Below, piece after piece: positions 1-64,000 of a stretch of 64,000 bases of DNA. Below the pieces are notes generated by a model, which worked only from the letters and a program-made list of their open reading frames with translations, searched no databases and was not told the origin of the DNA. The stretch is taken from NCBI GenBank assembly GCA_902728285.1, contig CACVBU010000096.1, forward strand, positions 551,937-615,936. The letters are read 5' to 3'. Origin of the DNA: Clytia hemisphaerica. Taxonomy: Eukaryota; Cnidaria; Hydrozoa; Leptothecata; Clytiidae. The stretch's first letter is position 1, and each line of letters starts with the position of its first letter. The position numbers and the translations under genes are program-made.

Positions 1-562
1 CAGGCTTTTTTGCTGAGGAAACCGATTTCAATTTTTGTTCAAGCTATAAAGTGATCGATAAAACCCATTACAGAACACAGATCGTTGCAGTATCAAGTAG
101 AAATCTCTTGTTAAACTTTTTATATGGAAACAAGCGTTAATAGCGCGTACACGATTTTTGAAAATCAGATATTCTTATTGAAGTCATTTTTTGTATAGAA
201 TGTACTTAATTAATTCTTTTAATCTCGTTATCAACTGAATTTTTCCAAATCCATAAAGCAAATGAGCTTGATTTCAGACTTGTTAGTAAAACTTTATAGA
301 ATCAATTTGCCACCTCGGTTCATCGATGAATTCTAAAAAGGGTAAGTACCTATTTGGTGAATAATTTGCCGGAAAATGTGACGAAAAACCGTTTGGTGAA
401 GATTTTACAAGCGATAATTTTTTTATTGCTGATGATAAATTGCATGGTTGGATGCTTATTTTTGGACTTTACTATCGACAATTGTTGAATCCTTTTACTG
501 GCAAACAGGTTCAAATCCTTTCAATGTTTAAGGAAAAGGAAATGGTCGAAAAATAATCTTAC

Positions 563-3500
563 TTTCTTATTATCAGTTTTCAATTTATCATATTTCTCTT
601 GGAGATCTTCACGATCTTTCAGCTCGTTACCAAGGCTTCTCAAAGCTGTCTCTTTGCGTTGTAAGTCCTAGAAGTAAGAGAAACATGAACCATATTTTAA
701 AGTATGATCAGCACGCAGAAACTCAAATATCTACCAGAGAACACACATAGCAGTTGATAGTAACTGATGTTAACAGGAATTGACTACTTTCAAAATTTAT
801 AAGCATTAATGAGAAATTATAATTAAACACGTACAGACTTCCAAACATTTCTAAATCAAACAGCTTTTAAAGCATATGCAGGATTTAGAAAAAGAATTCT
901 TTAGGAGTAGGCCTACGAGAAAAATTCTCAATATGTAAATTTTTAAGTGAAGCCGTCACCTTTAAAAGAAATTTACAGTTACACAAACGAAAAAATGTGC
1001 AATGATGAACAAATTGCAAGGGAAAATTCCAAGTGCTTTTACAGTCAATTTCTTCTGTAATCTTTTTATTTCGTTGCAAAATGTTTGCAGTTTGACGTGC
1101 TACAATTTGCAATTCTTTGACTTACCCTTTTTAAAGATTCAATTTCCATAGCTGTTGTTTCCTCATCCTCACGTTTCTGTTTCAACTCGCGTTTGGCTTT
1201 ATCCAACCTTTCTTGAAGTTCTTCTACTTGTTCGCTCAGTGTGCTCGTCTCTTTGTCCAATAGATTTTGTATACTCGCCTCACCTTCCAGCTTCTTTGAG
1301 TACGCCTGCAAAAAAGAAAGATCTAAAGGCCGGTCTCCACTTTCGCGCGAAATAAGCGAAAACTTTTTAACGTTTTTGTAAGGCCATTGGTCGGTTGAAA
1401 AATGAAGCAACTCCATTGGTCAAAATTGACGTAACGGTTGAAAAGAAGTTGAACTCCCTTCGACTTTTTTTTTTGTTCGCGCGAAATTTTTTTATGACGT
1501 AATCTTTTCTTTAGGTGAAAAAGGTCGAAAAAAAAAACTGTCACCCATTTCGCGCGAAAGTGGATACCAACCTTAAAATAAGCAAAAAATAAGGGAAGCG
1601 ACAAATTATAGAAACTGGTATTACTCCATGACAATCAGCGTATCACTTTTATATATAGTAGGGGGCCAAGCCTTGGGTTCCGTGACATCCGGATTAGAAA
1701 GGAAAATAAGGGGTAGAAAAATAGCTGATTTTCAAAAGTCAATATAAACGAAAATGATTGGTACCATCTGATAGAGCATGAAATTCTGAGCAAAAAATTG
1801 TATCACAACAACTCTCTGACTAAAACACACAAAGGAATACAGCCGCTTTAAGACCAGCTAACTGTCAGCTCTACTGTGATTTGACGTCAAATCTCGTCTT
1901 GATCGTATATTGACGTCGATATGTTTTTGAACTTCAAGTGGCTGCATTTCTTTGTGTGTTTTAGTCAGAGAGTTGTTGTAATACATTTTTTTGCTCAGAA
2001 TTTCATGCTCTTTTAGATGGTACCAATCATTTTCGTTTATTTTGACTTTTAAAAATCAGCTATTTCTCTACCCCTATTTTCCCTTGCAGTTTTGCCTATG
2101 GCGTCACTATTTTTGTCATAAAAAGTTTTCCCGGGCCTAATCCGCGTCCTCCCTCTCGAAAATATCTTGTAATATACTGTTCTTTGGAATAGACTAAAAA
2201 TGGCTAGGTCGTAGAAAAGATGTCACGGAACCCCAGGCTTGGCCCCTTACTAATAGTAGCTATATTTACTGTATGGTACAGATTATAAGTGACTTAAGTC
2301 TAGGATAGGTCATTTTATTCAGATAAGAAGGTTTAAGAAAAAAAGGATAGATCCTGAAAATGATACCAATTTATGGTCAATACACCTTTCCCGTAATTTG
2401 TAAAACTAATGCGTGCGCATGATTTTGATGCTCTCCACCGTTTGGGCTCTGGAGGTAAACAAACCCGTTTTTGCTTGCGTTTCCTTAGGGAAAGTTGTTT
2501 TTTGAGCTTTTTTTAAGTTCTGTTGAACAAAATCCCCTCAAATTTTAGTATGTTCAATCTATTCATAATATTATACCACCCTGAAAATCTTTTGCCAAAA
2601 GAAGATCGCTATCAAAAGTTAGAAGCTGAAAACCCACTTTCCCTAACCCCTCCCGGTCCATTTCTGAGAAGTTTGAATTATGGGAAAGGTGTATTCTTAG
2701 ATTCTTAAAATACTCAACATTTCACTTAAAATTCCTCAAATTATATGATATTTTATTATAAATGTCCCCCTGGATATCAACAAAATGAGCTTTAATATTT
2801 TGGGCTGGCCCCAGGATATCATGCCTTTTTGATTTTTGCAGATAAGAAAAATTGGAACCTATCAACGTACTTTTGTTATCAGACTAAGCTAGTAATAAAT
2901 AGCCTTTGGGATTTATACTAAATCTCCGGTTGTGGACGATTATTAGTATTTTTAGTATTTTTAGAGAATAATCAGGTGCCAATATATTTTATGCACCAGC
3001 CAAACTTTATTACGCCCCTGAGAAAATTCTACAATTACGCATGGCTTCTGATCTGAAGATAACATTGTCGATTGGTAATGGTGGACAAGATACCTTTGTT
3101 CTCGAAATATTAGAGAAGAGAAAAAAACAGCAGAATTGATGATGGTACTTTTATATCTTTACTACAAAAACACAATAGTCCAACTTGAAAGTTTCTACCC
3201 GATCTGGTTTCTAACCCATCCGTGAAATCCTGTCCCAGCTAAGACCATGTTCACACGTTACTGTTCTGTTTCGCTCTGGTATGATTTTCGCTACGGAACG
3301 AGTGGGTTAATATTGGTTTCGGAACGTTTCGGAGCGAGAAAACGGAGCAGTTCCGTTCCGATGAAAAAAGTGGAGCGAAACCGTTCCGATCTGTTTTTCT
3401 TTGTAACGTCTTCTTTTCGACGTTTCGAATTTTGACGCTCACACTTGTTTCGGAACCGTTTTGTTTCGGAACGGAACCGTAACGTCTGAAAATGGTCTAA

Positions 3501-6500
3501 GAAAAGAAATCCTGCAGAGAGGTGGGTTGACAATCTCAGGATATAAAAGGGATCTTTTTCCATAGTATGGAGAACTATCTGATTACTTTCCATACGTTCA
3601 TTACCTTCACATTTTCTTCAGCAGTGACGACCATGTCCGAACGGATTTGCAGTAAAGCTTGACTCAACGCCTACATAGATAGAAAAATAAAATATTGTTA
3701 CAAATAAACTTTTAGAGGAACACATCTATGCAAACAATTCTTACGTTGATTTTTTTTGGATTGTACACAAAGCCAAACATGGTCTTTAACAGAGACAAAG
3801 TCTATTGACCCTTCTGCCCTTTGACAACCTTAAGTAAGTACATGTACTTGCACTTTGGAGGACGGTAGAGTGACTCAAGCAATTTGGAATAACCCCCAGT
3901 GGCGGTAAAAGATCTGATTTATTTAGACAAATCAGAAGCTAACCGTCTCCGTCGCTAAAAAAAAACACAGATACGCAAACTCGGTTATTATCTGAAATTG
4001 AGATGAGCAGAAATGATGGAAAATTATATGAAAAATGATATAAAAAATGTACTAGTTCAGTAGAATAAAAGAATAAAATTATATCAATGCAGTCAAAACA
4101 TGTGATTACTCGAAAAAGTTCACGTGATTTTATTCTCATGTTACTTGCTTTACGACTTACAGCCGATAACTTTATCAATGTCAATAAATTTGAACCAATC
4201 AGAAATAAATGTCATGTAACAACAAGCACATAAAAACTTCGAGTAAAAGTAAAAGTGCGATTTGTCTTCAGACTTTAATTTTGCAACCTGTGTATTTCAA
4301 TTTCCTGCAAATCTGATTGCTTCCAAGAAAGCAATTGGTAAATGACCCTGGGAGCTGACTACCCTTGGATAACCGATTCCACTAACTGGAGAGGAAATAA
4401 TAATATCTTTCTACAGTAGAAACGCAAAACCTTTTGTTCTTTTTCCTTTTTGGCGAGTTGGTTTCTCAGACGTTCCACTAAATGTTTCATAGTTTTGGAT
4501 GGTGCTTTTTCATTGGCTTCGATGGCAGAGTCCAATTCTTGTTTTAATACTTCCGCCTATGAGGAAACAGAAAAATAAAGGATTTCTCTATGAATTTCTC
4601 CCTGCACTCTTGATCCTTCCATTCAATTGCTAACCATTAATAAGAGAGGCATCAAGTACCATTTTGGTGTCTTTGGTATGACCCAGCTAGGATTTGAACG
4701 CACGACCTTGCGAACCCTAGCCGAACATTCTACTTTTCCACTACGGGCCATGCATCCTTGGGATTAATCCATGAGCAAAGTCAGTGCCCACTCCACAAAC
4801 ATAAAGCTTAGGCAAATACCTCTAAATTCTTCTCGTCGATTGTAGTATGTAAATCTTTAATTTTAGCATTCAACGCTTTGATTTCTTTCAAGTGCTCTTC
4901 GTTTTTTCTAGAGAGTGAGGGTTATTAACCGGCAGAAAGTCATCTGTAAGAAACTATAGAGATGACGCATCCTTTCTCCCCTAATGTGTTTATATGGAAA
5001 TCTTCCTAAATCTCTCTGTAATTTGAACTAAAACATTTCTCTCCGTAATTCGAATTTTTCTCTTATTCGACGAAAACCGTTAGTCCCTTAAAAATCAAAA
5101 TAGAGTCAACTGTAAGTCTCTAAAGCTGCCCGCGCCGCATTGGGTTGGTAGGTGTATTAACATTACAGGGAATTTAGCTCTGAATAAAAAAGAGCTTGTT
5201 ACCGTTTCATTTCACTTTTTAGCGTTTTGATATTTTCCTCGGCTTCTTCCTTCAAGCTTCTCATATCCACAAGTAATTTGTGATGCTTGGCTGAAGCTGT
5301 TCCCAAAGCTGTGTCTTGCTCACCTACCATCTCCTCTAGCTCCGCAAGTCTCCGAAGCTAATTAAAAAAAAAGTATGATGACGTAAAGTTTAGACCAGTC
5401 CAAATAAGGTAAATTAGTCAAACTAAGACGAAAAATAATGGAAATTGTTCAACAAAAAGGGGTTATCCAGGGTGTCGTTAGTCAAAAACTCGCAGAGGTT
5501 AAATAGTTTGAAAAATCAAAATGAGATTTTCAAGTTTTAGTTTTTGAGGATAAAGCAAAATTAATGCTAAACCTACAACTTAAACAAACCTAAAAACAGT
5601 CCATAAGTTGACTCTCACACAAATCTTTCCTGGAAAAGCTCAATTTATTAGAAACTGAACTTTCTGATTTCTTAAGCTTAATTTAATATGGAAAAAATAG
5701 TAATCTTGCAAGATCTTCAGTAACATTGGACGAATACAAAACTCGTAAGTGGTGATTTTAAATGTCCTCCAATAGAAACATTTCACTAAATACTCTTTGT
5801 AAGATTATAAAAAACGATTAGCTTCTCAATGTATTAATATAGCTAACTCAAATCCTACTTACCTGTCTATCAGATGCGATTTTTGGTTGCGGTGCGTTGA
5901 CATATTGTGTATGAACTTTCTTGATCTTCTTAACATGTTCTTCGATTTCAAGTTGCAATCGGTCTTGCAGAGTTTTGATCTCCTGACGATGGCTGTCCGC
6001 TTGTGCTTTCAGCTCCTGAAGAAAGGGAGCGAGAAAGATAAAACTCTCAGATTTTAAGAATGACAAAGAGAAAATACTGATTTGCTACACCCCCTAAGAG
6101 CAAGAATTCAAATTGTACCGAGAGCCAAATTGACCAAGATAAATCTTTAGTGGACTTTACGTTAGTGAGATCGTTACGTTGTCCTTTTTGACGTTTGAAT
6201 TGATTTTTGGCACCAGCTCTAAATCCGTCCATATTAGAATATTTTCATAACCCTATACTAAAACTTCTTATTAGGGTAATACCGTGAAATATTGATCATT
6301 AGCAAAAAGCAATGTACCAAGCTTGCAACATTCTTTTCCTTTCTCGCTTGCAAAGATTAACGCTAACATTGCGTCATCTCATTCGAACGTCCATGGACGT
6401 CTTTTACCATGAATACAAATACAAAAAGCGAAATACTAATTTGAATTGAACAACACAGAACCAATCAAAATAGTTTACTAGCAGACTTTCCCCGTTCAGT

Positions 6501-7876
6501 CGGGAAAAAGTGCTGAATATTTCATTGGCTATTGGGAAGAACTGCTTACTTATGGGAAGGATTTGACAATGAGCATTTTTATCAAACATTGAAAGAAGTA
6601 TTTCAACGAAAAAAAAAAGTTTCTCAGTTTAGGAACAACCCTCGAGTCAATCTCCTACTACTAATCCAAGCCTTTGAGAAGGCAGTTAGAGGACTGGACC
6701 TGACTGAAGGAATTATATCAATGTGCGTCAAAACAAGAGTAATTAATAACCCAATACAATAAGGATCTGTAGAAAATATTTTTTTCTCTCCAATGATTAA
6801 AACCACCAATAAATCTCATGCGCTACACAAATCAAATTCTTATGATCGAGTCACCACGGTTTGAACAACAAATGACAGAGATTATAGAAATTCCAGTACT
6901 GATAACATATCACATTCTAATAAACGTGAATAGAATTATGGTAGATTTAAAGGGGAGCTAAGACGAATTTTAATCTAAACATCTTGATTTTATTATAATA
7001 GATAAATCAAGATTTTAGAATTTATATACTTGTGTAATATAGCTACAAGTAGTAACGTTCAGTTGTTTTTACGAAAGAAATCCTTGTTTTTGGGAATTGC
7101 TTAGCTGGAAATTAATTTTGAAAGGTAAAGTTGACGTTTTTAGGTTTCAATAGTAATGAAATTGAGCAGTGTGGCTATTTTACGACATGAAACCAAAAAG
7201 AAAAAACAGTACAATTTAAGATTTTCAGGTATTCTGTATGAAAAGCTTTTGCTAGACTGGTTGAGTACATAGCTTGGACCTAGCCAGGACCCTTTTATAT
7301 CTTTTAACACTGCATTTGCTGTTCGGATTGTGCCGTAACTAATAAAGTTGGTCGTTGATGAATCTATACAACGCCTCAAATCTTTTTCTGATATCCCGAC
7401 GGCGGATTGGCGGCCGCCCACGCTAAGGCTCGAAAGGAGCAGGCTAATTTCCACAACCCACGTCGGGCTCAACGACCATCGCACGTTAGGCTGGAAATTT
7501 GGACTCGACAATCCCCGAAAAGGAGGTGGGGGTTGAGGCCTCCCACCGCAAGATCCTTGATACGGCCTGGCGAAATTCAGTAAACCTTCTAGATGTTGAA
7601 AAATTTCCCGAGCCTCAAAGCTTTGGCGTGTCGGAAGAAAATTTCCACATCGAGCACCAGATTAAAATGTTTTTCTTTTGTCCTAGTATCTCACACTCAT
7701 TCAGAGGCTATATAAGAATATAGAATAAGAACAAGTAAGAATAAAACTATAGAATAAGTAAGCTTGTAAAAAGATGTTCATTTTTTTGGAAGGTTTTAAC
7801 AACTTCTTACCTCTCTGGATCGATTCAAGAGTTCTTGATACTTGATGATGTTTTCATCCTTCTTTTGCAGCATCAG
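563..7876 (-). CDS. CEP290: CEP290 exons 44-51 (last exons within window)
   Basis: Exons: 44 (7811-7876), 45 (5863-6015), 46 (5203-5357), 47 (4820-4907), 48 (4431-4556), 49 (3605-3670), 50 (1126-1305), 51 (563-667). A codon is split at 46/47 (CG plus A). Exon 48 encodes [20 protein letters not shown] and exon 49 [13 protein letters not shown], matching vertebrate TMRNLVERLKSQLALKEKQQ and ALSRALLELRAEM. Exon 46 begins [15 protein letters not shown]. Exon 51 ends in a complete codon at a GTAAG donor. Bases 1-562 are intron, with no exon I can support. Confidence 0.94.
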
Positions 7877-10800
7877 CTGAAATAACGAAAAACAGGTTCT
7901 TTTTAACTTATACTGGACTTTAAAGTTATTGTAAAAAAGGAATTTGAGTTCTCCTGATGTTTCTTGTAAAATTGAAAACCTGGCTAAGAGACAAAGAGAA
8001 ATTTTCGTCTTTCTAAAACTTATATGCCACTTACTACTTTGTCAATTGAAGACATTCGTTTTTGGATATTATTTTGATGTCAACTATATGTGTATTGTAA
8101 GTGCAATAGCGTGGCGGGTTGACTATGTAATATCAGGGTATCGAATCCCAATCATTTCAGATTTCGGCAAAATGAACCGTATATTCTACTCTTTTTACTT
8201 TAAAGTTAGTTTGATTGGTTTGGAGATTATTCCGGGAGAGGGACGATATTTTTATGCCAGCCAGTGACGAAAAACCTCTCTGATAAACTTCAAGGGACTC
8301 GTAATAAAGATAATCGATGTGGAAGATACTTCTCCGACTTAAATTTCACCGTAACGTTTGAGGGTAGAACAAAACTTACCTTTAAGCTATCTACAGTAGT
8401 TTGTGCGACCCGTAAAGCTTGTTTCATTTGAGAAGGAGCTTCAGTAGAAGAAGACGTTTGCGCATGTGCAGAAGTAGCCGCTTCCAGGGCAAACCTGTCT
8501 GATAGCGGAACACGGATGCGTAATTCGTTGATAACCTGATCAAAAGGAAAAGAAAGCGTGTAAAATTTCGTGTTCGAGCCAACTTCATTCAAACAAATAC
8601 CAGTTTCTTAATAGAATTATCAGAAGAAGTTATGAGATTGTAGAGTTAGGACTTTCAATATTTCTTTGAAAAACATTCTATGCAGCATAAAAGTGAGGGC
8701 TTAAGCCAGAAAATAATTTTAACGCTTTAACATTTATGGGTATTTTTGTTGCATAAGAAATTTATATTGCTGCCGGCAATAAAATGATTGAAAAGTGATG
8801 ATTCTTTGTTTTGCATTGAATGAGTGATTGTTGGTCATTCAGAGGCGAAGTTCTTAGATTTATTTAAATGCCATACAATGGTTAAAAATATATATTTTAA
8901 AAGAGTTACCTTATCCTTTTGTAGTAGAGATTGCTCTGCCGCTCTCAAACGCCCTTCCATTTTATCGTAATTCTATGACATAAAGAAAAAAGAAGTTGAA
9001 AAATGCAAAAAAGAAGTGAGACTATGTGATGGTAACCTCGAATTTTCTTCGAAAATTTTATCACCCTTAGATGGATATCCCAGGTTGAATTGTGAGAACC
9101 TTTCACCGATAGCTGAAATTCGAGGGGATTTTGTTCGACAGATTATAATCCGTTTTGCAAAATACGGAAAGGTGTATTGAATTGTTCGGCTAAACGTTTA
9201 AGATTAATATCATATTTGTCCTTGATCACTAACCTCTTGCATTTTATTGGTCTCGTTGCGAGCGTAAATGATAGTTTTGATGTGTTCTTTAATCTTAACG
9301 ATGGCAATTTCCAATTGATTGGCAATGGGAAGCGTCTCATCGGGTAGAGCACCTGTTGCTTGTTCAAACTGAAAAGGAAAAGAACAGCGATATGATAATA
9401 TGAAAGGTATGTATGTACGAAGCCCATGATTTGCTTCAGTTCGGTCAACTTTCTCATTTTTCGAAATAAGTTTGAATTTATCAACCCAGTCATATCGATA
9501 TTGGAAGTCCATCGTAGCTTAGAGATCACAAGATTTTGCTCCACCGCCACCTCCCACATTCACTATAGCATAAAAAGGAAAAAAGTTCGATATTTATCTT
9601 AATTATCACCTTCTTAGCTGCTTCGTAAAAGTCTTTCTGTTGATTTTCAAGTTTGGCAATCTTTCGTTCTAGTTCAACTTCGTGTTGTTCCCATAATAGT
9701 TGGCGATCTTCGTATTCCTGAAGGAGTGCAACGAGAAGATGAATGGTTTCAGAGATCAAACGAGTTGTATATTTAATTAAGTTCACGTTGATACCCCAAT
9801 AAGCAGATGATCATAAAAATGATCTTATAGTAGATTATCTGCCTTTTGATGGGTCTGTTAATTAGAGTTTAAGGTTGGTTGGAAAACTCAGAGATCAAAA
9901 CTGACGGAAATATAGCAAGTTGTTGGCAACAATCGAGCTTTAAGTGAGAAATTTGTGTACAAACCTTAGCTTGTTTGATCATATCACCTTCTAAAGTTGT
10001 GACGCTTTGATCATTCTTCTGATTTATGCGCTCTAAATAGATGACCTGAAAGATAATCAAATAAAAAATGAACGAGAATTTATTAAGTGTTATTTCAAAG
10101 TATATTCGTCAATGCGGTAACACAGATTTGGGGAACTGTTGGTTGAGGGATTACATGAGGGTGATGAGAGCTATCGATCCTTTCTTGATATTTTTAGTGA
10201 ATTGTAAATTAGTTCTCAACTTCATCATTTTGAAGCAAGGTTTGGCTACTTGTCCAAAAATTCAACATCTTCGAAAAGAAATTTTAGTAAATTTTTAATA
10301 TATCGGACGGAGGATCGAGACAAAAATACCATTAGATGCTAGCAATTTCCAACATGTTTCGGCCAGGGCCGTTTTCAATGACTTTTTAATAAGAATAGAG
10401 TGTTATGAGACGAAACGCAACTTTCACCAAAAGTTCAAGAACAAATCTGAAGCTCGGAGTCAGAAATGGCAATCTCGTACCCAGAGCTACTTCCACCACT
10501 TTTTTGATTTTACTGATGGACGTGATACAATCGTGAACCCTTTCATGAACGCTATTAGGATTGTAAAAAATAGGGGACTGGGTTCTAGTTTGAAAAATGG
10601 CGAAAAGTGATTCTAAAGTGAAAATATCGGCAATACACAAGAACAATTCGGCCACATAGAAAATAAGAACGTCTACGGCACAAGAAAGAATTCACTTTTC
10701 TTATATAAAAAAGGCATACTGGTATCATTTTATTGGCTTAACTTTTTCTTACTTGTTCTTTGAGTCGGTCAATCTCCCGTTTTAATTTCATGTCTTCAAG

Positions 10801-13800
10801 TTTAATTTCCCCCATTCTATTGTGCCACTCTACCACCTGGAATACAAGAGAATTCGAATAAAGTGTGTGCCAATAAGAATAAGATGAAGAATCGTTTGAC
10901 CAAGAGTAGAAATTTAAATTCCTGATTGCACCATTGCTATATCTTCCACGGACCCAAGAGCTGATTGGTTGAAAGTGACATATTGACTGATTTTACGTAA
11001 CTTGCAACCAAGTGCATTGGGTTCGTGATGTAATGTCAGAAGACATTGCAATGGTGCTTATCATGAATACATTATCGATTGGTCAAGAATAATTAATTTT
11101 TCCGGTCTTCCTTTATTACAAATTAGTATGGCAGTAAAAAAATCTTCAAATTTATACCTTTTTGGCACCTTGCCTATCTTTGAGCGTGGTAATGAGTTCT
11201 TGTAGTCCATCGTATTTGACTTTCAATTCTAGAGAGCGATCTTCTGCTGCAAGATGCTTGATCTTAGTCTGTAGGTAAAAAGCGTGTGTTTATAGAGCGA
11301 GGAAAATTATCTAGAAAAGGCAGACCCAGTCTGAGACACGTTTAAATAATAAATGAGATTTAGGTAAAAACTGAATTAAAATACGTTTCAATGTCTGGGG
11401 ACAGGCACAGTTAACTTGACCGAAACGAGAATACTGACGAATCAAAATCAAACCCGGTCTGAAGTGTAAACATGTACATAAATTAAGACTTTAGAACGTA
11501 GACTGAACCAAAAAAAGGTTTGAATTGTCCCTTTACCGGAGTGATATGACTAAGGAGTTCGAAAAATGTTTGATATAAATTTATAAGAAGAATTTGAACG
11601 TATAAAAATAATGGAGTTGTATGTATAACAGCCCTTAGAGAAATGTCACAAAAAGCTGCAAAGTAAGTGAAGAATGAAGAATGGAGATTTTACGGTAATT
11701 AAAAAAGCCGAGGTTCGTACTGTCAAGAGTTGAGTGCTAAATAAACAAACCTCGTGTAAGTTACTTTCCAGGGAGATCCGTTTCTCTTGTAAAGTGCGTA
11801 ACGTCTCTGAAAACCTTTCCTGTTGACCTAACGGTAAGGCGCCGCTGAACTGGCGCCGTAAATCTTGTATGATGACTTTCAGGAAACGTATCTTGGAACG
11901 TGTCTCGTTCCGTAGGTGTTGGATTTCTTCCGTTTTGTCGTCGACCGTTTGGTTTAAACGAGCGATTTGGATGTCTTGTTTTTTGACCTTGAAAACCAAA
12001 AGAAATACAGTAGACTCTCTCTTTGGGAATTTTACACACGATGGCTATCCCCTATATCAAAAGATATGAGAGGGAATACGTGCAGCCTAGGTAAACCTCG
12101 TAGAAATGAGTACAAAAAGGGTTAAATGTGGTTAAATAAAAATACCTTTGTATTAGTGACTTCATACTTTCGAACAGCCGTTACTTCGCTGATTTGTAAC
12201 GCCACGATGTGTTGGTGTAGTTTCGCTTCGATGTGAAAAAAAAGAAGAAGGTTACATAAAGACGGGAGCAAAATATCGTCAATTTCTTTCTTTGTCGAAA
12301 AGAAGCTTTCAATACTCCCTTAGGTGAAATTGACGAGGGAAATTTTACCCTTAAAATCTTCATAGATAGGTCTTTCATTAATTAATTTAAAACAGGTAAG
12401 AAAATTTTGGTGAATCTGAGGATTACCTACTGGTTTAATTAGAGGGTCTTGGGGAATTATCAAGACTCTATACCTAAATCTAACCACTAATTTGAATAAA
12501 ACGGTACAAAAAAACATCTCTAAAACTTGAATGGGAAGAGGTCAAAAAGGTAAAATTGAAAATAGTGGCACTGATTTGACTTCTACACCTCCTGAAAGTA
12601 ATCGACAGTCTACTCTTTCTAATTCGAATCTCAATTATTCGAATCTTTTTGTAATTCGAACTAAAATGTCGGTCCCCTCAGCTGGAAAGTGGTTTAAAAA
12701 TTACTCTCTATAATTCGAATCTTTCTCTGATTCGAACAAAATTTTGGTCCCTTGAAGATCGAATTATAGAGAGTCAACTGTATTATCAATAATCATTTTT
12801 ACCTATGACCGTTTTCTCGTCTGTCTCCATTTGCAATTCGTACAACTGTTTTCTCAAAGATTCCGTTTCTTTGCCCTGTGATTGGTGTCTCATGGTGATA
12901 GCCTCTGTTTGGTGTTGTGCAATGTCAGCAATTTCTTTCAGCTTATGACATTCTGTTTGTAACGTGGCGTGGCTTTCTTCTAAGTGGATGATACGTGCTC
13001 GATCCGATCTATTGGTCTCAGCCGATACAGAATCTAAAAATGAAAAATTACAAACATGCTACTTTTATGAATTTTTATAGTGAGAAAACCGTTACTCGCA
13101 TTACTCAAAATTTCAAGTAATTGTCTTATCTCAAAAATACAAGTAAGAAACATTTCGATTTAATTTTTAATTCAGACGGGGTCACAACCATCGAAGGGGC
13201 TAGAGAGGAATCTTTAACCTTCTCAAGCAAGAAAAAGTGAAGCCTAAAAATTTGCACCACATTTAGAATGATGGATTGAAAACATTTCTTAGTTTTTGAA
13301 ATCAATGGTTGCAACGCTTCTAGATCCAGTACTCAAAAAACTTTTGGCGGGAATTAGCTTGTATTTAGTTGTAGCCTAAAAGTGCCGTGCGCCGGGAAAA
13401 AGTGTTCCTTTGTAAATTTATTTCCGACCGCGCCGCTAAGGGTTAATAGGTTTATTGACGGGTTGAGGAGATCTGAACTGGAGAAAAATGCATGTAGTAA
13501 GGTAAGGTGGTATTAGATTCTTCAGTCAAAAAAAATTATCTCATGTACAAAACACTTACTAGAAATTTGATCACGCAAGTCTCTTTCCACACGTTGACAT
13601 TCCAAATTAATCTTTGATGTCTGAAACAAAAAAATTCCAAAAAATGTTGGATTGTACTTCGTTTTATTCGAAATACAGTTAGAATTTTGAGTTTCGGGTA
13701 TCAGCTTCATTTGAAACGTGTTGGAGTTTCATTTGATCACACGTACAGCCGACTCTCTCCAATTCGAATTTCAAGAGATACCAACATTTTTTTTCCAATA

Positions 13801-16800
13801 AGAGAAAAATTCGAATTAAAGAGAGTATTTTATGCTACTTGAATATTTTAGTTCGAATTATAGAAAGATTCGAATAGTAGAGGTTCTATTAGAGAGAGTA
13901 GACTGAACATAGTAACATTTTTCGAGCTTTAAAAGCATGAAGTTCTGAGATTTTTCTTGCATGCAGTTACATATTGGTATGAATTGAAACAATAATAGAG
14001 AGCACGTGGCACACGTTAACAAAACTGTGTTTCAAAACAATTTCACTTGCTGTGAAGGACATCATAACTGGTAATATTATTATTTGGAAATAGTGACACA
14101 GTCATAAAAAGAAAAACTTAAACAAGAATTTTAATATTTTGTTCGCAGAGTTCCATGTTGTATAGGATAAGTTTGGTTGGTGGTGATTTATCGGAATAAA
14201 AGTTTTTTGTATTGTATTTTGGGCGATACAAATATTGTACATATTTGTACATGTTGCAATAAAAGCACAGTAGTGTAATGACGATTTTGACCGTCGTCCG
14301 GTAAGTCAAGGTCAAACTAAACTTACTTCTTTGTTTTTAGAAAGTTAAAAATACAAAGCTGATAAAATTTAACCTATCTTGCTTTAATTTAAGATCTTTC
14401 TTAGCTAAGGAAGGATACAGTCTGTGGGCGCTAATAATTGGGTTCTTATTTCAGATAGCGGGAAAAAATGATCTTACCACGGCGAATTTCTGTTCCAATT
14501 CAGCATTTCGATTTTCCAGCTCGGCGACGAGTGTTCGTAATTGATCGTACTTTATGGTAGCATGGTTTGCTCGCTCTCTTTCGTTCAGCTCCTGTTTATT
14601 TGAGTGAGGTAAAAGAATGATTGACCAATTAGCTGGCACACAACTATGACAGCCACTGACCTTTATAAATCCTGGACTTTGCTATTACTATCGGTCATCT
14701 TTGATCGGAGTTTTTAGTAAAGTGGTACCTTAATGGTAGTATTACTTGATGTGTGTTAATTTATAATTTATCCTTGAAAAAAAATTAACCAACATTGAGT
14801 ACCCCACTTTCAAAATACTCCAATCAAAGATTTTGCTAGGCCGGGATTGGGAAATTGCGTCCAGTATTCATATAAGGTTCAGTGAAGATAACATTGATTT
14901 TACGTACATGTATTGTACTAGTATTTTAAAGACGTATTATCACTTTTCTTGAAGTAAAAAGACAGAAAGAAAAGAAAACACTTAATATCAGGGAAGGCAG
15001 GGGGTTAAAATTTATAAAAATGACTTTTTGGTGATTTTAGGTGAAGGTACTTTATGGATTTGACGACAACGCCAAGATTTTCTTCGAATTAAACTACCGC
15101 AAACAATTTCTGCACTTGTCTATTTTCCTGAAAAGCAAAACAAATGTTTACTCAGTTGTTTTTCTACCTTCATCTCCAAGGTGGCCAATTTTCGGGCCAC
15201 GGATGAAATTTCAGCCGTTGCGGCTTCACTCGGTGTAACATTGCGCCCCACTGAAAAAGAAGAAGAGTCAAATACTGTAATCAAAAGGCATCGAGAAAAA
15301 CTTCTAAATAATGAAAAGTATAAAAAACGCAGATAACTTCTTTCAATACTTTCAACAAAATTGAGTTATACTATAGGAAAGTACGTTATGCCGTAATAGA
15401 TTGAAAGATTTCTAATTTGGAACATTTATACGTAGCCATTACTATCAACGCCGGAGTAAGGCATTATATTTTTCGATGCTTTTAGATTGACCCAGTGCAG
15501 CAAGATAGTGATCAGTGCTAATAGGTTCTAATCACAGCGGAGTCTCTTTAACGCGAACCTCTACAATTCGAATGTCTCCGTAACTCGAAAAAGTTTTATA
15601 GGCCCTTAGGTTAAAAATGCCATATAAACATTACTCCATAAATCGAAATTTCCTTAACTCGAACAAATTTGTGTTCCCCATGCGTGTTCGAGTTATGGAG
15701 ACTCCACTGTATGACCAAATTATCAATCAAGGATTCTTACACTTTGTGACCAGATCATTCAGAGTGTTTTCCAAAGCGTACGCGCGCTCTTTTTCCAGTA
15801 GCAATTTCTCTTTCAATGTTTTCTCTCTGTGTTGGTGTGACTTCAGTTCCCCCTGAAAAGTGATAGAAAAAATAAGGGTTGCATGAAACTAAGAATTATA
15901 AGCCCTAGAGGTAATTTCTCAATCCTGGCCAATCAAAATCTTAGATCGGAGTTTTCAGAGAAATTTATAACGGAATTAAATTGTTCTAAATTGAGCAGTA
16001 CATTTATTAGGGTTACCAATTTATTAAAGCCCTGATTAGAGATGCGGATATTAGCTGAATACTAGGTTTTGTTTATGACAGTATATTACATGACAAACTT
16101 AATAGTAAACGTTTTACTACGATCATTTTAGCGGGAAGGGATTACTTTAGGACAGCCAGGTGTGGGGTAGGTGCGACCCACGTGTTAAGGCTTTAAAAGT
16201 CTCTGCAGTAGGTCCGAAAATTGTTCTCAATTTTATAAGAAAGGTTGATCAGAAAGTGTCTCTGACAGTCACTTTTTCATCAAAATTATTCTCTAGTCTA
16301 TTAATGGTCAGCTTCAGGGGGTCTTCATCAGCCAATCGTAGTTCCCCGAAAAATACTTTAGTGATAGCTTTCATAATTTTATCATAGTTTCATGTCATTT
16401 TCCGGGAGGAAGTATCCACTCGAGACTTGAGGTGTATGAATCCAATGGAAAGAATGTTTTTAAGGCACTCTCTGAAATTTGATGATTAAGGGTGTGGTAA
16501 ATCATTTTCACCGCTGATTTACGTAATAAAAGTTTGGTTGTCTGTTTTTCAAAAGGTGTGTCTGAGCGTCTGAATGTCTGTCTTTTTATAACGAATGCCT
16601 TCAACCATTGTAAGAGCTATTCTACTTTTTTTATTATGGTGCTTTTTCATTTCATCTTGTTTTTTTCATAACTTTTTGGGAAAAAAAATCATTCTAAAAT
16701 ATTCTTACAGTATTCTTAGGTTAAGATCCAAATTCAACCTAAAAGTTTAACATGTAATACATGTAAGACAAGAGTCATATATGGAAAGTGAGAGGTAGTC

Positions 16801-19800
16801 CTAGGACTAAACTCTATTTAAAGAAATTTACGACGGAAAGAACATGATTGTAAGAAGAGTGGGTAAGAGGCCCAGGTGCCTAACTGTAAAACTCTATAAA
16901 AGAATTGACAAACGAATGGAATGATAAGATCTATAAATTGTAAAGATGTAAAAGATTGTTTCATAGAGGTCAATAGACCTGAGAAATATACTTCTATAAA
17001 TATAATACACGCTTGAAGCATAATGACATTTTTGTATAAGTATTGAGCCTCCATGGGGGATAATAGGCAATTTACAGTTAAGAATGCTCTTAGAATGGCA
17101 TTCTTAGGTTCTGTTGATGGTGATATTCATAGCATATCGTCATAAATATTCTTATAAGATGAGTGCACTTTTTGCTGGGTAGGCCCACTGAACAATTTTA
17201 GTTGTGAGTTTTCAACGAAGTTTCCATACGTTTCCATAGTCTTCATTAGGATTCACTAATTTTTTTGAAGGTCAGTTTTTAAACTTGGTCATTCAGACCC
17301 AAAAGGTACCTATAGCCGAATTTCAATAACAAACTAATTTTTCAAGGTAAAAACCTTATTCCACATGACTTAAATCATGTTGACAAAGTTTATGGTATGA
17401 CAGAGAAGTTCTAGATAACCGACAGTCAAGACATTTTGCGTCAATCAGGAGGAAAAACAACTTGCCGTAAAAAAACATGATCTATTTAATACCCATACAG
17501 CGTAAACGAAGTGAGAAAAGTGAGAGAATAAAAAAAAATATGTATTACACTAGAGGCTAATAAAGTCAAAACAACATAACAATGACGTCATCGATGTTTT
17601 TATCGATGGTATGCTCTTTGATGACATGAAGTGTTATGAATGACATTGTCGAACGATTTTTTTTGGACAGGGATTTGTTATTCGTGAATAACCTTGTTTT
17701 TTCCGCCTTACTCTTTTTTTCTTCATATTTTTTGTCGTGCACCTTTAAAGGTCTACACGTTTTTCTTTTTGTTAGAACCCAGTTTATAAGAACATTTAGG
17801 CTGAAATTTGGGGAAAAAATAAGAATATCGTAAGAACATGGTCAGCCTGAGAATCTAAGAAATTAACCAAAGTGCTTAAAATTATCTAAATTCATAAGAA
17901 GTCTTTGTAGTTGTAGTAATTATTTTACTTATCAACTTTAAACTACAGCAAGTTTGCTCGACTTGAAGCAGCTTGAAGGCCGGTTTATTAAATCAAAGGT
18001 AATTTTGTATATTTGAGCTAATTGATTCCAAGAACGCTAATAAGAACATTTTAGGCTCAAAATTCCCAAAAAATAAGCACATCCAGGCTCAGCCGAAATT
18101 AAGGTGTTCTAATAAAAAGAAAAACGTGTATAGCATGCACTTATATAGGAGCATCCTGTTTATTAGCACATTGTGATTTGGTTGACACCTCCATCATTTC
18201 CTTTCTCGGCGAAGAAATCAACCAAACACCGATCTGAGAATTGCTATCCATCTACACGTTTTTTTTTTATAAGGAACACGTTTATAAGGAACTCGAGGCT
18301 TTAAATGGTTCAAAAAATAAGGAATTATTAAGGAACTGCTCAGGCTGAGAATAAGTGGATTTGAAAATAATGTACCTTATTGGGACTAATTTGACCAAAT
18401 TTTGATCTTTCAAGGGGCAAAAAGTTCAAAATTTCCTATGTAGTAAGGAACTCGATAAGGAACTTTGAGACTGAAATTCTCTGTAAAAATAAGGAACTCC
18501 AGGCTCAGAGCAAAGTTAAGGTTCCTTTATAAGAAAAAAAACGTGTAATAGGAACATTAGACTCAAAATTGTCGAAAGGTTTTAAGGACATTCAGTCTCA
18601 GCCCAAATTAGACGTTTTAATAAAAAAGCGTGTATTGCGGGTGCGTGTTTGCGTTTGAAAATTCCGGTGGTTCGACCCATAAAGGTTGGAGTGTTAATGA
18701 GATGTCACGATTATAGTTCCTTTGTTTGTTTGTTTACCATGCAACTCTCTGTAGCATAGCATGTCAATGACGGTGGTCCTTCATATCTTTTTCGCCGACG
18801 ACGCCATAATGTAAAGATGTTTGTCTAAATTGCCATGACGTGACACGTATTTTCTTAAAAACATGCGAGTGCGTGAATTGGGGAAAAGGGGTGTTCAGAA
18901 ACTTTTATAAGAAAAAATGCATCAAAAGCCTGATATGTTAGTAAAAATATTAGGGCGAAAATAAAAAAAGCTTGTATCGAAATGATTGGGTCGAGAATAC
19001 CTCCAGGTTGGCAATAATGCCTGTATTGTTTGATCAAAAATGACTTTTCAAAACAGAGAAACTATTGGTTTTAAATTTTTTATTTGGAGAGCTTTTTATG
19101 TTCTTCTCCGATTAGATAAAACAATATATGCGCCAATGTGTGTGCCAAAAAACTTTTCTAGTGGAAGAAGCACATCAGAGAGGTAAAGATCAAATTTTTA
19201 TGTATGTGAGTGGCTCTTAAAATAATATGATTCTCACAAATTCTTTCAAAAACCATTGACATCATTTTAAACTAGCATGTACTTGTCAGACACGAAAAGC
19301 ACGTATTTTCCTTTAAAAAAAATTTATATGCTTATAAGCATGAGAGAATGACTATGGAGAACAACATTATGTTACGGTGCGGTAAAAACAAGTTGATTCA
19401 ACAACGAAACAAAAATATTTTGACACTTTGGCAAACAACTAATTTCTGAGAAGAATGTTTTTCTCTGGTACTTAACGTACGCATGCGCAGTCTCATAGTC
19501 TTATATATAAATATGAAAGGCAATTAATTTAGGGATTAGATTTAAGATATTTGGTGATTGTGAACAAAACTAAAGCATAGAGGGCGTGACGGTGAAATTA
19601 GTGAGTTTATTTTATCTTTACTTTTCTGCGACATCCTGACAGGAGATGACGGTTACACGTTTTTTTTTTATTAGAACCCAGTTTATAAGAACATTGAGGC
19701 TGAAATTCGTCGAAAAATTAAGAACATCGTAAGAACATGGGCCATTCTCAGTTTGGAAAAAAATGACAAGAAACTACAATTTTTCCCTTTTTTCAAGTTT

Positions 19801-22800
19801 TTTTAACTGAACTTAGGGATGGATTTTCTAAAATCGAGAGTCAAATATTGTCCAAATTTTACCAATTTTAAAAGTGCTCTTTACTTTGCATGATATTGTC
19901 TGAAAAATTACGAACGCATTTAAGAACATTTTAGGCTGAAAATTGCTAAAAAAAATCAGCACATCCAGGCTCAGCCAAATTTTAGGTGTTCTAATAAAAA
20001 AAAGGTGTAATCAATATTTTTACCGTCTTCAAAAGTGCTAATACCTAAACTAGCTATTGTTGACCGAATACTGGATGATAGGTATCTCGTCTTTGCCACG
20101 AATATGGCGGAATACATCTTCCTTATTTTCGACAACAGAAATACTGTATTGGTCAATCTTCAAATATTGAATAAATCTGAATTTTAATTGGTAAATGCTT
20201 TCTTCAAACTTTTTCGGTTTGTCGAGGGTGGCTTCGTCAGAAAAATTTCAAAGCGTGTGAATTTTAAGATGGGCGGTAATAAGGGTAATAAGCTTTGTAT
20301 GAGACACAAAAAATGTCCAGTTGGTGTATCTTTCCTATTTAGGTTAAAAAGTTGTAGACTTTTAATTGGATGGAATCCAGGGGGTTTTTCTCACCAGGTG
20401 TTTGCCACGAATTACGTACAGTTGACTCTCGCAAATTCGAATTCGAACGGGGAATCTTATTTGTTCGAATTACAGAGAGATTCGAATTATAGAAAGTATA
20501 CTAAGTAAGAGGGTTTCTCGACGGGGATGGGGAATAAGTTGGAATTGTAGAAAGACTCGAATAATATAATTCGAATAGGCGAGAGTCTACATATCTGACG
20601 CTAGTGTAAGAAAAGCCGGTCTTTCCTAAGGTGCTCCCGTTAAAATAAAATCGTCTTCGATAAAATGAAATTCCATGACAATTCGTCATCGATCCTTATT
20701 ATTTTAAAATATTAATTGATAATATTTTTGATACTGAATAGAAATGGGGCTTGTTTTTACCCTCTTTTTTCTCTTGATGTGTGAAAAAACTTACGTAAGG
20801 ATAAGGGTATTAGTTAGCCCTAAGGGAAATCTACAACAATTTTTGAAGAAAATTAATAAAAAAATCTCTTCATTTAAAAAAAGACTGTAATAAGAATTTC
20901 GTTTCCCTCTAAAAACGAACCCGTAGGAAAATTTTGAAAAATCAAAAATATATATAATACCATACATATTAAATACAGATTTTTTTCATTTACAAATTTT
21001 TCAGTTAGCTTATACTTTTTTTCTCGAAAGGGTTGGGAAAAAAATTAATATTTGAATGTTGGGTAACAAAAAAGAAAATTGATAAATAAAAATCTCATTT
21101 TTCATGATCAAACAAAATTGTTAAATAACAACACCACCTGGGATTTGATTTTTATACAATTCCACAGTTACTGTATTTTGCTTTTGAATTTCAATAAGAC
21201 TTGGGTAAAAAAATAATGTTCAATATTTTTTTGCATTTATCATTCACGAGATTCTCTACTGAGCATCTCGACGAAAGATGTACAACACTTAAGAAAGATT
21301 ATGCAAAAAAGGGTTATGACCATGGCAAAGGTGAAATTAAGGTTATATAAATTCAAAGGTATTGGATGGTTAGAGGGGTGAGGGGTGAGGATAGATATTA
21401 ACCGGGTGCAATAAAAAAAAATCATAAGTTAATCATGTAAATTTACCCCTTCAAGGGGCAAAAAGCCATGCTTGTTGCTTGGAGGCGTCAAACAAGCTGT
21501 CCAGGAGTCAAAGTTATTTGACAGAGGTTTGAAATTCTCAGGGTCAACCCCCCCCCTCCTCCATGAAACTTTTCTTTCTTAGGCCATTGAAGTTCTGTAT
21601 CGTTCTAATCCAGCGTTTAAGCGAGGTCAAAACGACGTTTATTCAACGTTTTTAACTTGTTGAAACCGATATAAGACCAGTCTAAGCTTATCCCAATAAA
21701 AGTTAACGATGATAGATTTTACAACGTCACAAATTATGTAATAAACCTTCCATGGCTGTGTATATTCATGATGATCTGATTCAATGGATAGCTATAGCTT
21801 TGGCGTAATTCTTACAATTAGGCGTAAAAAAATTCTCGAGTAAAAGAGAATTTTGTAGCAGTTCTTGGAGTAGTAGAACTAGATTTCCCAATCAAGGGAA
21901 ATACTAGTGGTTATTTTAATTCTTAGGAATATTCAGAAATACGGTAAAATTCTCAAGATATTTATTGATTTAGTAATTTTAAATCCAGAATATACTATTC
22001 AAAAAGAAAAGTAAGGAGTTGCAACATTCCATCTTTTGGTGAAGGCATTAGACTCGTACCTTTGGAAATTAAAAATCAAGCTAGTGTTCTAAATTAGTTT
22101 TACATATATAAATTCTTTATGGTTGATTTCTCTCATAACTAGATTCCAGAAAGTTTTTAAATATTGTCAACAGGAAAGCTAGACAAGGCTTAAAGTATAA
22201 ATTTTTTAAGAAACAATAAATCAATATTTTTTTGATAAAACCTTCTTAGCACTGAAAGCTTATCGTTTTGTTAACTTGACATAATTCGCTATAAATAGAG
22301 CACGAGCGTGTATATATGAAATCAACAACACGCAAAAATGTCAAGTTATACATGTTATTTAAAACCAAAACGTTCAAATAAAAATTCTCTAAGATTTCAT
22401 TCATACTCTTAAAAACTTTTTGTAAGGATGTTTACAAAATATCGGCTTAACTACACTGACGAGGTCATTTTCCTATTTACTGAGCAAACTTTTTTAACCT
22501 GACTTTATACTTATACATACAAGCTTTATCAATTACAGCAGTTGTAAAAAAAACTTGTAAAATTTTAAGTCGTAAACAGCTCTATCAGGTATCATTTAAA
22601 GACGTTTTAAAAACGTTCTGTAACATGTCAAAAACAGAGTGATCGAAAATACATGTTCGAAAGCAAAGTCCTACAGGATAAATAAGAATGCCACATAATA
22701 TAAGTTCAAAACATTTATTAAGTGAAGTTGGTTAGGTTATTTTTCTGTTTCACTAGATCTTTATGATGTTTTGTATTAACACTGTGGTTATTTCAATGGC

Positions 22801-25800
22801 CACACCCTTTATTAGACTGTTTTGGTCGTATGAAACACATTCTAGATCTATGTATATTAGATAACGTTAATCACATATCAATATGTAATAGTTATCGGAC
22901 AGTTGCGAGTACAATATGAGAAATATTTTACGAGTTTCGAGATTTTTCCGTACAATATTTTCCGAGCCTGTAGGCGAGGAAAATATACGGAAAATCCGGA
23001 ACGAGTAAAATATTTCCATATTGTACGACCAGTAAAATTTTTATGAGACTCGACTGTTCTTATTTTTTTGGCAATTTGAGCCTCAAATAGTTCTTATCCT
23101 GTTCTTATTGAAAGAGTGTAATTGAGGTATTTTATACCCAATTTTTACTATAGGGGTCAACCCTAAACTTTAGTTTAGACGACCGACCTTCGGCCCTACC
23201 TAATCTAATTGTTAGAGTAGGCAAAAAGTTTGTTTAAAAAAAGACGTAAAAAACTTGGCAAGGAATGGATGGATGGATGAATAGGCAAATTGTTTTTAAA
23301 GTAAAAGGGTACAATACGATACAAAATAGAAGGTTTACATTATTCGTCATTGACAAGTAGAAAAAAAATACCCTATCAATCTCATGACTAAAATCTGACG
23401 TAAAGGGACAAATAGGATGTTTTTTTCTTCTAAATGGTATAAATACCCAGATTATGTCAAATTTGTTTTTCAAATACAACACAATACTGGTTATAAAGTA
23501 AAAAACAACACATCAAATGTTACAGTGTACGATGGTAGAGGTGAGAGTTTTGAGACTTGTTCATATTCTTAAGTACTGGGAAAAAAACTTCTAATTCCTA
23601 AATGGTATCTTAACAGTATTCTATAAACTATTTTGAGGTGATTTTAGTCTAATTTACAAAAAAATTGTCAATCTTGGTCAAGTGCAACATACATAGTGAA
23701 ATGTTTGGCAAAGTCTAGTAGTTTTATTTTGTTTTTACTAATATAGTCTTTGAAAGTGTCTGTAGAAGGCTTTTTATACAAGGGACATCGAAGAAGTGAT
23801 TTAGCAACCTGAGTTACAAATCTAGAATGGTGCACCAAGGCAAAATGGTTCTCTCAAAAGAGTACAAAACCATGAAAAAGCAATCCAGTCTATCTAAAAT
23901 GATTCCCTCAAAGAGTCAATTTTTGGAATTTCGACAAAAATTTGACAATTTTAGCTTAAATTTTGGGAAAATAGTCTCAACGATATCATTTTGGACAAAA
24001 TTTTCTAAATTCAGTCTCCCTTAGAAAAAAACTCAATCTTTTGAACTGAGTAGAATATTTCAGATAGAAGTGAAATAGGAGAGGTTCCAATTGGAAAGCT
24101 TTAATTTCATTTTGTGAAGATTTCTTTGATGAGAATGATAGTGAATGAAAAGCTGCATAAATATGGGCCTATGTATGAGGTAGTTATAAAGGCTAATATT
24201 CCACTGAAACGTAAATTAAACTTTTTCGTGTCACCCATTTATCAAAATTGTCTTAGTGTTAACAAGACGTACTTCAAACAGTGTAGAAAACGTATAGCTA
24301 ATGATGAGTTGACGATATGAAATAAGGTCGATCCATGTGATATAGGGTGGATCAAACCATGAGAGAAGCAAAGATTGTCAAGAGTATCGAAGGAGGAATT
24401 GGAAATACACAATGAGAGAAATCCTATTCATAAAAATTTTGTCTCGACCATACAAAAGTCTATAGAATTCGAGACAAAGAGTCAGTCAGAAGGAGGAAAA
24501 TAGAAAGAGGCAAATATTTCGGAGACAAGTCAAAAGTATTTCCGATGCGAACGAGTGAAGTAAAAACGACAAGTATACCTTTTTATAATTACGTAAACAA
24601 AAAGCAACAACAAAAACAAAACGAGAAAGAAATGTTTGTTTGTTATATAAATAATACGAACAATTACTGACAAAGGAGCCACACAAATAAGAGAATTTTG
24701 GAAGCTGAATATTTCTTCCACACAAAAAAAGAGGACACCGTATAAAGGATAGTAAGAAACGTGATCCGGTAACTGTTATCTCTTTCACTTGTATATGGTT
24801 GTTTGTATTATTGATGACATTCATTTCTTTCACACACAACAACTTGGATGTTGTTACAAATAAAATATCATCGTTTAAAAAAAAGGGGTAGAGAAATTTT
24901 GTATGAGTGTTTATAATTAGTTGATGTTTATGTTGTTTTTCATATGTATGTGTTCTGTTGTTTGTTATAGCAGTAAAATGCTCGTTTGTGTGAGATTGAT
25001 TTTTAGGTATGCTTTATGCAATTATCAAAACGAAGTAACAAAACGTGTCCCCGAAGGGGCTAAAGATGAAACTCTTAGATGGAAAATGAGGCAATTCGAA
25101 ACATGTGGCCCGCGTGGTTTTCTTTTTACCAACTGAAAAAGTACCATGTCTACCATTATGGATTTGAGAGTGTTCCCATCTTCCTGGGTGTGGGGCTTTG
25201 TTTTGGTGATTCCTGACATGTTCCTGGACCTCTGTGCAAAATTTCATCTCTACACCATTTTTGTCCCGGTTTTGGCGGTTTATGACCTAATTCTACCTGA
25301 ATACTACCTCCTTACAACATTAACGATGTTGAGCAAGACATTGTTTAGATGTTGTGTGCCGGTTTCTTTGAAAGTTTTTCGTATGAAAACGAGTAGTTTC
25401 TGGATATATTTCCAGGTATTTATTCACTTTAAACAAACTAGAAAACAAAATTGGTAATAATCTAAGAGAGGCTTTCAAATGAAAATTTCTCTATATATTT
25501 TCAGGTAGTAATTCAACATTATAAACAAACAAGAGGAAAACAAATAAACAAATATAATATTCAATGAAGAAGAATGGTACAAGACAACATTATCAATCTC
25601 ATCAAAACAACACTACATCCAATCCCTATTGTCTTTGGTGAGAAATACAACAAAACAGATAGTAGTAGTGGATTGAATAACAATCGTTTACTTGTTCCAA
25701 CATCAGGTATCACCAATGTCAGCTCAAATAATTATCCAGAAATACCTCTGGGTACAGAGATTGGTATTTCCACAGCTGTCTTCGCCGGCCTTGGTATTCT

Positions 25801-28800
25801 CATTAATGCTTTGGTAATAACGGTTATAGTCATGGCCAAAACAAGACAATATTCTACATATAAACATCTAATGCTACATTTGGCAGCCTGTGATTTTCTA
25901 TGTTCAATTGTGTTATTGCCTTACGTGCCGTTAGAATTGAAAAGTCATTATTGGACCTATCCAGATGCAACATGTCAAATCATCTATCCAACAATATCTC
26001 TCCTGACCAATGTTTCGACAGGGACGATTTTGATTATAACCATTGAACGATTCAGAGGCGTTTGGTTCCCACACGCCCGTCAATGGGGCGGAACAGACGT
26101 AAAGAAAGCATTCGCCATTGTCTGGCTCATAAGTCTTGTATCCGTACTACCCAATATCATCATGTTACGTGTGAAACAATATGACAATATAATATATTGT
26201 AATGAGGTTTGGGATGAAAACGATCCCACTTATAAGCGTTTGTATGGATTCTCATTTTTGGCTGTTTCTTTTTTCATTCCATTACTGGGAATTACTATCA
26301 TGCACACCTTGATTATCTGTCGATTGAAATATAAAGAACTCACACCGGACAACATGTCAGCTCACCAGCAACGACAGAACCAACGCATTATGAGAGTTCT
26401 AACTGGTATTATAGCAGTCTTCTTCTGCACTGTCAGCCCAAACAAGATATTGTATTTCGTCTGGGATGTGGACCCCCAGTTGGAAAAGGACTTGGAATCA
26501 AATACACGATATTATTTAAGGACAGTACAATTTTTCTACTGGTCTCGAGTAGCTATCAACCCTATGATTTATTGCTTCTTTGATACACGTTTCAAGAAAG
26601 ATTTCAAAAAGTCCACTAGAAGGATGCGTGGCTTGAGTATAAGAGACAGTGAAGTTCGAAGCCGATCGGCTAGCCAACGCACTTCCACAATACTCTCCGT
26701 ACGATCAAGAGCGAACAGTAGCTTTATAGGCGAGGCGGAAGAAGCTATCTCTCGATGTAACCGTATGAGTAAGATCTCAAAAATGGATGCAACGTCTTTG
26801 CAAACGTTCGTTGAAGACAGGGGACGTCGCGTACGTTCAGCCACGGTAGATACGGACCTAAGTGTCTCACCAATGGCCCACAGCACATTGGTAAAACAAG
26901 GATCTAGATAAATCGAAATTTATTATTGTATATGAGGTTCTCGTTTTATAAGAACTTTAATATTTGTTAGGTGTATTATAAAATGCCGTACTTAGGTTAA
27001 CAACTCCTTCCGCCCTGTTCGAGTCTGACCAAGATTGGGGTATAATAGGGGAGTGGCAAAATTTCGTCGAAAAGTGCTTAAGCTGAAAGTTTACGCCTCA
27101 CGTTTTTTATTACTTCACTCACTATAAAAAGGAGACATTTGGCTTCCACTTTTTTACAACTTGATGGCTTTTAAGTACGTTTTTTCCTCTTTTTGAACAT
27201 TTATATTGCCAACTTCAACGACTTCAATTTAATTGACTCGATGAAACATGTTTTAGCGATAATTGCTCCGACTGTCATGTAGTTTCCAATCCTTGTTTTA
27301 AATGTATATTTTTCGGAAAGCAACAGAATCTAACGTTATACAGTAAACATTAGATTATACTTGTTGAAAAATGAAAAATTTGCAAGTAACAATAGCTAAT
27401 CAGATACAGATATGATTTCTGTGGCCAAACCAAAGACCTAAATACTTGTACTGATCGAATAAAATTCATGATGAAGCTTATTATCATATTATGTTATAAA
27501 GATTGTATTTTTCATAAAGATTGAATATAATATAAATCATATCATTTTTCTTGCATTTATATAGAAACAAGTATTATTACAAATATATATTTTATAAAAT
27601 ATTATAATAATGATTATTTTTAATAGGTATTCTTTCATATGTATGATAGTCCCCTCCTTGTAAAATTCTTGTAGCTTATTATACTCATTATATTTTTAAA
27701 AAGTCATATACATTATAGTATCAAAAAGAGAAAACTAAAGTTATACTCACAAAAACAGACCGATTAGTCATTTCCTTATGGTTACAGGATTTATATTGAC
27801 GCTGAAAAAAAGGCTTCGTATTTTTTGAAGTGTGATCGGGCCTAAAAATTTCGTAAAATCATGAACATCCAAGACTGAACACTTATAGTGTGACATTATG
27901 AAATCTTATTATCTCGTTCGATTATATGAGACACTGAGCCTTTTCCAAACCACAAAACTACAAAAAAAACTGACATCGAATTTCCAAGTGGACCTTTTGG
28001 CAACGTTTAAGGAAAAACGCCTACTTTAGTTTTCCGCACGCATGTTACACGCTTTTTTTTATAAGAATGGTGTAAATCCATTCCATATCATGGACATTCT
28101 TTACTTTTTTGGGAAAATTATCCTAAAATATTCTGACAGCATTCTTAGGTTAGGGTCCTAATTCAGATAGATTTAACATTTAGTACATATGTCTCAAGCA
28201 TAAAATGGCATTTTTGTGAAAGGAGTGAGCCTTACTTGGTGGTAAATGACAATTTATAATTAAACATGCTCTAAAAATGGGACTCTTAGGTTTAGATGCC
28301 AAATTCCATGATGGTGATATTCTTAGCATATTCTTAATTTTTTGGCCATTTTAATCATGGGCATTCTTATAAAGTGTATTCTTATAAAAAGAAAAGCGTG
28401 TAGTCATTTCCTTATAGTGACAGGTGGATTTATATTGACAAACGCTGGAAAAAAGGCTTCGTATTTTTTGAAGTGTGATCGGGCCTAAAAAATTCATAAA
28501 ATTATGAACATCCGAGACTGAACACTTATAGTATGACACGAACTAATTATGACATCTTATATCGTCCAATTATATGAGACACCGAGCCTTTTCCAAACCA
28601 CAAAACTACAAAAGAAAACTAACATCAAATTTCCAAGTGGACCTTTTGGCAAGGTTTAAGGAAAAACACCTACTTTAGTTTTCCGCAAGCATGTTACTGT
28701 TATTAAGATTTCGTAACTTAAAGACATGCATGCGCTCTTTTTAATATAAGAACATTTTTGAAATGTGCTAAAAAATAAGAACACCGTGATACTGGAATCA

Positions 28801-31800
28801 CTAAATCCAAAGCAAGTTAATCTTACCAAATATAAAGCTAGACTGGAGTCGTTTATGATCCGTGTAATGCGGTATTATTGGTGTAATAAATATGATAATT
28901 GTTACGGGATAATATCAGTTTGTATACTACTTTTCCCCTTTCATTATTTTTTGGTTAATTGCTACTATGTCTGAATTACTCGCAAACCATGACAGACTAG
29001 TCTATAAAGCCTCAAATATCTCAATCTTGAAATCAGAACAAGGTAAAAACAAAATGGAGATTGTAAGTGCAAAATTTGGGAACAGATTGGACCAAAAAAA
29101 AATTGCAAATATTTGAAAATATTGCGGTTCGGATTATTAGGAACCTTAGAGTAATCACTGTCGGTTACTAATAGGTTACTAGTAGGAAGATTAATCGGTC
29201 ATATACAATCGTGGTTGACAATTTCCTGGAATGGCCCAAGAAAAAGTTCTTAATTTGATTTGATAGTTTATAATTAGAGGAAAAATGGATCTTTCATATG
29301 AATTAGAGAAGGTACCCGCACTAATATTTAGAGGAAATGAATCAACCAGAACTTGTAAAGATAATTAACCCGCATTAAATTAGAGAATTATAATAATACT
29401 AAATGTGATTTTGAGCGTACTGATTGGCTGAAGTAAAAAATATGCCGTCACTCAAATACACTGAATTAAACTCAGTCGCATCCGCTTTAGTTCCAGGCAA
29501 AAAGCAACGCGGTTTAGAACGAATCGACTTTGGAAAATTATTCTTGAATTCATAGTTCAGCTAAAAACTCTACAATAGTGTTATTAATCCTATATTTTAT
29601 AGATTAGAATTGACTTCTTGAAGCAGTAATAATAAAGATATAATGTTTTAGAAAGACTAGTCAAGAAGTAGCTTCAAAATTTGGCCACTCTTTATGTTTT
29701 TTGAACGTGTGTGTGTCCAAAACCAAATTACTTAAGAAATAGAATAATAACCGTATTGCGTAAGTTTTCTTGCCGTTTGTAAGGTCCCGCCAACAAAGTT
29801 TTTGAATCAATGAAAGAACAGCAAAAAATTTGCTTCCTCAAGAGAAAAGCCGACCGCAAAATTTTCTCTGACCTGTCAATTTGCGTGTACAAACATTAAT
29901 TTTCTGTTACCGATAAATTTGCTAGGATAGATAAAAAAAGCCGTCAAGACACGAGAGGGAATCGGCAAATTTTTATTAAAAAATATAAATTTCAGCGAAT
30001 ACAAGAGAGGTTTGAGGCTCAAGTTTACTCTTAGCTATTGTTTTCAAAAGGATCAAAACCAGTAAGCTCAGTTAGTAATAAACTGGACGGACCATTGGAA
30101 GGAGAAGGGGACCAGTATTATGAATCAAGGAGCTTCATTTGTGGCTCTGACGCTTTAGACTACTCAACCATAGTTCCGATTGAGGTCGCAGGAAAGGCAC
30201 GAGGAAAAATTCCCAATCAATCTTGGCATTTCATGGGTGGTACAATGTATTCAATTTGTCAAGCACGAAAGTCAACACCTAATTCACTTCATCTTCCTCT
30301 TTGACAGGTCTTTCAAAAATTTTGATTGAAAAGAAAAAATATTTGACTTAATTTCTTATAACAACAAGTAGAACGAGACATGGCACGGAATGTTGTTTAC
30401 GTCTATGGCTTGCCAAAATTCTCTACCTTCACAATGATGAGTTTTGAGATTTTGACGCGTCGTTTTTTTAATAGGAGAATACAGAATTTGACAATTAGAT
30501 ATAAGCCTAAGGTTGGTTACTAAGGGTATCGATATTTTGCGTGCCGGAACTTTTCACATACTTTGAGAGCAAAACAACAACAGGAAAACAACAAGAAATG
30601 ACTGACAGAAGAAATGATTTTGTTGTGAATAAACCAGTGTCGGCCATAACTAGTCAAGACATTTTTGGGTCATTTTTCCAACTTACAATATTAAACAAGC
30701 TAAATTTATGTATCATAATTTTAAAGATTTGCTATTGCCGTTTTAATCAAAGTCACCCCTTTCCACCGGGAATAATGACGTTTTCCAACCCCCCTTTCAT
30801 GGACGCCAATCAGATGCCATAATAAAAACGTATACAGTAAATTGGACTAGGACTGGATGTGAGGGTATGAAGAAAAAGTATTTTCCAGGTCAATAATTCT
30901 GGTCTTTTATGTCCAAGTGGTTTGAATCTTTAGTCCTAACCGAACCAGTAAGAAAATGGTCGGTCTCTATACTTGAGATATAATCAAAGTACTTTAATGG
31001 TTTACAAGATAATATGAAGTACAAGTAGTCCGAAACAAAAACAAAACACTGACACAAATTTCGCAATACATACTTGAATGTATGTACAGTATCCATTTTC
31101 ACTTTAACGTCATACAATGATCATATAACAACCCCAAAAAACGAGGCCAAAAAATCAATTCATTTTTTTGGGAATCGGCCTATTATGGTGAACAGTTCTC
31201 TTCACCTTAGAACAATTTTATAAGAACAAAGGAGACCCATAAACACTAAATAAGAACCAAAACCAAGGAACCAACGACCCCAAGTTTAGACTGACTGAAC
31301 TTTAAAGCAAATTAATTGGCATGAAATGTTAGATACCGAGCCCAAAATACCGATTTCACCAATAAATAAGAACAGGATACAAAGAATTCGAGGGTCACAT
31401 TGCTAATCATATTAAAACTGTTATCAAACTCTCAAGCCTAACAATATTTTACCGGAAAATTTAACAATGTACCTTAATGATAAAAAAGGGGGCAGACTAC
31501 GAAGATTGTAGAAGGGCATGTTTTAGATGATCGGCAAAAGGGCGTGTCTTTGATGTTCGAAGGGCGTATCATTTATTGACCAAATAGACTGCTCATTTTT
31601 CACGACAGTTATCCGACTTTCACTTTCACTTTCAAAACCGACACAGACTATATTCTAAGAATTCCAAAAACAAATAACAAAAGAGGCCTCAATGACCAGT
31701 CAAAAGACATATTTGGAAAAAAAAAGGACACTTAAAAAAGAGAGGGATTGATATTTTCCTAAAAAGCAAAGAGAAAACACGATCTAGGTCACTCAATCAA

Positions 31801-34800
31801 GGATTGGTTTGTTTTGGCAGCATTTACTATCAGAGTAAACAAGGGAAAGCGTCACCACAAAAACAAGTCATGTAAGTATTTCGTTCGTTCGTACCTTAAA
31901 AACAAAAATATCATATTACATGTTACTAAACGTTTTTATTTTCTGTTGTTTTTTTTTCATTTGTTTTTTTAGTAAAGTGTATACCAACACCCATATTTTT
32001 GATGGGAATTTTGTTGTTTTTGTGATTCTTGGACTTACGCAATCTTTTATAAGAGGTTTTGGCACGAGGAAACGAATGGTTTAGAATAAATAAAACAGAC
32101 AGCTTCATGTGAAGTAAGTTTATAAGAATGTAAACTTTAAAAGAACACGGGTAATACCCGGAGGAAGGGCACTCAAGGTAAACGAACGACCAACCGTACG
32201 TTCAGCCCTTAAGGGTCCTTTTTCCAAGCTTCCCAAAGTGCACTGTAAGGGTCAAAATGAGCTAAGATGAGAAAAAGTGTACTTTATGGGTATAAAATTT
32301 GTAAAATCTGACCAAACTCCGCCTTGAAATGGTCAAAAACTTTGAAAAAGCGCACCGTTAGGGTCGATCAATTGGCTAACTTTTCTCTGCACTGTAAGGG
32401 TCCGATTTCGAAGACCTAACTTTAGGCCGCACGTACGGTCGTTTAAGAATCGAGTGCCCCCCCCCCCGGGGGGTTGATAAGTAAGTCGGAGTCCGCAGTC
32501 GGAGGCGACCCGAAGGCTTCTCTTTCGATAGCTATCTACCTGAAGGTAGGGAAGGGCGCCACTCTTTCTCCCTGGATTGCTCCATTTACCCTTGATCCTT
32601 CTCTTAATTGCTGAACATCAAGCAGAGAGGCATTTTTGAAATCTTTGGTATAACCCAGCTGGCGGTTGAACCCACAACCTTGCGCACCACTGCAATACGG
32701 TCGCTTGATAACATTGTTGTAATGTTGCTATTTTCTGTTCTTAGCATTCTTCTCGATAAAATCTAGATACCTGGACATTGGCACAAACTGGTCTAATATT
32801 TCATCCAACATTTGAAAAATGGATCAAGTTAGGTTATATATTGGACCGGTTTGCTTGCTCTAGTCTTTAGTGGGCCGATTAATCACTTATTGCCCAATTA
32901 TTTGAAATCGGCCCACATTTTTCGCAGTATAAATAGGCTCTTAACACAGATTCGAATTTTTTTAAGAATCTTCGAATACTTTCAAAATGCTTTGAATTTA
33001 TTCAAAGGTTCAGTAAGAAACTGAGTATACGATTAATCCGGAATAACATAACTTTCTCTTGCAATTTCGAAAAAGAGACCCTTGGGCTATTTTTCCCAAA
33101 TTGCCAGAGAAGTCAAACGATTACTAATACTAATAAGATTTTGGCATAATTCCTCGTTATTGCTAATTACTTCCTTTTGGTAATAGCTTGATCGTCAACG
33201 TTTCACTAATTAATCAGTAGAATTGTTTTTCTTCCAGAATTCGTGTAATTTTCCAATACTGATAACACTATGTTATATTAAATGACGAAGTTCACTTGTT
33301 GTAGTGTTTTGAGATTGAGACATCAAGGGGGTATATTTTCTCAAAATCTGAGATTTGTATTCAGTTAGGAAGTCAGGTAGCTAGGTAGAAATATTTTGTT
33401 CTGAAGTTATTCTTAATATACCTCTGTTCGTCATTTTTTCAAACAACATACTTAACAACAACATGGAAATCAAATCCTCGGGTTGTATAAACTACAGCTG
33501 AGTCCAACTCGAAACTCGAATGTTTCGTGGTGCTTTCATTTAAAAATTTCTTACAAACCTTACTCCATGACTCGAAATTTTCTTAACAAATTTGTGTTCC
33601 TCGTGCTTGTTCGAGCCTCGTTTTGTTCTCTTATGAAAACGAACAATTTTTTTTTTACTCAGGTAAAAGGACTAATATCAACAGATGAGCAGTTGGTAAC
33701 AAGGTATCGAAAGAAAGTGAAAATCAGGAGAATGACACATCAAACAAAATCCTCAACAAAGAAGAAAAAACATTCGCAACATCGTCAGGATTTAGTTCCA
33801 GTTAAAATCAAAAGGAGACTGGAATCAGATGATGGTTTATTAAACAAAGAACTAGAACGAGCTTACCACAGTTCTGAACCAGGGTTCCACAGTTCTGGCA
33901 AATACTACACAATGTTTGATACCGATGAAGAGGGTTTGGAGGAATTCAATGCGAATCTATTTGTCCACCGTTACAGTAAACATTCGAAAAAAGTGAAATG
34001 GAAAGTTATCAAATTGAAAACTCAAGACGAAAGAAGCCTCGTTATGAGGTTGTACCACCGATCCATGATAAAGTATCATTTTGAAACAAGTCGTTGGTTT
34101 TTGTTTGAAAAGAAAGGTTCAAAAACCACCTCAGTCCACAGTGGCTATTTAAGTTATCTTTTTGATGAACCACACAAAGTTATTGAGAGATTTTATGAAG
34201 AGATACAAGATACTTCAATTGAACTGTCCTATCCGGTGGTCGGCAATTCAAGATACAGTATTGTAACCTGTAATTTTCACCAAGATAGTATCTATGGTAA
34301 TTTTCTTTCATTACTGGTCGTGTATGGAGATGGGAACCAGTCATACTATTGTGTTGATATACTACATTTCAATCAAAAAACAGTGTCCCATTTCAAAAGA
34401 ATCAGTAAAATTGATCTAGGCCTGCCTTTAAAACAAAGTCCAGGTGGTTATCATTTTTACCTAGACTTGAAGTCAGACATCCTTTACATAAAAATGTATC
34501 ATGAAAAAGTCCTAGTGGCTTATGATTTTAACGGGAGTCTGATTTCCAAGTGCAAAAACATGGAGTCGGGTTATTGTCAGTTTAAGGATTCCGTTTTCTA
34601 CATAGACAAGACAGAGGATATTGCAAATCCAAGTAATATCCTAAAATTCTTCAACATTATCGATGTCAAAAATCAAATAAGTATCATAAATACTGTAGAA
34701 ATAAAGAAAACTCGAGACGGAGTTAAATTCCATATTTTTGGGATTATTAAAGCGTTTGACAAATGTTATTTACTGAAAGTTGATGACATATACGACCGCG

Positions 34801-37800
34801 GAAATAATCATCAATTTCAACTGATTGACCCCCAAACTGGTAAATGTGTCTTAACTTACATTAATCGTATAAAAAAGATTTCGATTGTGTTCATTTCAAC
34901 TGGAATATGTATGAAATTATCTTATGGGAGAGGGATTTCCCATTCGAAGTAGCAAAGATCCCATTGTTTCCTGACTACAGTTTAAAGCATCAAGCTCGTT
35001 TAGCTTGTCTACGATTTTACAGTGACAAACAACTAACAGAATACCTTCCAAATTGTTTAGTAAGATATTTAGGTGTATTTGATGAAAGGAAAATGATATC
35101 ATCATTAGAAAACTGTGAAATGAAGCGAAAAAATGTCAAAGTAGATGAAGAAGAAGAATCTTCTGTCAAGAAGAAGAAAAACAAATCGATTATTGCTGCC
35201 GAAGAAAACAACTTAAGAGAACAAGGTTCAAGCAGTAGCAAGCAGTGATGACAAAGGAACAAACATTACTTCAGATGACATTCATTTAAGAAGAGCGAAC
35301 AAAAAAAAACCTTTTGGTTATAAAGTATATTCTTTTTCTTTAATGACAAGTAACTTTTTATTAAGGCTTGGCTTTTCTAATTATTTTTTGGCATTTTCAT
35401 ATTATCCCAGAACAGTTATGATATCACCATAATAACACTTACATCATTGTTTTACACAGATTTTAAACAACTCCAGTCGCTTGTTAACGCCTTACAAATT
35501 TAGAACCACGCCTTTTAAAAACAGTATAAAGGATGGAAAGAATAAACAAATACATGGGAAGTGTAACACGAGAACCCCTAGCTTCAGAGTATTTTTCAAG
35601 CGCTTTTTTACCACCGTTATTCGGTGGTAAAAACTCAATTTTAATCAATTTTCTAAGATGGAGAAATGGCGATACCAAAACTCTGAAATATCAACTCGTT
35701 TTATTGCAATGAGTCTAACAATTTAGCAAGGTTGTTTTTCAAAATCAAGTTAGAATTTTTAGGCTTTTAAGATACATGAAAATAACTATTTTGGACATTA
35801 TAAAAGAGGGCAGACATTTCCTTCGCCACCCAACCATGGTGGGTGGATATTATACCACTACCTTGAAACTCAATTTTTCAGACAAAACGGTGGTAAGGAA
35901 AAGTGCTTGGAAAATACCCTGCTAGCTTTTGTAAACAAAAGGAGAAACTATTTTTCCAATAATCAATATTTCTTGCTTTGTCAAGCAATCGTCGAAAAAA
36001 AAAATTACAAACGTCATTTTGTAAAAATGTCCAGCTTCAAATTAAGAAGTAGTATCATACTTTAATCACAATAGCAATTGTAAATGAAAAATATTTAAAA
36101 TCATACAATAAGTGCACAATCTTTAGCACACGTTTTTTTTATGAGAACATCCAAAATTTTTGAAGCCTTCGGATGTTCTTAAGCTTTTGAGTTTGAAGAC
36201 TAAAAATATTCTTAACATGTTTTTATTTTCGCCATTTTTTGAGTATTTTTGTCTATTTCCCTATGAAATCGGGTGTTTTTGAGTCCGCAAAGCCTTAAAA
36301 TGTTCTTAACTTGTTCTTAACATTTTGGCCATCGAAGCCTTACGTTCTTATATAGTTTGTTCTTATAAAAAAAAGTGTAGTCTTAGGGTCTACTTAACCA
36401 GGTAGTGATCATTTCTTTACTTTGTGGAGATTTTTTTTAATGAAAGAAATTAAGTTAATTAATAAAATTAATAACACTTAGGCGTGTTGTTGATTTTACA
36501 TTATGTCTGTTATGTCTCTTCGTTATTATCTATTATACTTTAAATTTTTGTAATACGCATTACTTATTTATGAAATGGCATCTAGGATGTAGACAAGCCT
36601 AGAACTGTCTAAAAGTCCTGGAATTATCCAATTACCAGCTAACATGTCAAATTATTGTCATTATTTCATTATTTAGGCTTACCAGTGAATACCCCTTAAA
36701 ACCTACAAAAGGTATATCCTCTATCTGAAAATTTACGTGAAATTTTTGCGTGAAATTTTTGAGGATGAAACTTTTTTTGTGTTGAAAGTACACTCTCTAT
36801 GGTTTTCTTCCCTAGCAGTGATGTTTTGTAGAAACCAGTTTTCAGTTTTTCACGAGAAAGTGAAAAAATGCCCCTTTAGCTATTTACCCTTACCCCCCCC
36901 CCCCCCCTTAAAACCTACAAAAAATAGTTTTTCTCGAATAAATTTTTATAAATAGTCCTTTTGGTTTCAAATTTTGAACAGTGATTCACTGCAAAGTTAC
37001 TTATGTTACAGTTAGATCATTGGTACCTAAATATTTTCAAAACTGTACGTTAAAATCAAAATACAACTTAAAACCTAAACTATTACACCTAAAATCTACA
37101 AACATTGACCCCTTACTCACAACTTACTGAAACTGTTAAATTGCAATTCAGGTTCTGAGCCGTGATTCAATTGATCAAAGACTTGCTAAAATCAGGCGCA
37201 ATTGAATAATGGGTATGGAATCCTAAAAAATACAAATATTGTTTTGGGAATGGATTTTAGCAATAAAATCCATTTCCAAAAACAATATTTGTATTTTTTA
37301 GGATTCCATACCCATTATTCAATTGCGCCAGTTTTTAGTCAAAAACAGCTTTGAACAGCTTTGAAGGATCAAAACTTGACTTCATTTTTTACTTATGGTA
37401 CTAATGTTTTTCTAAATCTCCATCAAATTGATGGTATGCAATATGGCTGTTTTGAGAAAGTCGATTTTTAGATTTTATACCATAGTGAGCTTTAAAATAG
37501 AACTTTGAGAGCCGAACGTTTTCTTTGGGGTCTAACCATGAAGAAGAAAATGATTCTTTCATACCTACCATAAGTATAGGTACCTAAAGGTTTTATGACC
37601 TTAAATTCAATTCTTTAATCTCTAGGTCCGAAAAACTTGGGTTGTTAAAGGGATGTTTGATAAAATTTTGAATAACTTATAACTTAATAACGAATTTTAC
37701 GACACTTTGCGATGATTGAAATTCTCGAAATTGGGTATTTTATGAAATACATTTATAAGAGGTTGTAAAACGGTAAATTATACAAAATTAAATCAAGCTT

Positions 37801-40800
37801 GGTGGCTAAGAGAGCCCAAAATCAAACTTTTTAGGTTTTAAGGGGTATGTGGTTTTAATAAGGGGTATCTACTGGTATAACATGTTTTTCACCTTAGATT
37901 TCAGTCCGTACTAAAATGAAAGTACTAGTGCAGGGTTGCCACAGGTTTGCTAAGTTGAAAATTTCAGACTTTATGCCTCAAAACCCACATTTTTCCAGAT
38001 TTTAGTAGACAGGATTATTTCCTTAAAATTCCATACTTTTTCCAAACAGGTATGTCGATACCATACTTCCAGATATTTCTGGCAGACATAGCAACCCTCT
38101 AGTGATCACTATCATTGGCTTAACTTTTGTTGGTAACAACTGATTGTTTGGAACCCTTGATTAATCTCATCTTTCGAAAACAACTCGCCATCAAATTTCT
38201 CATGATGCTACGGTAATTTTGATTCTTGAAAACATAAATTCCTGGATTGACGATAGTTCTTAAAGACAAGACAAAGAGTCCGTATTTTATTGAGCCAAAC
38301 TGTTCTTTTTCACCCCCTGAGAGAATAAATGCGACGGCTAATATCACTGTAGCTAAGCAGCAGCCGAAGAAAACGGCCATCAAAAGTAAGATATTCTTGA
38401 TGACGCGTCTTTCAATGTCTGACAATAGACCAATTTTCTTTCTCTCTTGAATGACTCTTCTTACTGGAGAGGATACTTTTTTCGGAAAACTTTCAACATC
38501 TTTTTCCTCTGTAGATTTATTCCCATCCGAGGTTGTCTCTGCTGAATTGTCAATGTTGTGTTTTCCTATACCTTCATTCTCACTAGAGATCGTTTTCTCA
38601 GATACATCACTTTCAATTTTAACAGTGTTATTAACATTTTTGTTTTGCGAGTCAGCTGCTTGAGAAGAAGTAACAGTTGGAACAACACTTTTCTGACCAA
38701 ATCCTGATTTGGGGTTCTCCACTCGGCGCCGCGAAGCCTTCATTTCACGAACAATTAACACGTAGAACAAAGGTAACGTAATGAGGACCAATAGAAACAT
38801 AGTGATATTTGTTACCGCAGAAATGTGAAGGTCGATGAAAAGAAAACATGGATTGGTTATCGAAAACAGATGTATGAGAGATACCAATATAGTGACTCGT
38901 TTTTTGGATAAAATCTGGTCATATGTAGATGGTCTGGAAACCTTGAGGTAGTTATTGACAGCAATGAGTAAAATGATTAAGGATGATGACCAGAAATATA
39001 CAGCATCTAAGTACAAGATACTCAATGGTTTTGCCACCAAACCAGGCTTTGTGAGATATGTCACAACTTTTGACGGTAAGGTGACGAAACAGAGAAATAA
39101 ATCTGAAATGTTGAGTCCTAATAAAAGTCTTTCTTGGTTTCGGAGCCCCAAGATGTTCCTCGAACGGTATTTCAGTAAACAATAGAAAGCAACAACATTC
39201 GCTATTCCTCCAATGAGTGAGATAGGTATGTAACCCAAACCCAAGTAATAAAATCCCATTTTTTCCTTGTCAATGATTCTGCTGTGTCTGTTACATCAAG
39301 GCTTGAATTGTGAAGAGCCAGGCGAAAACAAAGTTTCACCAAAAAAGGACAGTATTTTTATATATATCCAATATTAAAATGTCACAAAAGTAAGTAAAAT
39401 AAAATAACAAAAGCCAATAGAAAGAACTCTCCATGGTAACAAGACAACAGTAACACATATGCAGTTTTACACCAGCCTGTACTGATCAAAATTACTATTG
39501 CAAATACATCAACCCTTTCTGTGCCAATGTCGGACACTTGGCTTTTCTAGGAGGGGTGAGGGGCGAGGGCGTTTTCTTTAATCGACAGAAAAATAATTGA
39601 AATTATGGCCTTAAACAGCTTTCGCTAAAACAGTCAAAAGGAAAGACAGAGCTTTCATAAAGTATGTGCCCTTTTTGAAGTTTTTTTATTAGAGTCTGTC
39701 CTCCAGCGAGTTTATTTGGAGTTTTACCATTGGTACCCTTTCCATCGATTTAGTCAGCTCTGCGCAATGATTGTTTTAAAGTTTGAATTAGTCTACAAAT
39801 GAAGATATATAAACAGACCTTGTAAGAGTGCAGTCTGTAAAACTGAAGTCATAGGCAGTCTACAAGTAGAATTTGTTTGTAGAAAATAATCTTTATTCAC
39901 ATTTGATGATCACATTTTGCGTGATGGTTTTTATTTTTTTTATTTTTGAAGAGAAATATATTAAATTGAAAGTTTGAGCCTGTCAGTATTCCAAAAGAAA
40001 ACGGTCCTGGCCTCTAAAGGGTTAAGGCGCAGGGATCAGAGAAACAGAATGATAGCTTAAAAAAAACTGAGATTTTTCATGAATTTTTAAACTCCTTTTT
40101 TAAATGAAAATGAAATTTCAAAATTTGATACTGTACTAAAGAAAAATAGGTTCTTTATAAATAATTTGACATTTTCCCTCTATTCTCACAGTCTTTACCA
40201 TATTATTCCTTAAATTACAGAAAGAAGTTTTTTTTCAACCGCTTATCCTCAACACCATTGTTATAAAAATGCATTAATTATTAAAATTAAGCCAAATAGA
40301 AAACCAGTATTTGGCACCTTGTAAAAGTTCAGTCTGCAAAATACCTATCATTCATCCCCTCATTCATGGATAATTTAAAAACTTTTTGTTATTGTCACCC
40401 CTTTAGTGGTATGAATTTGTCTCAAGTGCAGCCAATAATACTTTTAAGGGAACTAATATTTCGATAACTATTTTTTTTCCCTAAGAAAAAGTGGTTTTTT
40501 GACCTCGAACCGCGAATATTAGTTCCGTGAAAATTAGTTTCCCTAAAAGCTGTATGTAATAATACTTAACATATTTTATAAAATTAACCATCATCCATAA
40601 AACTTTAAGATAATATTCTTTAAACATAAATAGAGCAGGCCTTTTAAATATTTTTATTAACAGTCTGACGGATCTACAGCAAGGTTTTAATTTTGGTATG
40701 GTTTTGTTATTGCCATACCCGGTAGATAAGAAAAAAATCTTAATTAAGATAAAACCTACCTGCATGGTATCAAAAGCTGACGAGTGCGCCATCATTGAAT

Positions 40801-43800
40801 TTTCTCTTTGAAGCAAATCACGATATTTCGCAGTCAGTTCATTGAATTGTCGATTGGTGACTTCAAGTTGTGATAACGGAACTGTGTCTTCCAAAGCCTT
40901 CTGTAAAGCTGTGATTTTGTACGTCGAGGTTTCCTAAATAAATTTATGCCAAAACTTTCCAAAGATTTATTTTAGACAGCTGCAAGGAGATTCTCAAATT
41001 GCTAAAATGGAACCATACCAATAATAACCATACCAGTTCAATGGGTAATTATTCAAGAAAAAGGTGGCGGACCAGATTTTATCCAAAGCCAACCGTTTTT
41101 GAGGTGACATAGCTGTCCGCTATTGACCTAAATGCTTAATTTCCTTTTTTTCGCGCTCATTGAAAACATCTATTGGATAAAGAATTCTTGTAATATTTTT
41201 ATAATTCCATGCTCGTTTCAAGGAAAAGTTAGGAATTTCATTTAACACCAAAAATCTTGAAAAACAGAGCCTCCCCCATACCTTATGTCGTTCAAGATCA
41301 CCCAATTTTGAAGTGACAGCTGCTTCCATGTCTAGGAAATCTTTATTTAGTTTGTCGATTTGCTTTCGAAGGTTCTTTTCGACATCTTGGAGGATGGTGT
41401 AGCGCCTGGTCAACGATTTTTCGTTCACTTTTAACACTGTGATTTTTCTTGTCAGTTCCGTCAGCATTTTTTTGTGTTGGCCAGGCTCAGTACTGAGGTT
41501 GTCTAGTAAGCGCTATGAAAATAAAGGAAAAGGAGATATAAATCGAATTAATACAGAATCTTTTTTCGCTCACTGAACGCATCTTTTTCAAAGCTATTTT
41601 TTTTTCATAGCCTAAATGGAGGCAACGGTAATTCTTGATATATGCTTAAGTGAGATTACATCACTTTTACTATGGGAAACACCTGAAAATAAAACCCCGA
41701 ATTATGCCCCGTTTGTTACTATAAATTGCAAAAAATGTGAATTATTCCTGCTTTTTCGGTTGTCTCCGATAAGATAATGAACGTAATGTTAACTGAATTT
41801 TAAAGCTAAATAATTATAAAACCATGCATGTTCAACTCACGTCGAATTCTTGCAAGCGAACGTCAGTTTGACTTTTCTTCAGTAGCAACTCTTCTTTTTC
41901 GTCTGCGTATTTCTTCGATTCTTCTTCTTTTTCCACTTTCACCGCTAAGTGCTCTTTGTACACAATACTCTGAATAGATGAGTCATTCAAAAAGTCGTTA
42001 TGTTTAGTGCTTTCGTCTCCTTTATGCATTAGCAAGTTTATGTATGAGTGTTTTTCTGCGACGGAGACGGAAAGCTTCTAATCTGTTTAGATCTTGACCA
42101 AATCGAGACGAAGGAAAATCAGCACTTTTACGGTCCTTGATTTTACAGGTCAGAGGTGTCCTAAAACGTACTGTCTTGAAATAACAGCGAGTTTGTATTT
42201 GCACTTTTGAGGACGGCGGAGTGACTGAAACGATTTGGAATAAATCACAGCTCTGACCTGCCAAATCAAGGACGGTATATGCCACAGTAAACCTGGCCAC
42301 TGTAGTAGCCATTTAAAAAAATGCATGGCTTAAAATTGGATATCAAACCTGTTGATGCAATGCGACGGAATATTTACGGCGCATGTCTTCCAAAGCTGAT
42401 TCCATTTCTGAGCATAACGTCTCTTTGTTTGATATTTCCTTGTAAAAAAATGAATTAAAATTATTGACGAATTTGTACTACATAATAGTCGTGAATCACA
42501 AATTGGGAAGGATTCTGAAGTTTAATCAAATCACAAACATATGACTCACGCAGTAGCGTGGTGGTGAGTCAAACAAAGCTGGGGATGCAATTTTCGAATG
42601 CTGGGATGTTTTGCGCCCCTTTTAAAAGTAAAATACGTTTGTAAAAAATGACGCAAGCGAAGCGAGCACGCAAGTATTTCTTCCCTTTTTGGCCGACAAC
42701 CGTTAATTTCAAGTTGTAAAAACGCAAAAAAACTTTATTTACAAGGTGTATTCCACGGTTTTGGTTGAAAATGAAATTTTCTCGTCCCTTTTTCTCGATT
42801 TCGATACAATACACTCTTATCGAGATGCATAAATCTATTGTTGTCCTCGTTTTCAAACAGATTTCATTGCTATAAAATTACATATTCACAATGATAATTG
42901 GGTTGTTTACACCTCATGAGACATTTTGAATTTCAAGTACTTTTGTTTTAGAATAATGTTTGCCTTTTGGGGATTTAAATTGGTTTAAATGTATAATTTT
43001 ATAGCATGGAAATCTGTTTGAAAACGAGGACAACAATAAATTTATGCATCTCGAGAAGAGTGTATTTATGCTTTATAAAATCATTGTTATTCTATTTATT
43101 ACTTAATACATCGGTCTCGTCGCACTAATTTTGAAATAGTATCACAATGTAACCATCGGGCGGTTCAATTTTTCATAGACTTTATCTCTAATAGTATTGA
43201 CGCCTATGAATAGTGACCCTGTAAAGGAACGTCACAGAAAGCAAGGTCAATTGAATATCTATCCAGTTAGGGAAACGCTAGCAAATAGGTTGGGTTTCGT
43301 TATATTTTTGTCAAGTGATCAATACCGATAGACAATCTGTAATGGTTTAACAGGGTGGCGTCACATCTAGTTCCACTGCAACGACTTCCCCAATTTTATT
43401 AACCACTCTCTGACGAGAATTTCGTGATCAAAACGCATGGATAAAAAAGAATTCGTTATACAATTGACGTTTATCAAAAAGTACCTGTAAGATTTGAATG
43501 ATGTACTCGTTCAAGCACGCAATTATATCTTTAGAAGTTGGTTTGATGCCTTCGGGTAAGGGCAATGGATTCAATTTGATGATACCTTGACCTAATAGAG
43601 AGAAGGGAGAAACTATTACAATTAAAAGATTAAGTTATATGATAAAGATGAAGACGACTGAAAACAACGTGGACTCAAAAAAAGAGACTGGCATTGAGGG
43701 GAGTAGGTCAAAATGTATTAGAGATATATTGGCATTAAAGAACGTGTGTATGTTGATGACCATGGCCCCAGGCATGCTAATCGAATTGAGGGGGCCGAAA

Positions 43801-46800
43801 AAACGAAGAAAAGTTTCAACTTTTCACCCTTATTTCACCCCTCTATATATATATAAGATTCTTTAAAGTAAAAAACATTACTTTGTAAAATATTGGGGGG
43901 TCATGATGACTTTGAACGTACAATCAACTCTCTAATTTGAACAGCTATGTGAGTCGAATCTTTCAGTAATTGGAGCGAGTCAACTATAGGATGAGCTTTA
44001 AGAAAGGGTCTATTTTAATGAAGAAAATCTAATGAAGATAATTTTGTAGTAGCAACTAATGAATGGTGAATTATTTCCCGTACTTATCTCACGTAAAGCA
44101 CCATTTTCCTTTTCCAAATTTTCAATCTGAAAATGAAAAAAAAAATCTTGGTGATTAACATGGTCACAATCAGATCGTGGTAATGGCCTACGTTTCATTC
44201 CACGACTTACTACAATGCTTTTTAAAAGCCTTTTACAAAAAGGACCATCATTTATTATAAAGCAATACACGTATACAAGCCCCGCAGATTATACAAGAGC
44301 CATAGGCTCGAATCTGCTTTGGGAAAAGTCGACATATTTTGATCACCACCAATTCAATAGCTTCAGTATTGAACACCATTCGACCCTGGTAGAATTAATC
44401 CTCATTAAACCTCTGTTTTACAGAATTGCAAAAGGTCATTAAGATCTTACATAGAGATTTAATATTAAACACCCAAACCTACATTCTGAGCTCTGGCATC
44501 TAGTTCCGATATTGTTTTGTTTATTTCGAGCTGTGCACTACGTAACTCAAGCCTCAATTCTTCATTCCTTCCAGACAGATGTTGAATCTGAATAAAAATA
44601 TTTGAAAGATTGAGAAAAAATCCAAAATAACACGTGCAGTCTAAAAACCTTAAATTATTCACAGTTAATAAAAACTAGATTTGAAAACACAAACCAAGTA
44701 GATAAACAACTCGGCAAGCCTCGACAGCAATACGGTATGACCCAATATATACCGTACCCTACCTCGAAAAGACAGTGTAGCTAACAATAGTTTTAAATTT
44801 GCTATTTTTATTGATGATACCTGTGATTTGAGATGTACTGTTGTGTCATACTGACCAGTAGCGTGTTTTTCTTCGATCATCTGTAACAAAAAATTTAGAA
44901 ACTGAAATGAGTTTTAGTGTCATCAGAATCAGAATGTGAACATCAATGGTCAAAGAAATTAATTATTAAAATATCAATAACATCCATTACCGCAACAAGT
45001 TTATCTAATGATGGTGAGTTGATGTCTTTGTCACCTGAAAAAAATAAAAGTTTAAATTAGGAATCTGTGTTTAATTAGGCTACTCACTGCCCCTCTGATG
45101 TTTTGATAAGATGGTGCGCCATCATGTATAAATTGTTCGTCCGAGAGTTAACCAAGTCTTTGTGTTTTTGAGTTAAATAATATATGCATCATCTATATCA
45201 AAATCAATTTTGGGGATGCGCGCAGCCTAGAGTAAATTATACTTTTGCCGCTTTAGCTTCCCCGTTAACATTATAGTTTATAATCTAAAACTATTGTTGA
45301 AATCAGGTTGTTGGTGCAGGTTGTTAAAAAATTTTTTCCTAAAGGTTATAATACTTCACCATACCTGAATCCATTGCACCTTTCAATTCTCTCAACGCCA
45401 ATTCAAGTTGACGATTTTCATCTTTCAATTGCTAAGATAAGAAAAGAGGGTACAGCAGATTATATTTAATTGGAGCAACTAATTGTTTCAATTTTTCAAC
45501 GATTCGAATACTAATAGATTTTTTCAAAAAACTTTACTCAATAACCTGAACAATTTTACAGCCTCTTTCTGTAATTCGAACAAAAATAGTGGTTCTCTTC
45601 GCATTAGAAAAAATTTCTTGGTCCCATGAAGATCGTATTAAAGAGATATTTTTCGTTCGAATTAGAGAGATCGCCAACAGTTATAGCTTGCACCAAAACA
45701 GACAAAGAATCTTTTAAACACTCTTAATAAAAATAACCGAGACAAAAATCTATCGTAAGCGACACAAACTGGTGAAACAAGGAAATCTTATACAAACCGT
45801 GTTTTCTTTTTCAAATTGCATTTTTTGTAGCACGAGGACCTCCGAATCTTGAGTTGGTATATTTGAAGAAACATTTTCCTAAACGAATATTATCAAAGAG
45901 GGCGCAAGTAAAACAAAGTAAGTATACTTAAAATCTACAGAACTTAATAGCAACACTTCCAGCTTGAATTGATGACCATATGCACGGTTATAAAATAATG
46001 GGATAATACTTAGAAAATAAACAATAATTTTCTGCCCTTACACGTTGCGGAACTGGGTCAGGCTGTTGAATAACTTTGATGATTTTGCTTTTGGAAGGTG
46101 ATAAGACTACTTCTTCATCTAGAGGCTCCATGTCTAATGCTGACAAACCAAGTTCAACAGCACTGGAAAAAAAAAAGAAAAAAAAAGGCTTATAATGATT
46201 GTAAATGAAACTCAAATGACTTTTTTTAACCTTTTTTGAAGCATGCTCTGTGCACCATAAAAACAGAAAATCGTCTTCAAATTCTCCCTTATTACTAGTA
46301 AGATCGATAGATAGTTTGTAATGTAGTGATGATTAAAGCCAATTAAAGGAAAAATCGAACTATATACCGTTCACCCCTGTCCAAAGCATGTTTTCTCAAC
46401 GCCTTTTTCAACACTAAACGCTCTTCTTCAAGCCGCTCAACCTATCAAGACACGGTAGAAAAAAGATATTATGCGCGGTTGCAACAATGGTGTTTTGATT
46501 TCTGGAGAGATAACAGTTACCATAACCAATTGAAAGTTTTACTACTTTAAATAATTGACTAATTCACTTATTTTCAACCATGTAATTAGATTAAATCCCT
46601 AAAGAAAGAGCAGTTTCCATAAAATGGTATCAAAAACACCAGAGTAAAGAAAAGATACTATTATATATAATATTAGTTCCTTAAAGAAAACAGATATTCA
46701 AAATAGGTTGTATAAAAAGAACTAAAACCAGACCTCTTTTTGTAAGACTCTATTCAGGGCGCTAGCTTGTTCTTCTTTCACGGCACGTTTGCGTCGAATA

Positions 46801-49800
46801 TTTTCCACATCTAACTCATCTCTTGATCCAATACCAAGACGATCTCTCATCTCTTCATTCTCAAGATGGACGTCGTCAAAGTCAAGATTCAATTGGTTGA
46901 TCTCTCTTGTCAAATCCTCTATATTTCTTGGAATTTTTTAGATAAAAAGGATTAAATATCATATCATTTAAACATAGACAACTACAGAGAACACAAAGTC
47001 ACCTAAAGAAATTGAAAATCAAAACTGAGGTTAGATAGTGCTGATAAAAGGTTTACAGTAACCAACTTCCTTAGGAGGCTGAATCAGGATAGCCAGCTAA
47101 CTAACATAACAACCATGCTTAAATTTACTTTTGTACCAATGTTGACTTTGAAGCTCCGTGGCTAAAAAGATTGTCTTGTTAAAGAGAACATACCTATCTC
47201 TGAGACGTATCTGAGCTCTACAATCTTTGATTTCTTGTACAGCTTCAGTCAGGCCATATTGTCCTTTTTCATATTGGATCATTCGGTTGACAAGTTCAGC
47301 AATTTGGCGATCCTTCTCTACAATATCTTGCTCAATCTAAAGAAAAAAATCAATTGCCATTAAACTTGAAATAGCTGATTCTATATGGTTAATATTGTTA
47401 TCGGATTCTAAACCTTCATAGACTTAGAAGACACATAGACAATTAGTTGCCATAATTGTGAAGCTCTTTGTTAAGATTTACAACTACCCTTCAGAATAAT
47501 ATACCGGGTGACCCACGAAAAAGTTCAGACGTTTCCCTACATCTTGAGGCCGAACAAATGTCCCAAAGTGATTGGAGTTTTGATATTTAGAAAGTAGATA
47601 TCCTAACTTAAAATTTGAGCTATCACTTTTTAAATTTGACCAACTTGTTCTCTACTTATGAGCTTTTAAAGTCAAAATTCACTTTTCGGAAAGTGTAAAA
47701 AACACGTAAAAAAGAGGTATCAAATTTATGCAATTAATTAGAAAATCACTTACAAATTGACTTATTTAACGAGTTTTATGACATTAATAATTAATAAAAA
47801 CACCTTTAAAAGTAATTTTTGTTTAAAATAAGACTAGTTTTTATAAAATTTGGCGCTTTTGTAGATTTTTCAGATTTTTTTTCAAAAACGGTATATCAAA
47901 AACGTCTAAAAATACCAAATTTGATACCCCTTTTTTAAGTGTTTTTTACACTTTCCGAAAAGTGAATTTTGACTTTAAAAGCTCATAAGTAGAGAACAAA
48001 TTGGTCAAATTAAAAAAGTGATAGCTCAAATTTTAAGTTAGGATATCTACTTTCTAAATATCTAAACTCTAAGCACTTTGGTACATTTGTTCGGCCTCAA
48101 GACGTCGAGAAACGTCTGAACTTTTTCGTGGGTCACCCGGTATAATTATGTCAGTGGTCAACACCATAACGTTGTTATACTTAAAATCACCAGTCGTTCC
48201 AAATTTATCAAATCTATTTGGTTAGAGGAGTGCAATCAATCGTTGCTTGCACTGTTTAAACTTTTGTATTCTTCAACCAGTAAAGAAAATGAATACACAC
48301 TTTTTTATAAGAATATCTTCTATAGGAATATCGGGGTGAAAATTGGCCAAATCGTAAGAATACCCTAAGAATACCCTCTAAGGTTAATTTCACAGAATTT
48401 GTTCAGAATACAGTCATTTTGTACTTGGTTAACAGAAAAAACTGCTTCCTGTGTTAGAGATAAATTGAAGCTTCGAGGAAGAAATGTAATTTATAAACCC
48501 AAATGTTCACTCAAAAGTCCAAATTGATCATTTCTCATGTTTGTAAAAAAGTCAAGTCTAAAAAAGTAAGAATACGTTAAAATATTTCACCCTCAATTTT
48601 GGCACTTTCTTAAGAATACTTGACCCTCGTCCAAAGTACACTATTCTTATAAAAAAAGCGTGTATTGATCCTTTATCACACCTTTTTGCAGAGAGAGAAA
48701 ATATTTGATAACGTGAAGCTTTTCCATATAAAAAACACAATTTTGCACAACAAACGATTACCTCGGTATGGTATACTTATCGTTATATTTGTCGTTTGCA
48801 GTTAACAAGAATCACTCAAAACAAAAGAGAAATGCCCGTAATTTCGAATCGTCTTTCAGATTCATGCAAATTACTGATTCATCCTCGCCTAGTGATGAAT
48901 ATTGTTAGTTGAGCTCAAAATCATACAAAAAATTAAATTTTCTTTATTAGTTTTCAGCGGAGCCGGAAGTGAGGAAGTTTGTCCTCCTTTTCTATTTGAC
49001 CTTAGAGGTCGACGAATGCTGAGATCGAGCACCACACTTACCCTCAACTTATCCAATCTGAGCTTACCCATTCGCTGATTTGGCGTTGACCTGGGCTCGA
49101 ACCCACAATACTTTAATTATAAAGCGAATGCTCTACTGACTAGGCTATCAACCCTGGAGGTTATGCAGTATACAAATGAATTCAGAATTATCCCTTAAAA
49201 AAAGCTCTATGAAAGAATTAAAATGATACCTCGATGACACGTTCCCTTTCTCTGACAATTGTCACTTGTTCCTGTTGCAATGTTTCATTGAGTGATTGAA
49301 TTTTTCTTTGTTGTTGCAAGGAAGGAGCACCGTCTTTTGTTTGTGATTTCAATGTTTTAATGTGACCAGTCACTTCGTCATAGTCTTTGCTAGCCTAAAG
49401 GTCAACGAAACTTACAAATACTCATATTGTGATGTGTAAAGATGCGTAATTGCTTATTCAAGTTTTTAAAACTCATTTTTAAAAGGTGTAAGTGGCACAA
49501 TGTGAGACGAGTACATTAGTAGCGACTATAATTTCTTTGTTAGGATTGGGTGTTACAGACTGTTTACATCATGCTTACCAAGTCAAGCCTTGATTTCAAA
49601 TCTTTAATTTGTTCGTCCTTCTTATCATTTGCCTGGTATCAAAATATCATTGAAGTGACAATTATGAATATAATAAAAATCCTTGTACAATTCTTTTTCA
49701 TAATTTTTAGTCAACGTGCAAACAGTGTTTTTCCTAACTGTTGCATAAGCCTAATTGTCGCATTGGTGAACAAGTTGCCCTAAATTCTCAAAACAATAGT

Positions 49801-52800
49801 TTTGAAAAGTACAAAAGTAGCCTCCTGTATTCACCAAAGAAACAAGTATGCCAATTTTCAGGCAAATCTGACCATTTTTGAAGTCTTTTGGGCTGAGGTA
49901 AAAAATGAAACTGGTGATTGAAAATAATAGGCAAATACGTTGATTTCAGCAATTAAAATATTTACCTCCATTAACTCGATAACAGTGTTCCTATCCGAAT
50001 CCATTTTTGCACTGTGAAGTTGTTTTTGCAGTGACAACAATTCTTTCCCTTTTGATTCGATATCAGCATCTTTTGCAGCTAGAATATCCTAAAGGATACA
50101 AAGAATAAATATGAAATCAACTTTAAAGAATTAATTTTTATTCGAAAGCAAAACTAAGGATACAAAAATACCTTCCACAAGTATAACTAAACATGTCTCA
50201 ACGGAAATTGGAAATATCTGTGTTAAATGAAAACTCATTAAATAGTTTTAATCTTGGTTGTGTAGACTGTGTTAATTCTATGACTGCTAACAATTTTATA
50301 AGAGAATTGATTTTAATACTGAAAACTTTAGAATAATATTAGAATTATATGGGAAATGTAAAGTTTCTAAGAAACGTGTTTACAATTTTCAAACTGGAAA
50401 AAGATTTTTTGCCTCAAAAATGTGGAGGTTACGTTAGGTTATGTTCAGTCTACATGACAAAAAATCGTGGTACCTTCCATTCTGCAACCTTTTTGTTGAG
50501 AGCAATCATAATGTCATCGTCACCTTCTGCTTTACGAACAAGTTGTTGTTCCATGTCTTGCACCTGATAAAATTTCAAAGAGTAAACGTATTCTACTTCT
50601 TTCTTTGCCTTTAATATGACAAAAATCACATGTAAAATCGGTAAAATCTATCAATTTCTTCCTCTGACAAATATAAAGTCATACAAACACTAGATGAAAA
50701 AATATTATTATAACCCAACGAGGGACGATAACCAAAATAAAAAGTCAATTGATATATCTAGAAACTATCAATTAATTGTATCACAGAAATTATCTTGTAG
50801 AATATCTAACAAAATTGTACCTGTGATCTTAAGATCTCGCGTTCTTTTCTCATATCTTCCATAACACGATCAGTCTCTTCAAGTACCCCCTGAAAGATGA
50901 AAAAATAATTTTATCAACAGGTCCAGGATAGCATTTTTGCACTCCTTAAAGAGAATCCTGCCGCACCAGAAAGAACACATTAGTCAAAGAATCCCTTTTG
51001 ATTTGTATATGTAATCACAAGATAACGAGTGCAATTCGAATATAATTGCATGAGTGATTTTTTTGTTATTAATTTTCCGAGTCCGAAAGGACGAGGAAAA
51101 TTCGAAACAAAAAAATCACGAGTGCAATTTTCGAATTGTATGAGTTATCATGTGATTACTAGCTAATCGCACAATGGGTTTCACTACTTTTTCCCAGTTA
51201 GGAAAGTAAATTACAGAAATTACACTGAGAGTTTTATATTTTTCTTTTCTCTCTTATTTTTTTTTAATTGTTGTTCATAGACTTTCTTTCTCACAAAATG
51301 AATTTCGAATGCAATTAAAAAGTTCGATGTAAAATAAATGTAAGAAAAATGTAAGAAAAATGTAAGAAATTAAATATTAAAATCAATCTTGTAAACATTG
51401 GCGCGGCATCGAAGAGTGTGATTAACGATTAATTTATTGCTCTCTACAGGATGCAATTAACGATTAAATTGCTCTCTTTGAGGGTGCGCCAAATAAGAAA
51501 AATTGTGCGATTAAATAAATGAATTTTGTTTAAATGCAATGGGACCAGAAAAGAGATCAACAATTTGGAAAAACCTTCAATTTGCTGTAATCGTCAGCCA
51601 TTTCATTCATATCTTTGGTTGCAGATTCCATTTCTTTGGTAGCATTCTTCACTTCTTCTTGAAGACGGTCATTGGCTTTCTGAAGTTCACTTATTTCATC
51701 AAGGTTCCTGGATAATTCTCGATTCTTTTCTTTCATCTGGTCCCGTACGTCATCTGCATTACTTCTTCTCATGATCATGCTGTCCCTCTGAAAATCAAAA
51801 CAGATTTTTCAAATTAACAGCAACTAAGTACATAAATTTACCAATTAATAAATTAGAGACAAAAACAAAGTTCATTGTTTTAACAATGTAAGTTAATAGA
51901 AGAGGGAAAGAGTAAACTTGTGATAAATGAAACAGACCCTTCCTTGAAGGTTATCTCCAAAAAATAACCCTTTTTTGGAAGTTTGGGTATGTAGAAAATT
52001 TATAAGAAGAAGATTAAGTACCTGAGATTGAAATTGTCTTTGATATTCCTTTACATCATCTTGCATTCTTTCAAGCTAACAACATAATTAGGATAAAATA
52101 AAAATTCTTTTGAAAATTGATGGAAACGAAGGTAGTTGCAAAGAATGAAAAACATTGGGAGGTTATCCCAATGCTGTGGATAAGATAAAGTTTTTTATTT
52201 TTTGAATGTGCTTTCCAAGAGGAGAATGATTCCAATTTAACCAATATACCTGTCGTTTGGTATCATGGTAACGTTGATCTTTGTCTTTCAAATCTTTTGT
52301 TAGCTACAAAAAAAAAGATTTTTATAATTGGTGTGTTTCAAAATTCAAATAAAATTTTCTTTAGAGTAGAGCTAAAAGTATCTTCTGATATTCAAAGGCC
52401 TGTAATTTTAACATGGAATATATAGGTTATTCTTCACACATTTTTTATGTAGAGCTTTTGAAATCAGGTTGCTATTATTGAATTACCATATTGACAAGAA
52501 AACTTTTGAAATAGATTGAAATAGTTTAGCTTCCAAAAAGTCTCTCTTATAGAAATAATCACACAAGTGCCATAAAAAGTGATTTGAAAAACTAAAATGA
52601 AATTGAACGATTGTTGGACGTTACGAATGTTAATGACCAATTTGGAACGTTATGAAACATTTAGAACCCTGATGGCAGTTTGCAATTCGAAACATTCTGG
52701 ATAATTCTTTTATCAGAAATCTCGATTTTATTTGTATTTAAAGTCACATGTGATGAAAGATATATCATACTCTGTCAAAAGATTCTTGTTCTTTCATTAG

Positions 52801-55224
52801 ACGTCTGTCTGCTTCGTTGAGTTCTTCAGTCAGCATCTGAAAGGTAATACGATGGGATTTCAAATTGTAGCAATGACAGGTTTGTTTGATTTTTGGTCTC
52901 TTATGTTTTGTTATAAAATCTTACGTTGCTTTTTGTATAAAAGATATGCAGTTTAAAAACTCCACAAAATATGTGTGAATCATTACCCAGATAGCTGATG
53001 TTATGTGGCACCAGAAAATTTACTACCAGGTGCACTAAAAAAAGTATACACGTTTTTCTAGATATTGTAAGCTTACGATTTAAGGTAATTTTGGGTAGGT
53101 GAAAAGTTTTCGTTACATAACTTTCGATTGACTGAACCGATTTGAAAGTTTTTTTACACCAAAAGTTATTAAGTTAACCCTTTCTCTATTGTGCAACAGA
53201 TAGATATTTTTTCTCAATCTTAATTAAAATCTAAAAGCAGTGATAAACCAAAACAAACCTTTATTCTTTCTGTAAGTTGCTGGATTTCCCCTCGTAGGTA
53301 TTTATCACCAGTTCCTGAATATTTCTGCAAATTAAACGTATCTATATTAAACATCTCTCTGTCATTTTTGACATCTTCCCTAATATCACCTTCAATTGAT
53401 TCAATATTTTACTGGTTTCGTTGAAAAAAAGTCAAGCAAAGAAAATAGAGGTAATAGAGGGTAATAAAAGTAATATTGAATATTGAACATTATATCCAAT
53501 GGTAGATGTCCTTCCCACTAGTATAGTAAAATTTCGAAATTTTATAACCTGATATTGAGCAATTTCTGCTTTCAATTCTTGATTCTCTGCCATCAAAACT
53601 GCCTCTGGAATAAAATTGAAACATTTTGAAGTGTTTTTATAATAAATCCTAATAAATAATCATTATAAAGTTATAAAAAAAGAGAAAAATGAAAAAAAAG
53701 AGTATCGGTGGTTAAAAGTCTCAGCATTTACCTCCATCCCTGCCTCCATCTTTTTCTGCCATAAGCCTCTCCATTTCATCAACTGCTGTTTCATATTGTA
53801 TTCCTTTTATCTATAGAAATAATATAGGAAGTCCAAAACTTTCTTAAAGAAACAAGTGTAAACTGAAAAGAAGAATGATTATTGAGGCTGCTAACTTCTG
53901 GTAGTAATAATATAAAAGTGCAGTCAAAATATGTTTGAATATAGATGCATACAAGAGATTTGATGACCCTTGATTTTAAATATATCACCATTTTCACTAA
54001 AATAGATCAATCGAAGTTTACTCACATTCAGGACAGCTTTAGTGACATTGAATAGTTTGACAACTGTGTCAGCTTCTGACAGCTTTCCATCACTCTCTGA
54101 TAGATCACTCTGAAAGGTGATATAAGATGATGAACATAATGTCAAGTGGATATTAAGTATGAATATCAAATAATTACTTAGTAATAAAACAAGTGATACT
54201 TTTATTGACCTATCAGTGTAATCGATAAACAAGAAATCAATAAAAACTACATGATACTGCATGATAATGAAATCTCAGGAAAATCCAGAGCACTTTTTTC
54301 AGGACATTTCCGAAATCTAGCAACCAAATTTTTTTTGGAAAATTTGGCTCAAATACATTTTGGGAGATACTATTTTGCTTTAATGTGCAAAAAGAATCTG
54401 TCTAAATGTAACTCCAAAAAGGGAAAAACCTGCTTTTGGCTGATTTTTCAGCTGTTGAGCTGAGTTCCCTATTGAAAAAATGAATATTCTTTGGAAATCA
54501 AACAATGCTAAGTTTTGCGCATCACCAAGAATTACCTTGTACTGTAAAGAAATGACAAATAAAATTAAGAAAATTATTATGGTAATACAAAAAACGGCAA
54601 TTTCTGGGATATTTACGGTTCTTCAGACTGGAAATAGTTAGAAGACCCTTTTCGACAAATTAATGGCAGTACACGTCAATGTACAAAAAACTAGGAAAAA
54701 CTAATGATAAAATCTCAAAAAAATCCTGAAGAGCTTTTTCCAAGACATTTCCCTATCTGGCAACCATAAACAATTTTTTTTCGAAACTCAGGCTCCATCA
54801 TATTAATCGGGGATTACTATTTTGCATCATTGTGCAAAAAATAGCAAAAATAAAAAAGATCAAATGAGCCAAACCTGAGAAAAGCTCAAAATAACAGACC
54901 GACAAACGACTGTAAACGAACATACAAAGGATAATCAATAGACCCCTTAAGGTCTATTCTACAAATCCAAATACAAATACAAATCCTACAATTGATGGGC
55001 TTTGAAATTATTGAACAAATTTTGTCCAGTTAAAGAAGAAGTGAAAAAAATTGAAACAAATAAATTGCTGCTTGCACTTAGTTGATTGCATCAGATATTA
55101 CAAAAAAACAAAATATACAGCATACATTGAGGAGCAAATTGAAATATTCTTCTGCAGCATCTTCGTCTAAACTGATTCTCTCAACGTCAGCTGTTTGAAT
55201 CCTTTGCCAATCAATGTACCCCAT
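563..55224 (-). CDS. CEP290: CEP290 (centrosomal protein of 290 kDa), 51 coding exons, 3' end beyond window
   Basis: CEP290 is a long coiled-coil protein of centriolar satellites and the ciliary transition zone. There it bridges microtubules and membrane and gates protein entry into cilia; human mutations cause ciliopathies. I assembled 51 exons on the minus strand from 55,224 leftward. Every donor is GT, every acceptor AG and all phases match, giving 5,529 nt (1,843 codons) without a stop. Landmarks matching remembered vertebrate CEP290 include [62 protein letters not shown] and [11 protein letters not shown], in the correct order. The protein is almost entirely heptad-type and rich in E, K, Q and L. 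Vertebrate CEP290 is about 2,480 residues, so roughly the last quarter is missing to the left. Exon coordinates are in the six block entries. Homology is from memory, not a search, but the co-linear series of matches makes it very secure. Confidence 0.97.
1327..1573. mobile_element. Harbinger-like MITE with TAA target duplication
   Basis: Imperfect terminal inverted repeats share CCACTTTCGCGCGAAAT near both ends. The element is flanked by TAA (1,324-1,326 and 1,574-1,576), the 3-bp TWA duplication typical of PIF/Harbinger. It lies about 20 bp upstream of the CEP290 exon 50 acceptor, inside the intron. Confidence 0.75.
1657..2251. mobile_element. Foldback MITE (about 595 bp), asymmetric arms
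   Basis: Outer ends GGGGGCCAAGCCTTGGGTTC and the complement of AACCCCAGGCTTGGCCCC match. A second long stretch (about 1,698-1,840 against 1,945-2,085) is also inverted and includes TTGGTACCATC and TTAGTCAGAGAGTTGTTG on the complementary arm. The right arm carries about 130 bp with no counterpart. Both ends sit at TA. Confidence 0.75.
3243..3497. mobile_element. Harbinger-like MITE, TAA target duplication
   Basis: Ends GACCATGTTCACACGTTAC and GTAACGTCTGAAAATGGTC are inverted repeats flanked by TAA (3,240-3,242 and 3,498-3,500). The interior is rich in TTTCGGAACG-type words on both strands. No transposase. It lies in the CEP290 intron between exons 49 and 50. Confidence 0.8.
3840..3965. repeat. 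Dispersed repeat shared with 42.05-42.28 kb
   Basis: This segment contains TTGCACTTTGGAGGACGGTA and, further right, the complement of GCGACGGAGACGG. Both words recur near 42,053-42,240 (GACGGAGACGG, then TTGCACTTTTGAGGACGG) in a different relative orientation. It is a decayed interspersed repeat of unknown class. Confidence 0.5.
4595..4760 (-). repeat. tRNA-derived SINE, copy 1
   Basis: On the minus strand a tRNA-like head carries an A-box-like TGGCCCGTAGTGG and a B-box-like GTGCGTTCAAATCC. A body follows with GACACCAAAATGGTACTTG, ATGCCTCTC and AAGGATCAAG. The body and B box recur at 32.56-32.70 kb, so this is an interspersed SINE and not a tRNA gene. Confidence 0.65.
5000..5112. mobile_element. 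Pogo/Tigger-like MITE remnant
   Basis: Repeated CTCTCYGTAATTCGAA words occur at the left, with GTCCCTTAAAAATC and the end word GAGTCAACTG at the right, followed by TA. The same layout is seen at 12.6 and 45.6 kb. The left end is degraded. Confidence 0.5.
7370..7660. other. GC-rich island inside a CEP290 intron, origin unknown
   Basis: Between exons 44 and 45 (5,863-7,876), sequence at about 7,390-7,560 is conspicuously GC-rich (CGACGGCGGATTGGCGGCCG) compared with its AT-rich surroundings. Short inverted words (AGGCTAATTTCC and GGAAATTT) occur, but I find no clear TIR, RNA box or conserved ORF. Probably a transposon fragment; not identified. The rest of this 1.8-kb intron shows nothing. Confidence 0.35.
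8380..11987 (-). CDS. CEP290: CEP290 exons 36-43 (most conserved central region)
   Basis: Exons, all phase 0: 36 (11751-11987), 37 (11158-11268), 38 (10753-10836), 39 (9965-10045), 40 (9610-9717), 41 (9234-9368), 42 (8910-8972), 43 (8380-8535). Exon 36 has [20 protein letters not shown], matching vertebrate [20 protein letters not shown]. Exon 37 has [19 protein letters not shown]. Exon 41 has [17 protein letters not shown] followed by [10 protein letters not shown]. Exon 43 starts [15 protein letters not shown] and ends in a [14 protein letters not shown] helix. These exons alone would identify the gene. Confidence 0.97.
12146..15852 (-). CDS. CEP290: CEP290 exons 30-35
   Basis: Exons: 30 (15741-15852), 31 (15168-15250), 32 (14478-14591), 33 (13560-13620), 34 (12803-13033), 35 (12146-12225). 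Split codons occur at 30/31 (T plus TG), 33/34 (A plus AT) and 34/35 (G plus CG). The last gives [14 protein letters not shown], matching vertebrate SLIAKLHQHNVSLQ. This supports the unusual exon 35 acceptor (ATCGAAG), which has no pyrimidine directly before the AG. Exon 32 is [18 protein letters not shown], near-identical in pattern to vertebrate ELNERQRAEHCQKMYEHL. Exon 33 (61 nt) encodes [20 protein letters not shown]. Confidence 0.95.
12606..12780. mobile_element. Pogo/Tigger-like MITE (TTCGAA type)
   Basis: Ends CAGTCTACTCTTTCTAATTC and the complement of ATTATAGAGAGTCAACTG form inverted repeats. Internal copies of AATTCGAA lie beside GGTCCC words. A TA follows the right end. The layout matches pogo-type MITEs; no transposase. 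Confidence 0.7.
13746..13905. mobile_element. Pogo/Tigger-like MITE
   Basis: Begins TA then CAGCCGACTCTCTCCAATTC and ends with TAGAGAGAGTAGACTG-like sequence in inverse orientation. AATTCGAA is repeated on both arms. Located in the intron between exons 32 and 33. Confidence 0.65.
15535..15709. mobile_element. Pogo/Tigger-like MITE (ACTCGAA subfamily)
   Basis: Ends CAGCGGAGTCTCTTTAACGC and TTATGGAGACTCCACTG are inverted, followed by TA. The internal words AACTCGAA, TCCATAAATCGAAATTTCC and CCCATGCGTGTTCGAG recur at 33.49-33.63 kb. It lies 31 bp past the CEP290 exon 30 donor. Confidence 0.7.
16622..17170. mobile_element. Short-word TIR element E9 (degenerate, AAGAAT type)
   Basis: Co-linear with the element at 28.05-28.40 kb: shared TATTCTTACAGTATTCTTAG-like left sequence, GACATTTTTGTATAAG and TTGATGGTGATATTC near the right, ending ATTCTTATAAGATG. 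ATTCTT words recur at the expected positions. Both termini are decayed, and it holds about 200 bp not in the other copy. Confidence 0.6.
17756..18128. mobile_element. Short-word TIR element E1 (AAGAAC type)
   Basis: TA, then CACGTTTTTCTTTTTGTTAG, and the inverse at the right end before TA. From the left, AGAACC, AAGAAC, AAGAAT and AAGAAC are spaced about 8, 30 and 5 bp apart. AGGCTGA follows the second word and its complement TCAGCCT follows the fourth. The right end repeats the scheme (AAGAAC, AAGAAC, AAGCAC, then inverted GTTCT). No ORF. Confidence 0.85.
18255..18545. mobile_element. Short-word TIR element E2 (AAGGAAC type)
   Basis: Same scaffold as E1, but the word is AAGGAAC at nearly every position: two at the left separated by 8 bp, then AAGGAAT, then AAGGAAC. 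At the right are three direct copies plus an inverted GTTCCTT that can pair with the last one. AGGCT-type cores lie between. Ends are TA CACGTTTTTT and AAAAACGTG TA. Confidence 0.85.
18548..18636. mobile_element. Right half of a further short-word element, fused to E2
   Basis: Directly after E2: AGGAAC, then AGACTCAAAATT, AAGGAC, CAGTCTCAGCCC and a TTTTAATAAAAAAGCGTG end followed by TA. It follows the right-end layout of E1 and E2, with AGACT/AGTCT replacing AGGCT. The left half is missing. Confidence 0.65.
19656..20007. mobile_element. Short-word TIR element E3 (AAGAAC type)
   Basis: TA, then CACGTTTTTTTTTTATTAGA, with the end AATAAAAAAAAGGTG before TA. Left words AGAACC, AAGAAC (then AGGCTGAAATT), AAGAAC and AAGAAC at the E1 spacing. 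At the right are AAGAAC, AGGCTGAAAATT and CAGGCTCAGCC. Closest relative of E1. Confidence 0.85.
20419..20590. mobile_element. Pogo/Tigger-like MITE
   Basis: TA then CAGTTGACTCTCGCAAATTC at the left. The right arm has TTCGAATAGGCGAGAGTC in inverse orientation. AATTCGAA words occur on both arms. Confidence 0.65.
22901..23035. repeat. Foldback hairpin with CGAG...CTCG centre
   Basis: Two arms of about 65 bp are near-complementary, centred on TTTTCCGAGCC TGTA GGCGAGGAAAA. A related hairpin with the same centre is at 51.01-51.16 kb. It could be an old foldback transposon. Confidence 0.65.
23041..23112. mobile_element. One end of a short-word TIR element (AAGAAC type)
   Basis: On the minus strand: TACACTCTTTCAAT, AAGAAC, 5-bp gap, AAGAAC, then TTTGAGGCTCAAATT, A-tract, AAGAAC. 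This is the end layout of E1 and E3. The rest of the element is not visible; the adjacent hairpin (22,901-23,035) may have replaced it. Confidence 0.55.
25401..25550 (+). repeat. Duplicated splice-acceptor-like segment ahead of GPCR 1
   Basis: Two similar stretches about 100 bp apart each contain TATATATTTYCAGGTA followed by TTATAAACAAACAAGA-like sequence and AAAACAAA. Both have a pyrimidine tract and AG that could serve as a 3' splice site for a 5' UTR exon of the GPCR at 25,574. Confidence 0.45.
25574..26911 (+). CDS. Class A (rhodopsin-like) neuropeptide-type GPCR, intronless
   Basis: A 445-residue single-exon ORF with seven hydrophobic segments. TM1 is about 62-87 (N78 in the LINALV motif). 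TM2 is about 98-120 (D107 in LAACDF). TM3 is about 134-157, starting at Cys134, the usual disulphide cysteine, with Cys209 as its likely loop partner. TM4 is about 178-197, TM5 about 222-249, TM6 about 271-294 and TM7 about 316-336. TM7 carries NPMIY (329-333), the NPxxY activation motif. The DRY position reads ERF (158-160). TM6 has FFCTVSP instead of the common CWxP. The N-terminus has N-glycosylation sites (NKT, NVS). The roughly 110-residue tail is Ser- and Arg-rich, suiting kinase and arrestin regulation. The pattern resembles invertebrate peptide receptors of the galanin/allatostatin/orexin-like assemblage; the ligand cannot be inferred. It lies antisense inside CEP290 intron 29. Pyrimidine-AG motifs upstream suggest a spliced 5' UTR, and an AATAAA occurs at 27,458. 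Confidence 0.93.
   Translation: MVQDNIINLIKTTLHPIPIVFGEKYNKTDSSSGLNNNRLLVPTSGITNVSSNNYPEIPLGTEIGISTAVFAGLGILINALVITVIVMAKTRQYSTYKHLMLHLAACDFLCSIVLLPYVPLELKSHYWTYPDATCQIIYPTISLLTNVSTGTILIITIERFRGVWFPHARQWGGTDVKKAFAIVWLISLVSVLPNIIMLRVKQYDNIIYCNEVWDENDPTYKRLYGFSFLAVSFFIPLLGITIMHTLIICRLKYKELTPDNMSAHQQRQNQRIMRVLTGIIAVFFCTVSPNKILYFVWDVDPQLEKDLESNTRYYLRTVQFFYWSRVAINPMIYCFFDTRFKKDFKKSTRRMRGLSIRDSEVRSRSASQRTSTILSVRSRANSSFIGEAEEAISRCNRMSKISKMDATSLQTFVEDRGRRVRSATVDTDLSVSPMAHSTLVKQGSR
27765..28047. repeat. 283-bp repeat U, copy 1
   Basis: Runs from TAGTCATTTCC to GCACGCATGTTA. It repeats in direct orientation at 28,401-28,696 with scattered substitutions and small indels. Contains AAGGCTTCGTATTTTTTG and CCAAGTGGACCTTTTGGC, with no ORF or terminal inverted repeat. 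Confidence 0.85.
28048..28400. mobile_element. Short-word TIR element E4 (AAGAAT type) at a repeat junction
   Basis: Ends CACGCTTTTTTTTATAAGAA and the complement of ATTCTTATAAAAAGAAAAGC. Read on the minus strand from its right end: AAGAAT, 9 bp, AAGAAT, CCATGAT, ..., AAGAAT, 5 bp, AAGAAT, then ATCATGG, the exact complement of CCATGAT. The far end has AAAGAAT, CCATGAT and inverted ATTCTT. It sits exactly between the two U copies at TA. Confidence 0.85.
28401..28696. repeat. 296-bp repeat U, copy 2
   Basis: Direct repeat of 27,765-28,047. It begins with TAGTC directly at the end of element E4 and ends GCAAGCATGTTA, followed by unrelated sequence. Confidence 0.85.
28724..28793. mobile_element. 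Partial short-word TIR element end (AAGAAC type)
   Basis: GCGCTCTTTTTAATAT, AAGAAC, about 20 bp with an A-tract, then AAGAAC. It resembles a degraded end of the E1/E3 class, 28 bp past U copy 2. Confidence 0.4.
32157..32470. mobile_element. TIR element with internal CACTGTAAGGGTC repeats
   Basis: The left end CCCGGAGGAAGGGCACTC and right end CGAGTGCCCC followed by a C/G run are inverted. CCGTACGT and ACGTACGG are also inverted further in. Four diverged copies of GCACTGTAAGGGTC lie between. No ORF; the C11G7 tract at the right end may be an expansion. Confidence 0.6.
32561..32700 (-). repeat. tRNA-derived SINE, copy 2
   Basis: On the minus strand: GTGGGTTCAACCGCCAGCTG (B-box-like), ATACCAAAGATTTC, ATGCCTCTCTGCTTGATG and AGAAGGATCAAG. 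Co-linear with the copy at 4.6-4.76 kb. GC-rich sequence at 32,481-32,560 may be further body. Confidence 0.65.
33491..33625. mobile_element. Pogo/Tigger-like MITE remnant (ACTCGAA subfamily)
   Basis: Shares ACTCCATGACTCGAAATTTTC, ACAAATTTGTGTTCC and GTGCTTGTTCGAG with the copy at 15.5 kb. It underlies the first part of the long ORF opened at 33,483, so those residues are unlikely to be original protein. Confidence 0.65.
33732..35248 (+). CDS. Unrecognised protein gene, possibly beta-propeller-like, read in two frames across A AAA AAG
   Basis: Frame one is open to a stop at 34,950-34,952. The downstream coding-like sequence is in the -1 frame and runs to a stop at 35,246-35,248. The -1 frame has a stop at 34,862, so the change must fall between 34,865 and 34,950. 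The heptamer A AAA AAG sits at 34,871-34,877 in the register needed for -1 slippage. Joined there, the product is about 505 residues. The N-terminus is strongly basic ([14 protein letters not shown]), possibly a nuclear signal. The middle alternates short hydrophobic strands with FxxD/Y and DxxTGKCV-type turns, reminiscent of a propeller. The tail is acidic then lysine-rich (DEEEESS, KKKKNKS). The ORF opens at 33,483, but that first part is MITE sequence, so I start at the Met at 33,732. An acceptor at 33,661-33,662 makes an upstream exon possible. I do not recognise the family. It may be a gene with an assembly indel, a recent pseudogene, or a frameshifting gene. Confidence 0.6.
35585..35921. 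mobile_element. hAT-like MITE, CTAGCTT duplicated at both ends
   Basis: Ends CAGAGTATTTTTCAAGCGC and the complement of GTGCTTGGAAAATACCCTG are inverted repeats; ACCACCGTT is matched in both arms. CTAGCTT flanks both sides (35,578-35,584 and 35,922-35,928). CAGRG termini suit hAT, though the duplication is 7 rather than 8 bp. Confidence 0.75.
36129..36377. mobile_element. Short-word TIR element E5 (AAGAAC, AAGGCTT core)
   Basis: On the minus strand: CACTTTTTTTTATAAGAAC, 9 bp, AAGAAC, AAGGCTTC, ..., AAGAAC, 5 bp, AAGAAC, then AAGGCTTT. The other end has AAGAAC, AAGGCTTC and inverted GTTCTC before AAAAACGTG. Scaffold as E1, with a different core word. Confidence 0.8.
36682..37875. mobile_element. 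1.2-kb TIR element (TA duplication) containing a large hairpin
   Basis: TA then CCAGTGAATACCCCTTAAAA at the left, with GGTATCTACTGG then TA at the right. Both ends have a second ACCCCTTAAAACCT copy nearby (36,890-36,915 beside a C15 run, and about 37,835-37,850 inverted). No coding sequence supported. A mariner-like non-autonomous element is plausible. Confidence 0.7.
37195..37329. repeat. Near-perfect hairpin, 65-bp arms, 4-bp loop
   Basis: Arms GGCGCAATTGAATAATGGGT... (37,195-37,259) and its complement (37,264-37,329) differ by about one inserted base, with loop GCAA. It lies inside the 1.2-kb TIR element. Confidence 0.9.
37931..38098. mobile_element. 168-bp hAT-like MITE in the GPCR 2 3' flank
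   Basis: Ends CAGGGTTGCCACAGG and the complement of ATAGCAACCCT are inverted. CTAGTG flanks both sides. The right edge is about 20 bp beyond the GPCR 2 stop codon, so it could supply part of that 3' UTR. Confidence 0.6.
38120..39259 (-). CDS. Divergent class A-like GPCR, intronless, long third intracellular loop
   Basis: A 379-residue single-exon ORF with seven hydrophobic segments. TM1 is about 8-29 (GGIANVV). TM2 is about 44-66, with the conserved Asp in LNISDL. TM3 is about 86-107, TM4 122-142, TM5 150-171, TM6 288-313 and TM7 324-345, ending NPGIY (338-342). The DRY position reads NNY (102-104). No cysteine precedes TM3, so the canonical TM3-ECL2 disulphide is absent. TM6 lacks CWxP. The third intracellular loop is about 115 residues, hydrophilic and rich in Ser, Asn, Lys and Glu. 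The extracellular N-terminus is very short. These features suggest an orphan receptor of a rapidly evolving lineage; the ligand is unknown. It is in the same orientation as CEP290 and sits in its intron 29, so it would also be present in CEP290 pre-mRNA. A 168-bp MITE starts just past the stop codon. Confidence 0.85.
   Translation of the reverse strand: MGFYYLGLGYIPISLIGGIANVVAFYCLLKYRSRNILGLRNQERLLLGLNISDLFLCFVTLPSKVVTYLTKPGLVAKPLSILYLDAVYFWSSSLIILLIAVNNYLKVSRPSTYDQILSKKRVTILVSLIHLFSITNPCFLFIDLHISAVTNITMFLLVLITLPLFYVLIVREMKASRRRVENPKSGFGQKSVVPTVTSSQAADSQNKNVNNTVKIESDVSEKTISSENEGIGKHNIDNSAETTSDGNKSTEEKDVESFPKKVSSPVRRVIQERKKIGLLSDIERRVIKNILLLMAVFFGCCLATVILAVAFILSGGEKEQFGSIKYGLFVLSLRTIVNPGIYVFKNQNYRSIMRNLMASCFRKMRLIKGSKQSVVTNKS
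40760..42438 (-). CDS. CEP290: CEP290 exons 26-29
   Basis: Exons: 26 (42349-42438), 27 (41841-41969), 28 (41282-41512), 29 (40760-40933), all phase 0. Exon 27 begins [11 protein letters not shown], exon 28 contains [18 protein letters not shown], and exon 29 contains [18 protein letters not shown]. These are among the clearest matches to vertebrate CEP290. Exon 29 ends at the donor (GTAGGT) of the exceptionally long intron that runs to exon 30 at 15,852. The protein alignment is continuous across that intron, so no exon appears to be hidden in it. Confidence 0.96.
42131..42275. mobile_element. Small TIR element between exons 26 and 27
   Basis: CGGTCCTTGATTTTACAGGT and the complement of ACCTGCCAAATCAAGGACGG are inverted repeats about 145 bp apart. 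The interior shares TTGCAC..GAGGACGG with 3.84-3.90 kb. Confidence 0.6.
42809..43065. mobile_element. Foldback element, about 75-bp arms
   Basis: Arm words ATACACTCTTATCGAGATGC, GTTGTCCTCGTTTTCAAACA and TTGCTATAAAATTA all recur in complement on the right (TATAATTTTATAGCATGG onward). Spacer about 105 bp. In the CEP290 intron between exons 25 and 26. Confidence 0.75.
43485..47336 (-). CDS. CEP290: CEP290 exons 15-25
   Basis: Exons: 15 (47194-47336), 16 (46734-46926), 17 (46368-46441), 18 (46042-46162), 19 (45798-45878), 20 (45365-45431), 21 (44991-45034), 22 (44821-44880), 23 (44483-44587), 24 (44084-44126), 25 (43485-43591). Exon 15 ends IRLRD plus two bases and joins exon 16 to give [13 protein letters not shown], matching vertebrate RDREIEILTKEIN. 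This fixes the exon 16 acceptor at 46927-46928 rather than at closer AGs. Exon 23 carries [14 protein letters not shown]. Codons are split at 15/16, 17/18, 20/21 and 24/25. Exon 24 (43 nt) and exon 21 (44 nt) are the smallest in the gene. Exons 18-19 are the least conserved, with an acidic and serine-rich stretch instead of regular heptads. Confidence 0.95.
45558..45682. mobile_element. Pogo/Tigger-like MITE
   Basis: CAGCCTCTTTCTGTAATTCG at the left, then GGTCCCATGAAGATCG as in the copy at 12.6 kb. The right end TCGAATTAGAGAGATCGCC is the degraded inverse. Confidence 0.55.
47504..48140. mobile_element. 637-bp foldback MITE with CCGGGTGACCCACG ends
   Basis: Ends CCGGGTGACCCACGAAAAAG and its exact complement, flanked by TA. 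Arms of roughly 230 bp are near-complementary, with long matched words such as AAAATTCACTTTTCGGAAAG, around an AT-rich spacer of about 190 bp. Probably mariner-type, non-autonomous. In the intron between exons 14 and 15. Confidence 0.88.
48296..48662. mobile_element. Short-word TIR element E6 (AAGAAT, GGGTGA core)
   Basis: TA CACACTTTTTTATAAGAAT, AGGAAT, GGGTGAAA, ..., AAGAAT, 5 bp, AAGAAT, then ACCCTC. The right end has AAGAAT, TTTCACCCT, AAGAAT, CCCTC and inverted ATTCTT, then AAAAAAAGCGTG TA. The core is GGGTGA or its complement throughout. Confidence 0.82.
48925..49154 (-). repeat. tRNA-Ile(UAU)-like pseudogene or SINE head with tail
   Basis: Minus strand 49,154-49,083 folds as a tRNA: acceptor GGGTTGA, D-arm TAGCCTAGTCAGTAGAGC, anticodon loop TTTATAA (UAU) and T-arm GGTTCGAGCCC. 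The 3' anticodon stem (TTAAA instead of a match to TTCGC) is broken, and G65 does not pair. Non-tRNA sequence continues to an A/T-rich tail near 48,925, so a SINE or tRNA pseudogene is more likely than a functional tRNA. Confidence 0.6.
49230..55224 (-). CDS. CEP290: CEP290 exons 1-14 (N-terminal part)
   Basis: Exons in transcript order: 1 (55126-55224), 2 (54026-54109), 3 (53732-53810), 4 (53549-53604), 5 (53259-53324), 6 (52771-52836), 7 (52250-52303), 8 (52022-52075), 9 (51575-51787), 10 (50821-50889), 11 (50474-50563), 12 (49966-50088), 13 (49579-49632), 14 (49230-49394). The start begins [10 protein letters not shown], comparable with the vertebrate MPPNINWKEI. Only intron 3/4 splits a codon; the other introns are phase 0. 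Exons 11-12 contain [16 protein letters not shown] followed by [10 protein letters not shown], matching the vertebrate EDDPIMVAVNAKVEEWK region. Exons 6-8 are short (66, 54, 54 nt) and continue the coiled coil without a gap. Confidence 0.95.
51011..51158. repeat. Foldback hairpin related to 22.9 kb
   Basis: Arms GTAATCACAAGATAACGAGT and TGAGTTATCATGTGATTAC, with AATCACGAGTGCAATT words, surround the centre TTTTCCGAGTCCGAAAGGACGAGGAAAA. Flanking ATCGCACAAT and ATTGTGCGAT near 51,172 and 51,505 may belong to a larger element. Confidence 0.65.
54261..54850. repeat. Diverged tandem duplication in CEP290 intron 1
   Basis: AAATCTC, ATCC, GAGC, TTTTC, GACATTTCC, CTAGCAACCA and ACTATTTTGC at about 54,267-54,395 recur in order at about 54,712-54,840. 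Spacing is near 445 bp. No coding potential; possibly an old tandem MITE pair. Confidence 0.55.
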
Positions 55225-55285
55225 GCTTCAGATTCATTGATTATCAATATTTTTCATTATGTCAACAAATCATTGTAAAAAGCTT
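55225..55285 (-). promoter_or_regulatory. CEP290: CEP290 5' leader with short upstream ORFs
   Basis: Upstream of the start codon the minus strand runs to a possible acceptor (TTTTTAG, with the exon starting at 55,285), suggesting a spliced 5' UTR exon. The segment contains three upstream ATGs. One opens a 7-codon ORF (55234-55257) ending 9 bases before the CEP290 ATG. One opens a 3-codon ORF. A third overlaps the main start in another frame. Such uATGs commonly lower translation, but whether this leader is transcribed as drawn is inference. Confidence 0.45.
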
Positions 55286-55483
55286 CTAAAAATAAAAAAA
55301 TGATGTGGGTAAATAAGTTGAGGTCTTCCTAAAAAATGACACATTGATCGAAACTGCAAATAAAGTTATATGTTTCCTGAACTAAAAACAGTTTTTAGAC
55401 TTGAGCTGGATGGACTCTTCTCAAATATTTGACCCTGCTCATTAAAGTATTACTCACCATTGGTTCATTGGCATCGAAAAACG

Positions 55484-55627
55484 CAGGGCTCGAAATAACG
55501 GTCGGACATCGGACATTGTCTGACCCAAATAGCTTCATGTCCAACCCAAAAATCATAATTTTCAAGCTAAAGCAACCCTGATCGGACATTTTGTCCGACC
55601 CACTTGGAATCGTTATTTCGAGGCTTG
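55484..55627. mobile_element. MITE with CTCGAAATAACG ends
   Basis: CAGGGCTCGAAATAACG and the complement of CGTTATTTCGAGGCTTG are inverted repeats; CGGACA/TGTCCG words are mirrored inside. Flanks share AAAAC. About 260 bp upstream of the CEP290 start codon, within or near its promoter. Confidence 0.65.
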
Positions 55628-56338
55628 AAAACATAAGATTAAAATTCTTATCCTAATGATCTGAATGATCTCTACATGTGTTTCAACATGCCAATGCAAC
55701 CATTAGAAAAGGGTAAATCAGAAATGATTTTCAAACAAGGCGGTTTTATTCTTATTTCCAACAGGAAATTAGCAATAAAGGAATTAGTGTTTTTGAAAAA
55801 AGAACTCATAAAGCCTTTCATAGCATTCTACACCAAATCAAAAAAGTAAATATTTTACTTACCATCAGAAAACTGATAAAAAATTTTCAACAAAAAAACT
55901 AGCATCATTGGCAGGCTTAATTTTATGAAACATTAAACTGGTTTATAAGCAAGAAAATTTATACATTGTGTATTATTGAATGATATAATTTGAGAACTGT
56001 TATTGCTTCAAACTTTCAACTGAGTAACAAATTAAGACCTTTACTACAGTAAGATTGCCTACATTGAAAACAGTTGGAAACCAGTAATTTTCTAGATAGA
56101 CTTCTCTTCAATTGGGTTTCTGGCTAAAAGTGTGAGCTTGAAAAGCTGATCGGCTGTTACAATTTTATGGTTCTGTGTGATTGTACTGGATTCATATCAT
56201 TACAATTCTTTCAATTTCGAATAAGCATCATAAAAATCTTTGAGACACAAGTAAATCACTTGAAAGAAGTGTTACATTTTATCAATATCTTGAATTCTAC
56301 CGTGAGATCGGGTAACTTGCATCAGTGCGAGCGGAGCT

Positions 56339-56711
56339 GGGTGAATTGCAGAAAAATCATACAATTCCTGTCCGCAACAAAAGCTCCATTTATGCTTACA
56401 AGTCAAGATTTTGGAACTACAGGACCCCCATTTTTGTTTTGTTGTGGCATACTAAATGCTTTCTTCTGTTAAAGACATTTATTGCCTTTAAATAATCTAT
56501 TCTGAATTTTTTAACTGGTAAAAACTAATACGGCCCAAAAATTTGTCCCGTCCGCAACGGCACAAAAGTCTTAATTTCTCATTTTTCGAGACAAATTTTA
56601 ATGTTCTAACTGTATCAGGTAAATAAACTATAGGGAACTACATTGAGTTATGGGTCCTCAAAAAGTGGCTGTTGCGGACGGGACATTGTATGATTTTCCT
56701 GCAATTCACCC
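56339..56711. mobile_element. Nested 373-bp MITE, AGCT target duplication
   Basis: Ends GGGTGAATTGCAG and CTGCAATTCACCC are exact inverted repeats. CCTGTCCGCAAC and GTTGCGGACGGG are mirrored further in. AGCT is duplicated on each side. The intact host copy at 57.8 kb reads GCGGAGCTGCGTAG, the predicted empty site. Confidence 0.88.
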
Positions 56712-56782
56712 AGCTGCGTAGTCGTATTTTAATGACCAGACAGGTCATTCATTTGAGGGCTATGCATGTTTGCCTCCACTGA

Positions 56783-57282
56783 GGCTGAACCTTTCATGTC
56801 AAAAAAGTCCCGAAAACACTGAAAACACTTTGTCTGAAACACTTTTTCTGAGCCTCTCATGATTTTTGGGGTGTTTTTGGCAAAAATCATTTCCCAGAAA
56901 CACCTTACCTCTCGAGGTGGTGTGTTTTCAGCATTTCCTGTGTTCCTGGGGTTTCCATAAATCAACTATCAATTTTCCCCAAAACACCGGCAAGTTTCTC
57001 AACCATTCAGTCTTTTCACTGGTGTTCAAGGTGTTTTTCAAGTAAGACGATTTTGAAGCTCTTGCAGTGTCCTGTCGGAACCAATCAGATAGAAATCGGG
57101 TTGAAAATTGGGGAAAAAATTGGGGAAAAATTGGGAAATTTAACCAGTCGGGACATTTTTTAACAGTCGGCAGGACATTCGGTGTTTCTAAAAACTTTGA
57201 AAACTGAACCATTTGTGTTCAAAAGTGTTTTCTGCAAACCAGGTAAGCAATGTGTTTTTAAAGACATGAATGGTTCAGGCTG
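56783..57282. mobile_element. Nested 500-bp MITE, ACTGA target duplication
   Basis: Ends GGCTGAACCTTTCATGTC and the complement of GACATGAATGGTTCAGGCTG are inverted. ACTGA is present on each side (56,778-56,782 and 57,283-57,287). The related copy reads CCTCCACTGATGCAA without the insertion. GTGTTTT words are frequent inside. Confidence 0.82.
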
Positions 57283-57706
57283 ACTGATGCAAGTTACCAG
57301 ATCTCACGGTAGTATTTATCTGACATATTTTGAGTTTTGTTTAGAAATATTTCGCGGATTTTCGCGCATGACACCCAAATCCGCAAAATCTGCAAAATTT
57401 AATCCCCGCAAAAGTTTATCCCATTAAAGTACTGCAATTGCAGTATATATATACAATAAACAGAATTTGAGATTCAAGGAGAAAACAGGCAATTTTTGTA
57501 CAAATATTGATCATATTTTTTTAACGACGCACAGACAGACGAAATATTCTTTTCATAGATCAGAGATTCTTTTCATAGATGTTTTGGCGAACGCGACAGT
57601 CTTTTGAATAACTAATTACTCCACATACATATTACTTTCCCTCAGCCAACAAAAACATGACAAATTATTTTGTCTCTTCTATAGGTAACTGCTGTTGGAG
57701 TAAATA

Positions 57707-57937
57707 CCGTGAGATCGGGTAACTTGCATTAGTGGAGGCTAACATGCATAAAGCATAGCCCTCAAATGGATTGCCCTGGCTGGTCATTAAAATACAAAGT
57801 TAAATCAAAACAAAAATGGTAGAGTAGAGCTGCTAGCGGAGCTGCGTAGTTGTATTTCAATGACCAGCCAGATCATTCATTTAAAGAGGGCTATGCATGT
57901 GTTAGCCTCCACTGATGCAAATTACCCGATCTCACGG
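57707..57937. mobile_element. CCGTGAGATCGGG MITE copy 2, intact, 231 bp
   Basis: TA CCGTGAGATCGGGTAACTTG and its inverse CCCGATCTCACGG TA. The subterminal GGAGGCTAACATGCAT and CATGCATGTGTTAGCCTCC are also inverted. It is itself inside a foldback whose arms (about 57,560-57,605 and 57,940-57,985) share TAGATGTTTTGGC in inverse orientation. Confidence 0.85.
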
Positions 57938-58560
57938 TAGTTATTCAAAAGAAGACTGGTGCGTTTGCCAAAACATCTATAAAGACAAGCATTCTTCTTG
58001 TACAATTTTTTACAGTCGATGTTTGTTGGTCAGCCCCGGTGACCCTTCAAATCTCTTTCACGGTTTTTTTCTTCGTTTAAGACTGAACTTATAATTCCGT
58101 TTTCGGATTATTTTCGGAAAACAAGTTATCGGGAAAACTTTGGCGCGAAAAATATTTTTTCTTGGAAGAGAAAAGAAACACATTTGCGTGATTTGCGCAT
58201 AATAATAAAAGAACACTATGATTAAAAAGAAGAAAGTGAAAAATGATTTTTTTTATTTATTCAATAAATTGAAAGAAGCTATTGTATTGTAAATAAATAG
58301 AGAATGTAAAAGAAAGTTTTTTATGATTGGTTTTGAGGCTTTCTTGTCTGTGTAAGAATGGAACGTCAAAGTGTGGCGTAACATAAACTTAGAATCGTCA
58401 TAACTTTTGATTGAGTTATCGAAACTGGACGGAATTTCCTAAGCAACTTCCTCAATATAAAATGTCCCTATTCATTCACATTTTACAAGGTTCAACACGC
58501 CATTTAAATCAATCTGACTCAATTGACTATTCTTTTCAAGTGATTACTAGACAGCTAACC

Positions 58561-58880
58561 GTGCCCCGGGGGAGGCACTTAGGCAAAATTGGGTACGGGG
58601 ACGTGCCGCTTGTCAGGGTTCCTTTTTTAGGCTCTGAAGATACCTGACAGGTTCCCAAATTTACTAATTTTCAATATGTGTATCTGACAGAGTCGATTTT
58701 TTATTATTTTGGACAATTTTCAGAGTGGAAAACAGAAAATCTTTCAAATTTTCGTCTACTTTTATTTTCAGGGCGAAAATGGGAAAAATTTACAATTTTT
58801 CGTTCTTGCCAAAAATTCATATCTGACAGGGTCCACTTTTCAAACTCCAGCGGCACGTTCCGTACACACTCAGCTATATA
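58561..58880. mobile_element. Possible MITE with GTACGGGGACGTGCCGCT inner repeat
   Basis: GTACGGGGACGTGCCGCT at the left is inverse to GCGGCACGTTCCGTAC at the right. TCTGACAGRGT or CTGACAGG is repeated several times inside. Outer boundaries unclear. Confidence 0.4.
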
Positions 58881-60227
58881 TAAACGAGAGGCGGCCTTGA
58901 CTGGATAAAAAAAAAATCAGCATAAAAATGCCAAAAATAAACAAAAATGACGAAAGCCGCAGTGAGCATATTATAAAGCGGCCGCCTTTCTCAGAGAATA
59001 AAGAACAGGTTTAAGACATTCTAACGAAAAGATTTATGTGAAATTCCAAGGATGAAATAATTTATAGGATCTATCACATCTCTGTCTGCTTTGGACAAAT
59101 TCAACTTTGTGTTTAGCTTTTTTTTGTCTGAAGCTCAACCAACAAAATGAGCTTTTCAACTTCTTTGGCTTTAACATCGAATTAGGTTTTGTTGATTGTA
59201 CTTCCTTCCAATTGTTTTAAGCTTATTGGGCTGACCTTCCAGCGCAGCTGGTTTATTTATCTTTGTTGACAAGCACGACCCACAAGCACTAAATGTATAT
59301 ACCCGTTTAACCACAAGTAACCACAAACAAATAAAAACTGTCACAATAATTATTAATTTCCTGTTGGTATTAAATAAAGGGTGGTTTGGAAAAATGGGCC
59401 ATTCCAGACAATTTTTGTCACCCCCTGTCGGACGACATGCATTTTTTAATTTTTTCTAGCCTTGGAAATTATTTTTCTTTTCTAGTGGTGGTTGGAAATT
59501 CCGATAATAATCCATGTACTTTTGCAAAATGCATTGTAAATTCCACTCTTTTTTGACTTTTTTAATTCAATTGCCTTGGAAATTCATACATTTTCTTCTC
59601 TCCCCTTGGAAATTTCAAATTTTGGTGAAAACTTTTGCCCTCGGCGGCGAAAGTACTGCTAAGTAATACGCCGAAAGCTGGCCAATCAGGCCGAACCTGC
59701 ATTGCAGGGAAAAACCTCCCTGCAGGCGAGTTACCTGTGCCAAGAGTTAAACAAGCAGCAAAAATATCATAAACTAGACTGCGAACAGAGTTTAACGCTT
59801 GGATTCCCAGGCTAGTTTGGGCCACAAAATTTTGGATTTTCGCCTCCAAAAACCTGAAATGTCTAAAAAAGCCTGGAATTTGTGTGGGCCAGTTCGCGCC
59901 ATGTTCCTGACTTTCTTCAAGTTCAAAATCGCCAAATGGCTCAAAAATATTTGGGCCATAACCAGTTTGCAGAGTGTGGCACGCTTGCTTGAGATCTCAA
60001 GTGCACAACTCAGAAAAAGTTGAGTGCAGGTGCAAAATTTGGGGCTTTCAGGTGCAAGTGCAGATGGTTTTTTAACCCCAAGTTCAGAGTTCTGCTATTT
60101 TCTCCTCAAAAGTGCAGCTAATTTTAGCAATTTTTTGCCTTTCTGGACCAATTTCTGAGGTATAGGTGCACCTTGTCCGGACCAAGATTTATCAGGTGCG
60201 CTCTTTCAGTGCGGAACTTGGTATTTC

Positions 60228-60401
60228 AGGACCCTGCCGACGCACCGGACTGTCCGGTGTATTTGTCCGGTGGCAAAAAGTATCCTTTCGCTACTTCCTT
60301 AAGTCCGGTGTAGAAATTGTCCGGTGGTAAAAAAAATTCTCATTTTACACCGGACTTTCGCGTGTCCGGTGTTCGTTAAGTCAGTGCGTCGGCAGGGTCC
60401 T
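60228..60401. mobile_element. 174-bp hAT-like MITE, 8-bp target duplication
   Basis: AGGACCCTGCCGACGCAC and its exact inverse form the ends. GGTATTTC is duplicated exactly (60,220-60,227 and 60,402-60,409), the 8-bp size expected for hAT. GTCCGGTG or its complement occurs at least six times inside. Confidence 0.88.
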
Positions 60402-60601
60402 GGTATTTCTGAATTTTTCCTTGAGTGCAGCCTTGCCCATACTCTGCATAAAAGAAGACAAAATAATTCAAACACATTGCAGGAGGAAGAAATCGAAAGT
60501 ATAACTTTTTTTTCTCGGAAATCCTGTGTCGTGTCCATCCACTGTTACAGACAAATTCTGGAATGGCCCAATACCTTGAACATCTAGCTAAACCATAATA
60601 G

Positions 60602-62155
60602 CATTTGAACTTACAAATGACAGTAAACGTATGGCTAACATACTTCAGAACCAATTCAGTTCTGTCTTTACTCAACCATTGGAGAGATACGACTTGAATG
60701 AAAATGACAACAACACTATGTGATATAGACCTCACAGAAGCTGATTTTATCAACGAAATCAACACCCTATCTTCAAACTCTGCCCCTGGACCTGATGGTT
60801 TCCCTGCCATCCTGCTCAAAAAAGCCAGACAACAACTTGTAACTCCTCTTTGTCTTATCTGGAGAAATATTCTAGACAAAAGTCAAACTTCCCATCTACT
60901 GAAATCAAGCTACATCACACCAATCTTCAAAAAAGGCAATCAAGGTTTACCAGAAAACTATAGACCAGTCGCTTTAACTTCGAATGTCTCAAAAATTTTC
61001 GAAAAAATTGTCAGAAGTAAGATACAAAAACATCTTGAAGACAACAATCTTTTTAATTGCAACCAACATGGTTTCAGATCTAGTAGATCCTGCCTGAGCC
61101 AACTTCTCTCTCACACAGAACGACTTATCCACCATATAGAAAACGGCATTAATGTCGACGTGATCTACCTTGACTTTAGCAAGGCTTTCGACAGAGTCAA
61201 CCATACCATTCTTCTGAACAAAATCAAAACCAATGGCATGATCAAAGGCAAACTGCTTGCTTGGATCAAATCCTTCCTAACAGGTAGAACGCAGCAAGTC
61301 TCTGTTGACTACACACTATCAGAAAGGTCAGAAGTCATCTCTGGTGTTCCCCAAGGATCTGTGCTTGGACCACTACTGTTTCTGATAATGATACAAGACA
61401 TTGACAAAAAGATATTACACTCTTTCTTATCATCATTTGCTGATGATACACGTCTAATGAAAGAAATCAAAAACCATGTTGACATCATTCAGCTCCAAGA
61501 TGACATGAACGCAGTCTATGAGTGAACTGGATTGAATAACATGAAATTGAATGGCATAGTATGAACCCCTCCTTTTTTAAGGGGGGAGATCCGAGTTTTC
61601 AAGGAAGGCTTTATAGGGGGGGATGGGCAATTTTCCAGTTAAAATGGGGGGTTTGAGCTTATAGGGGGGGATCAAATAAAAATGGGGGGGACAGTAACTT
61701 TTTGGTTAAAAAAATGTTTTTTTTATGTTATATGTTACTTTAAGTCAATAAAATTTAATATCACATAATTTCGACTTATCTGATTTATTCTCACTGCACT
61801 CTGTTTTGAATCAGATTTTGTTTTTCCTTGTTTTTTAACTATTGCCAATAAAATGTTCAAATTTTGTGTTTGAACAAAAGCGTTTGAACCCCGGCTTGGA
61901 CCCCTGTAAATGGTGTGGGATCAAAAAATTTTAAAAATAGGGGGATACCTTTATAGGGGGGGATGAAATATTAATGGGGGGGGGGGGGTTCAGACCCCTC
62001 TGCACACTATGAATGGACTTAAATTTGAACATCTCAATTATGGTAGAAATGAAGAACTTAAAGAATTCTCCAAATACTTCTCTGATACCCAAAAGGTGAT
62101 AGAGACCAAGACTACAGTCAAAGACCTTGGGATCACTTTAGATGTGGGTATGACA
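60602..62155 (+). pseudogene. Jockey-like non-LTR retrotransposon reverse transcriptase, copy 1, broken
   Basis: The main open stretch (60,698-61,525) carries the RT blocks in order: APGPDGFPAILLKK, NYRPVALTSNVSKIFEKIV, HGFRSSRSCLSQLL, VIYLDFSKAFDRV (motif A), ISGVPQGSVLGPLLFLI (motif B) and SSFADDTR (motif C, FADD). An upstream fragment (from about 60,602, reading TNDSKRMANILQNQFSSVF) is in another frame, so a frameshift lies near 60,690. After motif C the frame stops, and the thumb region is interrupted by a 457-bp insertion (61,555-62,011). Coding resumes at 62,017 and ends at TVKDLGITLD near 62,145. No endonuclease domain or 3' tail is seen. A 5'-truncated, inactive copy. Confidence 0.88.
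61555..62011. mobile_element. 457-bp G-rich MITE inserted in LINE copy 1, 5-bp TSD
   Basis: Short inverted ends CATAGTATG and CACACTATG are flanked by AATGG on both sides (61,550-61,554 and 62,012-62,016). Removing the insert restores continuous RT homology. Inside are three copies of TTATAGGGGGGGAT and several longer G-runs, giving strong purine-strand asymmetry. No ORF. The superfamily is not assignable from these ends. Confidence 0.8.
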
Positions 62156-63465
62156 TGATCTCTTAGCCGACCAATATGCTAAAGTGTTCAGTAAACCAAA
62201 GCAACCACAACCACAACCTAACCAAGACAAAACAAACGTCAAGATTGATGAGATTAACATAACAGAAGAGTCCATCGTTAAAGCAATAAATGAGCTGTCT
62301 CCATCATCTTCTGCAGGACCTGATGGATTTCCAGCTATGTTTCTCAAAAAATGCAAAGATGAGTTATCCGTTCCACTGTGTTTACTCTGGAAGAAAAGCC
62401 TAGAAATAGGTCTTGTTCCAACTGAACTGAAAAAATGCACCATAACACCAATTCACAAAGGAGGAAGCAGATCTCTGGCTGCCAACTACAGACCTGTTGC
62501 ACTCACCTCGCATGTGATAAAAATTTTCGAGAAAATATTGAGAAATCATATTGTAAATCACATGAACAACAATGACCTTTTCAATCCAAACCAACATGGT
62601 TTCAGAAGTGGGAGATCCTGCCTTAGTCAGCTTCTCGAGCAACACGACCTCATTCTTGACATATTAGATGAGGGTTTGAATGCAGATGTTGTTTACCTTG
62701 ATTTCTCAAAGGCTTTCGACAAAGTCGATCTTGCAGTTGTACTTGGGAAATTAAAGCAATTGGGTATATCCGGACCAATCCACAGATGGATTGAATCATT
62801 CCTTACTGAAAGATATCAAACAGTAATAGTAAATGGTGTCAAGTCCAAAGCCCAGAAAGTAATTTCAGGAGTCCCTCAAGGCAGTGTATTGGGACCTCTT
62901 ATATTTCTAATATTGATTGGTGACCTTGATGAAAAAGTACTGTACTGTATATTGAAATCATTTGCTGATGATACACGTGCCACCAAATCAATCAAAAACA
63001 CAAAGGATGTTGAAATTCTTCAAAAAGAACTAGAAAAAGTCTATTACTGGACTGAAGAAAACAACATGAAACTAAATGACACAAAGTTTGAACTTCTACG
63101 CTATGGTCCAGATGAAGAAATAAAAAACCAAACTCACTACAAATCCCCTTCAGGAGAAAATATCGAAAGGAAGAAATTTGTGAAGGACCTGGGAGTACTA
63201 ATGTCAGATGATGCTGTCTTTACACATCAAATAAATTCAGTCATTGAGAAAGCAAAAAATTTCCTGGATTCTGCGGACTTTCTCTTCGCGTTTACCCCAA
63301 CTAATGATTACTCTTTACAAATCATTGGTTATTCCAGTCATTGAATATTGCTCAGTCCTATGGAGTCCAAGTGCTGTCAGTTCTACCCAAAGATTAGAAG
63401 AAATCCAAAAATCATTTCTCAAAAGAATAACTGGCACTCCAAAAAACTATTGGGACAGGGGGGGG
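62156..63465 (+). pseudogene. Jockey-like reverse transcriptase, copy 2, frameshifted
   Basis: A second, related but clearly different RT copy directly abuts copy 1. It reads LLADQYAKVFSKPK, then SAGPDGFPAMFLKK, HGFRSGRSCLSQLL, VVYLDFSKAFDKV, ISGVPQGSVLGPLIFLI and KSFADDTR, followed by NNMKLNDTKFELL and KFVKDLGVLMSDD. The frame ends at 63,344. The continuation (LYKSLVIPVIEYCSVLWSP and LEEIQKSFLKRITG) is in another frame, implying an indel in the A-run at about 63,251-63,260. Homology stops near 63,450. Parts beyond the thumb are missing. Identity between the copies looks moderate, so they are separate insertions or families, not a recent duplication. Confidence 0.88.
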
Positions 63466-63976
63466 CACGCAGTTACTACAAGACATGATGTGTAGTAAGT
63501 GCTTTTTCAACACTTTTTTTTCAGGACCACCACCCTTTGCAGTTACTACACCTTGGTAGTAACTGTTTTCAGAAAAGATTTCCAGGTACAACCCCTGTTT
63601 TTGAGTGATATCATCAAAAACTTGCTCGAAATTACCCTAAATTGCAATTATTTTTCAACCTAAAGCCATTTTTGTGCTAGATTTTCTTTTAATTTACTTG
63701 GTTAACAGCTGTTGAGAACATTTTAATGATAATTAGTGAAAGCATAATTTCAAAGTTGGGTCTGAGAAAAAATTCAAATTTTTTTTCGTCCATTTATAAC
63801 AAAAATATTTTTTTTAACAAAGAATTTTTTCACAAAAAAATTCATTTTTTGTAAAAAATTTTGAAAGTTCTTTAAAAAGAATTAAAATATAAGAACTTAC
63901 TACACCAAAAGTGCTAGTTTTAGTGTTTGGCACCACCCCCAAACAGCAGTTACTACACTGTGTAGTAACTGTTTTC
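63466..63976. repeat. Repeated short hairpins CAGTTACTACA...TGTAGTAACTG
   Basis: Three hairpin units lie at about 63,468-63,501, 63,539-63,566 and 63,948-63,972, each pairing AGTTACTACA with TGTAGTAAST. The latter two are followed by TTTTC. Accompanying CCACCACCC or CACCACCCCC words precede units 2 and 3. They abut the truncated end of LINE copy 2 and may continue past the window. Confidence 0.6.
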
Positions 63977-64000
63977 ATAACTTCTGAATACAGTACCACC

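Follow-up and report, generated by a model that had tools for sequence, protein, structure and literature searches.

How proteins that act at many sites switch specificity without losing function is an open question for transposases and regulators. Tc1/mariner-type (Stowaway-like) MITEs are small, occur in many copies and have a TA duplication. Short phased direct repeats are possible targets of many DNA-binding proteins. In soybean CACTA (En/Spm) elements, the subterminal repeats carry motifs for a TNPA-like protein, as given for TgmR and Tgm1 versus Tgmt in the part of the report considered here (PMC4219821). The piggyBac/piggyBat site, in the sections of the report that describe it, is composed of a 6-bp motif and an imperfect palindrome, repeated along one end (PMC11707139). 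ISL2EU (PHIS) elements have an AT duplication (PMC4482050).

Elements of the window and their copies in the genome

The window is the whole stretch of Clytia hemisphaerica DNA that was analysed, with 64,000 nucleotides. It had been predicted to harbor a family of elements with differing words on a fixed scaffold. This holds more strongly than was stated, with thousands of matching ends in the genome. Elements E1-E6 are short non-coding DNA transposons (MITEs) that belong to several related families. The following features were found:

16626..17135, minus strand: degraded F4 copy in two pieces (16626-16762 and 17016-17135), from family match
17754..18130, plus strand: E1, family F2, head left; paired inverted ends, words and whole-length match to F2
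18253..18547, plus strand: E2, family F3 (AAGGAAC), head left; inverted ends, words and family match
18271..18277, plus strand: E2 site W1, AAGGAAC; read from the sequence and spacing
18286..18292, plus strand: E2 site W2, AAGGAAC, 15 bp after W1; read from the sequence and spacing
18548..18634, plus strand: tail-end-like fragment (right end) with a right terminus ending AAGCGTGTA; directly adjoins E2
19654..20009, plus strand: E3, family F2; full-length match at 88.6% to the F2 copy of L012, and words
23028..23132, minus strand: fragment of an AAGAAC element; nearest copy L021:3507-3772
28046..28402, minus strand: E4, family F4 (AAGAAT, core CCATGAT), head right; inverted ends, words and family match
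36126..36379, minus strand: E5, relative of F1 (AAGAAC, core AAGGCTT), head right; 84.3% to the F1 copy of L012, and words
48294..48664, plus strand: E6, family F6 (AAGAAT, core GGGTGA), head left; inverted ends and words

The two termini pair as inverted ends in E1, E2, E4 and E6, while the bounds of E3 and E5 come from family copies. The predicted start of the region does belong to a family member, namely the degraded two-piece F4 copy. None of the ORFs of at least 100 aa in the window's ORF list overlaps E1-E6. Intact copies have inverted ends and are mostly 184-406 bp long. There is also a deletion form of 121 bp, as well as longer copies that carry inserts or are fused. Small size, inverted ends, absence of coding sequence, high copy number and a target-site duplication are thus all found, as in MITEs. 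The copies are young, with a mean distance to consensus of 1.3-4.7% in four hand-picked groups, and one copy (L072) has 97.3% identity to E2.

The motif TACACG, predicted to be shared by the ends, is enriched in the window (26 observed, 12.07 expected, 26 being reached in 0 of 100 shuffles), but variant ends occur in E3 (right GGTGTA), E5 (TACACT and GCACACG) and E6 (left TACACA). Genome-wide, TACACGN{10,30}AAGAAC was matched 4186+4982 times and its reversed control 484+524 times; in this count one end may score twice, via its first and second word. The pattern TACACGN{3,14}ATAAGGAAC gave 713+690 matches against 1+1 for its control. Two empty sites of AAGGAAC copies, one with a single TA (L070) and the other with CA in place of TA (L068), indicate a 2-bp TA duplication on insertion in this family. 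The element proper is therefore CACG...CGTG.

The loci examined yielded neither an autonomous copy nor a transposase. YqaJ/ISL2EU is not favored as the source: neither such ends nor word arrays were seen at the YqaJ loci read (12 of 117 matches, about 3.5 kb each, so that more distant ends would escape). Such ends were not seen in the surroundings of the rva_4 integrase ORFs (L010 and L013) either. DDE_3 matches in the genome number 115, counted without their surroundings. Two candidates for an autonomous element were rejected. On C33, two AAGGAAC ends that form a 5.5-kb pair belong to a MITE whose insert bears a reverse-transcriptase-like frame, as judged by eye and not through a family search. 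The other candidate, an AAGCAT copy of 1.9 kb in L009, is a MITE split by another repeat, its longest fully internal ORF having 95 aa. An F8 end on C6 is followed by 6 kb in which no second end of the same kind was seen. Among the literature titles listed for the terms used, none concerned these elements.

Site arrays and their words

Each element has about eight sites, spaced mostly by 15, 31-34 and 11-12 bp. Seven of them share an orientation, and the remaining one, at the terminus, is inverted. Across word classes, W1-W2 is 15 bp (14 in F8), W2-W3 31-33 bp (54 in F7), W3-W4 11 bp, W5-W6 11-12 bp and W6-W7 33-34 bp. A site is composed of a constant (T)AAG and variable letters. The words predicted for E1-E6 were all correct: AAGAAC in E1, E3 and E5, AAGGAAC in E2, and AAGAAT in E4 and E6. 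The "extra base" of E2 is not an insertion: the 15-bp period is unchanged (7+8 instead of 6+9). Two further classes use the same layout, AAGAAAC and AAGCAT, the latter with TACATG ends and spacings of 15/33/11 and 12/33; each is represented by one full copy. A de novo search for repeated words near termini, which returned mostly simple repeats among the matches listed, pointed to AAGCAT. The genome thus has at least five word classes that share a conserved geometry.

The words are nearly uniform inside elements, as had been predicted: in 51 elements, 267 words belong to the element's own class, whereas 20 words on the same strand belong to another (20/287). Marking of the sites was manual and relied in part on word recognition. 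Of 66 heads examined, 58 allowed both W1 and W2 to be classified, and the two are of the same class in 57 of these. Deviant words include AAGAAT at site 3 of E1, AAGGAAT at site 3 of E2, AGGAAT at site 2 of E6, and AAAAAC and AAGAAT at sites 5 and 6 of E5; E1 and E3 have TAGAAC as their outermost words. At letters 4-6, agreement within elements is 0.944, whereas a given site compared between families reaches 0.571 (0 of 20,000 shuffles). Letters 1-3 show no difference (0.944 versus 0.940).

Explanations for the concerted words

A shared DNA-binding protein is suggested by the direct orientation, the phased spacing and the presence of element-specific words in flanks that are site-specific. We infer protein binding, a transposase as the protein, a separate transposase lineage for each word and the route by which the words changed. 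Among the three readings originally offered, that of transposase sites co-evolving with their transposases fits the orientation, spacing, words and flanks best and is partly supported. The arrays are probably transposase-binding sites, in which the word changed in concert as the transposases diverged. Such a pattern would be expected if every family had a DNA-binding protein of its own that moves it.

Uniform words could also arise if a word and core module was duplicated, or if sites converted one another, with no selection by a protein. The two halves of an element do resemble direct repeats of one module, and the cores agree within elements above shuffles (6.06 versus 5.49 of 7; 1/20,000). 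The core covariation that had been predicted is weak and falls short of that of the words, with agreement between families equal to that within families at two of four positions. Homogenisation should have included the letters beside the words, and these follow the opposite trend: their agreement is higher when a given site is compared between families (0.45-0.65) than when the sites within an element are compared (0.32-0.47), which argues against duplication or conversion. Moreover, the site-specific spacing and flanks are common to the families, and the array is therefore older than the word classes; we consider homogenisation, another of the original readings, unlikely. If instead each family descended from one founder with words agreeing by luck, and only independent mutation followed, families would be internally homogeneous, as they are and as MITE bursts predict. 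A mutation-only simulation, however, never reached the observed pair of values (0/20,000 runs, four rates), nor did any of 20,000 shuffles, and such an origin is hardly credible.

The remaining original reading, selection on DNA or RNA stems, holds that words and cores co-vary to preserve pairing. Taken whole, E1-E6 do have more stable folds than their shuffles (z -1.7 to -4.4), but after removing 45 nt per end z is -1.45 to +1.07 (E3 being folded 5 nt short of its end). Complementarity of the second core, predicted as frequent, is seen in E1 and E4 and is weak in E6; in the family of E5, AAGGCTT recurs on the same strand, so this feature is not general. Directly oriented words are unable to pair mutually. 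Since the folding excess disappears without the terminal repeats and seven of eight words are direct, stems are not supported, and we regard them as highly improbable. A host DNA-binding protein, not a transposase, might bind the arrays for silencing or regulation, the words following its specificity. Phased short direct repeats would suit many such proteins, and the lack of a transposase among the loci examined agrees with this. However, a single genome contains several words on the same layout, and the words nearest the ends, which fall within the terminal inverted repeats, match those further in. We regard a host protein as very unlikely.

If the arrays are transposase-binding sites, as we favor, the outermost site of the head would lie within the terminal inverted repeat, with the next one 15 bp inward and the following ones about 33 and 11 bp further. 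Near the other end there would be another direct set, with intervals of 11-12 and 33-34 bp, and a single inverted site at the terminus would complete it. (T)AAG would be the constant half, and the variable letters AAC, GAAC, AAT, AAAC or CAT may act as the family address. The transposase, or its DNA-binding partner, would dock on the sites at fixed geometry, bridge both ends and cut at TA. When a transposase lineage shifted its contact to the variable letters, only elements with a matching array would stay mobile, and words would shift jointly while spacing and neighbouring letters were kept. Tentatively, this may represent a natural recognition code, possible rather than probable, in which related transposases read the constant TAAG half and the variable letters. 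Such a code would have diversified by letter swaps at about eight phased sites with the geometry of the end complex kept, and the families, then orthogonal, would escape cross-mobilisation. If real, it would make available several compact transposon ends that insert at TA and work independently of one another. With at least five classes on one geometry in one genome, the relation of word class to transposase clade, and cross-mobilisation, are directly testable.

Comparison with known systems

The elements share with Tc1/mariner-type MITEs the TA duplication (in the AAGGAAC family only), small size and high copy number; an eight-site phased array with family-specific words is not known from those MITEs. 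The single TA of the L070 empty site differs from the AT duplication of ISL2EU (PMC4482050). As in CACTA elements, there is a repeated subterminal motif in two parts, with direct and inverted copies, and subfamilies within one genome are distinguished by the motif. In the portion of that report considered, CACTA elements have CACTA ends, a 3-bp duplication and a 13-kb element with a transposase, whereas here the ends are CACG or CATG, the duplication is TA and only short non-coding copies were found (PMC4219821). The family-specific subterminal repeats are thus a likeness only, as the ends do not fit. The motif and palindrome of piggyBac/piggyBat resemble word and core here, but the piggyBac-type duplication is TTAA and here it is TA (PMC11707139, sections on the site); a mechanism shared with piggyBac is only an analogy. 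Coral CMITEs are also cnidarian MITEs with multiple families, one plan and tandem arrays. According to the parts of the report that describe them, they have about 100 bp, TTAA and differing TIRs around one conserved internal region, which is nearly the reverse of the pattern found here (PMC2872659).

Anatomy and boundaries of the elements

All six elements of the original prediction (E1 to E6, short TA-flanked non-coding elements) are present in the window at about the predicted places, and ends of this type are much commoner across the 417-Mb eukaryotic assembly, where the window is part of contig C74, than reversed controls. The head, the end with two words, starts with TA and CACG, followed by a T-tract, a TAAG-word (W1), W2 at 15 bp and a core; GGCCAAAA is often present between this core and W3. 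W3 lies 31-33 bp from W2 and W4 a further 11 bp on, with a second core after it, which a variable middle separates from W5. In the tail, W5 and W6 are 11-12 bp apart and W6 and W7 33-34 bp apart, with one core after W6 and another after W7, and W8, an inverted terminal word, precedes an A-tract, CGTG and TA. Exceptions are family F8 (W1-W2 of 14, not 15 bp) and F7 (W2-W3 of 54 bp). Among 51 copies, successive own-class words at intervals of up to 36 bp are spaced only by 11-12, 14-15 or 29-36 bp. A first interval of 15 bp is shown by 17 of 22 AAGGAAC elements. Of 24 AAGAAC elements, 16 have their first own word no more than 30 nt from the end, and 14 of these show it too, as do 2/4 AAGAAT elements and the single AAGAAAC element.

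The flanks of 49 copies, joined with a single TA, were compared with local sequence; we counted 43 with the 40 bp needed on either side. Paralogous empty sites were found for two AAGGAAC elements: that of L070 at L019:2451-2555 (92% over 105 columns, junction exact) and that of L068 at L025:6705-6783 (95%, with CA instead of TA). A third match, for E6, was discounted, being its own flank matching itself.

Some F3 copies are rearranged. L062 (C33:169450-175140) carries a ~5.2-kb insert bearing a reverse-transcriptase-like frame, with inverted ends AGCTGGAGTTTTTACAAG and an apparent 12-bp repeat CCTTATTGGGAC on both flanks. L076 (C39:192514-193065) consists of two elements fused head to tail via a shared, shortened end, L063 (C3:848190-848415) holds a minimal 121-bp form with four words, W1-W2 directly abutting the last part of the tail, and in L068 and L078 the copy is broken up by further elements whose inverted ends are long. 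The window also contains ORFs:

25574-26911, 38120-39259, 60698-61525 and 62184-63344: a rhodopsin-type receptor in two cases, a reverse transcriptase in the other two

The protein at 25574-26908 is a 100% match to EukProt TCONS_00054653-protein.

Covariation of words and cores

The three predicted word classes, AAGAAC, AAGGAAC and AAGAAT, were confirmed, and two were added. AAGAAAC occurs at L016:8655-8838 (five scaffold sites marked). AAGCAT fills 8/8 sites of an element at L009 (~6268-8173), split by another repeat and with TACATG at both ends; a short hairpin (L020:9791) shows the same combination, and another AAGCAT tail fragment lies in L049. Family F2 has TAGAAC at both outermost sites, AAGAAC at most inner sites and AAGCAC at W7.

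That words differ between elements and agree within them is borne out at the marked sites, which were marked by hand and in part through word recognition, a source of bias. In an initial mark-up of six families that have eight sites, agreement at letters 4-7 was 0.841 within elements versus 0.567 when one site was compared across families (0/20,000 shuffles). In a second, which included AAGCAT and took the register of one F4 site from copy L013 rather than E4, letters 4-6 gave 0.944 versus 0.571 (shuffles peaked at 0.736); letters 1-3 did not differ (0.944 versus 0.940; 5,359/20,000 shuffles reach the value). Heads alone (seven families, including F7) gave 0.976 versus 0.651 and tails alone 0.905 versus 0.552, each with 0/50,000 shuffles. 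When each class was represented by a single family (four rows), agreement was 1.0, reached by 3/50,000 shuffles for heads and tails each. When mutation alone was simulated on a star tree, all sites being identical at the outset, none of 20,000 runs over four rates attained the pair of values observed. At copy level, W1 and W2 agree in class in 57 of 66 heads and disagree in one, the other 8 having one or both words outside the named classes; this sample is biased, since the 10-kb loci and L029-L048 were picked via AAGAAC matches and L062-L082 via AAGGAAC matches at the outer word. The window and 10-kb loci alone gave 27/32 agreeing and 5/32 unclassed.

Within-element duplication or conversion could also make words alike. 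This is disfavoured because either process should carry neighbouring letters along, whereas the flanking letters show the reverse: for 4 and 5 letters upstream, agreement was 0.474 and 0.456 among the sites within an element versus 0.629 and 0.646 for the corresponding site in other families, and downstream 0.335 and 0.321 versus 0.452 and 0.472 (126 and 105 comparisons, six families). Selection on stems, also proposed originally, is not supported. Whole E1-E6 do show better folding than their shuffles (z -1.7 to -4.4), yet the excess is gone once 45 nt are removed at each end (z -1.45 to +1.07), and it is explained by the terminal repeats. Covariation of the cores is only partly supported: their within-element match exceeds shuffles (6.06/7 versus 5.49/7; 1/20,000), but at two of four positions the same-site values between families are as high (6.07, 5.60, 6.07 and 5.33 of 7), so the cores are a weaker case than the words.

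On the likeliest reading, the words of the array would be the sites recognised by the transposase or by a partner protein that binds DNA. Assuming about 10.5 bp per turn, steps of 11 and ~33 bp would put W2-W3-W4 and W5-W6-W7 on about one helix face, an arrangement from which the 15-bp step between W1 and W2 departs. Judging from the pattern, the constant AAG may provide fixed contacts and the variable letters after it specificity-setting ones.

Candidate transposases and known systems

Mean distances to consensus in four hand-picked groups were 4.7, 1.3, 2.3 and 3.9% (6, 4, 5 and 4 copies); such low distances suggest a fairly recent transposase source for the AAGAAC and AAGGAAC classes. Among the loci and ends examined, no autonomous copy was found. 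YqaJ-nuclease matches number 117 in the assembly, all in one animal genome, and many lie within open frames up to 712 aa; none of the 12 loci read had ends of the E1-E6 type around them. There are also 115 DDE_3 matches. On C625, C353, C254, C248, C61, C672, C924, C491, C907 and C899 such matches are arranged in tandem at intervals of ~4.0-4.4 kb, many with open frames of ~360-430 aa; C625 has 12, some 2.7 kb apart. Such arrays of intact DDE_3 transposase genes look unusual. An rva_4 integrase core was seen in open frames at L010:8328-9545 (+) and L013:8434-9330 (-), two of the twenty 10-kb loci, in a scan that took in ten ORFs.

The TA duplication fits Tc1/mariner. Ends and duplication speak against CACTA, the duplication against piggyBac, and its difference from the one described in PMC4482050 against ISL2EU.

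According to passages of PMC4219821, CACTA subfamilies differ by subterminal motif, as do the families described here. In the ends of piggyBat, a unit of one 6-bp motif paired with an imperfect palindrome recurs several times (PMC11707139, in part), and coral CMITEs, in the portion of PMC2872659 concerned, comprise several families built on one plan. What is unusual in the E1-E6-type families is a word changed in concert at some eight phased sites, with five or more word classes in one genome.
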